Positions 1 through 64,000 of a DNA stretch of 64,000 nucleotides are shown here, piece by piece. Position 1 is the first letter of the stretch. Each line of letters opens with the position of its first letter. The notes beneath the pieces were generated by a model that ran no database searches, was not told the DNA's origin, and saw only the letters and a program-made list of their open reading frames with translations. This DNA comes from Diplolepis rosae (taxonomy: Eukaryota > Arthropoda > Insecta > Hymenoptera > Diplolepididae). The stretch covers positions 3,397,501 to 3,461,500 of the forward strand of contig JAPYXD010000755.1 in assembly GCA_030998225.1 (NCBI GenBank), written 5' to 3'. Both the position numbers and the translations under genes were made by a program.

Positions 1-555
1 GGTAAAACTGGGACTAATTTTATTAATTGTTTAGAAATAATTAAAATTTCGAGCCATCCGCTAATGTATCCTTTATCGTAACCTAAATTTTTAGCTATTA
101 AAAATTATTATTGTGGAAAAATCTTGGTAACTATTGATTTTACTAATTTTATTGTTTTAGTCAACTGCACTGATTTCCATAAAGTAATAATGAATATACT
201 GCCAGAATACTAATATCTGTAGTTGGTTAACGAAATAAAATTTATAACCATATTTATCTGAAAACCTAACGTAATTATCTGAAAACTGAAACAAACCCGA
301 AATGAATTCGATTATATCAACCAGAGATAATGAATTTCAAGCACAAGAGAATTTAGCATTTTATTCAATTTTATCAAAAGTTTAGATTAATATATATCTC
401 GAAAAATTTTTTTTTTCCGAAAATCCCGAATCACGTGTCCATTAAATTACTAAAAAGATAACACAGAAAAAAATTTAGGACTTTTAAAAATGTGAACAAT
501 TTTTTCATTTGAAATCCGTACGATTTTCAAAAGAATGTCCCATATGTCACGGACA
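1..555. other. AT-rich intergenic sequence, no gene seen
   Basis: No recognisable coding, repeat or RNA feature. The GC content rises sharply at about 540-560, where a LINE fragment begins. Confidence 0.6.
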
Positions 556-1378
556 GGAGATCCTTTCAGTACAGTTGGATCGTAGGCTTAGCTTTGGCGA
601 ACACCTAAGGATCGCAACTGCCAAAGCCATCCAATGTGGAGCAAACTTGGCTCGGCTTATGCCAAACATTGGTGGACCCAGCGAAGCAAAAAGGAGACTG
701 GTGGCGAGCTTGGTGCATTCGAAGCTGCTTTATGCAGCTCCGGTCTGGGCTAATGCCCTGCTAAACCATGATATCCAGAAGAGGCTGTTCTCGGCGCAGA
801 GATCTGCTGCGTTGAGAATGGTTTCAGCATATAGAACTGTCTCGACGAGTGCTGTGTTGGTCCTGGCTAGCGTCCCACCAATAGATTTATTGGCGGAGGA
901 AAGGCAAGAGACCTTTCAGCTACAGAAGGAGCTTACCTGTACCGACCTGCAGGAAATGGCTAGCACGAAGGAGGCTATCCGCAAGGATGGAAGGCACAGA
1001 CCCGTCGAGAAATGGCAGATGAGATGGCAGATGAGATGGCATGGTGAGCAGACCGGGAGATGGACCTACCGCCTGATCCCGGAGCTCACCACCTAGCTGA
1101 ACAGAAAGCACGGAGAAGTCCGCTTTTATTTGGCGCAAGCGCTCTCGAGTCATGGCTTTTTTGACGCGTATCTGAAGCGCTTTAAGAAGAGAGGCGAGGA
1201 GATGTTTTATTACTGCAATTCCCCTGTGGATGATGCAGAGCACGCACTCATCGTCTGCGCAAAGTGGGGCGCGTCAAGGGAGGTCCTCGTTCAGGCAGTG
1301 GGTGCCGAGCTCACTCCTGACACGATGGTCTCTCTGATAATCCAGTTTAAGCGGTTTTGAACGCTGATCGGAAATGCA
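556..1378 (+). pseudogene. R1-like LINE ORF2, C-terminal fragment
   Basis: This is the region after the reverse-transcriptase catalytic core of an R1-clade non-LTR retrotransposon. It begins in the thumb/linker (LARLMPNIGG) and runs through the W-rich segment (EKWQMRW, GRWTYRLIP) into the C-terminal Cys/His region (CNSPVDDAEHALIVCAKWG). The frame is broken by TAG at 1094-1096 and TGA at 1358-1360. Both positions hold a Trp codon in related copies in this window (compare 4733-4969 minus and 29.9 kb plus). A 12-bp tandem duplication at about 1012-1035 gives the repeated QMRW. The reading frame is otherwise continuous. It is 5'-truncated, and no endonuclease or RT core is present. It is a dead copy with no sign of host function. 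Confidence 0.85.
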
Positions 1379-2267
1379 TAATAAAAAGTTATTATCCTAG
1401 GAATTTTTTGATAGAAATTTTTAAAAATCAACATTTGAGAAAAAAACTTTTAAAAAGCTGCCTAAAATTATCATTAATCCTTTCATCGATATGAAACCAA
1501 ATAATTATATTCTGAAACATTTTTTCCCATTCAAAGAATTTGAATTCTTTCTGTGGGAAAAAATAGGCTTTCGACTGCGCTGGAATTCGAACCCAAGTCT
1601 CAGTGGAATAATTTTGAACTCAACCTATTAATTTAAAATTATGCGATACTAATAAATCACGGTTCATTTTTTTAGGAAAAAGATTCACTAAAACATGACC
1701 AGTTCCTATTTTTGAAAATGAATTCTTTAATGGCTGAAATTATTGTATAAAAAACAATTTTTCGAAACAAAATTTTTATGAACAAATTGCTGTATTTAAT
1801 GATAATTGATTCAATTTCAAAAATAGGAAACGGTCATGTCGTAGAGAATCTTTCTCCTAACAAAAGGAACCCTGATTTATTAGAATCGCATCATTTTTAA
1901 AAATTAGGCTCGAAGCGATAAGAAAATAAGTTTGGGTAAATATACAATTTATTAATAAAATTACTTTTTTGTGTATGCTACTAGTTTTTTCTTGTAAAAT
2001 TGATCAAATTCATTTAGTTTCAGAAAAGTATCATGTGGGGTCCTTGGTCTTCTATTCTCGGACTGAGAGTGTATTCTATACGTCTACGCTCATCACTTTA
2101 ATTTTTGAAAAAAATAAAATGGGAAAAGGTGCTTCAAATAATTTCAAATCAAGTAGCTAAAATCCACATAAATAAAAAGACAATTAATTCCTAAGAAAAG
2201 CAAAACAAAAGACCGATGTGAACACATTTTCTAGTAGAGTTTTAGAAAAACGGAATAAATATCAATG
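1379..2267. other. AT-rich spacer containing a foldback
   Basis: No gene seen. The stretch holds the inverted repeat at 1615-1915, listed separately, and otherwise AT-rich unique-looking sequence. Confidence 0.5.
1615..1915. repeat. Imperfect inverted repeat (foldback/MITE-like)
   Basis: The left arm at about 1620-1722 and the right arm at about 1808-1912 are imperfect reverse complements. Shared blocks include GCGATACTAATAAATCA against TGATTTATTAGAATCGC, and AACATGACC against GGTCATGTC. The spacer is about 85 bp. No clear target duplication was found. Just outside the left arm (1571-1590, minus strand) is a tRNA box B-like GGTTCGAATTCC. Confidence 0.65.
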
Positions 2268-3460
2268 AGAACGATACAATGTTTGGATTTTGTACATTAC
2301 CGCATCCTTATGTTTATTCTAGTTCCTTAGTCCTACCGCATGTCCTGGAGCAAAAGAAAGAAGGAGAATACGTTCTGGCTGCTGAAGTTCTGGAGATTTG
2401 GGCAAAATTCGATTTAATGTTGCCGTGGTTCCAACAAGGAACCACTCTTGTCCTTGCGCGACTCACTCGCGCACACACCATTTTTCTTTCGTTGGACTGT
2501 ATAGTTTTAAGGTGAGAGAGAGGTTTATTCCGTTCTAACCAGAAGGAAGACAGTACTTTTAAATTGTCTGCCTTCACCACTCTCCTCTCACAATAATCCT
2601 ATTTATGGTTTCAGAAAATAGACTCCTCGTCGTTTTGAGATTCCGCGAGGTGTATACTTTCTTATCTAGTTAGTGCTTGGCTTCCTAGATTTTCAGCTGC
2701 ATATTGCGACACACTATTGGTACTTGCGACCAATTGGCTACCGGCGAGCTTCTGTATAATATAACCCCGAACTTAGCAGTGAGAGTATTTTTGAATACTC
2801 TCAGTGTCACTATCAAGCGTTTGGTTTCCGTCGGAGAGAAGATTTTTAAAGTATTTACGTCCGCCCAAGTACAATTCCCAATTTGTGGCCTTGGCCAGGT
2901 CTTTTCACGAATTTAAGTCAACTATCCAGGTGATAGGACGTACTTGTTCCGAATCGCGGATGAGCAAAGTAGAGAAAAGTACATTATCTACTGTCCGAGT
3001 AGTTCTGGTTAGTACCAGGTTGCTCGAGTAACTGCGTATTTGATTGAATTTAGATTTGCTTTGAAGACTCGTATCGATAATGCTTAGGTGGGGTATTTCG
3101 ATGATTTTGAGATTTTTCTGGGTGGCCTGATTTTTGGAAGGAGTACATGCTGATCGGTAATTTTGCAGTTACCGATTGCCTAAATACCTGGTGGCCTACT
3201 TGTCAATACCTTTTGTCAAGTGAAATTTGTGATGAAATGGTTAATTATGATGTAGTTGATATTCTTGGATCATGTTTCATGACACCAATAAATCAAATAT
3301 CGAAATAAAATAATTAAATCGATTCCTTTGAATATTAATTCTGGATTCTGACACCTTAAATATTTTTCAAAATTAGAAAAAACAATGGTTCAGATCCCTT
3401 GCAGAAATATCGTATGCACTGACTATGGTAACTCGCAGCTATCCAAGTTTGTTTATAGTA
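2268..3460 (-). repeat. Old fragment of the element-L LTR family
   Basis: Collinear, diverged similarity to the solo LTR at 8351-10482 and the element-L LTRs. Shared blocks include the motif around 2515-2640 ending CTCCTCGTCGTTTTGAGATT, the block at 2840-2965 with ACGTCCGCCCAAGTA and the GTGATAGG stretch, and the 'Cactgactatgg...ctatccaagttt' area near 3418-3450. Both LTR termini are missing. Orientation is inferred from matching the minus-strand element L. Confidence 0.7.
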
Positions 3461-3896
3461 TTTATACTTAATGATGTTTATAGCAAAAGCACCGTAGTAC
3501 TTATGCGGGTAACAAAAACATAATACGAAATTCGGAAGAGGATATAGGGAAAAGTATATAAAAACTAGATGGGAACTATTTAGAAACTATGGAAAAACTA
3601 AACATCATTGATACTTGTGTTTGAGGGATTTTCACATTTTGAGTCTGATTTTAATGTATTCTTCTCTCAAAACGTAGACAGATAGAGCTGAAAAAAGACT
3701 ATGTGCGCTAGCGTACAATTTTTGAATATTTTGATTCTTGAATTTATTTCTTTACGACTTGCGTTCACCTTCTTGCTTTTACTTTTCAGTCATCCGAATC
3801 CTGTGCCAATTTATAATATTTTCCTGCAGTTTACACATATTTAGAAACAGTATGAATAAAAATTTTGAAGAATTCGCGCTGTTTTGTAGTTCTAAG

Positions 3897-3933
<37 letters not shown>

Positions 3934-4199
3934 TATACATTTGAACCATAATATAGTATAATTTAGAATTTATACAAACTAAGATGTGCGATTGTATTAA
4001 TTCGTACAGACATTCACGCGTTCGTTTTTATTATTTACATTAATTATGTAAAAAAATATAATGTAAACCAGAATATAGAAATATAACACATGTGATTATA
4101 TAAGTGCCTACAGATATATATATATATATTTTTTTTTTGCTGAGGAGGAAAAATGGCGAAATCGTTTATAGACGTTGTACAGGACTCTCCTAGGACGGT
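3461..4199. other. AT-rich spacer with (TA)n microsatellites
   Basis: No gene seen. A (TA)n run lies at about 3898-3930 and a shorter one at about 4113-4127. The second, followed by a T-run, adjoins the 3' end of the minus-strand LINE and may be its tail (A-run plus TA repeat when read on the minus strand). Confidence 0.6.
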
Positions 4200-4489
4200 T
4201 CTAGGCATACCTGTTAAAACCAAAAAACCCCCTCTCTTGAACCAATACACCGCCCGCGGGACCGCCTTTCGGCTTTAAACTACACGGGTGGTTGATTCCA
4301 GCTTAAAGTCGCGTACGAATCTTCCGTCATCTGTTCGCCCGGGACTCCCATCCACGGCCACACGCCCGTTAAGCAGGCCGACTAGCCGCGCCAGCCAGAG
4401 GAGGAATAAAGCAATTCCTCCCCCGAACAACGCGGACAGCCAAGTCCGACCAAAACGCAGGACCGCGGGTGCAGGCCCCGATGTGATTT

Positions 4490-6490
4490 CTAGTGGCCCC
4501 CGTTGCTGCGCGGCTCCACACGCCCATCGAGCTCCCTCGTCTTCATCGCCAGGGTGACGAATGACTCGATCAGCATCCATATCTGTTCAGACTGGAGCAT
4601 GAGAGAGACCATCTTGTCAGGAGTGAGTTGTGCGCCCACTGCCGGACCGACAGCCTCCTTTTCTGCGCCCCACCTGTCACAGACAAAGACTGTGTGCTCT
4701 ACATTTTCCACAAGGAAACCGCAGTAGCGACATCACTCATCGTCTCTTTTCTTGAAGCACTTCAGGTACGCATTAAAGTAACTATGGCCCGAAAGCGCTT
4801 GCACCAGGTAAAAGCCAACTTGACCGTGCTTTCCATCCAGCCAGGTAGTGAGTTCCGGGATTAGACGGTGTGTCCATCTCCCGGATTGGTCACCATGCCA
4901 TCTCGTCTGCCATTTCTCGACGAGTCTGCGCCTTCCATCCTTGCAGATGGCCTCCATCGCGAGAGCCATATCCTGCAGGTTGGTTAAGCAGGTGAGCTCC
5001 TTACGGAGCTGAAAGGTCTCTTTCCTTACCTCCGCCTATAAGACAATTGGCGGGACGCTCGCCAGGACCAGCACAGCACTCGTCGACACAGTTCAGTATG
5101 CTCAGACAATTCTCATTACCACACCTCTCTGTGCCGAGAACAGCTTCTTCAGGATAGCATGGTTGCAAAAAGCAGCTTCAAATTTACCACGCTCACCACC
5201 AGCCTTCTCTTAACTTCTCTGGCCCCACCAATGTTGGGCATGAGCCGAGTCAGGGCGGTCCCACATTGGATGGCTTTGGCAGTCGTGATCTGCAGACGTT
5301 TGCCGAAGCTAAGCCTTCAACCCAACTGCACTCTCAGGTACTTAATGCTATATTTCTACTCGATTTCATGTTCCCCGAGAACGATCTTCGGATATTGGAA
5401 GGATCTCCTGTCTGTGACCAGTAAAGCCTCGTTCTTTTCAGGGCCCATTTTCAGGCCTCTGCTATCTAACCAACGCTTTGCCCGCCACAGACTATCATTG
5501 ATCCTCAGCTCCAAAATTCCGACGTTGTCAGCAGCGCACACGACAAGTGCGTCATCCGCGAAGTCGACAATGCTCGTTCCTGCAGGCAGGTCCATGCGCA
5601 GGAAATCGTCATACATGACGATCCAAACGAGTGTAACCACCCGCGACCCTTGAGGGGCGCCACATATTATCTCTTCCTTGAGAGACCTTTTGTCGCTCTC
5701 GTATATCACCCATCTGTCGCTCAGGTAGGCTTACCAGTTCCTCTTCTTGCTTTAGTGTAGATATCGACCACTGCCTGGATGGCGTCAACTGTGGACCTGC
5801 CTTTCCGAAAGCCGAACTGGTTTTCCGAGAGAACATTCTCGCGGACCATGTGACCCTGTAGTCTTTGTAGGATCATTTCCTCCAGTCGGCTTTTCTCTAT
5901 GTCTTGCCTCAGAGCTGATTTTGCTTTTTTTCATACCTCGTGCAGCAGAGAATCACCCTTTGAGCTGGTGAATGGGGTTGATAATCAACCCCCCCCCCCC
6001 CCTGATCCTCGTCTGAACGTAAAATCCCTTTCCTGATTTAATACAATCAGGACATTCCTAGCGACCATCTCGCTGACCAAGATCCCCCTCCTGTCCAGAC
6101 AGGCTTCTCCCCACTCGGGTGACTTACTGTTTAAGTCGACCGCAATAAGGGACCGCCCACTAGCCTCGCTTAGGCTTTCCTCAAGAAGGATGATCTGGGT
6201 CTCAAAGATTTTGAAATGATCGCCCGCAGAGAAGAAGCAGCTGTACACATGTACCCCCGCAACCACCACGCAAACGAACACCACGTCGGTCTCCAGGAAA
6301 TCCCCGATGCTCAAATCAGGGCTGCAAACAAGGATCCAGGCCCTCCTTGATGCATCCTGGTACCACGCAGTTTTCGGACCATTTGTGTTGCTCACCAACG
6401 AGCAACACATCGGCCCTTTTCTCCTTGGCTGTCTGCATCAGAAGTTTCGGGGCTTCCTTTCCTCTCCCGAGGTAGAGCTGCAGGAACTTC
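4490..6490 (-). pseudogene. LINE ORF2: endonuclease + reverse transcriptase (broken)
   Basis: The EN domain is readable at about 6490-5990, including the conserved block RSLIAVDLNSKSPEWGEA and DRRGILV. A run of about 14 G (minus strand; C-run at 5987-6002) ends that frame. RT pieces follow in shifted frames: the fingers segment (SAFGKAG, about 5836-5750), GAPQGSR near 5650, and the catalytic block DFADDALVV near 5565, which keeps both Asp residues. The thumb and C-terminal region occur at 4969-4733 and 4711-4490 (VEHTVFVCDRWG). ORF2 starts almost where ORF1 stops (6489), as expected for adjacent ORFs in R1-clade elements. At least four frameshifts or stops make it non-functional. Confidence 0.85.
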
Positions 6491-7145
6491 AATTTCTGCC
6501 TCTCAACCTCCGGAGTTCCGCCCTAAATATCGGCCAAAAACCGCTCGCCGAAGCATGGGAGACATCTTTTTCGCCCCTATCAGTGCAATTCAGGCACCGA
6601 GGGGGAGCCCTGCTCTCCTTGGCCACGTGCGACTCGCCCTCATACCTCCAGCAGGCATCCTTCCTGTCTGGAAGCGTGCAGCCGTGCGATACATGGCCAT
6701 ATCCCTGGCACCTGAAACACCTGGCAACCATGCACAGCGCGGAAGCAACCTCTTCCCTTGTGACGGTCTCGTCGAGGTCCCTAACTTCTAGGGACCTCTT
6801 CGAGAAAAAAAACTTAACATCGGCCCTCTGCCCGACCACCTGATCCAGTCTCTTCTCGAAGGCCGGGATGTCACCCCATTCTTTCAGGACCAGCAGGATC
6901 TCCTCCATCCTGGATCTACGGATGGAGAGGGCCCCCGCTCCTGAACTTTGGGGGTCCACCTTGGCCTTCATGGCCTTCAGGATCTCGGCATAAGACTCAC
7001 CGTCCTTCGCCGACACCCTGATAGCATCGCCCGACCTAGCGGCGGGAGAGCGCCGTTGAATCTTTACCTTCTGACTTGGATCCTGCGCGGATGACACAGG
7101 AACCTCTATCTTTTTTTTTCTTTCTTTTTTTTCCTTTCTGTCCAC
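6489..7145 (-). pseudogene. LINE ORF1 (gag-like, zinc knuckles), 5'-truncated
   Basis: About 218 codons of an ORF1 gag-like protein. It has a basic Lys-rich start, a mid domain (SYAEILKAMK), and then a C-terminal series of nucleic-acid-binding knuckles. The first, CFRCQGYGHVSHGC, is intact CCHC. The second has lost Cys residues (CWRYEGESHVAKES), and the third is also degenerate (CLNCTDRGEKDVSHAS). The frame is open, but loss of zinc ligands indicates decay. The 5' end at about 7150 abuts, head to head, a different LINE ORF1 on the plus strand. Confidence 0.8.
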
Positions 7146-7185
7146 CAGCTACCATTCCCCATCCTTTTGTGGGGTCTGAACTCTG

Positions 7186-8233
7186 GTGGCTGCAGCATAC
7201 AATGTAAATAAACCGATGTGTGAGGAGTTGTTTGGAGGCGAGTTGGACGTGACGGAGGAGGCGGTGGATCCGTTCGAGACCGATAAGTCCCAGGTACGGC
7301 AGTACCGGGACTGGCTTCACGAGCGGAATGAGAAGCAGCTGGAGTTCCTCGAGAAGGTCGAATCGGCCCTGGAGAAGATGGAGAGCTTCTCCAGGACCAA
7401 GAAGAACATGCACCTTCCTATCAGGGATGGAATTCAGGTGGCGAAGAAGAAGCTCGGGGCGCTGCGGTATGACATCGAGGATACCGTCTGCTACCTCGAC
7501 TCTTTCGAGTACCTTATGAGAGGCCTATTGGTGAAAAAAATAAAGGAGGTAAAGTTACCCAAAAACAAGGGAGCTGTGGACGAGGGTAGCCAAACCCTCC
7601 CACAGCTGGCTGCGAGGTCCACGCCGGACACGCGCAAGCGGAATAGAGAGCCGACTGTGAGTCCGGAGGTTTCAGTGGTGAAGAAACCGGCAGAGAAGAG
7701 GCCTAAAGCCTACCAATAAAGAAGAGGAGTGGGTGGAGCTTCCTTCCAGGAAGAACCTCCAGAAGAAAAAGAGGAAGAAGGCCGAGAAAACGCCTACGAA
7801 AAACAGTCGTCTGCGCTCAGAAGCGGTGCTCATTAAACCAGGAGAGGGAATGAGCTACGCTTCTATCCTGCGCGAACTGTAGAAGATCGTCAACCCTGAG
7901 GAACTGGGCGACACAGTCCAGGGAATCAGGGAGACGCGCTTCAAAGACCTGCTGGTGGAACTGAAATGTTCTACAAAAAGCAGAGGGAGGCTAGACACTG
8001 CCTTCCAAGAGGCAGTTGGATCCAGGGGGACGGTCCGTCATGTCATCCCCCGCAACGAGGTTGAGATTGCCCACCTGGATCCAAGCATTGAAGCCGGAGA
8101 CGTCGAGGAGGCTGTGAAAGGCTTCTTCGACCAGGAGTCGAAGATACATCTTACGGTTTTCCTAACAAAGAGACCCTAAAGGGGAAACAGGAAGGCATTT
8201 GTTCTTTTAGAGGAGGCAAAAGCCTTGAAATTT
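7186..8233 (+). pseudogene. R1-like LINE ORF1, N-terminal half
   Basis: The first 178 codons (7186-7719) include a charged, probably coiled-coil segment (RNEKQLEFLEKVESALEK) and end in a basic tail. Homology continues in another frame from about 7734 (Lys/Arg-rich, then GMSYASILREL) with TAG at 7880-7882. A further open part runs through 8179 (TAA where the reading continues RGNRKAFVLLEEAKAL). The copy ends at about 8233 without zinc knuckles. It belongs to a different LINE family from the minus-strand ORF1 next to it, although both cover the SYA-IL region. Non-functional fragment. Confidence 0.8.
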
Positions 8234-8350
8234 CTCAAGTCACTTCTATACCCCCTTTACTTTATTTTGCAAATTCTTTTCCTCAACTATAAATTCAATA
8301 AAGTTTGGTAAAAATTTAAAAATGAAAATAAGCAAATAAATTCTTTTGAC
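8234..8350. other. Short AT-rich spacer with target-site copy
   Basis: No gene seen. The last five bases (8346-8350, TTGAC) are the left target-site duplication of the solo LTR. Confidence 0.7.
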
Positions 8351-10482
8351 TGTTACGTACGGGTGGTAGGGATAAATAAATAATTAAATATTATAAATAA
8401 TAAATTAATATTTATTTAAAAGATGAAAAAGTGTACGCGGAGGCTTCACAAACTGTAGGACACTTTTGTGTCCCTTTTTTTATTTTTAAGTAGGATCGTT
8501 TTCGGAATCCTTACTTTCTCTACCGGCTACTAGAAAGGAATATAAAATGCTAGAATTTCGATGAAAAGAAAATATCTACTAAATTTCGGAAAGGCTCAAT
8601 CAGGAGATTTTGCTTCTATATTCAAATAAAATATTATAAATTGAGAACGATACAGCTTACCGATATTTGTAGTTAACTCTACCAGTTGGTAGGACAAGGG
8701 TTGGAGAAGAAGGCTGTCTTCGATGTCACCCTTGATTTTCTGACTCAACTGGGCTTTTAAAAATTCTGTGATGCGTGACTAAAACTAGTCACTCTTGTTA
8801 ATTTTTCACCGATTGCACGTGTTTGCAATTAACGCACACACACGAATTCTCGACACTTTTGCCTTGTTAATTTTATAAAAATTAAAAGATGGATGGTTTC
8901 GAACCAGAAAGAAAACAGTACTTTTAAATTGTGTTCTTTATCCACTTTTAATCGTTTATAACCTTGATGTGGCTTCTCGAAAAATATCTTCTCGTCGTTT
9001 TGAGATTCGACGACAGGATTATTTTTCGGAACTTTGTTTTTCAACGCCAGGCTGTACACGCACAGTTAACTCTCGCGGCTAACCGACCACCGACGCACTC
9101 AAAATATTATTTCAGAAGCGTAGTGATAAAAAATTTTACTTGTATAATTTTTTAGCGCGACAACCCCGTGAACGGCTTTCGTCGGAGGAAAGATTTTAGA
9201 TGTATTTACGTCCGCCCAAGTAAAATCCCCAATTTGTGGCCCTGGCTAGGTCTTTTCACGAATCTAGGTCAACTATCCAGGTGATAGGTCTTACTTGTTC
9301 CGAACCGCGGACGGGCGAATGCAAAGAACCGTGTCTTGCTTTTTAGAGTTCTTACCCGGAGTAAGAAACTCGTCAGACTGCGTTTTTGATTTCAAGTCAG
9401 GATTTTAGATTGACCTTTAGAATTTTTTGGAATCTGACACCTTTTCGATTTTTCATATTTTCAGAAAAATGTTGGTTCAGATTCTGTTGGTAATGTATTA
9501 CTCACTGGCCGACAATTTTTCAGCTACTCAAGCTTTAGGTATAATAAATAATAGGAACAGTGATTTAATGGATTGAGGTGGTTTCAGTAATACTATTGTA
9601 TGCATAACATCGATACCAGCGGTCAAAGATTTTAGCGCGTGGTCTCTAACATGCGTAGGATCCGTCAAAGTCGGTGCGTACAGGCGAGCGTAAGCTGTTT
9701 ACGGCAGGCGTAAGGTGTCATGACGTCACCGCAAGGGTTATACCTGCGCTTACAGCCACTAGGGTCCAGCTTACGTGTGTGTGAGCATTTTCCTTTTCGT
9801 TTTCCTTTTCCTTCTTTCTCCGTTATTTATCCTACCTACGTGCGTTCGCTGTTTTCTCGCATTCTCTTCTCTATCGTTCTTTACAATTTTTAAACTTCCA
9901 CGTTTTTCTTAATCTTCATTCATTCCATTTACATTATTTTAATTCATTCTTCCATTCTTACTTCATGCCTGCTTAATTTAATTTTATTATATATTTACAT
10001 GCATACATTTAGGTGCCAATATCTTTTGTCATAATTGGCACGTGAATATATGCACACACATTATAACATGGACACAAATCTAAACGCTCAAGTTAGCGTT
10101 ATTATGAATAACCCATGTTATATTATCTATAATAATATAACAAAAGTATACAATACATATATATATATATATAATATTATAGATCATACATATACACATA
10201 TATACCTATAACCTTATTTATTATTATAAACAATCTTTCCCATTGCATGGAGATTGTTGTTTTAATTTTGAGTTTTCTTAATATGTTTAGGTCCTTGAAC
10301 CGACCCCTTTACCTGCCTCTGCTGAGCGTGCAAAAGCGCTCAGGTTACGAGAACCGTGAATGAACTATTTATTGTTTATTTGAGTCTTGCGTAAATACTT
10401 CGCTTGGGTAATAATAAAATATTTTTATGAAATTACAACTTATTATAATTTTTAATATTTTATTCACGGTTTGCTCGTAACA
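8351..10482 (-). mobile_element. Solo LTR, element-L family, with 5-bp TSD
   Basis: A complete 2132-bp LTR starting TGTTACG and ending CGTAACA. It is flanked by TTGAC on both sides (8346-8350 and 10483-10487), the mark of retroviral-type integration followed by LTR-LTR recombination. Internal blocks match the element-L LTRs at 34491-36412, 45375-46950 and 54788-56835 in the same direction, so I assign the minus strand by analogy. The sequence is clearly diverged from those copies and therefore older. It contains an AT microsatellite around 10155-10175. Confidence 0.9.
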
Positions 10483-10487
10483 TTGAC

Positions 10488-10672
10488 AATAATCCTGATT
10501 AACTTGGAGTGTCAAGGAAATTGAATTAAAAAATCAAAAAAAGTGATTAAAAAATATAAGTATCAAATTTCATACGATGTTACTACATTTTTGTATTTGC
10601 AAGTATAATTATGGTTTATAAATAACAATTCTTATATTTATTCCATCGTAACTCAAAATATGTTCATCATTC
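10488..10672. other. AT-rich spacer between two LTRs
   Basis: No gene seen. CATTC at 10668-10672 would be the left target-site copy of element G, but its right partner is lost. Confidence 0.5.
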
Positions 10673-11378
10673 TGTCACGTCCCGTGACGCATTAGAATGT
10701 ACTATAGGCACAGGCTAGGTCTAGAGGAAAATCTGCGGAAATTACTAAATGAGAGAGAAAAACACCTATTGAAAAGAAAGGGCTAACTACGTCACACGCT
10801 GCGGGAGACTGCGCAATGTGTGACGTCACCAAAAAATATAATATAAAAAGGACTCGCCGCCAAGGGAAAACTAGTCTTCTGAGCAGAATTTAAGTGCGGC
10901 AATTTCTAAAAACTAAAAAGGATTCTCAATGTGAGATAATTATACCGTGCAGTTTGACAGTGTCAAGACCCGAGAGTCATAAATTTACCGTGGTCCGTTT
11001 TACTATCCTTGAAGGGATCTTAGACTCAGTGCCAAAAAGGGTGAATAGTTGTTGTGTCCCTGTCACACCTGTGGATATTCACTCCCTCGTAGTCACACCT
11101 GTGAGAATCGTATCGCAGTCATACCTGTGAGGAACACTTAAAGAAACAAAAGGAAATAATAAAGGTACCGAACTCTTCTCTCTCTCTCTCTATCTCTCTC
11201 TCTTCTGTCTTTTCCAACCAATCAGCCTGTTCCTCCAATTTCGTACCAATTGTATCAACATTTTTATAATTTCAAATTTATAATTATTTTAATAAATTTA
11301 ATTTGTATTATTTAATAATCATTGTGTCTTTTCATTGACTTAGCCTCATCCCTAAGCTAGGATCATTCGATCCTAACA
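10673..11378 (+). repeat. Element G 5' LTR
   Basis: A 706-bp LTR beginning TGTCACGTCCC and ending GATCCTAACA. The first 360 bp match 30495-30860. It contains a promoter-like region, a CT-rich tract (about 11178-11210) and AATAAAG (11157-11163), possibly polyadenylation-related. Diverged minus-strand relatives lie at 23052-23849 and 33652-33850. Confidence 0.88.
10821..10850 (+). promoter_or_regulatory. CRE-like site and TATA box in LTR U3
   Basis: TGACGTCA at 10821-10828 is a perfect palindromic CRE/ATF consensus. TATAAAAAG follows at 10842-10850, with transcription expected shortly downstream. The 3' LTR keeps the TATA block but has TGACGTTA. Function is inferred from motif and position only. 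Confidence 0.55.
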
Positions 11379-11392
11379 TACTTCCTTTTTTC

Positions 11393-11410
11393 TGGTGCAT
11401 CGGCCGGGAA
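11393..11410 (+). other. Primer-binding site, tRNA-Gly
   Basis: The 18 bases TGGTGCATCGGCCGGGAA, 14 nt after the LTR, are the complement of a tRNA-Gly(GCC) 3' end including CCA, as I know that tRNA. This marks the 10673 LTR as a 5' LTR and sets the plus orientation of element G. Confidence 0.85.
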
Positions 11411-11788
11411 ACACAAGTCAATTGAAATTTAACACATTGATTATTTCTAGTGAATAAATAAATGATTATGAAATATTATTTCAACTTGTAACTTGAAATT
11501 TCAATAAAATAGATTTGTTAGATCACAAAGGGATTTGACCGTGAGGCTAACCTTAATGATTTAATAATCAAATCATTTCTTTGAAATTTTATAATTTATA
11601 TGAATTGTATAAAATAAAATAAGTTTGAAAAATCACGCAGGGATCTGACCTTGAGGCTAACCTAAATGATTAAGTAACTTATCTTATTTAAAAAGATATT
11701 CTAATTTAATACTAAGTATTGATTTAAGTTGAAACAAACATAAAAAACAGCACACGAGAGTATGAGTCCTTGTTGGGTACGTTGAAGG
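11411..11788 (+). other. Element G leader, no ORF seen
   Basis: AT-rich leader with two similar segments (near 11520-11560 and 11630-11670), each containing a 'gggat-tgacc-tgaggctaacct' motif, so a short internal duplication. No coding potential recognised. It is interrupted by the foldback at 11797. Confidence 0.55.
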
Positions 11789-11796
11789 GTCACCAT

Positions 11797-13014
11797 TAGC
11801 GTGGTCCAAAATGGCGTCTTTTGAATAAATGCAAACGATCCCCCCAAAAAGTTTCGAAATCCAAAAAAATAAAGGTCCTATTTTTTCTTTTTTCAAAATT
11901 TCGATTTTATATGGTGCCTGTTGGGACTTGAAATTTGCATGGGAAAATGCATGGGAAAAAGTCACTTTTCGGTATTTTTCAAATAATTGTTCAGGGTTAG
12001 GGAAAAGTTGACATCAGAGTTATAAGGCTTCTGGAGTACTTTCCAACGAAGAATTTGACGTATCATACATATGGAAATCATTACTATAGGTCTATTGGAA
12101 TGTTTACAAATGTTTTTTAGTTAATTTCCATTTATTTAAATAAATTCTATTTGTTTAAATAATATGTTCTTCTATAAAATTCGTTTTAAATCTGTTCTCC
12201 GAGATCAGAATGGCAGTTTATAATCTGAAAGTAACTTTATTTACTTCTTTATTTATTTATTAATTTCTTTCTATTGTTTAAACAATTAATTATTATTAAT
12301 TTTCTACTTTTTTGCAATTTATGGTAAAAAAGTCAGCTTTTCTTGTGATAAAACTATATATTTTAATTTCAAGGTATCGTCTATACATTATGTAATAAAT
12401 CCTAAATTGTGGTTTTTTGTAATAAACATATATATACATTAAATAAATAAAGTTACTTTCAGATAAGAAACTGCCATTCCGTTCTCAGAGAACAGATTTA
12501 AAACGAATTTTATAGAAGAACATATTATTTAAACAAATAGAATTTATTTAAATAAATGGAAATTAACTAGAAAACATTTGTAAACATTCCAGCAGACCCT
12601 ATAGTAATGATTTCCGAAAAAAGGAGAATAAACTGCTTAAAAGAGTCAATTTCCTGAAGAATGTACATTTTTCGATTTAAGGGTAGTTTTCAGGGCATCG
12701 TGGGGTGTGTTAGGGGCGTCAAATCCATATGTATGATAGGTCAAATTCTTCGTTGGAAAGTACTCTAGAAGCCTTATGACTTTAATGTCAACTTTTCCCT
12801 AACTCTGAACAATTATTCGAGAAATACCAAAAAGTGACTTTTTCCCATGCATTTTCCCATACAAATTTCAAGTCCCAACAGGCGACATATAAAATCAAAA
12901 TTTGGAGAAAAGAAAAAATAGGACCTTTATTTTTATGGATTTCGAAACTTTTTGACGGGATCGTTTGCATCTAGCATCAAAAAAATTTTTGCAATGCATT
13001 TTTGGACCACCCTA
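11797..13014. mobile_element. Foldback DNA element with 8-bp TSD
   Basis: The element starts TAGCGTGGTCC and ends GGACCACCCTA and is flanked by GTCACCAT on both sides (11789-11796 and 13015-13022). Almost the whole element is a long inverted repeat: about 11820-12260 pairs with 12450-12975, the right arm holding an extra ~100-bp block around 12615-12730. An 8-bp duplication and this terminus fit hAT- or P-like MITEs, but no transposase is present. The 60-codon frames in the two arms (11829-12011 plus, 12788-12970 minus) are mirror images of the repeat, not genes. Confidence 0.85.
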
Positions 13015-13022
13015 GTCACCAT

Positions 13023-13308
13023 TGATTACGATCATTGGGTAAGGCAAAGTTCGAAGTGCTTGTGATTATATTGATTATAACTTTAATTTTAACTCTGTTA
13101 AGGAACAGAATATTTTTAATTGCAAAAAAAAATTGTCCAAGGAGTTGTACTCAAGTTAACTTGTCCAATATAATGAAAAATATTGGAATAACCATTGCTA
13201 TAAACAAATTTGTTTAATTGTTATAAACAATTTATAAATAAATAAAATAAATTATTTTAGTTTACATAGAGAGCACATGTAGTTGGTAAAGAAAAATATT
13301 TTATTATT
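13023..13308 (+). other. Element G, region where gag would lie
   Basis: AT-rich sequence between the foldback and the first pol-like frame. I see no gag, zinc knuckle or protease active site. The pol frame starts inside what should be the end of the protease, so gag and most of the protease are deleted in this copy. Confidence 0.6.
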
Positions 13309-15168
13309 TTGAGAAATTTATTATTAAAAAGAGTTTTTCAAGATAATAGTGTAAATATAAACTATACTTCAAAATGCTTAGAAATTGAGAACCACTGTTA
13401 TCCTTCTAAAGCTTCCAATACATTTACTATTCCAGCTCGAACAGTTACAACATTTTATGTTAATATAAAAAATACAGAAAAGAGTGAAGGGTATGTACCT
13501 CGATTACATATCCAAGATGGCGTCTACGTAGTTGACGCAGTTGTAAAAAATCACAAGGGAAAAGCTTATTTAAAATTTGCGAATACACATGAAATACCAA
13601 TAACATTATCCGTCCCAATAGTTAATTTAGAATATTTTGAAGAACAAGAATGTTATAAACAAATTGAAAAGTTACATAATTTTAAACAATCAAATAACGA
13701 AGATTTATCAAGTAAAATATTAAATAACTTTTTAAGAACTGACAATTCTCTAATTAACTCGTGCAAAATTCATAATGTAACAGACGAAGACACAGTAGAA
13801 TGTATTAAAAAACTTCTTCGATTAGACCATTTAAATCAAGATAAATATGAAGATGTAGAAAAATTAATTAAAAATAATGCAGACAGATTTAAAATCCCAG
13901 GAGAACCACTTGAAGCTACTAATGTATTACAACATTCAATTCCTATTGTAGATGACGCTCCAATTATTTCAAGACAATATAGATTTCCCCCAGTTCACGA
14001 GGAAGAAATTACAAGACAAGTAGATGAATTATTAAAAAATAAAATAATAAAGCCCTCACAATCACCATATAACACTCCAGTGTGGATAGTTCCTAAAAAA
14101 CCTGATTCTCAAGGAAAAATAAAATGGAGAATGGTTCTTGATTTTCGTAAATTAAATGAAAAAAAAATTTGCGATTCGTATCCTCTACCCAATATAAACG
14201 ATATACTTGATTCTCTAGGATCAGCAAAATATTTTTCAGAGTTTGATTTAGCTACCGGTTTTCACCATATAAAAATGGACCTAAAAGACTTGCATAAAAC
14301 CGCGTTTTCTAGACCTCACGGTCGTTACGAATTCGATAGAATGCCTTTCGCTTCAAAAACTGTACCAGCCACATTTCAGAGATTAATGGATTTAACATTA
14401 ACTGGATTAATCGGAACGCAACTTTTTATATATCTTGATGACACAGTTATATATGTAAAAACTCTAGAAGAGCACGAAATTAAATTTAATAATTAGGTAG
14501 AAAGACTTAGAAAAGCAAATCTTCACTTACAACCAGACAAATGCGAATTTTAACGACCCGAAGTAGGATATTTAGGTCATATAATTGATAAAAATGGAGT
14601 ACGTCCAGATCTAAAAAAGATAATAGCTGTAAAAAACTTTCCAGTCCCAAAAACACAGAAAAATGTTAAACAATTTTTAGGCTTAGCTGGATATTATAGA
14701 CGATTTATTGATGGATTTTCAAAAATTGCAAGTCCTTTAAATCAACTTCTGAAAAAAGATATACCTTTTAATTGGACAGAAAAACAACAAGCAGCTTTCG
14801 ATATTTTAATAGCAAAATTATGTGAAGAACCACTTTCACAACGACCTGATTTTTCTCAACCTTTTATACTCACAACAGGTGCCTCCGGATTTGCAATAGG
14901 AGGTATTTTATCACAAGGTAAAATAGGTAAAGATAAGCCAATAGCATATGCTTCACGTAGTCTAAGTGAAACTGAGAAAAAATATGATACATATGAGAAA
15001 GAAGCCCTTGCTATAATAATTTGTGTAACTCATTTTCGTCCTTATTTGTATTGAAGAAAATTTACTTTGGTAACTGATCACAAACCTCTAGTTTGGTTCC
15101 AAAATTCTAACAATTCAACAAGGAGAAATCAAAATAGTTACAAGTTGATGACAATGCAACTTTCATGA
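13309..15168 (+). pseudogene. Element G pol, part 1: reverse transcriptase and RNase H
   Basis: Gypsy-type Pol starting just after the protease core. The first ~120 residues are the post-protease segment (TIPARTVTTFYVN). RT follows: LDFRKLNEK, SYPLPNINDIL, the first catalytic Asp in FDLATGFHHI, and YLDD with both Asp codons at 14437-14442. Connection and RNase H continue in frame to about 15168. In-frame stops lie at 14494-14496, 14551-14553 and 15052-15054. The first RNase H catalytic Asp is replaced by Gly (codon 14878-14880). The RNase H ends early. The start codon of the longest frame is TTG inside the element, not a true initiator. Non-functional, but the family assignment is secure. Confidence 0.92.
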
Positions 15169-15260
15169 CTTCTCAAGAAAAAACGTTTTCCAAGAAAACG
15201 TTTACATGAAATAAACAAGAAAACGCTGAAAATGAGATAAAACCTTCAAAACGAAGAGAT

Positions 15261-17748
15261 TTGAATCCAGGAATCGCACCAGACGACGTTCATCATTTCA
15301 GCGAAATTCCGGAAGCCCAAATTATAAATATTGACTCAAAAATTCCAGCATATTTTCAGGAACTTCTTAGTGAAGAATTATTTAGTGAGATTGGTAAGAA
15401 TATTTTAAAATACACAAATTTATTCAAAAATATGGCTTCAAGACTGATTTTTATGGCAACATTTTTATTAAGTTTAATGTTTTCCAAAAAATACGAAAAT
15501 TTACCATGGAAAACTATTACTACAAGAGCTCAAACGAGAATAGAGCAAGAAAAAGCAAAAAATTTGAATCATAATGAAACTCAAGAAAAATTAGACGAAA
15601 ATTTTTCTTCTGAACCTCTTGTGAAAAAATCACGAGGTACGCCAAGAAAAATCTACTTACAAATTTGAAAAATATTCCCTCTCAAACAAAAAGAAAGAGA
15701 GGTAGGCCAAGAAAACAAATATTTTAAAATGAATTACCAGAAATAAATATGCAAAAAGAAAGCCGAACAAAAGTAGAAGCAGATTCCGACTCTGATCCTG
15801 ATTATTTAAATTATATGAAACAAACTCAAGCAAAAATCAAAAAGAAGAATGCCAAGAAGCCAAAAAGTATTAACGGATTTGAAAGCGAAGAAAGTGAAAA
15901 TTATTTTTCAACCTCAGAAGATGAAATCAACGACATTGAAACCTCACACGAAGAAAATGATGGAGAAAATTATGAAGAAAATTTGGAAGAGAATTTCGAA
16001 GATGATCTTGAAGACAATTTCAAAAAGAATTTCTAACAGAATTTTGAAAAAATTTTGAAGACAATCTTGAGGAAAATTTTGAAGAGAAGTTTGAAGAAAA
16101 CCAAGAAGAAAAATTGGAAGAAGAATTTGAAGAGCTTTATTTTGAAGAAAATTTGAAATTAAAACGAAGATCTCAAATAAATTCTGGAAAAAACGATGAT
16201 AATCATTATAATTATAATCATCTACCCCCCGAACCTCCACCAATGAATTCTCAAACAGAAAAAATTATAACGAGGAAAAATTTTGTTGAGTGTCACGATC
16301 AATTAACTATGCGAAAAGATAATTATGCATATTTTGTTACAACAAATGGAACTCCTCGCGACAACGGATCAAAAACTTTAGAAAAACGTGAAACTTTACC
16401 AAAATTTAAAAATTTACAAAAGGGAATAGCAAAAGAAACTAAAAAAGGAAACTACTACTATTTTGCGCTTCCAATTGAAGAAGAAACTGTGGACAATTTA
16501 TCAGAAAATTTAAATAATATAAAATTACCAATTCACTCATTACATGAATTATCTCAGAAATTTAAATTACGATCAATTAGTATTTCAAAAACTTCCAGAA
16601 TTAATCATATACCTTGGGAAGAAGTGAAATCAATTTTCGATTCATTTTTTTCAAATTCAACTACAAAAATTATAGTTTGCAATGGAATAACGCAATATCC
16701 AACAAAGGAACAACGAACTCATTTAATTGAAGAAGGTCATTCTTCAGCATTAGGAGGCCATAAAGGCGTCACAATAACTTATAGTCGAATTCGCCAAAAA
16801 TTTTTTGGGAAAATATGAAAGTAGACATTCAAAAATATATTCAAGGCTGTTTACAATGTCAACAGAAAATATTAATCACAGTCAAAACAAAAAATCCTAT
16901 GGTAATCACTGACATACCCACTATTGCTTTTGAAAAAATATCAATGGACATTGTTGGTCCACTACCTGAAACAAAATGTGGTAACTTAAATATTCTAACG
17001 ATACAAGACAATTTTACCAAATATTCTTTAGCAATACCTCTTCCTAATCACCAAGCTAGTACGATAGCAGATGCTTTCGTGAAAAAATTTATTTGCATAT
17101 TTGGATCGCTAAAAGGAGTACTAACGGACCAAGGCAGAGATTTTTTAAGTAACCTATTAAAAAGATTGGAAAAACGTTTTAGAATTAAACAATTTCGTAC
17201 CACAGCCTTTCACCCTCAATCAAACGGATCATGAGAACGTTCACATCATGTTTTAGGAGAATATCTCAAACAATTTGTTGCAAAGAATTCAGAATGGGAT
17301 GATTGGCTTAAACTAAGCAATGTTCTCGTATAATACTAGTTTACATGAAGGCACAAAATGCACACCCTATGAATTGGTTTTTGGTAAACTAGCTCGTGAA
17401 CCTTCCAGCGAACCTTTATCACAAAAAGAAAAATTACAAACGTATGATGATTATTTAATTAATTTCGTAACACAACTACACGAAATACGAACACAAGCAA
17501 GAGAGAACCTTATTTCAGCAAAAGAAAAATCGAAATTATATCATGATAAAAAAATAAATCCTTAAGAAGTAAAAATTGGATTTTTATTAAAAGGAGGTAA
17601 AATTGAAAAACTTGACAGCCATTATACAGGGCCTTATGAAATATTGGAAGCGTTAGGAAAAGGGAATGTGAAAATAAGCTATATAGGCAAACCTACTGTA
17701 GTTCACATTAATAGACTAAAACGCTCACATGTGCAAGTACAAAATTAA
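15261..17748 (+). pseudogene. Element G pol, part 2: acidic linker and integrase
   Basis: A long linker follows RNase H. It includes an AT-hook-like KRKRGRPRKQI at 15686-15718 and an acidic low-complexity tract from GAAGAAAATTT-type tandem repeats (about 15950-16165). Integrase then follows: the HHCC domain (GHSSALGGHKG near 16735, then GCLQCQQK near 16845) and the DDE core with Asp at 16946-16948 and 17127-17129 and Glu at 17235-17237 (DD35E spacing). The C-terminal domain (PYELVFGKLA, then YTGPYEI) ends at TAA 17746-17748. Breaks: frame changes in the linker and at about 16800, TGA at 17232-17234 directly before the catalytic Glu, a frameshift at about 17312 and TAA at 17563-17565. Confidence 0.9.
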
Positions 17749-17947
17749 TAAAAATGAAACAAAATATCTTTACTTTGATTATAAAAAAAATATGTATATA
17801 CATATATCTATACATATACTAGTTAAATAAAGATATAGAAATTTTATTTTGTCCACAAATAGTAAAAATATAAAAAATAAAAAATTTTCTACGAAAATAT
17901 ATGTTTTATATATGAAATAAAAAAAATATATATACAACAAAATTAAA

Positions 17948-18265
17948 ATGAAATTTCAGACATTAAACATTATTCCGGATATAATGGAACCAATTCATCG
18001 CAAACGCATAAATGATCTAATTGATATAGTTCCCTGTTTTATCGACATGGTAGCTCTCTGGCCATATTTAATTCAAACTGGAATTTTTAACCAAGACGAC
18101 TGTAATATCCCAACATGGAGCAGAAACCTAAACAATCCAGATATAATAAAAGACATTTTTTCAACAATCAAAACAAGAGGACCGGACGCATACAAAAATT
18201 TAATTCTCAGTTTACGGCTATCAAATCACAATTTCATAGCCGACATGTTGGATATAATGAACTAG
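17948..18265 (+). CDS. CARD-like domain protein (accessory ORF of element G)
   Basis: A 105-residue ORF, open from ATG to TAG, 200 nt after pol and 119 nt before the glycoprotein ATG. From about residue 13 it reads as a six-helix CARD: a basic first helix, a hydrophobic core (ALWPYLIQTGIFNQDDCNI), and the hallmark segment TIKTRGPDAYKNLILSLRL at residues about 73-91, with the RGP-A-(Y/F) pattern typical of initiator-caspase and adaptor CARDs. Nothing else is attached, so it would be a CARD-only protein. In known families such proteins bind CARDs of caspases or adaptors and modulate apoptosis. Here that role is inference. No signal peptide or membrane segment. It is undisturbed although its neighbours are broken, but at this length that could be chance. 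Alternative: another death-fold domain. Confidence 0.68.
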   Translation: MKFQTLNIIPDIMEPIHRKRINDLIDIVPCFIDMVALWPYLIQTGIFNQDDCNIPTWSRNLNNPDIIKDIFSTIKTRGPDAYKNLILSLRLSNHNFIADMLDIMN

Positions 18266-18368
18266 GAACGCAAACGAAAAAAAGGAAATCAATAACTTCA
18301 AAAATATACATATGTAAAGATAAAACATTTTTCTATTCTTATATTACAAAGCAAGCTGCTAATTAGAA

Positions 18369-18384
18369 CCTCCTTTTTCCAGAG
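18369..18384 (+). promoter_or_regulatory. Splice acceptor-like site before glycoprotein ATG
   Basis: CCTCCTTTTTCCAG (18369-18382) followed by AG and then the ATG at 18385. A polypyrimidine tract plus CAG directly upstream of the start fits a spliced subgenomic mRNA, as known for errantivirus env. Confidence 0.5.
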
Positions 18385-20413
18385 ATGGGATTACGAGGCT
18401 TCCTTTTGGCACTGCTCACTTGCAACATTAACTATATAACATAAGTCTACGCCATCATAGGATTCGACTGCGGTTCAAATCAATCAAATATTACGACATT
18501 ATCTTTACTAGAGGCAGGAGAATGTGATCTGCCTCGATCTCAAGTACATGTTGAAAGAACTTATATACAAATTTTACAATTAACTGGATTTTCAAATACA
18601 AAAGTAATACGATGCAAAATAGAAATTCGACGCGCCATCTCTCATTGTGGTATGCATTCTCTCAGTTCCATGGTTGCAAATGGCCACAGTGAATATATAC
18701 ATGATGTTACACGAGATCAATGTAATCAAATGCACACAATAGGAACATTTTCAATAACCCCTTCTCTTCAGATATCAAAGTTAAAAGTAAATGAAACTTC
18801 ATTTCAAAGCGTTTCTTTAGCAGGTTCTGTAACACCTATTGGAGACTCCACTGGTACACAATTTTATGACCCATACGGAACCTGGAATAATGTGGTAGTC
18901 CAAGCAATATTCAAAATAACTTTACAAGAACATTACGCAACTATTCATTTAAATTCAAATAAAATTCAATTAGGATCTGGAATAACATGCATACTTTCAG
19001 ACACATTCTATACAGACGTAGAATATGGACAAACATTCTGGGATACGCTACCTAATGACGTATGTAATTTTAACAAATATGAAACTATTTATGAAGGTCC
19101 AGCAAATAAAACATATGACAACACGACAGACAATTCTGAAACTTTTTATTCTTGAACGAATAAAGATATAACTTTCGTACTATCTGAAAAAACAAGAAAA
19201 CCAGTTTGCAGTTACGTTTTAATACAAACCGAACATCCAAAATTATTAATCTTTGAAACCAGACCTAGAAATTCATTTTTAGAAAATAAACATTTAGATG
19301 TTCAAAATATGGACATTTTTACATACGTTAACTCTAAATTTACATATGTGGAACGACATATACGCACTGAAGTAAATAGACTTTATCACGATGTTCTTAC
19401 TGAGCGATGCATACTTGAACAGCAAGTTTTTAGGAGTACATTAACCTTAGCAACCCAATCACGAGACGAATTTGCATATCATTTAATGAAAGGCCCAGGA
19501 TATATGTCAGTAATTGCAGGAGAAGTAGTACATATTTTAAAATGTATAACGGTTGAAATAAAATATCGCAAAACTGAAGAATGTTATCTACAACTACCAA
19601 TATTTAGAGGAAATCAATCCTTTTTCCTTTCTCCACGGACTCATATATTAGCAAAATTCGGTATCCAAACAAATTGCAATTTTTTCCTTCCACCAATGTA
19701 CCTTTTTGGAGAAACCTGGTACAAATTACTTCCAAATCCTGTCGAATCCATAGCACCAACTAGAGTTAAACCTCTCACAAAAGCAACCTGGAAATACACA
19801 AATCCTTCATCCTTAGCAACAAGTGGCATTTATTCTCAATCTAATCTTGATAAACTGCGAGATCATATTATGTTTCCAGCAGAAAAACCAATGATTCTAA
19901 ATTCTTTAGCTAGAGAAATAACAGGACATCCAACTATTAATCAAGGAATATCATTAACGAATTTATTTAATGAAGATGTAATTGATAAAATTGCTGAATC
20001 CGCATGGGGTAGATTTTGGACAATTTTTACAAGTTTTGGAACTACTAGTGCAGGCTTAATAGAATTAATAATAATAATTAGAGGGATTAAATTGATAGCG
20101 GATACAATTATTCATGGATATGCACTACACAGATTATTTGCATGGTCTCCATCTACTAGGCGCCTTCTGGGATTCAGTCACTAACCTCTTATTACACTTA
20201 GGTACCCGTCGACCTTCTGGACCTCCTGCTGAGAGTCATCAAGAACTGCTAACAGCTTCAGCGCTACAAAGCTCGAAAGAGGCACCTAAAAGTTCATCGT
20301 ATTACGCAAATACTACTTCAGGTAAAGATGACAATAATACAAACACAACTCTTTATCCTCACTCTGAATTAAAAGAAGAACTTAGTAGAACCCACTACTC
20401 TATCCAAATCTAA
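18385..20413 (+). pseudogene. Chuvirus-type glycoprotein (first envelope gene of element G)
   Basis: An envelope glycoprotein resembling those of chuviruses (Jingchuvirales), which are known to be captured by arthropod retroelements. It starts at ATG 18385 with a hydrophobic signal sequence (GFLLALLTC). The ectodomain has paired Cys and the motifs GFDCGSN, RAISHCGMHS, DPYGTWNNVVVQ and LYEG-like YEGPANK. A membrane segment near 20040-20130 (LIELIIIIRGIKLIADTII) is followed by a cytoplasmic tail. Breaks: TAA at 18442-18444, TGA at 19153-19155 and a one-base frameshift at about 20150, after which the tail continues in another frame (LHLLGAFWDSVTNLLLHLG) to TAA at 20411-20413. About 676 codons in all, a plausible full length. 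It lies between the CARD and dsRBD ORFs. Confidence 0.72.
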
Positions 20414-20423
20414 CATCTTCAGA
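20408..20423 (+). promoter_or_regulatory. Splice acceptor-like site before dsRBD ORF
   Basis: AACATCTTCAG ends at 20422, one base before the ATG at 20424. Same arrangement as upstream of the glycoprotein and zinc ORFs. Confidence 0.42.
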
Positions 20424-21780
20424 ATGTCGCATGTTCCTTTTACAACCTTACTAAACAAAATTATTCAACAAAGAGGAGATCCACCCCTGATTTATGAGAT
20501 ACTCATTGAACAAACCAATAATAATGAATGTCTATTTCACGTTAATTTACAATATAAAAATCTAATAATAATGAATAGTGGCAAAGATAAAGAAAATGTA
20601 AAGCAAAAGGTAGCACAAAATTTATATAATGCCTTAATTAATGAATCAAAGGAAACAAATCTAAACGTCCAACCAAATTCTTTTGGTAAAAATTGCAAAA
20701 CATTAAATGAAATTTGCACTCAAAATAAATTTGAGTATCCAAAATATACAGTATTACGAATAAAAACCTCATCAAAAGACTCAACATACATAGCAATTTG
20801 TTTCATTAACAGCATTAAACAAATAGGAATAGCAAACTCAATAAAAACAGCTAAGGATTTTGCTGCCATAAAAGTTATTAATTTTCTTTCGCATAAAGAT
20901 TAGAAATGTGAAGTAAGTTTGATAAACTCACTAGAACATTTGCATGTAACAATTCAAGAATCATCTATAAACGATCCAAAACCTTCAACGAGTAGCCAAA
21001 TAACAAAACCTATTACTTCAAATAACAATCGTGATAAAAATACAAATTCATATAAAATGGAAAAAAATAATAATCATACATCATCTTCCTCTACAAAAAG
21101 CTTTAAAAAATGTTTTAAATGCGGATATAGACCTCCCAACCAATACAATAAATTCTAATATAAACATTCCATATCGATTCAGGAAATCAACTGCAATGGA
21201 GCATTACTACGACGAGCCTACACACGTAGCAACTTACCATAAAAATATATACAGAACAGACTCCATGGGATTTTTAAATCATGTAGAAATTTTAAGAAAC
21301 TTCACGATAAAATATGGACTGCTGTTACCGTAATATGCAGTCTATTCTGATCCGAATTCGAAAACAAACTCATTTTTACTTGCACTAATTAATATAAATG
21401 AACATTTGGTTATACTTGCCGGTCGTACTAGCGAATTAGCAGAAAATAGAGCAGCATTAAAATGATTGTTACTACTAATGAGATCAGACGATCTCTGCGA
21501 CGAAAAATTTTATAATAATGATGATAAAAAAATGCAAAAACCCAAAAATCAAAGCATTCAAACCGATTCAAGACCAAAATTAATACCATGGGAAAATTCC
21601 TGTAGATTTTGTAACACTCAAATGCATGCTACAAAAGAGTGCCGTAGACGAAATATTTTCAAAGTAGACAAATCAACCAATTTCCCGCTCCAGTTCCACC
21701 AAGAAACTCCTCAACATTTAGTAGACTTTTTTCCCCTCTTGCTCCAAAAAACTTCTAGACCTAAATCCAACCAAATGTAA
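20424..21780 (+). pseudogene. Triple dsRNA-binding-domain protein with CCHC knuckle
   Basis: The intact first part (20424-20903, 159 residues) contains two dsRBMs. The first is residues about 7-71 (LLNKIIQQRGDPPLIYEIL, later ENVKQKVAQNLYNALI). The second is residues about 91-157 (LNEICTQNKFEYPKYTVLR, ending TAKDFAAIKVINFL). TAG at 20901-20903 is followed in frame by a Ser/Asn-rich linker. After a frameshift at about 21120-21150, a third dsRBM is readable (EILRNFTIKYGLLLP to ENRAALK) with stops at 21331-21333 and 21463-21465. A canonical CCHC knuckle, CRFCNTQMHATKEC, lies at 21601-21642. The architecture resembles triple-dsRBD RNAi cofactors. In viruses, dsRBD proteins commonly hide dsRNA from Dicer, so an RNAi-suppressor role is inferred, not shown. 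Confidence 0.78.
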
Positions 21781-21804
21781 ACATCCTATTTTATCCAATA
21801 TTAA

Positions 21805-21839
21805 TTCTACTTTTCTTTTTCAGCCTTCCGAGAAGCCTA
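21805..21839 (+). promoter_or_regulatory. Splice acceptor-like site before F-type env
   Basis: TTCTACTTTTCTTTTTCAG ends at 21823, 16 nt before the ATG at 21840. A strong polypyrimidine tract and CAG, consistent with a spliced env message. Confidence 0.5.
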
Positions 21840-23051
21840 ATGAATTTCCTTAATCAACTGGCATCCAGAGTGTATTTAATTTTAATTCCACTCCTTTTCT
21901 CCAAAGCAGAAAAATACTTTATAGACTCACAATTTTCTCATTCTTCAGGGATTTATTTTGAACCAATTTTAAAAGTTCGTCTTTTTTCTGAAAAATGTCA
22001 TTTTATATCTTATATCGATCAGTGTGTCCAGATTTGACACGCGAACGTTACGCACACAACGCCAACAGCAGTACGTACGTGAGAATGGTTGCGCCAGGGC
22101 AGGTCAGCCTCTAATGTATTGGGTGTCCCCGTAGGATAGTTCATTTGAACGGATATGCGCGGCGCTAGTTGTAGGAAGCGTATGGAGTGCGACAAGGGAA
22201 CGGCTTCGTATGAGTTCCGCCATTGTTGTATACAAGTGTATACAAGTATCAACAATTCGTACGCGATTGCGCTTTTTAATCATTTAAAATGAAGTCGAAG
22301 TACGAAATGCAGTGTACGGTTAGTGGGTGTACGTATAAAAGGGATCAGAAGAACAATGTGTCGATTCATCGGTTTCCGAAGAAAGAAAATAATGGACAAC
22401 GATGGATAGAAGCATGCGCAAATCCCTACTTGTCGAGGTAACAATACCTCCAAGTATTGGAAAGAAAATATTTTGTTTGTCATCGACATTTCGATGAACA
22501 ATGTTTTTACCAGAAGAGGAATGGCGTTTTTCTTTTAAAGTACGGTTCGGTTCCAACGTTAAATTTATTGTCGGGTAGTGATGTGTCAAAGTGTCAAAGT
22601 GATGTGAACATTAAACCGGCGACTGTTTCTTCCCCATCAGAATTTGAAATTTTGATCCCCCAAGTAGAAAAACCTGGAGAAGGCACACGAGACTTTGGAG
22701 AAAGTAGCGTGCAGTTTGTTCACGTAAGTAGCAATATTTTTAATTTCATACGATGTTGTATATAATTTCAAACCTTTCGACTCTGATCAGAGTCCTCATT
22801 AGAGATCTTTATTTCTTAAATTGTAAGTACAATAAATAAAATAATATACATATGAGCCCTATTTGAGATACCTAAACTAAAAAACTAGTCTATACACTAC
22901 CGGTAAAAATTATTTATTCACCTGCTGTTTTAGCTATTCTTAAAGTGTCTTAATTTTTATAGTAACAAGTTTGAAGTTTCTTTTCCCATGATAGTGTTAC
23001 GTCACAAGTACGCAAATATACTTACTTTGATCGAAGATTCCTCGTTTTAAG

Positions 23052-23849
23052 TTAGGATCGAATGATCCTCGCTTAGGGATGAGGATAAGTCAATGAAAGA
23101 CACAATGATTATGAAAATAATACAAATTGAATTTATTTTACTGGTTAAAATTTTCGGATATACATTCGTTAAGACAATTCTTATATAATGTAGGCACAGG
23201 CTGGTTGGTACGTGGGTGAGAAAGAGACAAAGAATAAAGATAGAGAGAGAGAGGTTCGGTACCTTTATGACTCGTAAGTTGTGTTGAGGTTTAATCCACA
23301 CGGCGGTGAGTTGTAAGTACGGGATCCCCACAGGTGTATTCCAAGTGTGTGAGAGAGACGGAGTTATAGGCCGCACAGGTATATTCCGTAAAGGGCGGTG
23401 ATTCAAATTTACGACACTGTTCGAAGATCCTTACAAGATCTATTCAAGTCTACGATGACTTTTACGACTCCCGAACTTTGATTTTAAATTGTCCCGGTCG
23501 AATTTTATTAATCTCAAACTCAGAGATTTTCGAAGTTAAATTGAAATGCTGCACTGGACTATTGTCGCGAGACCGGTTATAAATCCGAAGGAAAATTTAT
23601 ATGTCGAACTAGACGAAGAATTTACTGACTGCTTTCTCTTGGTGTGGGCCTCTTTTATATTTTTTCATACAAATTGACGGTCAGCGAAAATCGTGACGTA
23701 GTCATATCTTCTTAGAGGAGAAAGGGCCCTCTATACTGCTCCCTACTTCCTCTACTCCCTATTCCCCTTTATCGATTTTCTCATAGATTTCTTAACTCAA
23801 TCCAGCCTGTGTTTATTATATACATTCAAATACGTCGCGGGACGTGACA
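23052..23849 (-). repeat. Element-G-family solo LTR (diverged), nested in P-like element
   Basis: The right end CGGGACGTGACA (reverse complement of the element G LTR start) is at 23838-23849. The left end, TTAGGATCGAATGATCC at about 23052, matches the LTR's 3' end. CT/GA-rich and CACAGGT-type blocks correspond to the 11050-11210 region. It is about 800 bp, longer and clearly diverged from 10673-11378. No clear target duplication was found. Confidence 0.75.
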
Positions 23850-24027
23850 ATAGCATGGAAGTGAATAAAATTTTGCATCTGAGCCCAAGTTGAAGGTAAA
23901 ATGATAATTTCATAAGAATATATTGCAAAAAAACGTCAAATTTCGATGTTTTTTAAAAATATTAATAACACTGAAATTAATTAAGATTTTTAAACGTTTT
24001 TGGTCTCATTTTGAAGGTTACTCTTCA

Positions 24028-24233
24028 TAGTATTTTGTTAACTTATCAAGATATTTTTAGAATTTTTCTTTTGCATTCTACCCTGGGGTCAAACATGATA
24101 CAAAGAAGTCGAAAAATTTCAAATAAAGACAGTAATCTATAAATTTTATGACCTTTTTGTATCATTTTTGACGCTGGGTAGAATGCAGGGAAAAAAATCT
24201 GAAAATACCTTGATCAGTTAACAAAATACTATA
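24028..24233. repeat. Small palindromic MITE
   Basis: Arms at 24028-24112 and 24150-24233 are reverse complements with few mismatches (outer ATAGTATTTTGTTAACT against AGTTAACAAAATACTAT, inner GCATTCTACCC). Spacer of about 37 bp. No ORF. Confidence 0.8.
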
Positions 24234-24907
24234 AGCATTGCTTGGTATATGTTCAGCCTGTCCTGCTCATATGGCATCGCATTTTATAGGACTTCTACAA
24301 ATTGCTCGTTCGCTCGATTGCTTTGCAATCGGCATCAATGCCTCGATAGAACTTTTAAAAGGTGCATTATTATCCATATTATTTTCCCAAATTAACTTAA
24401 TTGTCTTTCTTAACAAATTGTAATTGTTTTATTTATGTTTCTTAGGAGTTGCAAAGATATTGTCAAAGTTACAACAACAAAAAATTGACCAATCGATGAA
24501 GGAACTTTGCTGGTTTAAAGCGAGGCCGTTGTACGAACTTATGGAAAAGCAAGGAATTCAAATCAACAGAGGTACAAAAAATAACTCTGATATGGCTTGA
24601 TAGATTAGCTTTTATGGCCCAATAAGTCTGCAGGACATCCGTCTTCTAATTTAACTAAAAATGTAAATAACGACTTACTGCAGAATGAACATCTCTTTGA
24701 AATCATAATACGGCTTCAAGATTTTTATATTGGCACATTGCTACGAAATTAATATAAATTGGTTTTAAATTATTCTTGGCCACGACATCAATGAAAATTA
24801 TCTTGTTGTACAAAAATTAAGGCAAAATGTGCTGAGCAACTATATTTTCTGCAAATAAAAATACAAATTACAGATATTTTTGATTTTTACTTATTACGAC
24901 CAAACCA

Positions 24908-25003
24908 AGATTTAAGGCAAAATTGTGAGAATGTAATTCAAGAGTGAGTTGATATTAACTTCTCACTCTTGAATTACATTTTCAAAATTTTGCGTTAAAT
25001 CTT
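24908..25003. repeat. Long perfect-like hairpin in P-like element
   Basis: About 40-bp arms (24908-24948 and 24962-25003) with a core GTAATTCAAGAGTGAG against CTCACTCTTGAATTAC and a 13-nt loop. It could be a fold-back duplication or a hairpin RNA; nothing shows expression. Confidence 0.75.
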
Positions 25004-26843
25004 CAATTTCCTTTTAATTATATTTGAATACATTATTCTCTGTAAGGCATTTAAAGAACCTACGTATGCATGTATATGCACTAACACGTGTACACATAAT
25101 GGTAGTTCCTTTGAACGGATATACGCGGCGCTAGTTGCTAGGAGACACTACGCTGCGCGCGCAACCATTCTCACGTACGTACTGCTGTTGGCGTTGTGTG
25201 CGTAACGTTCGCATGTCAAATTTGGACACACTGATATCGATATCTTTCAGCCAGACGTACTTAAATACGAAACAATAGATTTCTCACATAAATTATATGA
25301 ATATTGAATACTTTCAAATATTGCCAATAATTGTAATTTATGCGATCATCAGACACAACTTAATTTTATAGAACAAGGAATCAACTATTTTCTTGAAGAA
25401 ATATCATTTATATCTAGACAAGCTCGTAATATCACGAATATTTCTAAAACTGATGATCCATTCTTGCAAAAGATACAAAAAGTACTTTTAGAATTGAGAA
25501 TGAGACAGGATCCTCCCTTTACTGGCCCAAAGAAAATTTATTTCTACGCCCAAATCCATTTTTCCAAAAAGTTACAAATCTTTCTTCAAAACTTCACAAC
25601 ATTATGACCTACAAAAAGTGGCATACTTCTCAAAAGGATCCAAATATTCACCTATATAGAATATTAGTCGCATATTGTCTTAAAGACCTGCATGAAATTT
25701 CTCAATCTTTTCTTTTACTCCTTGACCAACTTACAGAAGCTATTACCAATGCCGCAACTAATTTATGGCACCCTATGTTACTTCCTTATACCTTCTTAGA
25801 ATTCAAATCCAACAAAGAAGACAAACACCTTTCAACATCCCTTTTTTCTATGGTCCTTCCATTTTCTAAAATACAATACTTCTTATTCGATAAGTACTTG
25901 ATTTTTATTATGACTATACCAATCCCATCTGCTGAAGAATTTCAATTATTTAAACCACATCCAATTCCAATACATCTCGATTTCAATACTGACGTAATTT
26001 CCTCTATTTACATAAAACCTCAAAATTCTTATCTCGCTATTTCTTCAAATAACCAATCTTACTTTGCAACAAATGAAAATTTCCTCAATGCATGTTATCA
26101 AAATTGATTCCAAACATTTTGTCACCCACCAAGATCTATATCTAATATAGATAACAATCCTATTTGTGAAACATCAATGTTTCTGAATTCTCAACCATAC
26201 AAGTGTGAAATATTCATCAGTTTTAGTGAATATCCCTTTCTAACAACATTGCAATTTTATCATGGATGGCTATACTCAACAATTTTCCCCCAACAAATTT
26301 TCTTATCATGTCTAAAAAAACTCTAAAACCTTAATCACACTCCAGGGAATAGTAATTTTGCAAACAAAATCAGGTTGCAATCTAGATTCATCAACTCCAT
26401 ATTACCATCTACAAAACCATTTGAATATAATAGATAATTTAATTCCAGTCAGCAAATCAACCACATAACTTGCTATAATTTCACTATTTTTATATAATGT
26501 TTCTATTCAAGAGCCTCACTTGCTAAAAAAGGTATTACTTCTTCTCCAGCAAAAAAAAGACACGCCATTATCAATCTTCGAAAACCATGTCTTTATCCTT
26601 ACAAAATATGCAAACATTCAAAAAATCAATCCATCTATTTTTATTTCTAGTGCACATAAATTAACATTGGCACTAATTATTATCACTTTACTTATGATTA
26701 TAATTTTAGGATTAATATTATTGAAAATTCAAAAAATATCTAAAAAAATAAACAAAACGCCAACACGTATAGAACTTATACAAAAAACTCCTTTCAGCTC
26801 AGTGACAAAACCTTTACTGACCGACTTGACATTCAACTTTTGA

Positions 26844-27190
26844 CCTTTCCTTTATTCTATCTTCCATTTACCCTTTTTTATATAAACTCAAAGTCACCTT
26901 AGAAATTTTTTCAGATACAGGCACATTCTGTCCTTACCTTCCTCAAAACCACGTGCATGAACGTTGTAAATCCTATAACGTCAGAAGTACAGTTTTTGTA
27001 CGCACGCCTTTAAAGCTTCTAACTAAATAAGTAACAAACTGTAATATAAAAGTTGTTGTTCTAACGGAAAGTAAAATACTTCTAGCAAAATCTTTTACCT
27101 TGCATGATTAGAAAATATATTCAAAAAGTTATTATTCAATCTCCTTATCAGACCTTAATAAATAAAATCTATTCTAAAAATTTATAGAAA
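26844..27190 (+). other. Element G spacer, possible acceptor at end
   Basis: AT-rich sequence between the F-type env and the first zinc-module ORF. No ORF recognised. TTTATAG at 27181-27187, four bases before the ATG at 27191, is a weak splice-acceptor-like site. Confidence 0.45.
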
Positions 27191-27600
27191 ATGATACCAA
27201 CTCCAACTGAACCTATTGTTAACCATCTTGGACCAGAAGACGGTATATATCCGCAAGAATATCCGATAGCATACGCGCACTTATTACAGAGTCATTGCTT
27301 CGAATTAGAAGCGTCGACATTGTTTTTATATTATAATCACCAAACCACAAAAAGATATTGTCAATTCTGTTTCGAGAAATTAGATCAGTAAACTCAAAAT
27401 AATTGTGAGTTTTTTACTTCATGGCATTCCATTTGTAAATTGGAATGCATATATATGAATTGTTACGGTTGTTAAGAACTATTAATTAATTAGCGACAAA
27501 GAGCAGCTAATTGTAACGAATGCATCGAAACATATTTAAATAACAAATTCAAAATTAGTCAAGGAAACGAAGTTCTGGTAGAAAATATCCCTGGATGATC
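27191..27600 (+). pseudogene. Zinc-module accessory protein 1 (double CxxC), element G
   Basis: From ATG 27191, 66 codons run to TAA 27389-27391 with HLLQSHC and, about 21 residues on, CQFCFEKL. In the same frame past the stop, a second module is readable: CYGC at 27461-27472, then after two stops (27473-27475, 27491-27493) RQRAANCNECIE. This matches, in spacing and residues, the paralogous ORF at 28496-28927 (CSLCDTQ..., RQRAYLC.., IE). The protein would therefore have two four-Cys/His zinc modules. I do not recognise the family. The paralogues are separated by the Tc1-like insertion at 27609. It has at least three stops, so it is inactive. Confidence 0.62.
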
Positions 27601-27608
27601 TATACGTA

Positions 27609-28365
27609 AAGGGTTTCCCAATAAGGTTGATATGTTTTGAAATTGAAAAAAAACACTGAATATTCATTCGGAATTGATCGAAATCTTTTTTATTATATTG
27701 GATATTCTATGCCATTTATGATTTAAACAATATATCGGCCAAATGTCCCCCGAGACTTGAGCCAAAAATGCGCCTCATCAGAAAAGATGATTTTTTGATG
27801 AAAATTGGGATCATTTTCAATTGATTCCAGAGCCCAATCCGCGAACTCCCGACGCAAACGATGGTCACTAGGCTTCAGTTCTTGGGCCAGAATCATCTTA
27901 TAGGGATGCAGGCCAAGATCCAATCGCAAAATACGCCAGGTAGTCATCCTGGACAGGCCCAATTCCTGAGATCGGCGTGGCACGGACAATTCACGGTTTT
28001 CCTCAATACTGGCCTGTACGGTGGCTATATTCTGTGTAGAACGTGCGGTACGCATACGATTTTTAGGCTTAGTATCCAATAGAATAAATTCACTCTCCAA
28101 CTTATCGATTATTCGACGAATTGAGAGCGCGGATGGAGCAGAATGACGACCATATTTTGCACGATATGCTCTTTGAACACCGACAAAACTTCTCGAATTT
28201 TGATAAAATAATTGGACAATTTCCAAACGTTGTGGAAGCGTGAAACTACTCATGATTAAATGGCAAACCTTACTGATGACAACTGACAGCAGACGTCAAA
28301 AATTTCAGTTCAAATGAGCCCGATAGGGACATTCAAAATCATATCACCCCTATTGGGAAACCCTT
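27609..28365 (-). mobile_element. Tc1/mariner-superfamily element, internally deleted
   Basis: The 757-bp element has ~27-bp terminal inverted repeats (AAGGGTTTCCCAATA at the left, mirrored at 28351-28365) and a TA target duplication at 27607-27608 and 28366-28367. It encodes a truncated transposase on the minus strand. It sits between the two zinc-module ORFs of element G. Confidence 0.88.
27723..28253 (-). pseudogene. Truncated IS630/Tc1-mariner-type transposase
   Basis: 176 codons from ATG 28253 (MSSFTLPQRLEIVQLFY). The N-terminus is a helix-turn-helix (EIVQLFYQNSRSFVGVQRAY), followed by a second HTH area (SRMTTWRILRLDLGLHPYK) and the first catalytic Asp in IIFSDEAHFWL. The protein ends 13 residues after that Asp, so the second and third acidic residues are missing. 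The ORF itself has no internal stop. The internal deletion, not nonsense decay, makes the element non-autonomous. The family resembles insect transposases with a DUF4817-like N-terminus. Confidence 0.8.
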
Positions 28366-28480
28366 TATATATGTTCCACCCATGTACTCACGCATGACAA
28401 ATTTTGTAAATTTTAATAGAATTTTTATACAAAAAATTATAAAATTTTGCAAATGTTTCAAATTCTTTAAATATTGTAAA

Positions 28481-28491
28481 TTTCTCCTTAG
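28481..28491 (+). promoter_or_regulatory. Splice acceptor-like site before zinc ORF 2
   Basis: TTTCTCCTTAG at 28481-28491, four bases before the ATG at 28496. Same placement as at the other element G accessory ORFs. Confidence 0.45.
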
Positions 28492-28495
28492 AAAA

Positions 28496-28927
28496 ATGCT
28501 GCCCCAAGAAATCGAAACAATCGAAGCAGACGAAGTTCAAGCAAGCGAGCAGGATGTTCAGCCGTATTTTGAACATCATTTATGGTCGGCATACTGCTGC
28601 ACAACCCTTATCGAAAATTTCTATATGAACGTCCTCGAAAAAAATCTTGTTTGCGAGGATTGTTGGATGACAAAACTTAGCTTCTTTGAAACAGAAGTAA
28701 CATTACCTGTCCAAATAGATCAAATAGTCACTAAAGACTTATATTGTACGTTAAAGCTCTCCAGCCTCGACTGCTCCCTTTGCGATACACAAATTTTTTA
28801 CATGCGGCAAAGAGCATATTTATGCGTAACTTGAATCGAACGTGTAATTCATTTATGCCATCAAGAAGCATTATATAACGACGTCGATTCCGAATCATCC
28901 ACCATTATTTATAATAACGACGAATAA
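28496..28927 (+). pseudogene. Zinc-module accessory protein 2 (double CxxC), element G
   Basis: I choose ATG 28496 because an acceptor-like site precedes it and the acidic start MLPQEIETIEADE resembles paralogue 1; the open frame extends upstream with AT-rich codons. Module 1 is HHLWSAYCC followed by CEDCWMTKL. Module 2 is CSLCDTQ..., RQRAYLC, then TGA at 28832-28834 exactly where paralogue 1 has the last Cys pair's final Cys (NECIE). The frame continues IERVIHLCHQEAL to TAA 28925-28927. About 143 codons. Cys spacing implies two zinc sites. No signal peptide or membrane helix. Function unknown; the position at the 3' end of a retrovirus-like element suggests an accessory or regulatory protein. 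Confidence 0.65.
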
Positions 28928-29171
28928 AAATAATAAATCAAAACATATTTTTAATTATTCTTTTTTCTAAATATAAACAATATCCATTAATAACTTTCGT
29001 TAAAAATGTTTTCCGTTTTGTTTTTTATTCATTGTTTAAATCATATTGCATATACATCAATACTTTTCCTTAACCGACATAATGCAACGATAAACCGTAA
29101 TAAATTAAAATGTTCTATCGGCGAAAAAACAAACTTTTTTTTGTACATCTTAACTCAAACCACTGTTTTCT
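28928..29171 (+). other. Element G 3' region, no gene seen
   Basis: AT-rich sequence after the second zinc ORF. It contains no recognisable feature before the LINE insertion. Confidence 0.5.
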
Positions 29172-30182
29172 CGAAGAACTAAAGAGAGCGGATGAAAGGC
29201 TTAAGGCAAATACAGCGCCGGGTATCGACGGGGTGCCGAACGAGATCCTCAAAGAGGTGATCGGGGCATACCCGGAGATCCTCCTAGAAGCCTTCAACTC
29301 CTGTCTTCGGGATGGGAGGTTCTTCGCAGATTGGAAGAAGCAGAGGTTGGTCCTGCTGATGAAGGGCAACAATCCTCTAGGGGTTGCCTCGTCGTATAGA
29401 CCAATATGCTTATTGGATACGATGGGGAAGCTTCTGGAGGAGTGGATTCTACAACGGCTTCAGGCTCTCTTGGTCGGGGAGAACGGGCTCTCGGAAAACC
29501 AGTTCGGATTCAGGAAAGGCAGCTCCACTGTGGACGCCATCCAAGCTGTGGTTAACATCGCCACAAATGCAAGAAAAGGAACTGGTAAGCGTAAGGGATT
29601 CTGTGCGTTGATTAGCATTGACATGCGCAATGCGTTCAATACCGCGAGATGGGACATCTGCATAGAGGCGATGATGCGGAAAAAGGTTCCAGACTACCTG
29701 TTGCGAATGATAGATGACTACCTGAGCGACAGATGGGTGATATACCAGGGCGACAAATGGTCTCTCAAAGAAGAGATGACATGTGGCGCTCCTCAAGGAT
29801 CGCGGGTGGGTCCACTCGTTTGGAACATCATGTACGATGACTTTCTGCGCATGGACCTACCTGCACTCTTCGTCTGCGCAAAATGGGGTGTGGCTAGGGA
29901 GGTCCTCGGTCAGGCGGTGGGTTCCAAACATACTCCTGACACGATGGTCCCTCTCATGCTCCAGTCTGAACGGTTCTGGACGCTCATCGAGTCATTCGTC
30001 ACACTTGTGATGAAGACGAGAGAACTTGATGGGCGTCGAGAGCGAAACACCGGGGAGGGCCAGTAGAAATCGCATCGGGGCCTGCACCCGCGGTCCTGCG
30101 TCTCGGGTAGACTTGACTGTCCGCGTCGTTCGGGAGAGGAATCTGTTTGTTTCTCCCCTGGGTGGCGCGGCTAGTCAGTTAT
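29172..30182 (+). pseudogene. R1-like LINE RT fragment with in-frame internal deletion
   Basis: The open frame to 30066 begins in RT (RADERLKANTAPGIDGVPNEIL) and keeps NQFGFRKGSSTVDAI, the first catalytic Asp region (SIDMRNAFNTARW), and GAPQGSRVGPLVWN. At about 29866-29872 it jumps from DDFLRMDLPA straight to the C-terminal VCAKWGVAREVLGQAV, removing the FADD catalytic block and thumb yet staying in frame. It continues into a 3' UTR (30067-30182) matching 4490-4300 on the minus strand. 5'- and 3'-truncated. The uninterrupted 300-codon frame is unusual for a dead LINE here but cannot be active without its catalytic Asp pair. Confidence 0.85.
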
Positions 30183-30483
30183 CCGACTTTAATGGAACCA
30201 CTATTTCAAAAAAAACTATGAAATTATTTATAACAAAAAAATTATAATATTAAAATAATATAAATTTGTATCGAAAAAAAAAAAAAAAATGTTCGATATT
30301 GGAATGTATCAAATGCAAAGTATACAAATTGTAAAACAGGGACCGAAATGAATGTTGTATTTATCATTCACATTTTGTAACTATATCAGAATAAGAATTT
30401 GAATGTATCTCTTCAAAAACATCAATGAATGTATTCTTCTTTCGAAGATTCGATCGCGGATGCTTCACCCCCGCGCTCGAACT
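30183..30483 (+). other. Element G 3' untranslated region
   Basis: AT-rich sequence with a poly-A run at about 30275-30290, then GC-rich sequence just before the polypurine tract. No gene. Confidence 0.55.
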
Positions 30484-30494
30484 AGGGGGGAAGG
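30484..30494 (+). other. Polypurine tract of element G
   Basis: AGGGGGGAAGG directly abuts the TGTCACG start of the 3' LTR, the position and composition expected of the plus-strand primer of an LTR element. Confidence 0.85.
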
Positions 30495-30860
30495 TGTCAC
30501 GTCCCGCGACGCATTAGAATGTACTATAGGCATAGGCTGGGTCTAGAGGAAAATCTCGGGAAATTACTAAAAGAGAGAGAAAACCACCTATTGAAAAGAG
30601 ATGTATAACTACGTCACACGCTGCGGGAGACTGCGCAGTGCGTGACGTTACCAAAAAATATAATATAAAAAGGAGACGCCGACAAGGGAAAACTAGTCCT
30701 GTGAGCAAAATTTAAGTGCGGCAATTTCTAAAAAACTAAACAGGATTCTCAGCGCGAGATAATTATACCGTGCAGTTTGACAGTGTCAAGACCCGAGAGT
30801 CATAAATTTACCGTGGTCCGTTTTACTATCCTTGAAGGGATCTTAGAATCAGTTCCAAAA
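30495..30860 (+). repeat. Element G 3' LTR, truncated by mariner
   Basis: Matches 10673-11035 of the 5' LTR with about 25-30 differences in 360 bases by eye, including the TATA region. The match stops at about 30855, where mariner sequence begins; the remaining ~340 bp of LTR is absent on the far side of the mariner. Confidence 0.88.
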
Positions 30861-32152
30861 ACGAGACTGGGCTAAAATAGAAACGACAGGAGCTTTGTTC
30901 TGATAAATTCGAGTTTATTTATTCAAAATAGTCCCCTCCGGCTTCGATACACTGTTTTGCGCGATCCAAAAGCTTTTCGAAAGAGTATTTCAGGTCATTG
31001 ACCGGAATGTCCTTCAGGATGTCGGTACAAGCCATTTGTATGGCCTCTACGAACGCAAAACGTTTTCCTTTCATCGCCAAATGCAATTTTCCGAATAGGT
31101 AGAAGTCACAGGGAGCCATATCAGGTGAATACGGTGAGTGATTGTTGGTTAAAGTGCGATTTCTAGTCAAAAAATCAGTCACAAGAGTGGATCGATGAGA
31201 TGGTGCATTATCATGCAATAAGCGCCAGCTTCCTCCTTCGCGGTATTCAGGCCGAATTCGACGAATGCGATGCAACAAACGCTTCAAAACGCCAAGATAG
31301 AAAATTGCATTGACGGTTTGGCCCGTTGGCACGAACTCCTTGTGGACAATCCCCTTGGAATCGTAAAAACAAATGAGCATCGACTTGATTTTTGACTTCT
31401 CCAAACGCAATTTTTTGGGTGGTGGCTCATCTAGGGCCTTGTATTCGGCGCTTTGACGCTTGGTTTCGGGTTCATACTGGAAACACCACGTTTCATCATC
31501 AGTTACAATGTTGTAAAGGAAGTTCTCGTTTTTTCTCGCCTCTTTAATGATGTCTTTCGAATGTTGAATTCTGAGCAATTTTTGGTCATCAGTTAACTTG
31601 TGGGGAACAAAACGTGCACAGACCTTTCGTAAGCCCAAATGATCGGTTAAAATGCGATAAATCGATGTTTTGGAGATAGTCAACTCCGATTCCATGAATT
31701 TCTAAGATGATTTCGGCTCATTTTTGATAAATTCACGCACAATTTCGATGGAGTTTTCGGTGATCACTGATTTTGGGTGGCCCGTATGTTCATCGTCATT
31801 TATGTCCTCACGACCATCTCTGAAAAGTGTAAACCACTCATAAACTCTGGCACGAGATAGGCAATCATCGCCATAAACTTTCTTCATCAATTCAAATGTT
31901 TCGGTAAACGTTTAACTAATTTTAAAACAAAATTTGATATTAGTTCTTGGTTTGAAACTCATTTTTGTACCGATGACACAAACACACTGACACTTTAGAC
32001 GCAATAACTTCACTTCCACTGAAGCGAATGTCATGAAACTGTCACTGGAAGTCAGGGAGGCATATAACTTTCCAACGCACTACCTCATTCATAGATGGCG
32101 CCACCAAAAAAATTTTTATGACAAAAGTCTCGTTTATTTTGGAACGCACCTT
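30853..32152 (-). mobile_element. mariner (DD34D) element, one end damaged
   Basis: The right terminus (minus-strand 5' end) reads CAAGGTGCGTTCCAAAATAA next to TA. The left end keeps only GTTCCAAAAACGAGACT of the inverted repeat and is fused to the element G LTR, so the end and its TA duplication are lost. Encodes one transposase. Confidence 0.85.
30919..31962 (-). pseudogene. mariner transposase
   Basis: 347 codons from ATG 31962 (MSFKPRTNIKFCF) to 30919, the usual mariner length. It has the N-terminal HTH (DDCLSRARVYEWFTLFRDG), the linker, and the catalytic triad Asp in TDDETW, Asp in HDNAPSH and Asp in YSPDMAPCDFYLF. There are 34 residues between the last two, i.e. DD34D. Only two nonsense codons break it: TAA at 31912-31914 (codon 17) and TAG at 31702-31704, both in frame. 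All three catalytic Asp are kept, so this copy died recently compared with element G into whose LTR it is fused. Confidence 0.92.
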
Positions 32153-32714
32153 GTATATTAAATTTTGTTATGAACTATGCTAAAGTTTCATATCATTCTT
32201 CTAAACTTTAGTATTTTTTTGACAAAAGGTCATAGAGTGATACGTTTTTCCCTAAATTGAAAAATACTATAGTAGAAGTTTATATGAAGAGTTTCTCCGT
32301 GTACCTAAAGAAAATAGTGTATAATGATAAAAATTGAATTGAAATATTGTGAAGTTTACATAAAATTGAAATTATATTTAAAAATGTTATACTTAATTTT
32401 GTTCTGAATATTTTTAATTTACAAAAAATTTAGAAATTTTAAACAGGAACTTATAGGTATGAATTACAATTATTTCAGTACAGAATTTTTTCACGTAGTC
32501 CTGTATTCTGTTTCGGATATACTTCTATGTACATAATACGGAAAAATGTAAATAATAAACAATAAATTCAATTCAATTTGAAGAAACATTATTATATAGT
32601 ATATTGTGCAAGAAGGAAAAAAAATTATTTTGCGAGTGTGAAGTTTGATGGCCAAGCAAAGCGAGGGTAACAACAACACGAGTAAAATAAATATTTTTCC
32701 CGTGTAGCACACGA
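32153..32714. other. AT-rich spacer, no gene seen
   Basis: No recognisable feature. Short random frames only. Confidence 0.5.
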
Positions 32715-33315
32715 TTTTAAAATTCATCGTTATATGTAAAATTGTAAACTTAACCTTTAAGAGGTCAAGTTTATATCCAAGTTGTTTAGGATTCTATAAA
32801 TAAAGCAGAAATATTCAGCAAAGCAACACTTAATTAGAAAAGATATTAAAATTATATTTGAAATGTAAATCAATTTTAAAAATAAAGTTTTATAAACTTA
32901 CTCATTGTAAAAGATTAATCTATGTGTTCAAAATGTCACAACTTTCATGGAGAGTCCATGATGACTAATTTGAAAAGTAACAGAAATGTAAGGTTAAGAT
33001 AGATAGTATAGCTAAAAGGCGGGAAAAATTTTTAAATTAAAAAATTAATTTGGTCAACAGTTATTAAGCAGGTTGAACAATATTAAAGTAAACGGTTATT
33101 TGGCAAGTTGGATAATATTAAAGTAAATATCACTTAGATTTTCGATATCTGTTCTGAAATTAATTGAGTTATTATTTTTTTGGATATGAATCATTTCAAG
33201 GCAAATGCTGAATATTTCTGTTTTATTTATAGAATCCTAAACAACTTGGATATAAACTTGACCTCTTAAAGGTTAAGTTTACAATTGTACACATAACGAT
33301 GAATTTTAAAACAAT
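32715..33315. repeat. Foldback element with ~105-bp arms
   Basis: The arm at about 32715-32822 is the reverse complement of about 33203-33315. The core runs through CCTTTAAGAGGTCAAGTTTA on the left, mirrored as TAAACTTGACCTCTTAAAGG on the right. The ~380-bp AT-rich centre has no ORF. MITE-like; no target duplication identified. Confidence 0.8.
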
Positions 33316-33651
33316 AATCACAACATACTTATAACTGGATTTTTTCTTTAATCTCTTGGCAATTTTTAATAATTTTAAACAAGTTTCCGCAATACTGAAA
33401 TTTTGATAATAAGATGAAGAACTAACTTTATACTTCATAAATCTGTAATTTCTACGAAGCATTATATAATCATGTGACGTCTTTTTCATAAAAATTTTTT
33501 TTTATAAATTCGAAATCCTCGCAACGAACTGTTTAAGGTAACATCTTATGATATTTTCTACTAAAATCTTGGACTATTTTTGTTACACGTTTCATCTTCA
33601 AATAACCTATATGCATTATTATTTATTTTAGTCTTGATAAGGAATGAAGCT
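33316..33651. other. AT-rich spacer
   Basis: No gene seen. Confidence 0.5.
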
Positions 33652-33850
33652 TCATTCCCTTGGCGGCGTGTCCTTTTTATATTATATTTTTTGGTGGCGT
33701 CACGCGTTGCGCAGTCTCCCGCTGCGTGTGACGTAGTTATACCTCTCTTTTCAATAGGTGGTTTTCTCTCTCTTTCAGTAATTTCCCCAGATTTCTCTCT
33801 AGACCTAGCCTGTGCCTATAGTACATTCAAATGCGTCGCGGGGCGTGACA
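33652..33850 (-). repeat. Element G LTR fragment (inverted)
   Basis: The reverse complement matches the first ~200 bp of the element G LTR, ending CGGGGCGTGACA at 33850. It includes the TATA-containing block near 33672 and the CTGCGCAACGCG-type block. Truncated on the left. Confidence 0.85.
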
Positions 33851-34490
33851 ATATTATAATTATAATATAATATTTAATAATGAATTGTAATTAATTAATT
33901 AATTAATTAATGTGTAATGACTACCAATAAATTTCTAATATTAAAATCAAGAAAAAATTCAAAATAAAACTCATCATATTATACGCCCAAATATTCAACA
34001 TAATATCTCGCGCTATATCGTTGGACTTGAACATTTTCAATTTATACAGCTTAAGCAAATGTAAGCTTTATGGAATTCTGGAGGGTTGAGGGGTACGGGG
34101 AGAGTTGTGGACAGCGCTCCTAAGGTTTAGTTGGCGAACAACTTCGATTGGCCAAATCGGTGGATAGAGGTGTACGGGGGACCTGAAAATTTTCACCGTA
34201 CGTGCCGTCTACAATTTTCAAGGGGAACTAGGCCTGCACCGCATCTACATTTATAATATCTTTGGTATTGTAACGTGTGCAGCTTCACACGTTTTACCTT
34301 ACATGATAATTAGTCTTTACGAAATCTACCATACCGACCAGCGCGAATAATTCAAATTTATATAAGAATATTTTTTAGCTAATTATGAAAATAGAAATTG
34401 TATTTAGAAGTAGAATAGATACTTTCCCATGGAGCATTCTAGAAATGGCTTTAATTGCATAGTTTACAATTGCATTGTTGAATGCTTTCG
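33851..34490. other. Spacer with TTAA-type microsatellite
   Basis: A (TTAA)n-like run lies at 33890-33911. The rest is moderately AT-rich with no recognised gene. The element-L LTR similarity begins at about 34491. Confidence 0.5.
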
Positions 34491-36412
34491 CTTTATTTTA
34501 TGTGGTTCCGCAATTTTTCTACCCTCGGCTGAGGGTGCCTTATCTCCACCAATTTTTCTTAATGCTATGGTGATAGGAAATAAATTTATAGACGAAAGTT
34601 TGTTAAAAAGATTCCCAATTGTATATGACAGTTTTAGTGGATTTGAAATTAATTATTACAAAAATTACAGACTCACCCTTATTTGATACTTAATCCTACC
34701 TGTCGAGAAGGATGACGACTGGGCCTTAAATTCCTTTCAGGATGGTGACTCTAAGAAAAGTCACTCAAGTTTTTCTTTTTTTGTCGCACACACACAGGCA
34801 CGATATCTCTATCACCTTTTTACACCCTAGTTTTGGAAAAAGAATAAGGTGGATGGTTTTCAACCAGAGAACAAACAGTGCGTTTAAATTGTTTGTTCTC
34901 TCCACTCTTGTTTTCTTCGCAACCCTAGTGCTGGTTTTTTTAAAAAGGAAAATCTCCCCGTCGTTTTAAGATTTGACGGAATGAAGTTCTCTTTTTGTCT
35001 TCGACCCCAAGCTGCCAACGCGCTATTAGTTTACTCTACTAACCGACCACCGGCGTGCCCTAACGCTAGGGCGCGAATCGTAGTGGTGAGAAAAAAATAT
35101 AATGGTTTCCCTGCGTGGCAACCCCGCGAAAGGCTTCCGTCAGAGAGAAGATTGAATATTATTGACGTCCGCCCACTGTGTACTCACGAGACTTCGTTCG
35201 ATTTACTTACACCTGTTCCGAACCGCGGACGGGCAAAAGCAAAGACTGGGCTTTACTCCTTTAAACTTCTTGATCGAGTTAAGAAGCTTGTAAGACTGCG
35301 TTTTGTGATTTGAAATTGATTCTTTATTATACACTCCTATCAATGTCACTTGGAGAAGGGAATTTTGATGACTCAGGATTTTATGTGGAACATGCTGACC
35401 GGGAATTTGGAAATAATGGATGTCTAAATACTTGGTAGCCTTAATTACTTTCATGTCTATTGCCAAATTGACAAATTTTTCCTCTTTTTGCTACGTAATC
35501 GTTTTCTTTTATTTTCGATCCGTAGAATTACTGAATGAGAGGTCGATGTTAATTTAACCCTTTAGGTTCGTTAGTTTTGATTCTGAACCCTCCTTCTTCT
35601 TTTTACGTATTTCTCATATTAAGAAGATAGTGGTTCAGATCTCCTAACATTTTACTCACTGGCTATGACAAGTCGTTGCTATCCAAGTTTCAAATAGTCC
35701 ATTTCCATTATCTATGTATTGTACTTCTGTTGGGTATGGATAGGAAATGTTCTGAAGGCATGACATCGATACCAGTAGTTGAAAAATTTAATGTTTGTTA
35801 TATAAAATATGGAAACACGTATATGATCTGTGAGTACACGTGTGCGGACGAGTGCCAGCTTTTTATGAAATAGGCGGCAGTTGTTACGTGCGTGTATGTT
35901 TTTTTGTTCATTCATCTCACTCCTCATCCTTCATCCTGTTATATTACATTCTGTTTCTAATTAAATTTGGGCATCGTGGTGTGAGGTACATTTCTTAATT
36001 TTCCCGTATTTTATAGGTTTATAATTAGGTGTCAGGTAATTAAATACACGTCATGTGTGCGTATTTAGTTACCTGATGTCGGTTTGGAATTAATTCGAAA
36101 TTTTATTTACCTATTTGTTTGGAGACATGATATATATATATATAATAATATAATAATAATAATAAAAAAAAGAAGAAGAAAGGAATTTCTTAAAGTTTTG
36201 ATATTATTCCCCTTCGGTCTTGTGAACTGACCTCCTTTTCATTACATTTTGTGCTGAGCCTATAACATACTCAGGTTACGAGCACCAAGAATCAAATTCG
36301 TCGCGTTCACCTGTATTAGCTAATTTTGATGGAAATAGTTTAATGACCCCTGTTAATTGTCCTGATTGAGAAAGAAGTTTTTTTTTATTTTTATTTTTGG
36401 TTGCTCGTAACA
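34491..36412 (-). repeat. Element L 3' LTR, truncated at its outer end
   Basis: Matches 54898-56835 closely, ending CGTAACA at 36412. The last ~110 bp (TGTTACG side) is missing; 34380-34490 does not align. A (TA)n/(TAA)n tract lies at about 36130-36165. No convincing polypurine tract abuts 36412; the nearest purine-rich stretch lies about 20 nt away. Confidence 0.85.
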
Positions 36413-36628
36413 ATCCATACCGGAATATTACGCTTTCGTCCCCGAAAGCAGGGGTGGTTCCAAGATCGAAGAAGAATAGAGCATTCTAAATTTATCAATT
36501 TTGATATTCTCCTCTAACATTTACTTAATATAAGTCCCTACTAGGTAGAATTCTACAAGCTTGCTCACATAAGTTTATTCCCGACAATAGATCACGAGAC
36601 GATTTCTAAGATCTTCATCCTACATGGG

Positions 36629-38716
36629 TTATAGATTCTGTGGTGGTAGTTGAACTGCTGCACTCAAAGTAGGTCTGGCTGCTCTGGTTTTTGGAGCAGG
36701 CATATTTGCTTCGCTGGTTGCGACACTGGTAAGTGGTGTCTCTTTGTCTTGTTGCTTTTTTCCGGCGTCATTCTGGTTGATGCTTACTTCGAGACTTATT
36801 CCTTGTTTTTCTTGGTGTTCCTTGATCTCCAGAGTTCGCTTTTTGCTTTTTCGTTGTAAGCAATGCAAAAAGATTGTTGCGCCTGCCAGTATTTTAGCAC
36901 GGCAGAGAAAGACCAGCAACCCCATGGAAAGGAACCCGATACCGAGGTACGAGCCGTGGGTCGAAATGATCTGCTTTGTCCTGGTTCGTCTTTGGAAGCT
37001 GATCTCGTTGAGTTGATTTTCTAGCTGAGCTAGGGTTTCATCAGTTTCTCTGTAGTCATCTTCCTTGGCTGCAACATCCGTGGCTATTTGCTCCGTAGTT
37101 TTTAGCATGCCCATAAGTTGCTGATTTTGCAGTAAGGTTGGCGACAACTCCGATAAGTTCAGGTGGAGTCGGGACTCATAAATGACTACTGATGTTTGAC
37201 TTGGTGAGCTAATCGATGATAAGGTTACTCCGCTAGTCTTCAGGCGGCATCCTGGCGCAATTTGCAGTATGCCGATCCCGGATAGTTGCACTTTGATCGT
37301 TTTTTTGGTGAGGCATACTATGTTGGCTGACACTTCTTCCAAGAAAGAGTATATCCCCTACTGGCCCCCTACTGACCCTATAGATTTGATATAAGGGTGT
37401 TTCTTATAAGATACTTGGACCTCACACGTCCGTAATGACTCGGCAGTGAAATCGTTTAGTAGCAAGCTTTCACAGGTCTTAAAGATTGATACTTCGTATA
37501 CTGGCAAGTTTCCTGGACAGAAGTACGAGTTTCTCAGTTTCTCGCATTGATCCACTTCCTGTTGATTCATCTGTAGGTAGGTCCGCTGTGACTCTTCCAT
37601 GGCCATGTGAGAGAATTTAGGTTGAATGTATGCTCTTCCTGAGCCATTCTTTAGGATCGACTGGGTTACTGGGACCGGGTGGAGTTGGTAAAGAGTGTAA
37701 CCAGCCTTATCCAGCAGGGGAATGTCCAACCATACCGTAAGTGTTCTGTTTTTTCAGATTATCATTGTGGTTGCTATCCGTGCTAAATCCTCAATGTCCA
37801 CCTTGGGGCCTGAGATTGGAAAGACGACCGAAGGTGAGTGATCCTGTATGTCCCTATATATTGGCTCCATCTGTTCTGACGTTAGTAGGGAGGGATGTAA
37901 CAGTCCTCGTCTAGCAGCATGTACTATTTCTAGTAGTCTGTCGGCTGCCCGCAAATGTTCATCAAGTCCTGCTTCTAGAGCGTGTAACATGCTCGTGAGC
38001 ACCTGAGTATAATTTAATCTGTAGAGAGGGAAGAATACTTGATACACGCCCCTTTGAATTTCGGCAAGTTGAATTTTTAATTGCTTTTGGCGTTCTTCGT
38101 AGGCAGCAAGTTCTTCATGGATTTTCTCGAATTGTGCTCTTACGACATGGGTTTGCTTCCCCACTAGGTGAGATAGGTTGGCTGATAGTTGGTTGAGTTT
38201 GTTAATCTCGTTCTCGATTTGTTGTCCGTCGTCATATGTCAGGAGGCCAGCTACAGGGCCGATGATGCCTCCTAAAAACCCGAGCATTGGAGTTGTGCGG
38301 CGCTTTCTCAGTTCCCTGGGCACGTGAACTGGTGGTCCATAGTCTGCTCGTCGACTCAGTTCGGTTATTTCACGAGTTATTTCTCTTTGAAGGTTGGTGA
38401 CGACTTGTAGTCTTCCGTTTAAACGATATTCGTCTACGAGTTGTAGGTATTCGTCTTTCACTTCGGGTTGACATAGCCTGGGAAGGGTTTTTAATTTTTG
38501 CCTATAATTTTCCAATCCCTGTTGTAATTTTTTCGTATCCAAGAAACTTGTAATCCTCCAGGTACTTGTAGTGCGTTTCATCGTGCCCAGGTATTCGTAG
38601 TAGAGACCGGTGCTGGCTTTGAATGGGTGAATCCTGTAGACATCTCCCTCAGTCTCCTGACCAGTAGTTGTCATCATAATGGATGCGACTGCCAGAATGA
38701 GGATGATAGTTTCCAT
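36629..38716 (-). pseudogene. Element L envelope, F-type fusion glycoprotein
   Basis: One 695-codon frame from ATG 38716 with two stops, TGA 37754-37756 and TAG 37358-37360. Residues 1-20 are a signal peptide (METIILILAVASIMM). A furin-type site RKRR lies at about residues 137-140, followed by a hydrophobic fusion-peptide-like segment (LGFLGGIIGPVAGLL). A coiled-coil region follows (ENEINKLNQLSANLSHLVG). The C-terminal third carries the membrane anchor (YLGIGFLSMGLLVFLC, about 36930-36980) and an unusually long charged cytoplasmic tail of about 80 residues. Class and order match the errantivirus/baculovirus F family, which mediates membrane fusion. A CAG at 38728-38730 just upstream of the ATG could be the env splice acceptor. 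Confidence 0.88.
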
Positions 38717-38858
38717 CCTGATACAACCTGCGAAATTTAAATTGTTTTTAGATCGTTATTTGTGAGTGGGAGTCTAGGGATGCATCACGGGAAACAGGTT
38801 AGAAACACCTTTACTTGCGATGTTACTTTGTCTAAGACGCTGTCAAACTTTTAATTTC
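38717..38858 (-). promoter_or_regulatory. Pol-env junction with splice acceptor-like CAG
   Basis: On the minus strand AAATTTCGCAG ends at 38728, 11 nt before the env ATG. Known errantiviruses splice env; the acceptor here is plausible but has a poor pyrimidine tract. Confidence 0.35.
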
Positions 38859-41800
38859 TTAATCGTGGAAAATTAGAAGTTTGTCAGCGTGCTTCATACA
38901 GCGTTCCCCGAATTCGTCTTCGAGAAGCACGTTATTGTTTTCTGTAAGGCCCACGATTGTGAATGGGCCTTCCCGTCTATTGTCGAATTTCCAATCCCTT
39001 ACCTCCTTAATTGCGTATACTTGATCGCCGATTTTGCCATTCAAAGGTCGGGATTTTCGGTCGTTCACTTCCTTTGATCGGACCTTAGCCTTAATCAAGT
39101 TTAGAGCAGCGATTTTCCGCGTTTCTGACAATCGAACTATCAGTTCGCGTAAATAGGAACCGTATGTTTCCAATTCTTCACCCTGAGGAAAAGAACTAGG
39201 GGTCCTGGCTAGTCGTCCAAACACTAATTCATAAGGTGTAAAATTACTTGCTTCGTGGACCGACGTATTGTAGGCGAACATGGCAAATGGGAGCAATCGA
39301 TCCCAATCGTCATAGTCATTTGCATAGTGCTTAACATAGTCGGTCAGTACAATGTGACTTCTCTCTAAAGACCCATTAGTTTGGGGTCGATAGCCAGAGG
39401 TCGTTAACTGCTTATCATTGAATAGCTTCTCTAATTTCCGCATCAGCTTACTTACGAAACTTCCGCCCCTGTCCGTTAGTATGGCCCTTGGAGCGCCGTA
39501 CTGCGAAAAGAGGACTGTAGCGACGACGTGCGCAATGGTGGTGGTTTTGAGATTTGGTATAGGAACCGCGATGCAGTATTTACTGAAGTTGTCCTGCATC
39601 GTTAAAATATGACAGTTGCCATTGGGTATTGTTGGCAATTTTCCAACTGTGTCGAGGGAGACCTTGTCGAAAGGTTCGGCCGGGGTGTCCGTGATAAGCA
39701 TTGGTTCTCGCGCTCGGGTGCGTACTAACTTCTGCTCAAAACAGCTCTTACAGCCGCGGATAAATTCGGTGATTTGGTCCCGTAATCCTGGCCAAGTGTA
39801 CCGCTTTATGATTCGTCTGTATGTCTTAGTTATGCCCTTGTGGCCACCTATCAGACTATTATGATATTCTTCAATTATCTTTGGCCTCATCTCGACAGGT
39901 GGGACCTCGATTCTTCCGTGGCAGAGGGTGATAGTGATGTCACCACCCCGGAATATTTGTGACAAAAAATCGGTCATCTTATTTTGAGGTAATAATCCTA
40001 GGAGATCTCCTGAATTTGCCATCCGGACGGTAGACTGCTTGTCCCGTTTCAGAGCCAGGTAAAGGTTCCTTAGCCCCTGGGTCACGTCCTCCCAGTCAAC
40101 TTCGTCGAAGTGCCGCTTCTTTATCACGACTGAATGCGTTTTATATTGCCCGTGTGGAGTGACGAGGACTTGCCCTGTTTTGGGTTGACTTTCCCGAATG
40201 TCTTCCATATCAAGACGTTCGGTAGCAACAAGCAATTTTACTATGGGGTTTGTGGGTTCACAATCTTCGGACAAGAAGTGTGCATAGTTGTCTCGTCTGT
40301 ACGTCAGTGGCTCGGTCCATTCGTGTGTGATGTTAGTTACGATCGTGCAGATAGAGACAGGTTTTCGCTCCTTCGGTGTTTCTTGAATGGTCAGAGGCAA
40401 AGGTGGATCGATATAAGGTATTGTAAGGTCAATCAAGGAGCTGGAGTGCAGTGGAGAGCTCATGGCGGCCGCTTCGCTCCTTTCTGATTGTTCTAGTCGT
40501 CGTGGTTTAGACTTCAATCCTACCCTTGTGGTACTGTTATTTTCTTCCAAGTCCCCTTTTTCTTCAGCGGCTGAGAAAGGTTTTGACCTTGCGTCCGGAC
40601 CAACCGAGGGTCCTGCTGTGGTTGATAATGATCTCCTTGGAGGCTGTCTTCCAATGATTGGCGATCCAATTTTCTCCGGGACATCCCTAAATCGGACAGT
40701 ACTCTTCCGTGTTGTTTTGGAATATCCTGGCTGAATATCAGGAAGCTGGAAGTCCGGGATGCTAGCCTTGGTCACCCTTTCTTTATTTTCAGGAAGCTCA
40801 ATGTTTTTCTCTGTCGTTGTATGTGTTTCGGCTACCGCTTCGGATACCTTCTCTTCGTATTGTCTCAAAAAGTTTTGAACTCTCTGTGGGAAGGCATCGT
40901 CATCAAATTCACCACAGGGGTCAAGAGCCTCAAGGTTTTTTAATAGTTCCTCGTCCCCTTCGCCCTCTGAGACATGTGTGCATACAGGATAAGTTTCCAC
41001 AACCATACCCTCATGATCCCAATAGAGCGAGTGTGGATTAAGTTTGGATAAGTCCAGCGCCTTTTTTTCTATGGATTTTTCAAACTGGGTAAATGAATTT
41101 TGAAGATCCTTTTTGAGAGTTGCCATGTTGATATTGCCGTTATCATTCTTGTCATCGTTGTCATCGTTACTTTTTTCGCAACTGGTATATAAGGGAGGTA
41201 CGTCAACAAGTACTTGAGCTGAGCCCGAGGGTTCGTTAATGTCATTGCATGGCTCCCTAGCTGCTGTTGATTTCTCTTCTATACTATTGGGTGCCAATTG
41301 GTCGGCTGCTTCATTTCCTTCTATACCACTGTGACCTGGGACGTGGTTCCAAATTACTTCTATCGGCTCAAGAGCCTTCTTTAGCTTTTCAAATTCGGCC
41401 CGATTTTTAACCGGTTTGTTTTCGGCTGTTTTCCAGTCATTCTTTTCCCATGCAGGTATCCATTCAGTCGCGCTGCTAACTAAATACTTTGAATCGGTGT
41501 TAATTCTTAGTTTTTTTATACCAGCGCCCTGTGCCCTTATGGCGGCTTCTACGGCCGATTCCAGCCTTGGGCTCGCCACGTCCGTTGTAGCTACAAGCTC
41601 CATCAACGAAGAAATCGATGAAGGGTTCTTGTAGCGGAGGGAGGCAAGGGTTCGGAGGTCGGACACAAGGAGGTGCACTCTTTGGAGGAGAGTCACCCTA
41701 TCTACCGACCTTAATCAGTTCTAGATTTGGGAAGACGCTGCGTGATTTCCTATATACGGGAGGGTCGGTGTCTTCGCTGCTTTCATCGCTAGAGGACTGG

Positions 41801-42703
41801 TCACTCTCCGAGGAAGTTTTATATTTATCTGTAGATTCTCTTGGAAGTTCCTTTATCCCCCTGTGGCGAGAAAGCCGTTTGGCAATGCAACTTTCGTCCA
41901 AGTTGGACATATTTGTATTTATGGGAGCATAAGGCTTATCAGGGTTTTTTTCAGAAGCCGTTGAGGATGATCCGAGTGGTCTTCCTCTTCGCTTTGGTAC
42001 GACGACTGCAGCCATGGGTTCCTTATGGGCATCCAGAGTTTTGGATTTTACTGGTCTGAACGTAGTTGACCTTGAGACAGAGGGCTTACCTCTTGTAGTG
42101 ATTTGCTCTGGTCCCAAGGCGGGTTTTGTCCCCGAGAGTGTTGATCTCGTGGGTCGCAGGAGACGCGGTGATGTCCTTGGTGCGTCTTTTGAGTCTTCGG
42201 GTTTTCGCTGGGAGGTACTAGACCTTGTTGCAGGTCTTGTGGCCTCTGTTCCCGTTTTTTCGTGGATCACTAATACCTGCTCAAGGCCCTCATTTGGGCT
42301 GTATTCATTTGGACTTGAGTCATCGTGGATCACCTCCCTTTCAGATGGGGAGGGGAGTCGAGACGACTCATCAGGGTCATCAGAATCTTCAGTGGAGTCA
42401 GATGAACTTGTGGAATCTGTAACTGGATTTTCTGACAGGGCTTCGACGCCCCTGTTTAGCTTTCCTTGCTTATATTCAAACTTATATTGGTAATCCTGAA
42501 GCCTTAGCCTCCATAGTAGAAGCCTTGCTCCAGGATTCTCAACATAAGTTATGCAGTGAATCGGTTCATAGTCACAAGCCAAAATGAACTCTCGACCGTA
42601 TAAGTACGGGCGAAAATTCATTACTGCGTATAATACTGCGAGACACTCCTTTTCAGCCTGAGCGTATTTCTGTTCACACGGATTCATAATTTTCAAAAAG
42701 TAC
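38859..42703 (-). pseudogene. Element L pol, 3' half: RNase H end, linker, RNase H1 domain, integrase
   Basis: Begins inside the Gypsy RNase H (EQKYAQAEKECLAVLYA) at the 42701 join. A ~300-residue Ser/Pro-rich linker carries an AT-hook-like KRRGRPLGS. TAG at 41698-41700 interrupts it. A second, cellular RNase H1-type domain spans about 41610-41290: FVDGAC (catalytic Asp codon 41602-41604) in the first frame, then, after an apparent small deletion/frameshift near 41550, INTDSKYLV, NDWKT and VPGHSGIEGNEAADQLA in the second. A long acidic/Ser-rich linker and integrase follow: HHCC (YHNSLIGGHKG, CKSCFEQK), DDE Asp near 39650 and 39472, Glu in NGSLERSH near 39367, and a C-terminal domain to 38859. 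Confidence 0.9.
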
Positions 42704-43210
42704 CTATATGAGGTTTTAATGCTTTTTAATTTAATTTATTTATATTAATTTGTTAATTTATTAATTAATCCGATGCTAGTTTTTAATTGCCATATATTCG
42801 TATAATAATCGGGCAAGATAAAAAAAATTTTCGAAGCAATTTCAATGTATCCAATAGAGAGATGGGTATAATTTCATCCTTGATTTGCACTGCAATTAGT
42901 TTTACAATTGGGAAAATTTTTTTTATTTTTTTATCTGAAACTATGTTTCCTGCTATCTTGCAACATATACAAAAAAATAAAAAATAAATAAATAAAATAT
43001 ATATATACATATATATTTATACTTATTAATAAATATATGTGTATTTTACGAAATTATATATATTTATTTTTGTTGGTTTTTTTTGCCAACGACCCATAGG
43101 GCTTTCGCCTACGGTAGCAATTGTGTACGGATCGAGAGGGAGATATGATGCGACGAAAATTGCAAATACTGACGTGCATGCGAAGTGTGTTATGTTTTAA
43201 TTGGAAATTA

Positions 43211-43507
43211 CTATCTCTTGTTGGAAAAATTTTTAGTCTCTATATTCGTAAACACAAACATCTCCCTTTTGTCTAAAAACTCGTCCAGGTCAGTCATATT
43301 AGTGGGAACGTATCTTTGAGTTGTAGGAGGTTGAAGATACACACGTTTGAACGGTTTGTTAGGTCGAAACAGGTCAAGCGGATCTAAAGTATGTGATTGA
43401 GTCAGCCATTGTTGATCTGCTGCGATATTGCCTTGAGAATTCTGTTTAAAATCACGTTTTCCAATGCCGGGTTGGTTTTGGTCATGCGTGTGATCAGAGT
43501 TTGGCAT
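43211..43507 (-). CDS. Leader ORF B of element L (inner copy)
   Basis: 98 codons from ATG 43507; differs from the copy at 52623-52919 by two residues (His/Gln near residue 7, Met/Lys near residue 85). Hydrophilic, Gln/Asn-rich start, then a Pro/Thr-rich part (PPTTQRYVPTN). No known domain recognised. See the outer copy for context. Confidence 0.45.
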   Translation of the reverse strand: MPNSDHTHDQNQPGIGKRDFKQNSQGNIAADQQWLTQSHTLDPLDLFRPNKPFKRVYLQPPTTQRYVPTNMTDLDEFLDKREMFVFTNIETKNFSNKR

Positions 43508-43737
43508 TCCGGTGCTTTATTTATAAATATATGGTGGTAAAAAAATAAAATTTGATTACTACAATATTAATATACACATTAATTTATTTACAAAAATTAC
43601 GTGTGATATTACTTTATCATCTCAAAAGACATTATTTGTGTGATTTACTACTAAAATTGGAATTAATAAAGAAAATATTTTTAATTTTTAATTTTTCTTT
43701 ATTAATATTAAATTTTTCAGCAACTCTAGCTTTATGC

Positions 43738-44079
43738 TCAATCACTGCGGACGATCACCTCGGTTTCAGATTCCTTGTCGCTCGGAAATATTGTTTCCGT
43801 GTCTGAGTCGGTGTCTATGTCTATAAGGTCTATACCTGTTAAGACTTTGTGTCGTCTGCGCGTCAATTCCCTAATTTCCTTTTCTATGTTGTCGAGAACA
43901 CGCTCAAAAAACGTCGAAAAATCGTCTGAATTCGTCAGTTCCCTAATTTTTTGGTCTTGTTGTTCTAGGGGAGGGTTTACAAACTGTATTTCAATAGGAA
44001 GGTCGATCACGTCTCCTTCGGGAGTAATGAACTCGGCTTTATTATGTGTAATGATTTTATTCTCGAGAAATTGTCTCAC
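43738..44079 (-). CDS. Leader ORF A of element L (inner copy)
   Basis: 113 codons, first in-frame codon GTG at 44079; the frame is open further upstream to a TGA that follows an ATG by three codons (near 44135). Charged, with IRELTRRRHKVLTGIDLID and an Asp/Ser-rich acidic C-terminus. No family recognised. Differs from the outer copy by two residues. Confidence 0.4.
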   Translation of the reverse strand: MRQFLENKIITHNKAEFITPEGDVIDLPIEIQFVNPPLEQQDQKIRELTNSDDFSTFFERVLDNIEKEIRELTRRRHKVLTGIDLIDIDTDSDTETIFPSDKESETEVIVRSD

Positions 44080-44179
44080 AGTTTCTTGGAATAAAGCTCT
44101 ATATTTACGTTCACGAAATCTCCTTCCCGATCAGTGCGTCATTGCCTTCTTTTTGATAATAGGGACCGGCACGTGAGAG

Positions 44180-45350
44180 ATTTATATGTATGGATAACAC
44201 CTTTATGTTAATACGTCTATTCAGCGTATTTCGTTTCCGAAATATCTCACTGAAATGCACTCATAAAATTAATATGAGCAGAATAGATCCTTAAGCTTGC
44301 CTAGGTTAAACTAGCCTATTGGCTGCTAAAGCAATTTTATTATATCTTCTTATTTTATTAGCAAAATTTAATCTTTGTTATAATATAAAACAAACAGATC
44401 AAAATAATTAAATAAATTTGAAACATCTACTTCAGAAAAACTTAAAGTCCTGACTAATTGGCACGATTTCTAGCCTGAAAAACCAAGACTTATAAATTGA
44501 CCCACTCAGCACAACTCGTAGCTTCTTGGGTTCAATTTTTACAATTCTCCGAAAGTAGTGACACCCAAATATCCAAATATATTAAGAATATACCAAATAT
44601 CGAGATTCAAATTTATATTTATATATATTTTATTTCTAATTGAACAGGTCAGTTGTCATTAATAAAGCTACTCAAGTTAGCTTTATGGTTAACCCTTGAG
44701 AATTTCTAATACATTTACTTTTACTTATTTGTTTAAGAATTAAAATTTTTCAGAATTGTTCGTGAAATTTTGGATTTAATTCTACGAGTTGATTGATTCT
44801 AATTGTTCCGGATAGTCAAGGGTCTTGACTAGTTAGCAAGATTAATAGCCTGCCAGTCAAAACGTTAAATCAATCCCTTTAGCATAATTCATAGCTTACG
44901 TGGATTTGATTTATATGAATATCCAGATAAAAGGGAAACAATCGTGACTTTCAATTATTTATTTTCTTATCTGCTTCTGGAAAGTTGAAAGTCTCAGTTA
45001 AGCGGCACGACTTCTAGCCTGAAAAACTGGAAACTTATAAACTGATCCCTTTAGCATAATTTATAGCTTGCGTGGATTCAATTTTTACAACTTTTCTGGA
45101 GCAGTATAAATAAATAAAATTGTGTAGATCAATTACCACTAAATCACGAGACTCAACAAAAACATTTAGAGAAAATCCGAATGAAGCACAAAAGATTTTT
45201 TTTTTCTTTTTATATTATTTTTCAGATCAACCAAGCTTGAGGATATATTCAAGCTAAAAAAGAAAATTTTGTAATGAAAAAAAAAATTGTTTGCTAGTAA
45301 CAGAAGGTTACTAATAAACGTAGCCTGTGGAGATAGCGCGAAATACCGAT
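44180..45350 (-). other. Element L leader, inner copy, between primer site and ORF A
   Basis: AT-rich; contains three imperfect repeats with the motif 'aaagtc-tgactaattggcacgatttctagcctga' (near 44440-44490, 44815-44855 and 44990-45030), i.e. a ~300-bp tandem-like repeat. No ORF. Confidence 0.55.
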
Positions 45351-45368
45351 ATCCCACCGCTGCCACGA
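45351..45368 (-). other. Primer-binding site, tRNA-Leu (inner copy, one mismatch)
   Basis: Same 18-nt site as 54764-54781 but with G for C at 45367, in the CCA-pairing part. Six nt from the LTR end at 45375. Confidence 0.75.
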
Positions 45369-46950
45369 ACAGTTTGTTACGTACGACTCAAAAGAAAAAA
45401 TAATTAAAAGAAAAATTAATTATATTTGATTTCCGTACGTGGAGGCTACACAAACCGCAATACACGAATGTGTCTTTTTAATTTTTTTATGTGGTTCCGC
45501 GATTTTTCTACCCTCGGCTGAGGGTGCCTTATCTCCACAAATTTTTCTTAATGCTATGGTGATAGGAAATAAATTTATAGACGAAAGTTTATTAAAAAGA
45601 TTCCCCATTGTATGTGACAGTTTTATTGGATTTGAAATTAATTATTACAAAAATTACAGACTCAACCTTATTTGATACTTAATCCTACCTGTCGAGAAGG
45701 ATAACGTCTGGGCCTTAAATTCCTTTCAGGATGGTGACTCTAAGAAAAGTCACTCAAGTTTTTCTTTTTTTGTCGCACACACACATGCACGATATCTCTA
45801 TCCCCTTTTTACACCCTAGTTTTCGGAAAAGAATAAGGTGGATGGTTTTCAACCAGAGAACAAACAGTGCGTTTAAATTGTTTGTTCTCTCCACTCATGT
45901 TTTCTTCGCAAACCTAGTGCTGGTTTTTTTAAAAAAAGGGAAAATCTCCCCGTCGTTTTAAGATTCGACGGAATGAAGTTCTCTTTTTGTCTTCGACCCC
46001 AAGCTGCCAACGCACTATTAGTTTACTCTACTAACCGACCACCGGCGTGCCCTAACGCTAGGGCGCGAATCGTAGTGGTGAGAAAAAATATTTTTTTTCC
46101 AAAAAAATATAATGGTTTCCCTGCGTAGCAACCCCGCGAAAGGCTTCCGTCGGAGAGAAGATTGAATATTATTCACGTCCGCCCACTGTGTACTCACGAG
46201 ACTCCGTTCGATTTACTGACACCTGTTCCGAACCGCGGACGGGCAAAAGCAAAGACCGGACTTTACTCCTTTAAACTTCTTGATCGAGTCAAGAAGCTTG
46301 TAAGACTGCGTTTTGTGATTTGAAATTGATTCTTTATTATACACTCGTATCGATGTCACTTGGAGAAGGGAATTTTGATGACTCAGGATTTTATGTGGAA
46401 CATGCTGACCGGGAATTTGGAAATAATGGATGTCTAAATACTTGGTAGCCTTAATTACTTTCATGTCTATTGCCAAATTGACAAATTTTTCCTCTTTTTG
46501 CTACGTAATCATTTTTTTTTATTTTCGATCCGTAGAATTACTGAATAAGAGGTCGATGTTAATTTAACCCTTTAGGTTCGTTAGTTTTGATTCTGAACCC
46601 TCCTTCTTCTTTTTACGTATTTCTCATATTAAGAAGATAGTGGTTCAGATCTCCTAACATTTTACTCACTGGCTATGACAAGTCGTTGCTATCCAAGTTT
46701 CAAATAGTCCATTTCCATTATCTATGTTTTGTACTTCTGTTGGGTATGGATAGGAAATGTTCTGAAGGCATGACATCGATACCAGTAGTTGAGAAATTTA
46801 ATGTTTGTTATATAAAATATGGAAACACGTATATGATCTGTGAGTACACGTGTGCGGACGGGTGCCAGCTTTTTATGAAATAGGCGGCAGTTGTTACGTG
46901 CGTGTATGTTTTTTTGTTCATTCATCTCACTCCTCATCCTTCATCCTGTT

Positions 46951-49560
46951 TGGCAATGCAACTTTCGTCCAAGTTGGACATATTTGTATTTATGGGAGCA
47001 TAAGGCCTATCAGGTTTTTTTTTAGAAGCCGTTGAGGATGATCCGAGTGGTTTACTGGTCTGAACGTAGTTGACCTTGAGACAGAGGGCTTACCTCTTGT
47101 AGTGATTTGCTCTGGTCCCAAGGCGGGTTTTGTCCCCGAGAGTGTTGATCTCGTGGGTCGCAGGAGACGCGGTGATGTCCTTGGTGCGTCTTTTGAGTCT
47201 TCGGGTTTTCGCTGGGAGGTACTAGACCTTGTTGCAGGTCTTGTGGCCTCTGTTCCCGTTTTTTCGTGGATCACTAATACCTGCTCAAGGCCCTCATTTG
47301 GGCTGTATTCATTTGGACTTGAGTCATCGTGGATCACCTCCCTTTCAGATGGGGAGGGGAGTCGAGACGACTCATCAGGGTCATCAGAATCTTCAGTGGA
47401 GTCAGATGAACTTGTGGAATCTGTAACTGGATTTTCTGACAGGGCTTCGACGCCCCTGTTTAGCTTTCCTTGCTTATATTCAAACTTATATTGGTAATCC
47501 TGAAGCCTTAGCCTCCATAGTAGAAGCCTTGCTCCAGGATTCTCAACATAAGTTATCCAGTGAATCGGTTCATAGTCACAAGCCAAAATGAACTCTCGAC
47601 CGTATAAGTACGGGCGAAAATTCATTACTGCGTATAATACTGCGAGACACTCCTTTTCAGCCTGAGCGTATTTCTGTTCACACGGATTCATAATTTTCAA
47701 AAAGTACGCTACAGGAATGTCTACTCCATCTTTATCCTGGCTCAATATTGCACTAACAGCATATTCCGAGGCATCTGTGGTTAATTTGAATGTCTGCCGG
47801 AAATCCGGATACAAGAGGATAGGTTTGTTGCAGAGATACCTGCGCAGTTTTCGAAAGCTTCTTTTTTTGCTACTCCCCCATTTCCATTTCACGTTCTTTT
47901 TCAGAAGATCAGAGAGTGGTTTTGCCAATTCTGCGTAATCCTGAATAAACTTACGATAATAGCCAGACAGTCCTAGAAACTGTCGAACTGCTCGAACAGT
48001 AGTTGGCCTAGGGAATCTTTTAATTGCTTTGATCTTGGCTGGGTTGGGCTTCACCCCGTCGCGTCCAATTATGTGGCCTAGATAAGCTACTTCTGTTCGT
48101 AAAAAATCGCACTTATCCGGTTGTAACTTTAGGTTCGCGTTTCGAAGTCGATCGAACAGTCTCCTTGCCTTTTTATCGTGTTCTTCGAGGCTTTCAGCAT
48201 AGATTACAATATCATCGAGGTATACAAACACTTCGGTACCATGCATGCCTTTTAACTCTATGTCCATAAGGCGTTGGAAAGTAGCTGGAGCGTTTTTAAT
48301 ACCCATAGGCATTCGGAGATATTCGTAGTGCCCTCGGGGGGATGAGAAGGCAGTTTTGGCTCGATCTTCAGGGTGGGTTTCGACTTGGTGGAAACCACTT
48401 GCTAGATCGAATACTGAAAAATATTGCGCTCTTCCGAGCTGATCGAAAATGTCCGAAATGTTAGGTAGTGGATAAGTGTCTCCGATGACCTTTTCATTAA
48501 GGGCTCTGAAGTCTATGACGATTCTACACTTTCTTTGACCCGAAGCGTCCAACTTCTTGGGCACAATTAGAAGAGGTGAATTATAGGGTGATTTCGAATT
48601 TCCGATAATGCCACTAGTATATTGTTTTTCTATCTGATCGTGTATTTGGTCGTTTGCCTCGTGAGGTGTTCTATATTGTTTCCTTACAATAATTTTATCA
48701 TCGATGGTAGGGATTCTATGCTGGATAAGATGGGTAGAAGTGAGTTCCTCACCATTCAAATGAAAGATGTCCGCATAATCCTCTGCCCAGTGGAACACGT
48801 AGTCCTTTTCCTCTGGCGACAAATGAGCCATGTGTAGAGCTTGTATTACCCATTTTACGCGATCGGGGTAGTCTCCTCCTAATTCTTCCTGAGGGTACTT
48901 GGGGATTTCCTTAGTCTCAGTGTCAGAAAAGTCCTCCCCTGGGAACTCGCAAAAGTCAAAAGGTATAACTTCTTGAGGCGAGAGACTGAATTCTATGTCC
49001 CGTTCAGTTGTGTTGATGGCGTTCTGGGTAGTGACAGCTGCCTCACCAATATATAGTCCTCTCGGAGTGTCAAGTCTTGGCAAATACCCCTCTGATACTT
49101 CCGAGTTAGAGACGTCTATTGAGATGGGCTGCCTAGTCCTTGCCTTGATCCTTAGGATCCTGGCAAATGGCTTGATTTCTGATCTTAGTGCCTTGTTTGC
49201 ATCTCGTCATTCTGCATCAACAAACGGGGTTGGCGTTATTGGGTTGGATACAGTGACTAAGGTGTTATGTCTGAATGAGATTTGCGCTTGCTCTTGTCGT
49301 AGGTAAGGCCGACCTAGAATTCCATCAGGTGAAACTGGAAGCGTGTTCTCAATGACGTGGAACTCAACAGGGGTATTGCAAATAGCGACTTGAACCGTCC
49401 CAATCGTCTTTACAAGTTCATTCGTTATTCCTGTAATAGAGATGCAGTTGAGGGTGTCAATTATAATTTCTTCTTGCAAGGCACGAAGTTTAATAATGAT
49501 TTATATCGGAGCCTGGGTCGACAAGAAAGCTTGCCCTAGGATTTCGGAATTTAGGAGCCT
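46951..49560 (-). pseudogene. Element L pol, 5' half: protease, reverse transcriptase, RNase H
   Basis: Protease: the active-site triad reads Asp-Pro-Gly (49519-49511) instead of Asp-Thr/Ser-Gly, and a one-base frameshift (about 49495) separates it from the rest (GILGRPYL, 49207-49479). TGA at 49207-49209 interrupts the frame, which then continues in phase to RT. The RT core has VPKKLDASGQRKCRIVIDF, DTYPLPNISDIFDQLG, FDLASGFHQV and YLDD (Asp codons at 48211-48216), then FLGLSGYYRKFI. RNase H has LTTDASEYAVSAILSQ and AEKECLAVLYA, then the Ser-rich linker. The frame ends at the join to LTR sequence at 46950, with a ~68-bp deletion near 47048. No integrase follows on this copy. Confidence 0.92.
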
Positions 49561-49569
49561 ACAATTCAA

Positions 49570-50946
49570 CTACTGGTGAGTCTTCTTGGCTGCGTCCTGC
49601 TCGAAGGACCCTACTGAATTCTCTTGGAATCGGACCGACCTCGGACGTTCTCTCGGAGTTGCATGACCCGTCGTCACGTCCAAACGACGAGTCGGCTGAA
49701 AGTTTAAATTTCCAGATGGCCCTGGAGAGGCTGGCCTAGGTGGGGTTGCATTTCCCGATGACCTTTCTTGACTCTGCCATGGATGATCGGTGAGCGATTT
49801 TTGGTTCTTGTCGATTTGTGGATATGGCGCCATAAGATGGTGGTGAGGGTAAGAATAGTGATGTGGGTAGGGGTAATGTGGTGGATACTGGTGAAAGGGG
49901 TATTGGTACTGTGGAGGATAGTCGGATTGTAATGGGGGGTAGTACGACGGGAATCGACTATATGCTGATGGGCCGTACATTGCACCCATCGCCATGTTGG
50001 GGTTAGGTCTCGTTGTTGCCAAGGTTGTTGTATTTCCTTTTAAACTAGATCCTTCCGACTTTGCATATTTTTCCGAGTTATCCATTTGTTTTGAGAAGGG
50101 GCTCGGAGAACGTGGGCATTCGAAGACTCTCTCTCTTGGCCGGGCTATATGATAGGATAATGCCATGCTATTCTTCTCCGAATACTTGTGTCGTTCTTCT
50201 GCATGTAAGGCATGCTCAAAGGCTTCACTGAGGTCCTTCGGGTTGCGAGTGTCAACAAAAATAGAGATATCATCGGGAAGGCCTCTGATAAATGCGTCCA
50301 GAGCACAGTCGATCACTGGCTTCGTCATTATTATATTTTCCTTAGTATGCCCGTAAGTACCCGTGTATTTTTCTTCAATTGCGTGCCTGGCCCCACTCAA
50401 AAGGCCTTGTACGCAGTCATTGTAGTCACTTACTGTTTCGGATTGCTTCATACGGAGATTAACTATAGATTCGAAGTAACACTGGTACTTCTTTGTTGGT
50501 GCAAATGTCTTCTTCAAATGCGCACTTAGTTCCTTGATTTTTGAAAATTGTTTATCCCTTACGCTTTCGCGAGCAACGCCCTTAAGTTTGGCCAATACCG
50601 CCTTGATAAATCCGGGTTCGGTGGCGTCTGTAACAAAAACAGCACCATTCGCGACGTCTTGTAGAAAGTCTTTTAGCGGTGGATTTTTCCCATCGAATTG
50701 TGGGATATGGTATGTACTCTGTTGCAGAGTCATACATTCTAACACTGACGCCATTGAAGCGCTTGTGTTTAAGTTAAGATATGAAGTGGGGGTCAGTATG
50801 TTTGCAGGGTCTCCGGTTAGAGAATTCGAAACGCTCTGATTTAGGGGCAGGTGGATTTCTTGCCCGTGGTGCGCATCCGATTCATCCTGGCCTTGGTCAT
50901 GGTCAACCCCGTGTTGGGGTGGGTTTCGTTCCATGTTCCTAGGCAT
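49570..50946 (-). CDS. gag: Element L Gag
   Basis: Intact 458-codon ORF from ATG 50946 to TAG. The capsid-like region begins at about residue 80 (YHIPQFDGKNPPLKDFLQDV) and runs to about residue 265 (LSEAFEHALHAEERHKYSEKN), the layout of errantivirus Gag capsids. The C-terminal part has a Tyr/Pro/His-rich run (QYPPHYPYPHHYSYPHHH) and a basic end (PRERPRSVRFQ). There is no CCHC knuckle, as is usual for errantiviruses, where the basic tail presumably binds RNA. It is the only long ORF of element L without a stop. Protease starts in another frame just downstream, so frameshifting would be needed for Gag-Pol. Confidence 0.88.
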   Translation of the reverse strand: MPRNMERNPPQHGVDHDQGQDESDAHHGQEIHLPLNQSVSNSLTGDPANILTPTSYLNLNTSASMASVLECMTLQQSTYHIPQFDGKNPPLKDFLQDVANGAVFVTDATEPGFIKAVLAKLKGVARESVRDKQFSKIKELSAHLKKTFAPTKKYQCYFESIVNLRMKQSETVSDYNDCVQGLLSGARHAIEEKYTGTYGHTKENIIMTKPVIDCALDAFIRGLPDDISIFVDTRNPKDLSEAFEHALHAEERHKYSEKNSMALSYHIARPRERVFECPRSPSPFSKQMDNSEKYAKSEGSSLKGNTTTLATTRPNPNMAMGAMYGPSAYSRFPSYYPPLQSDYPPQYQYPFHQYPPHYPYPHHYSYPHHHLMAPYPQIDKNQKSLTDHPWQSQERSSGNATPPRPASPGPSGNLNFQPTRRLDVTTGHATPRERPRSVRFQENSVGSFEQDAAKKTHQ

Positions 50947-52091
50947 TTTTGCTTTTGTAGATACAGATGATCTCTAGATTCGTTTTAGAGCCTGCTGGGC
51001 CACCCCGGAATATTTTGAACTGGGTGGTCGTCCGCATTGGATCTAGCTTCCTAATTTATTTTTCCCTAAACTAAATGTGTCGCTAAAGTTGGCTTGATAA
51101 TTCCGTATATATTATATATAGTATTAACCTTACCAGACGGTGATATGTGTGCACCGGATTAGTGTACAGACCAATCCGTGACTAAACCATCATTGATTGT
51201 AGCACCAATAAAATGTGAATCCTACCTGTTTTGTATGATGTTTGTAGAATTTAAACAAGTTTATTAGTAATGTAGTCCCATGCATCGCATATACCTGCAT
51301 GCGTGAATAGTTTTATATATTTATTCAACATAATCATGTGTAGTGAATATCAATAATGAATAATTTGTAACCTCTTGGATCAATTAACGCACTACGTAGC
51401 TTTAATCTTATACTGCATAAAAAATATAATATGTAATTAACTTTGATACACCTTGATTCACAAGTGGTAACTTAGATTTAATATTTTCGTATATTATAGA
51501 AAGCTAACAGACATTTATAAAAGTACATCGAAATTAATTATTATTATTAAGACATGCACATGTGTATTCAAATTCAAGATAAAAGTTTTTGTGTTTAAGG
51601 TAAAAGTACCGTAAATCCAATTTACACCAAAAAAAAAACTTCTATTACATGTGATGGAAGTTTAACACAGAATCTTCTAATCGGTGCATGCAGCATGACA
51701 CTAATTACACCTTAATACTTAATCAGTTTAAACTATCTATCAAATTAGAGATCAACTGAAAAGTACATACAACCCTAGTTGTATCGAACATAAAACCAAC
51801 TATGTATTATACAGCTTTATTAGAAACAAGGCTCACGTAATGACACTAAAACTACAATCATGTATAAGCTATACGCTGTATAAAACCACTAGAATGAGGT
51901 GGAGTACAATCTACTCCATATAATATATGCAAATCATTATATTTATTACATGGGGCAAAAATGTGAATTTCGCAATTTCAAAAAAAAAATAATGTTTTAC
52001 TCAAAGTTGATCATATGTCCGATTATATGCAATGCAACGGGGTTTCAATCATTCCGTCTCACGTATTACTTGTTGGATACTAATGGTTAAA
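50947..52091 (-). other. Element L leader between ORF B and gag
   Basis: AT-rich, no ORF recognised. Present only in the outer copy; the inner copy jumps from leader to pol at 42701. Confidence 0.6.
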
Positions 52092-52383
52092 TACCTATAT
52101 GAGGTTTTAATGCTTTTTAATTTAATTTATTTATCATAATTTGTTAATTTATTAATTAATCCGATGCTAGTTTTTAATTGCCATATATTCGTATAATAAT
52201 CGGGCAAGATAAAAAAAATTTTCGAAGCAATTTCAATGTATCCAATAGAGAGATGGTATATGTTCATCCTTGATTTGCACTGCAATTAGTTTTACAATTG
52301 GGAAAATTTTTTTTATTTTTTTATCTGAAACTATGTTTCCTGCTATCTTGCAACATATACAAAAAAATAAAAAATAAATAAAT

Positions 52384-52425
<42 letters not shown>

Positions 52426-52622
52426 TATTTATACTTATTAATAAATATATGTGTATTTTACGAAATTATATATATTTATTTTTGTTGGTTTTTTTTGCCA
52501 ACGACCCATAGGGCTTTCGCCTACGGTAGCAATTGTGTACGGATCGAGAGGGAGATATGATGCGACGAAAATTGCAAATACTGACGTGCATGCGAAGTGT
52601 GTTATGTTTTAATTGGAAATTA

Positions 52623-52919
52623 CTATCTCTTGTTGGAAAAATTTTTAGTCTCTATATTCGTAAACACAAACTTCTCCCTTTTGTCTAAAAACTCGTCCAG
52701 GTCAGTCATATTAGTGGGAACGTATCTTTGAGTTGTAGGAGGTTGAAGATACACACGTTTGAACGGTTTGTTAGGTCGAAACAGGTCAAGCGGATCTAAA
52801 GTATGTGATTGAGTCAGCCATTGTTGATCTGCTGCGATATTGCCTTGAGAATTCTGTTTAAAATCACGTTTTCCAATGCCGGGTTGGTTTTGGTCTTGCG
52901 TGTGATCAGAGTTTGGCAT
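52623..52919 (-). CDS. Leader ORF B of element L (outer copy)
   Basis: 98 codons starting at a true ATG (52919), 1.7 kb before gag and in the normal sense of the element. Start MPNSDHTQDQNQPGIGKRDF, later LFRPNKPFKRVYLQPP and TDLDEFLDKREKF. No membrane segment, zinc ligands or known fold recognised. Could be a leader-encoded accessory protein or an exon joined to gag. The two copies are too recent for their similarity to prove selection. Confidence 0.48.
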   Translation of the reverse strand: MPNSDHTQDQNQPGIGKRDFKQNSQGNIAADQQWLTQSHTLDPLDLFRPNKPFKRVYLQPPTTQRYVPTNMTDLDEFLDKREKFVFTNIETKNFSNKR

Positions 52920-53149
52920 TCCGGTGCTTTATTTATAAATATATGGTGGTAAAAAAATAAAATTTGATTACTACAATATTAATATACACATTAATTTATT
53001 TACAAAAATTACGTGTGATATTACTTTATCATCTCAAAAGACATTATTTGTGTGATTTACTACTAAAATTGGAATTAATAAAGAAAATATTTTTAATTTT
53101 TAATTTTTCTTTATTAATATTAAATTTTTCAGCAACTCTAGCTTTATGC

Positions 53150-53491
53150 TCAATCACTGAGGACGATCACCTCGGTTTCAGATTCCTTGTCGCTCGGAAA
53201 TATTGTTTCCGTGTCTGAGTCGGTGTCTATGTCTATAAGGTCTATACCTGTTAAGACTTTGTGTCGTCTGCGCGTCAATTCCCTAATTTCCTTTTCTATG
53301 TTGTCGAGAACACGGTCAAAAAACGTCGAAAAATCGTCTGAATTCGTCAGTTCCCTAATTTTTTGGTCTTGTTGTTCTAGGGGAGGGTTTACAAACTGTA
53401 TTTCAATAGGAAGGTCGATCACGTCTCCTTCGGGAGTAATGAACTCGGCTTTATTATGTGTAATGATTTTATTCTCGAGAAATTGTCTCAC
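53150..53491 (-). CDS. Leader ORF A of element L (outer copy)
   Basis: 113 codons with GTG as first possible start (53491). Readable coding-like sequence (RRFRERNYRALFQE) continues upstream to a TGA near 53545, itself three codons after an ATG. Body: LPIEIQFVNPPLEQQDQKIR, IEKEIRELTRRRHKVL, ending in an acidic Asp/Thr/Ser-rich tail (DIDTDSDTETIF). Lies 230 nt upstream of ORF B. Unknown function; may be an exon rather than a stand-alone protein, since no good start exists. Confidence 0.42.
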   Translation of the reverse strand: MRQFLENKIITHNKAEFITPEGDVIDLPIEIQFVNPPLEQQDQKIRELTNSDDFSTFFDRVLDNIEKEIRELTRRRHKVLTGIDLIDIDTDSDTETIFPSDKESETEVIVLSD

Positions 53492-53559
53492 AGTTTCTTG
53501 GAATAAAGCTCTATAATTACGTTCACGAAATCTCCTTCCCGATCAGTGCGTCATTGCCT

Positions 53560-54763
53560 TCTTTTTGATAATAGGGACCGGCACGTGAGAGATTTATATG
53601 TATGGATAACACCTTTATGTTAATACGTCTATTCAGCGTATTTCGTTTCCGAAATATCTCACTGAAATGCACTCATAAAATTAATATGAGCAGAATAGAT
53701 CCTTAAGCTTGCCTAGGTTAAACTAGCCTATTGGCTGCTAAAGCAATTTTATTATATCTTCTTATTTTATTAGCAAAATTTAATCTTTGTTATAATATAA
53801 AACAAACAGATCAAAATAATTAAATAAATTTGAAACATCTACTTCAGAAAAACTTAAAGTCCTGACTAATTGGCACGATTTCTAGCCTGATAAACCAAGA
53901 CTTATAAATTGACCCACTCAGCACAACTCGTAGCTTCTTGGGTTCAATTTTTACAATTCTCCGAAAGTAGTGACACCCAAATATCCAAATATATTAAGAA
54001 TATACCAAATATCGAGATTCAAATTTATATTTATATATATTTTATTTCTAATTGAACAGGTCAGTTGTCATTAATAAAGCTACTCAAGTTAGCTTTATGG
54101 TTAACCCTTGAGAATTTCTAATACATTTACTTTTACTTATTTGTTTAAGAATTAAAATTTTTCAGAATTGTTCGTGAAATTTTGGATTTAATTCTACGAG
54201 TTGATTGATTCTAATTGTTCTGGATAGTCAAGGGTCTTGACTTGTTAGCAAGATTAATAGCCTGCCAGTCAAAACGTTAAATCAATCCCTTTAGCATAAT
54301 TCATAGCTTACGTGGATTTGATTTATATGAATATCCAGATAAAAGGGAAACATTCGTGACTTTCAATTATTTATTTTCTTATCTGCTTCTGGAAAGTTGA
54401 AAGTCTCAGTTAAGCGGCACGATTTCTAGCCTGAAAAACTGGAAACTTATAAACTGATCCCTTTAGCATAATTTATAGCTTGCGTGGATTCAATTTTTAC
54501 AACTTTTCTGGAGCAGTATAAATAAATAAAATTGTGTAGATCAATTACCACTAAATCACGAGACTCAACAAAAAAATTTAGAGAAAATCCGAATGAAGCA
54601 CAAAAGATTTTTCTTTTTCTTTTTATATTATTTTTCAGATCAACCAAGCTTGAGGATATATTCAAGCTAAAAAAGAAAATTTTGTAATGAAAAAAAAAAT
54701 TGTTTGCTAGTAACAGAAGGTTACTAGTAAACGTAGCCTGTGGAGATAGCGCGAAAGACCGAT
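53560..54763 (-). other. Element L leader, outer copy
   Basis: Near-identical to 44180-45350, with the same three imperfect 'ggcacgatttctagcctga'-type repeats. No ORF recognised. Confidence 0.55.
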
Positions 54764-54781
54764 ATCCCACCGCTGCCACCA
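54764..54781 (-). other. Primer-binding site, tRNA-Leu
   Basis: On the minus strand TGGTGGCAGCGGTGGGAT, the exact 18-nt complement of a tRNA-Leu 3' end with CCA as I know it. Six nt from the LTR end. It fixes element L on the minus strand. Confidence 0.88.
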
Positions 54782-54787
54782 ACAGTT

Positions 54788-56835
54788 TGTTACGTACGAC
54801 TCAAAAGAAAAAATAATTAAAAGAAAAATTAATTATATTTGATTTCCGTACGTGGAGGCTACACAAACCGCAATACACGAATGTGTCTTTTTAATTTTTT
54901 TATGTGGTTCCGCGATTTTTCTACCCTCGGCTGAGGGTGCCTTATCTCCACCAATTTTTCTTAATGCTATGGTGATAGGAAATAAATTTATAGACGAAAG
55001 TTTATTAAAAAGATTCCCCATTGTATGTGATAGTTTTATTGGATTTGAAATTAATTATTACAAAAATTACAGACTCAACCTTATTTGATACTTAATCCTA
55101 CCTGTCGAGAAGGATGACGACTGGGCCTTAAATTCCTTTCAGGATGGTGACTCTAAGAAAAGTCACTCAAGTTTTTCTTTTTTTGTCGCACACACACACA
55201 TGCACGATATCTCTATCACCTTTTTACACCCTAGTTTTGGGACAAGAATAAGGTGAATGGTTTTCAACCAGAGAACAAACAGTGTGTTTAAATTGTTTGT
55301 TCTCTCCACTCTTGTTTTCTTCGCAACCCTAATGCTGGTTTTTTTAAAAAAAGGGAAAATCTCCCCGTCGTTTTAAGATTCGACGGAATGAAGTTCTCTT
55401 TTTGTCTTCGACCCCAAGCTGCCAACGCACTATTAGTTTACTCTACTAACCGACCACCGGCGTGCCCTAACGCTAGGGCGCGAATCGTAGTGGTGAGAAA
55501 AAATATTTTTTTTCCAAAAAAATATAATGGTTTCCCTGCGTAGCAACCCCGCGAAAGGCTTCCGTCGGAGAGAAGATTGAATATTATTCACGTCCGCCCA
55601 CTGTGTACTCACGAGACTCCGTTCGATTTACTGACACCTGTTCCGAACCGCGGACGGGCAAAAGCAAAGACCGGACTTTACTCCTTTAAACTTCTTGATC
55701 GAGTCAAGAAGCTTGTAAGACTGCGTTTTGTGATTTGAAATTGATTCTTTATTATACACTCGTATCGATGTCACTTGGAGAAGGGAATTTTGATGACTCA
55801 GGATTTTATGTGGAACATGCTGACCGGGAATTTGGAAATAATGGATGTCTAAATACTTGGTAGCCTTAATTACTTTCATGTCTATTGCCAAATTGACAAA
55901 TTTTTCCTCTTTTTGCTACGTAATCATTTTTTTTTATTTTCGATCCGTAGAATTACTGAATGAGAGGTCGATGTTAATTTAACCCTTTAGGTTCGTTAGT
56001 TTTGATTCTGAACCCTCCTTCTTCTTTTTACGTATTTCTCATATTAAGAAGATAGTGGTTCAGATCTCCTAACATTTTACTCACTGGCTATGACAAGTCG
56101 TTGCTATCCAAGTTTCAAATAGTCCATTTCCATTATCTATGTTTTGTACTTCTGTTGGGTATGGATAGGAAATGTTCTGAAGGCATGACATCGATACCAG
56201 TAGTTGAAAAATTTAATGTTTGTTATATAAAATATGGAAACACGTATATGATCTGTGAGTACACGTGTGCGGACGAGTGCCAGCTTTTTATGAAATAGGC
56301 GGCAGTTGTTACGTGCGTGTATGTTTTTTTGTTCATTCATCTCACTCCTCATCCTTCATCCTGTTATATTACATTCTGTTTCTAATTAAATTTGGGCATC
56401 GTGGTGTGAGGTACATTTCTTAATTTTCCCGTATTTTATAGGTTTATAATTAGGTGTCAGGTAATTAAATACACGTCATGTGTGCGTATTTAGTTACCTG
56501 ATGTCGGTTTGGAATTAATTCGAAATTTTATTTACCTATTTGTTTGGAGACATGATATATATATATAATAATATAATAATAATAATAAAAAAAAGAAGAA
56601 GAAAGGAATTTCTTAAAGTTTTGATATTATTCCCCTTCGGTCTTGTGAACTGACCTCCTTTTCATTACATTTTGTGCTGAGCCTATAACATACTCAGGTT
56701 ATGAGCACCAAGAATAAAATTCGTCGCGTTCACCTGTATTAGCTAATTTTAATGGAAATAATTTAATGACCCCTGTTAATTGTCCTGATTGAGAAAGAAG
56801 TTTTTTTTTATTTTTATTTTTGGTCGCTCGTAACA
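54788..56835 (-). repeat. Element L 5' LTR, complete
   Basis: 2048 bp with inverted termini TGTTACG and CGTAACA. Nearly identical to 45375-46950 where they overlap and close to 34491-36412. The small frames inside it recur in each LTR copy only because the DNA is repeated. The bases outside the right end (GAAAC) have no visible partner at the truncated far LTR. Confidence 0.92.
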
Positions 56836-56921
56836 GAAACAATTCTTAACATTTTTAACGTACATTTCAATCAATTTTCTAATTACATATTCAGATTGAG
56901 TCTGGCATTCAATGCCGGCTA

Positions 56922-57161
56922 GTGTTGGGGAATAGAAGTGGTGGTTATGAGTGGCCTTTACCATCGCCTACACCACCACCGCCATTGCCTACACCACCAC
57001 CATCATCGCCTACACCGCCGCCATCGCCTATACCACCATCTTGCGAAGACGACGACGATGTGCAATACCATCAGCGAAAAAAACATAAAAATCGAAGAAT
57101 GAGAAGTCGCAAACACCGGCACAGGCACCGCCGCTGTTTTAATTTCTTTATATTAAATTAA
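56922..57161 (+). CDS. Proline-rich, basic-tailed hypothetical ORF
   Basis: 79 codons of (S/T)PPP-type repeats (SPTPPPPLPTPPPSSPTPPP) encoded by imperfect CACCACCACC/CATCGCCTA repeats, then an acidic DDDD, then a strongly basic HRKK/RHRHRR tail. The track start is TTG; the frame is open upstream, possibly from an acceptor-like TATTCAG at about 56887. It lies between element L and the Polinton polymerase, so it could be an exon end or a core-like protein of the Polinton. I do not recognise it. Confidence 0.3.
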   Translation: MLGNRSGGYEWPLPSPTPPPPLPTPPPSSPTPPPSPIPPSCEDDDDVQYHQRKKHKNRRMRSRKHRHRHRRCFNFFILN

Positions 57162-57542
57162 TACATAAATTATCTCCCGGCATTAAAAAATAATCAAGTT
57201 GATAATTTAATTTTAATTATTTTACAAGCCTGCTTGCTATGTAGGCTTTGCTGTCTCTTTATGTATCTAGACTTTCATGTCAAGACCACTATGAATGCGC
57301 ACTATGCTATTAGTCTGTATCTTAAACTTGCATGCACCTATTGCCTTTGTTTCATTTATTCCGCATGCGTAGTAAGAAAAAAAGAATGATCTGCGCAGGC
57401 GTAGAATTTTAGTGGGATGGATTGAATTAAAGTGGGGTAATTTTGGCAAAGTGGGGACAGCTTCTATAACACTGGGGACTGGAACGCTTCGAAAGTATTC
57501 TATCGCTTCATCGGATGCACCGTTCATCGAGCAGCTCCGAAA
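57162..57542. other. Spacer, no gene seen
   Basis: No recognisable coding or repeat feature. Confidence 0.5.
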
Positions 57543-57710
57543 ATGACCAACGAGAAAAGAAACAAGATGTCCAGACAAGAAGACAATCATCGATTACTTA
57601 AAGATTGTGCAGTACTCATCCCGCATATCGAAAATGCTTTAGCTTTATTATCTAAATCTAGTAATGTAAATCTTGTACACATTAACCGATGGGTGGAAAC
57701 TGTACTGTAA
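57543..57710 (+). CDS. Small ORF upstream of Polinton polymerase
   Basis: 55 codons from ATG 57543 (MTNEKRNKMSRQEDNHRLL) to TAA 57708-57710, overlapping the start of the polymerase ORF in another frame. Helical, leucine-rich (HIENALALLSKSSNV). Possibly a small Polinton protein or part of the polymerase N-terminal region displaced by a frameshift. No family recognised. Confidence 0.3.
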   Translation: MTNEKRNKMSRQEDNHRLLKDCAVLIPHIENALALLSKSSNVNLVHINRWVETVL

Positions 57711-60700
57711 ATCTAAGTACCCTAAATAAGGTATTAAGAACGCCAGGTCTTACCACCCAGCACAAACAGAGATGTTTAAATATTATTCGACAGATTACGT
57801 GTCTCAGTGCCCGATTTGATGCACTATTGATACGAGGCATAGGTGTAGAAAGTAATGATTTAATTAGAAATAGAGTGCGTTGGGGAGAATGTGATGCTGC
57901 ATTTAAGCGTCGACTGCAAACTGGCGTCATTATAAACCTTATTCATAAGGATATCAACAATTTTTTAAATGATTTATTCACTCTATTTGCAGAGCGTGTG
58001 AAAGATGCATTAAACAGGCATGGAGCGTTAAAAGTGTACGCTGTACTCGTTTTAAAGTTTACTAGAGTATTTAGTGGTGAAGAACAGATTGCGTCTAAAT
58101 CTTTCATTGCCAAAACTCGTGACCTATTCGCTACAACTCTCGTAGGTGATTGGTTTAACGACCATGTTAAACAACCAATCTTAAGAGATGTTGAAGAGTT
58201 TGAAGAAAACGGCTCTGATTGAAAACTACATTTGATTGAGCGATTCGAAATTAACATAAATAAATACAATCCCATGCGTGCAAGTTCGTATATCGATTTG
58301 CCGCAGCAAATTAAGAGGAAGCAAGCTTGTGTGAATATAAAAAATCTAGACAATCAATGTTTTAAATGGGCAATATTGTCCGCGTTGCATCCTGTTAATA
58401 GAAAAGATAACAATTATCGCGTATTTAAGTATAAGAAGTATGAGTCCGAGTTAAATATCACAGGAATAGATTTTCCTGTGACATTGAAAGACCTTGCTAA
58501 ATTTGAACAGCAGAACAATATTTCTGTTAATGTATATGGTCTCACTAGAAAAAAGTGGAAGTTCAACACTGTTCTTTTACACCTAACATCACAAAAAACA
58601 GAAATAAATGAGAATCTTCTACGTGTAGAAGATTATTATACAAATGAATATGATTATCTCGACGATTATGACGATGATGAGGGTATTGAACCTTCAAATT
58701 TCCATTATGTATGGATAAAAAATTTGTCTCTACTTGTTAATAATCAATTTTCCAGTGATGGTCATAAAAAACATATTTGTGATCGGTGCCTACATCATTT
58801 TATTAGCGGGATAAAATTGATTAACCACAAAACAGATTGCAAGAAGATGAATCGCTGCAAAATTATACTATCCAAAGAAGGTAAAAATATCGTCGAATTT
58901 AAAAATTATAATAATAAGGAAAAGGTTTCATTTGTCATTTACGCTGACTGCGAATGTTTTCTGAGGCCAATAAATGAGTCTCAAGAACGTAACTCTAATA
59001 CTGAAGTTTTTGAGAGGCATGAGCTTTTTGACATCGGCTATTATCTGAAGTGTAGCTGTGATGAATCACTTTCTGGGTATCACTCATGTCCCGATGGTAT
59101 GGGTCCCTCCAAGTGGTTTGCTGAAGATTTAAAGCAACTGGCTGAGGACGCTGAAACTGTCTTCATGTGCCCTATCCCCATGGACCAGCTGACACACGAT
59201 CAGAAAGCGGCTTATAGACAAGCGACTGAATGTCATGTATGCGAAAAGTCTATTTTTCTTGGTCAGATAAAGGTTAGAGATCATTGTCACCTGACCGGCA
59301 AATATCGCGGATCAGCGCACGAAGAGTGTAATCTAAACTATCAAGATTCGCAAGCAATACCAGTTGTTTTTCATAATTTAAGCGGATACGATGCTCATTT
59401 TATAATAAGAGATTTTTGGACTTATTTTGATGGAAAAGTTGATCTTCTCCCATTAAATAAAGAAAAATATAATGCTTTTACAAAGCATGTTAAAGGGAGT
59501 TTCGTCAGCTTTAGATTTATAGATTCGTTTAGACTTATGGCTTCATCTTTAGAAAAATTAGCTTCATACTTACATAATTATAAAATTGTATATTCCGAGT
59601 TTTCCAACGTAAGCAGTGGAATGATCAGATTAGTGACACGTAAAGGAGTTTTGCCTTATGAGTATTTTGACTCGAAAGAGAGACTTTTAGAAAAAGAACT
59701 GCCATCGAAAGAGCAGTTTTATAGTACACTTAATGATTCCAGTATGTCAGATGATGACTATATGCATGCTCAGAACGTATGGTCAGCTTTTAAGTGTCAA
59801 AGTCTTGGTGACTATGTAAAATTATATATGAAAACAGACGTGTTGCTCTTAGCAGATATCTTTGAAAATTTCCGAGAGCAGTGTCTAAATGCTTATAAAT
59901 TAGATCCAGCACATTACTATAATACTCCTGGCTTGACCTGGGATGCTATGTTAAAGTATACTAAAATAAGATTAGAACTCCTGACTGACGTCGATAAACT
60001 CATGTTTGTTGAACGAGATATTAGAGGCGGCATCAGTCAATGTTGCAACCGCTACGCTAAAGCCAACAATCCATATATGGACGTTTACGATGAAACTCAG
60101 GATATCAATTATTTGGTATACTTTGATGCAAACAACTTGTACGGTTAGGCAATGACGCAACCACTCCTTTACGGTCGTTTCGAGTGGGTGACAAATGTAG
60201 ATGATTATTTCAATTTTGATATTTCTAATCATTCTCCTGTTGGTTACATTCTTGAAGTTGATTTAGATTATCCGGAAGAAATTCATGATACACATAGCGG
60301 CTTACCTTTTTGCTCCGAACACTCTAAACAACCCAATGGGCACACGATATTAGAAACGTTTATGCGACGTTCTACAAACGTTCTAGGCACATCCCAAAGT
60401 CCAATGTCCGAAAGACGTTCCAAAAATGTTCTAAGAACGTATTTCGGACATTGGACATTGGGATGTTCCTAGAACGTTTGTAGAATGTTACATAAACGTT
60501 TATAATATCATGTGCCCATTGGCAAAAAGAATGTGGGTTTTATGAAAGACGAATGTAGCGGTCAAATTGTAACAGAGTTTGTTGGATTGCGGAGTAAAAT
60601 GTATAGCATTCTAGTCAACGGCCAAGATTTTGTCAAAAAGGCAAAAAGTATACGAGCAGGTATAGTTTATAAGACTATTGGTTTTTACGATTATGTCGAG

Positions 60701-60806
60701 TTTCAAAGTGACATGCTCGATAACATGTCTAGTATTATATCGACCCCAATTCATAGAATTTTTGTTCATTTCTCGTTATTTTGGCATAAGGTCAGTTTCT
60801 TCTTAT
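57689..60806 (+). pseudogene. Polinton/Maverick protein-primed DNA polymerase B (pPolB)
   Basis: Frame from ATG-like 57689 with TGA 58220-58222 and TAG 60146-60148, both in phase. The N-terminal part is followed by NINKYNPMRASSYIDLP and the zinc-like CDRCLHHF...H...C. The exonuclease area has YADCECF, an HNH-like insert (CHVCEKS, DHCHLTGKYRGSAHEECN) and HNLSGYDAHFI. The polymerase motif A region is DANNLYG at 60128-60148. A MITE (about 60346-60525) follows, and then the C-terminal MKDECSGQIVTEFVGLRSKMYS. The palm motifs B and C (with the expected catalytic Asp pair) are absent, so several hundred residues are deleted. Normally it replicates Polintons by protein priming. Inactive. Confidence 0.88.
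60346..60525. repeat. Palindromic MITE inside pPolB
   Basis: Inverted repeat starting GGCACACGATATTAGAAACG at the left, mirrored at 60500-60525. The inner arms carry GTTCTACAAACGTTCTAGG and GTCCAATGTCCGAAA. About 180 bp and almost wholly palindromic. It sits where the polymerase palm region has been lost. Confidence 0.82.
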
Positions 60807-60810
60807 TTTT

Positions 60811-61990
60811 ACATTCTCATCATGGATGAGAAGGTATTGGTTTTATGTGAAAAATGACTTTCGAAAATTTCATCAAATCTTTACGTTTTGAGACCCCCTG
60901 AGTCAGAAAAAAGGGTTTTTACGAAAGTGTCTGTCTGTCTGTAGGTCGTGTGCGGCATAACTCTCGACAGAATTATCAGATTGAATTGAGCTTTGGTACA
61001 CTTTATCGGAGCCGAAAAAGTAAGGACAAGTTCGTTAACCAGCCACATCCAATCAAAATTAAGGGATTGAGCACTACTTTTGTGTTTTTGAAAATCATTT
61101 TTTAAAAAAATAAAAAATTTCAATACTGGTTTTTGATAGTGCTCATAAATCTCTACAAATTATCCTGATAACATTTTTTTATTAAATCAAAATTAGAAAT
61201 GTCACGGCATATTCAAATTCGAAAAAAGTCAATATCAAAATTCCATTTTCAAGTTAAATTATACGAGATACGGAAAAACGTTATGATACAATATTATTTT
61301 TTACATAAAGACCTATAAATTTGAATTGTAACATTTTTTCATAAGATGCATATTTTTCTTATTAATTTAAAAAAAAAACCATTGCAAATGCAAAATTCAA
61401 TTTTTTAACAATAATATGTGAAATACGAAAAAAACGTAAGAATACAAAGTTCGTTTCAAAAAGATTTACAAATTTTGTCTGACGCAGTTTCTGATAAAAC
61501 ATATATTTTTCGTTTCAATTCCAAAAAATTCGATTGAAATTCAAAAATTCCATTTTTTAGACAAAATATGTGAGTTACAAAAAAAACGTTTAGATGGAAA
61601 ATTGTTTGCCTAAATACGGTCTACAAATTCTCATTGAGACATTTCGGGACAGGATGTATATTTTATGTTTTGATTTTTAATATTAAAAAAATTCGATTTT
61701 TTTCACCAAAATATGTGAGATACGAAATAAGCGTTATTCTGCAAAATCGTTTCCTTAAATAAAGTCTACGATTGTTTTTCCTTTTTGAGATATTTGGAAG
61801 AAAATAAATTTATTAATAATCATGTAATTTATTAAAAAGTTACAAAAATGCATACAGAAAATCGAGCGCGAAGTGCGAGTGTCATGATGAGAATGTGTTC
61901 CTTAAGGCCGATAGAGCCTTAAGTAAATTGAATTTCCTGTTTCACTTAAACTGAAAAAGAAACTTAGTGAATTTGAGAAAATGACTAATT
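60811..61990. mobile_element. AT-rich insertion with short TIRs and internal repeats
   Basis: ACATTCTCATCATG near 60811 is mirrored by CATGATGAGAATGT ending at about 61893. The ~1.1-kb stretch splits sequence that is continuous in the second copy at 63060-63070. Inside, at about 61255-61770, four degenerate ~150-bp units each contain 'atatgtgagatacgaaaaaacgtt'. No transposase ORF, so non-autonomous or unclassified. The exact right boundary is uncertain (61893-61990). Confidence 0.6.
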
Positions 61991-64000
61991 TTTTCTGAAT
62001 ACAATTATCACTATTAGATTTAAAATTGCGCAAAAAGAAAGAAAGGCAAACGTTTCGACCACATATGGGGGCCCTCTTCAGAGCCATAAATTCGAAAATT
62101 AATTCAAAATTTCTGTATAAGATTAGAATATAGGAGATAATTAAAAAAGGGTTATCATAGAAAATAAAAACTTATCTCATAGCTTGCAATTCGAAATGAA
62201 GTAGTCCAGTATGTAGCATCACGAATTGAAAAAATATTTAAAGCTCACTGTAAATAAAAAACCGGATAAAGTGAAGTAATATAAAACATTTTGCACACGA
62301 ACTGACCGGAATTTCTTTTTTTTTAAGTTGTATTATTAAAGAAGGATGCCAAATTGGTTCTCAATGAAAAACGCGAACACGGTTTACATTTATGAAAACT
62401 TTTTGTGAAGACTTTGTTACCGGCGTCTCTCACAGAATGATCTGAACTGTTTTAAAAACCGACTAGGGACATGTGGCTCTGCTGACCGAAAATTTTTTTC
62501 CTATAAGCAATCTTGAGAGGTTCTTTTCCTCCTTATAGAAGACTATCGTCCTGTACCTAGTTAAGAAATTCGAGACGTTTATGATGATTTTCACGAGTGG
62601 ACGAAGGAGTTTATTTTTCAAGGAAACGGATTTTGAATATAAGCTTCACGGACAATCCATTCAACACTGAATTTGCAAGCAAGTCGTTACATAAACATAA
62701 AATATTATAAAATCTATATATGTAATTTTACTCAATATTTAAAAAAATTGAAAGTTGTTTATTTTCTCATTCAGATTTATTCTTAGATGTTTTGAAAAAA
62801 TAATAATAAATTTATCTTTAAAAATTAATAAAAATGCAATTTAAATTTTCGTGATATTAAGTATCAAATTTGAAAGTATTATTAAATTTAACTAGTTCTG
62901 AAAATGGTCAGAACTGTGAGATAAACTAGCTTTATAGTGAATGTGCCATTATCAAATTTCAAAGTGACATGTTTGATAACATGTCTAGTATTATATCGAC
63001 CCCAATTCATAGAATTTTTGTTCATTTCTCGTTATTTTGGCATAAGGTCAGTTTCTTCTTATTTTTTCTGATTAAAATTATCACTATTAGATTTAAAATT
63101 GCGCAAAAAGAAAGAAAGGCAAACGTTTCGGCCACATATGGGGGCCCTCTTCAGAGCCATAAATTCGAAAATTAATTCAAAATTTCTGTATAAGATTAGA
63201 ATATAGAAGATAATTAAAAAAGGGTTATCATAGAAAATAAAAACTTATATCATAGCTTGCAATTCAAAATGAAGTAGCCCAGTATGTAGCATCACGAATT
63301 GAAAATATTTAAAGCTCACTTTAAATAAAAAACCGGATAAAATGAAATAATATAAAACATTTCGCACACGAACCGACCGGAATTTTTTTTTTCTTAAATT
63401 TTATTATTAAAGAAGGATGCCAAAGTGGTTCTCAATGGCAAAACGCGAACACGGTTTACATTTATGAAAACTTTTTTTGAAGACTTTGTTAGCGGAGTCT
63501 CTCACAGAATGATGTGAACTGATTTAAAAACAGATTCGGGACATGTGGCTTTGCTGACAGACAATTTTTTTTCCTATAAGCAATCCTGAGAGGTTCTTTT
63601 CCTCCTTGAAGAAGACTATTGTCGTATACCTAGTTAAGAAATTTGAGACGTTTAAGATGATTTACACGAGTGGACGATGGCGTTTATTTTTCAAGAAAAA
63701 GATTTTGTATATTAGCTTCACGGACAATCCATTTAATACTGCATTTACAAGCAAGGTGTTTTATAAACATAAAAAATTATAATATCTATGCATGTAATTT
63801 TACTCAATATTTGAAAAAATTGAAAGTTGTTTATTTTATCATTCATATTTATTTTGAGATGTTTTGAAAAAATAACAATAAATTTATCTTTAAAAGTTAA
63901 CAAAAATGCAATTTAAATATTCTTGATATTAAGACAAAATCGTTTTCTTGAAAAATAAACGCCTTCGTCCACTCGTGAAAATCATCACAAACGTCTCAAA
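61991..64000. repeat. Tandem ~1-kb duplication, AT-rich, with terminal inverted copy
   Basis: 61995-62850 is repeated at 63075-63930. The second copy is preceded by 62957-63067, which repeats the end of the pPolB sequence at 60700-60810. The last ~65 bp (63935-64000) is an inverted copy of 62572-62635 and 63647-63710. No gene recognised; the 62969-63175 frame is only the repeated polymerase tail. Confidence 0.8.

What the first reader, a model, noticed from the sequence alone, without database searches (positions are those of the whole stretch)
10673..30860. A retrovirus-like element with an unusually large accessory gene set
Sequence: LTR with tRNA-Gly primer site, polypurine tract and 3' LTR bracket pol, a CARD-like ORF, a chuvirus-type glycoprotein, a triple-dsRBD/CCHC ORF, an F-type env and two paralogous zinc ORFs. 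Known: insect errantiviruses usually carry gag, pol and one env. Inference: this is a relic of a complex, possibly infectious lineage with host-defence countermeasures, a type I do not know as described. All in all about 14 kb once nested insertions are removed.
Basis: partly seen in the sequence, partly recalled or inferred. Interest (0 to 1): 0.88.

Follow-up and report, generated by a model that had tools for sequence, protein, structure and literature searches.

The report
Giant insect retrovirus-like element, two envelopes
The window holds one old, broken copy of a 17.6 kb retrovirus-like element that has inserted recently at other places of the same, probably insect, genome and carries, besides gag and pol, two unrelated virus entry-protein genes, a small apoptosis-domain (CARD) gene, three double-stranded-RNA-binding genes and two zinc-protein genes.

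Summary
The window copy is damaged: gag is deleted, a third dsRBD gene is lost, four foreign pieces sit inside it. Its own genome (757.7 Mb) holds relatives with one gene order: LTR, gag, pol, CARD protein, chuvirus-type glycoprotein (PF24664), dsRBD1, dsRBD2-CCHC, F-type env, zinc A, zinc B, dsRBD3-CCHC, LTR. Of 118 glycoprotein places scored, 19 have all five other searched modules in order, none the wrong order or strand. Five LTR pairs bracket 17,605-17,641 bp, each with identical 762 bp LTRs and matching 4 bp target duplications. The primer site matches tRNA-Gly over 18 bases. Five accessory or env genes show dN/dS 0.15-0.35 between two subfamilies. A predicted model supports the CARD fold. 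Pol is nearest Ty3 and an ordinary errantivirus in the window. Ten paper searches listed no two-envelope LTR element, but the most relevant survey was not held. Expression, infectivity and counter-defence are inferred, not shown.

The parts
10673..11378 (+). 5' LTR (family LTR is 762 bp, TG..CA; the middle part is diverged here)
11393..11410 (+). Primer binding site, 18 of 18 bases complementary to the 3' end (with CCA) of tRNA-Gly(GCC) of the same genome; 14 bases after the LTR
11798..13014 (.). Foreign palindromic insert in the leader (arms 11826-12075/12724-12973 and 12089-12246/12441-12598)
13330..13334 (+). Deletion junction: about 2.5 kb containing all of gag is missing relative to loci L025 and L027
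   Evidence: L025 3739 -> 6237; gag ORF at L025 4029-5894
13334..17748 (+). pol of Ty3/gypsy type: reverse transcriptase, RNase H, integrase; broken into several frames here
17948..18265 (+). CARD-only protein ORF (in L003, L039 and L040 the ORF starts at the second ATG, 93 aa)
18445..20413 (+). Chuvirus-type fusion glycoprotein gene (PF24664), in three frames here; one open frame of 676-766 aa in L039, L040 and L003
20424..21158 (+). dsRBD1 gene (two dsRBD stretches), cut by a stop ending at 20903 here; 243-245 aa in L003, L012, L039, L040
21196..21780 (+). dsRBD2-CCHC gene, frameshifted here (open pieces 21004-21333 and 21466-21780; start taken from the matching methionine in relatives); 194 aa in L020, L039, L040
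21840..26843 (+). F-type (baculovirus F-like) envelope gene, split by the insertion at 22020-25230 and broken into further frames; 593-596 aa in L020 and L019
22020..25230 (.). Foreign DNA transposon with 77 bp inverted ends and a THAP-like piece (below Pfam cutoff); a stretch like the LTR of subfamily 2 lies inside it (22995-23859, minus)
27188..27604 (+). Zinc protein A gene, open only to 27391 here (135 aa in L018, L020, L040)
27602..28372 (-). Foreign mariner-like insert (DUF4817 piece; mariner-like is by eye) with 42 bp inverted ends
28496..28834 (+). Zinc protein B gene, shortened here (120 aa in L040; 164 or 176 codon frames common elsewhere)
29117..30199 (+). Foreign reverse transcriptase piece (PF00078; non-LTR type by eye) that replaces about 0.8 kb of the element, including the dsRBD3-CCHC gene
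30484..30494 (+). Polypurine tract directly before the 3' LTR
30495..30861 (+). 3' LTR, truncated

Best explanation
It is an old, damaged provirus of a Ty3/gypsy (errantivirus-like) lineage that has become a complex retrovirus-like element: 17.6 kb, 762 bp LTRs, tRNA-Gly priming, gag, pol, two unrelated entry glycoproteins and six accessory ORFs. Shown: the anatomy, the repeated gene order, recent insertion of copies, and purifying selection on five accessory or env genes. Inferred: transcription from the LTR, spliced or otherwise subgenomic expression of the 3' genes, and particles carrying an F-type and/or a chuvirus-type glycoprotein, which would let the element leave one cell type and enter another (as F-type env does for fly errantiviruses) by two different entry routes. 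The CARD-only protein most likely acts as a decoy that blocks CARD-CARD assembly of the insect apoptosome (Dark-Dronc). The dsRBD-CCHC proteins most likely bind the element's double-stranded RNA and blunt siRNA/piRNA silencing. The role of the zinc proteins is least certain; regulation of the element's RNA is a guess.
Confidence: 0.72

Rival explanations
1. The gene set is an accident: unrelated insertions or misassembly placed viral and host pieces between two LTRs at one locus.
For: The window copy does hold four foreign inserts and only fragments of most genes.
Against: The same order recurs at many loci with near-fixed spacing and 0 wrong orders around 118 anchors. Five copies have identical LTR pairs and each its own 4 bp duplication. 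A second subfamily keeps the order from CARD to zinc in 2 of 2 copies looked at (zinc B listed in one), and ENA-derived records join neighbouring genes.
Confidence: 0.03
2. It is a real multi-gene element, but the extra genes serve the element's own RNA biology (packaging, nuclear export, translation) and not host defence; the second glycoprotein is a replaceable or vestigial env.
For: CCHC knuckles next to dsRBDs (for dsRBD3; by eye and by the alignment for dsRBD2) resemble RNA-handling proteins; divergence is very uneven along the element (dS 0.13 for G, 1.0 for F), which fits module swapping.
Against: A CARD-only protein has no obvious role in RNA biology. Both glycoproteins show dN/dS 0.15-0.17 between subfamilies, and 84 of 118 glycoprotein frames are 690 codons or more (counted).
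Confidence: 0.2
3. Amplification is plain retrotransposition inside the germ line, and both glycoproteins are used, if at all, only for soma-to-germ-line passage within one host; no virus leaves the animal. This does not exclude the best explanation but narrows it.
For: This is the established mode of fly errantiviruses (start of the abstract of PMC10541861; passages of PMC13172572).
Against: It does not explain two unrelated entry proteins. It cannot be separated from true infection without data from other species.
Confidence: 0.45

Closest known systems
Errantiviruses / insect endogenous retroviruses (Metaviridae, gypsy with F-type env)
   Same: Ty3/gypsy pol; LTR with TG..CA ends and 4 bp target duplications; F-type env 3' of pol. 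A gag-pol-F-env element in the same window shares 50% identity over 232 aa of RT, 42% over 139 aa of integrase and 26% over 193 aa of gag.
   Different: 17.6 kb; a second, unrelated glycoprotein; CARD, three dsRBD and two zinc genes. The passage of PMC12992720 seen describes one third reading frame, the F-type env.
Anakin (BEL/Pao element of mosquitoes with a chuvirus glycoprotein; PMC7642597, passages)
   Same: Captured chuvirus-type glycoprotein multiplied by an LTR element.
   Different: Anakin has a Pao pol. Here pol is nearest Ty3 and there is a second, F-type env plus accessory genes.
Jingchuvirales glycoprotein EVEs near Gypsy fragments in Hymenoptera (PMC10084718, passages)
   Same: Such a glycoprotein next to Gypsy sequence; the one named CARD relative is from the wasp Leptopilina boulardi.
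   Different: That paper found 'no clear evidence' of capture by Gypsy elements. Here capture is shown by LTR-bounded copies.
Gypsy elements with type III fusion glycoproteins in mosquitoes (PMC13172572, passages, citing Chary and Hayashi 2025)
   Same: A fusion glycoprotein shared with RNA viruses in a gypsy element.
   Different: The passages read speak of GAG, POL and ENV frames, not of two envs. The cited survey itself was not held.
Complex retroviruses of vertebrates (Retroviridae)
   Same: Several accessory genes besides gag, pol and env (recalled).
   Different: RT is nearer Ty3 than Retroviridae; the accessory genes were not compared with theirs one by one; splicing not tested.

Membership tests
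Metaviridae / errantivirus | Ty3/gypsy-type reverse transcriptase | tested here: met
   Best PDB matches 4ol8 (Ty3, recalled) 1.6e-35 and 7q5b (Ty3-G) 6.7e-35; then 8r0s 3.5e-30, chains that I take for foamy virus 2.7e-14 to 1.5e-13, HIV-1 chains 7e-8 and weaker
Metaviridae / errantivirus | RT, RNase H and integrase in that order in pol | tested here: met
   Window 13334-17748: PF00078, PF17919, PF17921/PF00665 in that order
Metaviridae / errantivirus | Retropepsin in pol | not tested
   No protease was looked for
Metaviridae / errantivirus | LTR pair, TG..CA ends, 4 bp target duplication | tested here: met
   5 of 5 pairs fetched
Metaviridae / errantivirus | tRNA-primed minus strand, polypurine tract | tested here: met
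   18-base match to tRNA-Gly(GCC) in the window and 6 of 6 loci put to the test; purine tract before the 3' LTR in 5 of 5 pairs
Metaviridae / errantivirus | F-type env | tested here: met
   PF12259 1.7e-22 on L019
Metaviridae / errantivirus | One env and no further genes | tested here: not met
   Second glycoprotein and six accessory ORFs. The usual content is recalled and from a passage
Anakin (BEL/Pao) | BEL/Pao pol | tested here: inconclusive
   RT nearest Ty3 and 50% identical to that of an F-env element, which speaks against it; no BEL/Pao RT was compared directly
Anakin (BEL/Pao) | Chuvirus-type glycoprotein between LTRs | tested here: met
   PF24664 7.7e-248; glycoprotein between paired LTRs at contigs 134, 203, 259, 380
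Jingchuvirales glycoprotein | Chuvirus origin as against other Monjiviricetes | tested here: inconclusive
   PF24664 covers the class Monjiviricetes by name; no tree was made
CARD superfamily | Six-helix CARD fold | tested here: met
CARD superfamily | Pfam PF00619 above the curated cutoff | tested here: inconclusive
   Window copy 19.8 bits and L003 15.5 bits against 23.9; 21 of 26 alignment members, the window's included, match at E <= 1, best 1.3e-5
Complex retrovirus (Retroviridae) | Retroviridae-type RT | tested here: not met
Complex retrovirus (Retroviridae) | Multiply spliced accessory mRNAs | not testable with these tools
   No RNA data

The most novel reading that the evidence does not exclude
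This is the first known complex retrovirus of an invertebrate: a gypsy-lineage virus with two unrelated fusion glycoproteins in one genome and a dedicated set of counter-defence genes (CARD decoy against the apoptosome, three dsRNA-binding proteins against RNA silencing), recently or still spreading in its host.
Probability: 0.4. Interest if true: 0.93.

Novelty: new variant of a known kind. Interest (0 to 1): 0.84.

Why it matters
Insect errantiviruses are the textbook step from retrotransposon to retrovirus, with one captured env as the decisive gain. An element of this lineage that carries an F-type env, a chuvirus-type glycoprotein, and conserved CARD and dsRBD genes would show that a complex retrovirus can arise outside vertebrates. 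It also bears on a question left open in print: PMC10084718 saw Gypsy fragments beside Jingchuvirales glycoproteins in Hymenoptera but no clear capture (passages), whereas here such a glycoprotein lies inside LTR-bounded, recently inserted copies. Genes that are open in many copies make the countermeasure hypothesis directly testable protein by protein.

Tried and rejected
Misassembly or chance joining was rejected. Related contigs in the viral collection: 5 scans, no relative. The zinc B structure was predicted but too poor to use, so no fold search was made for it. Troyka was looked at as a candidate relative (outline and parts 1 and 2 of 5) and dropped: that paper reports no envelope and CG..CG ends. 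Novelty: ten paper searches (listings with starts of abstracts) showed no two-envelope LTR element; the survey most likely to hold one (Chary and Hayashi, eLife 108449) was not held, so novelty is not proved.
Full report
What is in the window. Repeats start at 10673 and 30495. The shared part of the window's two LTRs matches in 340 of 367 columns, with 26 mismatches and one gap, so this copy is old. Between them lie pieces of a Ty3/gypsy pol (RT 2.3e-20, integrase core 6.2e-11; RNase H 8.6e-31), a CARD-like ORF (7.8e-4), a chuvirus-type glycoprotein in pieces (PF24664, 3.7e-45 and 1.1e-113), a dsRBD ORF (1.8e-11) and an F-type env piece (2.1e-6), and two zinc ORFs. The window's zinc B has no Pfam match at E <= 1; in relatives the zinc proteins have at most sub-cutoff matches.

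The window copy is broken, and how. Comparing it with separate pieces of relatives shows these changes. A palindromic insert sits at about 11798-13014. A deletion at 13330/13334 removed all of gag. A DNA transposon at 22020-25230 splits the F-type env and itself holds a stretch like the LTR of a second subfamily. A mariner-like insert lies at 27602-28372. A reverse transcriptase piece of another kind at 29117-30199 replaced about 0.8 kb, including a third dsRBD gene. The 3' LTR is cut off at 30861.

The family in the same genome. The window belongs to a genome of 757.7 Mb in 428 contigs. The glycoprotein piece gave 118 scored places of 1781 candidates, dsRBD1 150 of 974, CARD 150 of 1177, F env 150 of 1622, RT 102 of 8972, zinc B 150 of 3519, LTR 40 of 2064. 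Around the 118 glycoprotein places (the window's own included), 54 had pol, 64 CARD, 69 dsRBD1, 62 F env and 49 zinc B on the right side and strand; 19 had all five; none lay in the wrong order or on the wrong strand within 9 kb; 24 had no listed partner and 16 only pol. Because each list keeps only its best matches, misses are not absences: of the 16 with only pol, two (contigs 409 and 386) were fetched and both carry the accessory genes. Clustering all lists gave 361 clusters, 188 with two or more modules, 83 with four or more and 21 with all six; one of the 21 is the single pattern out of order and reads as two neighbouring copies.

Size, ends and age. Five LTR pairs bracket 17,605 to 17,641 bp. 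In these five pairs the 762 bp LTRs are identical, begin TG and end CA, and each copy has its own matching 4 bp duplication (AAAT, TTAG, TCTA, TTTT, CAAG) (the one differing column in two pairs is the base after the LTR). The pairs come from the best LTR matches, so they show that young copies exist, not that all are young; all 40 scored LTR matches are listed at 100% identity. Fourteen bases after the LTR (fifteen in one copy) is an 18-base primer site, the same in the window and in 6 of 6 loci put to the test. It fits the 3' end of tRNA-Gly(GCC); the pattern has 8 places in the genome, 4 were fetched, and ARAGORN finds a tRNA-Gly gene at 3 of these 4.

Full gene set, from separate copies. 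In order: gag 621-622 aa in L025 and L041, 559 aa in L027; pol with open frames up to 1652 codons; CARD protein 93 aa and glycoprotein 676-766 aa with PF24664 at 7.7e-248 in L003; dsRBD1 243-245 aa; dsRBD2-CCHC 194 aa, F-type env 593-596 aa with Baculo_F at 1.7e-22, and zinc A 135 aa; zinc B 120 aa in L040 and commonly 164 or 176 codon frames elsewhere; dsRBD3-CCHC 154 codons from a TTG before the 3' LTR, with dsrm at 6.1e-7. dsRBD2 reaches dsrm only below cutoff (0.0024) but is related to dsRBD3 over 129 columns including the CCHC stretch (28% identity, 2e-7). Zinc A and B share a ladder of cysteines and a short alignment (E 0.001-0.004 in single comparisons), so 'paralogous' is likely but modestly supported. 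Not every copy is intact: L012 has a shifted dsRBD2 frame, L028 a shifted dsRBD3 frame, L019 a deletion inside the glycoprotein, L018, L039 and L040 a broken F env. In one search, 84 of 118 glycoprotein frames are 690 codons or more (counted).

Selection and mosaic history. Between subfamily 1 (L003, L012, L019, L026) and subfamily 2 (L039, L040), dN/dS is 0.23 for CARD, 0.15-0.16 for the glycoprotein, 0.32-0.35 for dsRBD1, 0.17 for F env and 0.23 for zinc B, the last with saturated dS. The window copy against subfamily 1 gives 0.16-0.43. Comparisons inside subfamily 2 have too few changes to use; F env there gave 2.35 on nine changes. dS differs along the element (0.13 glycoprotein, 0.22 CARD, 0.25 dsRBD1, 1.0 F env), and the first part of the LTR hardly matches between subfamilies while the gag-pol stretch is 91% identical, which suggests recombination between lineages.

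Place among known things. RT is nearest Ty3 among PDB chains (1.6e-35 and 6.7e-35; chains that I take for foamy virus about 1e-13, HIV-1 7e-8 and weaker). A gag-pol-F-env element in the same window (about 34-57 kb, minus strand) shares 50% identity over 232 aa of RT, 42% over integrase and 26% over part of gag. It looks like an ordinary errantivirus of the same lineage, but only its ORFs of 220 aa or more were listed, so small extra genes were not looked for. Anakin has a chuvirus glycoprotein in a Pao element (passages of PMC7642597). PMC10084718 (passages) reports Gypsy fragments near such glycoproteins in Hymenoptera but no clear capture. PMC13172572 (passages) mentions type III glycoproteins in gypsy elements and cites a survey of 289 metazoan errantiviruses that was not held. 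The listings of ten searches show no paper on two unrelated envs in one LTR element.

How it most likely works. Shown: structure, repeated order, recent insertion, selection. Inferred: LTR transcription, tRNA-Gly priming, particles with one or both glycoproteins giving two entry routes, CARD decoy against apoptosis of the infected cell, dsRBD proteins against RNA silencing. The main rival is that the dsRBD and zinc genes handle the element's own RNA. Infection between animals is not shown.

Noticed in passing
window 34000-57000, minus strand: An errantivirus-like element (gag 49573-50946, pol 46990-49083 and 38859-41696, F-type env 37757-38716, PF12259 3.8e-13) with long repeats near 34.5-36.4, 45.2-46.4 and 54.6-56.8 kb and two identical 300 bp stretches at 42047 and 47051, so at least two related copies or a nested copy.
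   Followed up: partly
window 22995-23859 (minus): A stretch 97% identical to the LTR region of L041 (subfamily 2) lies inside the DNA transposon that split the F-type env of the window copy.
   Followed up: partly
window 33655-33859 (minus): A fragment of the young family LTR (97% identical to L027) in inverted orientation, just outside the element.
   Followed up: no
L041 and L025: Subfamilies 1 and 2 have almost unrelated first parts of the LTR but 91% identical gag-pol stretches: exchange of the promoter region.
   Followed up: partly
window 58232-60148 (+): A 638 aa ORF with an Endonuclease_7-like stretch (5.1e-5); by eye it resembles protein-primed DNA polymerases of Maverick-like elements (recalled, not tested).
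   Followed up: no
L019 39-1082: One copy has a deletion that joins the first part of the glycoprotein to a sequence that also ends dsRBD2 (by eye).
   Followed up: no
window 568-5332: Pairs of long inverted repeats (I1, I7, I8 and I14) enclosing 3.2-4.4 kb: an unstudied inverted structure.
   Followed up: no
G000:C261:434584-434605: A match to the tRNA-Gly 3'-end pattern without a tRNA gene, about 1.6 kb upstream of an RT of this family.
   Followed up: no
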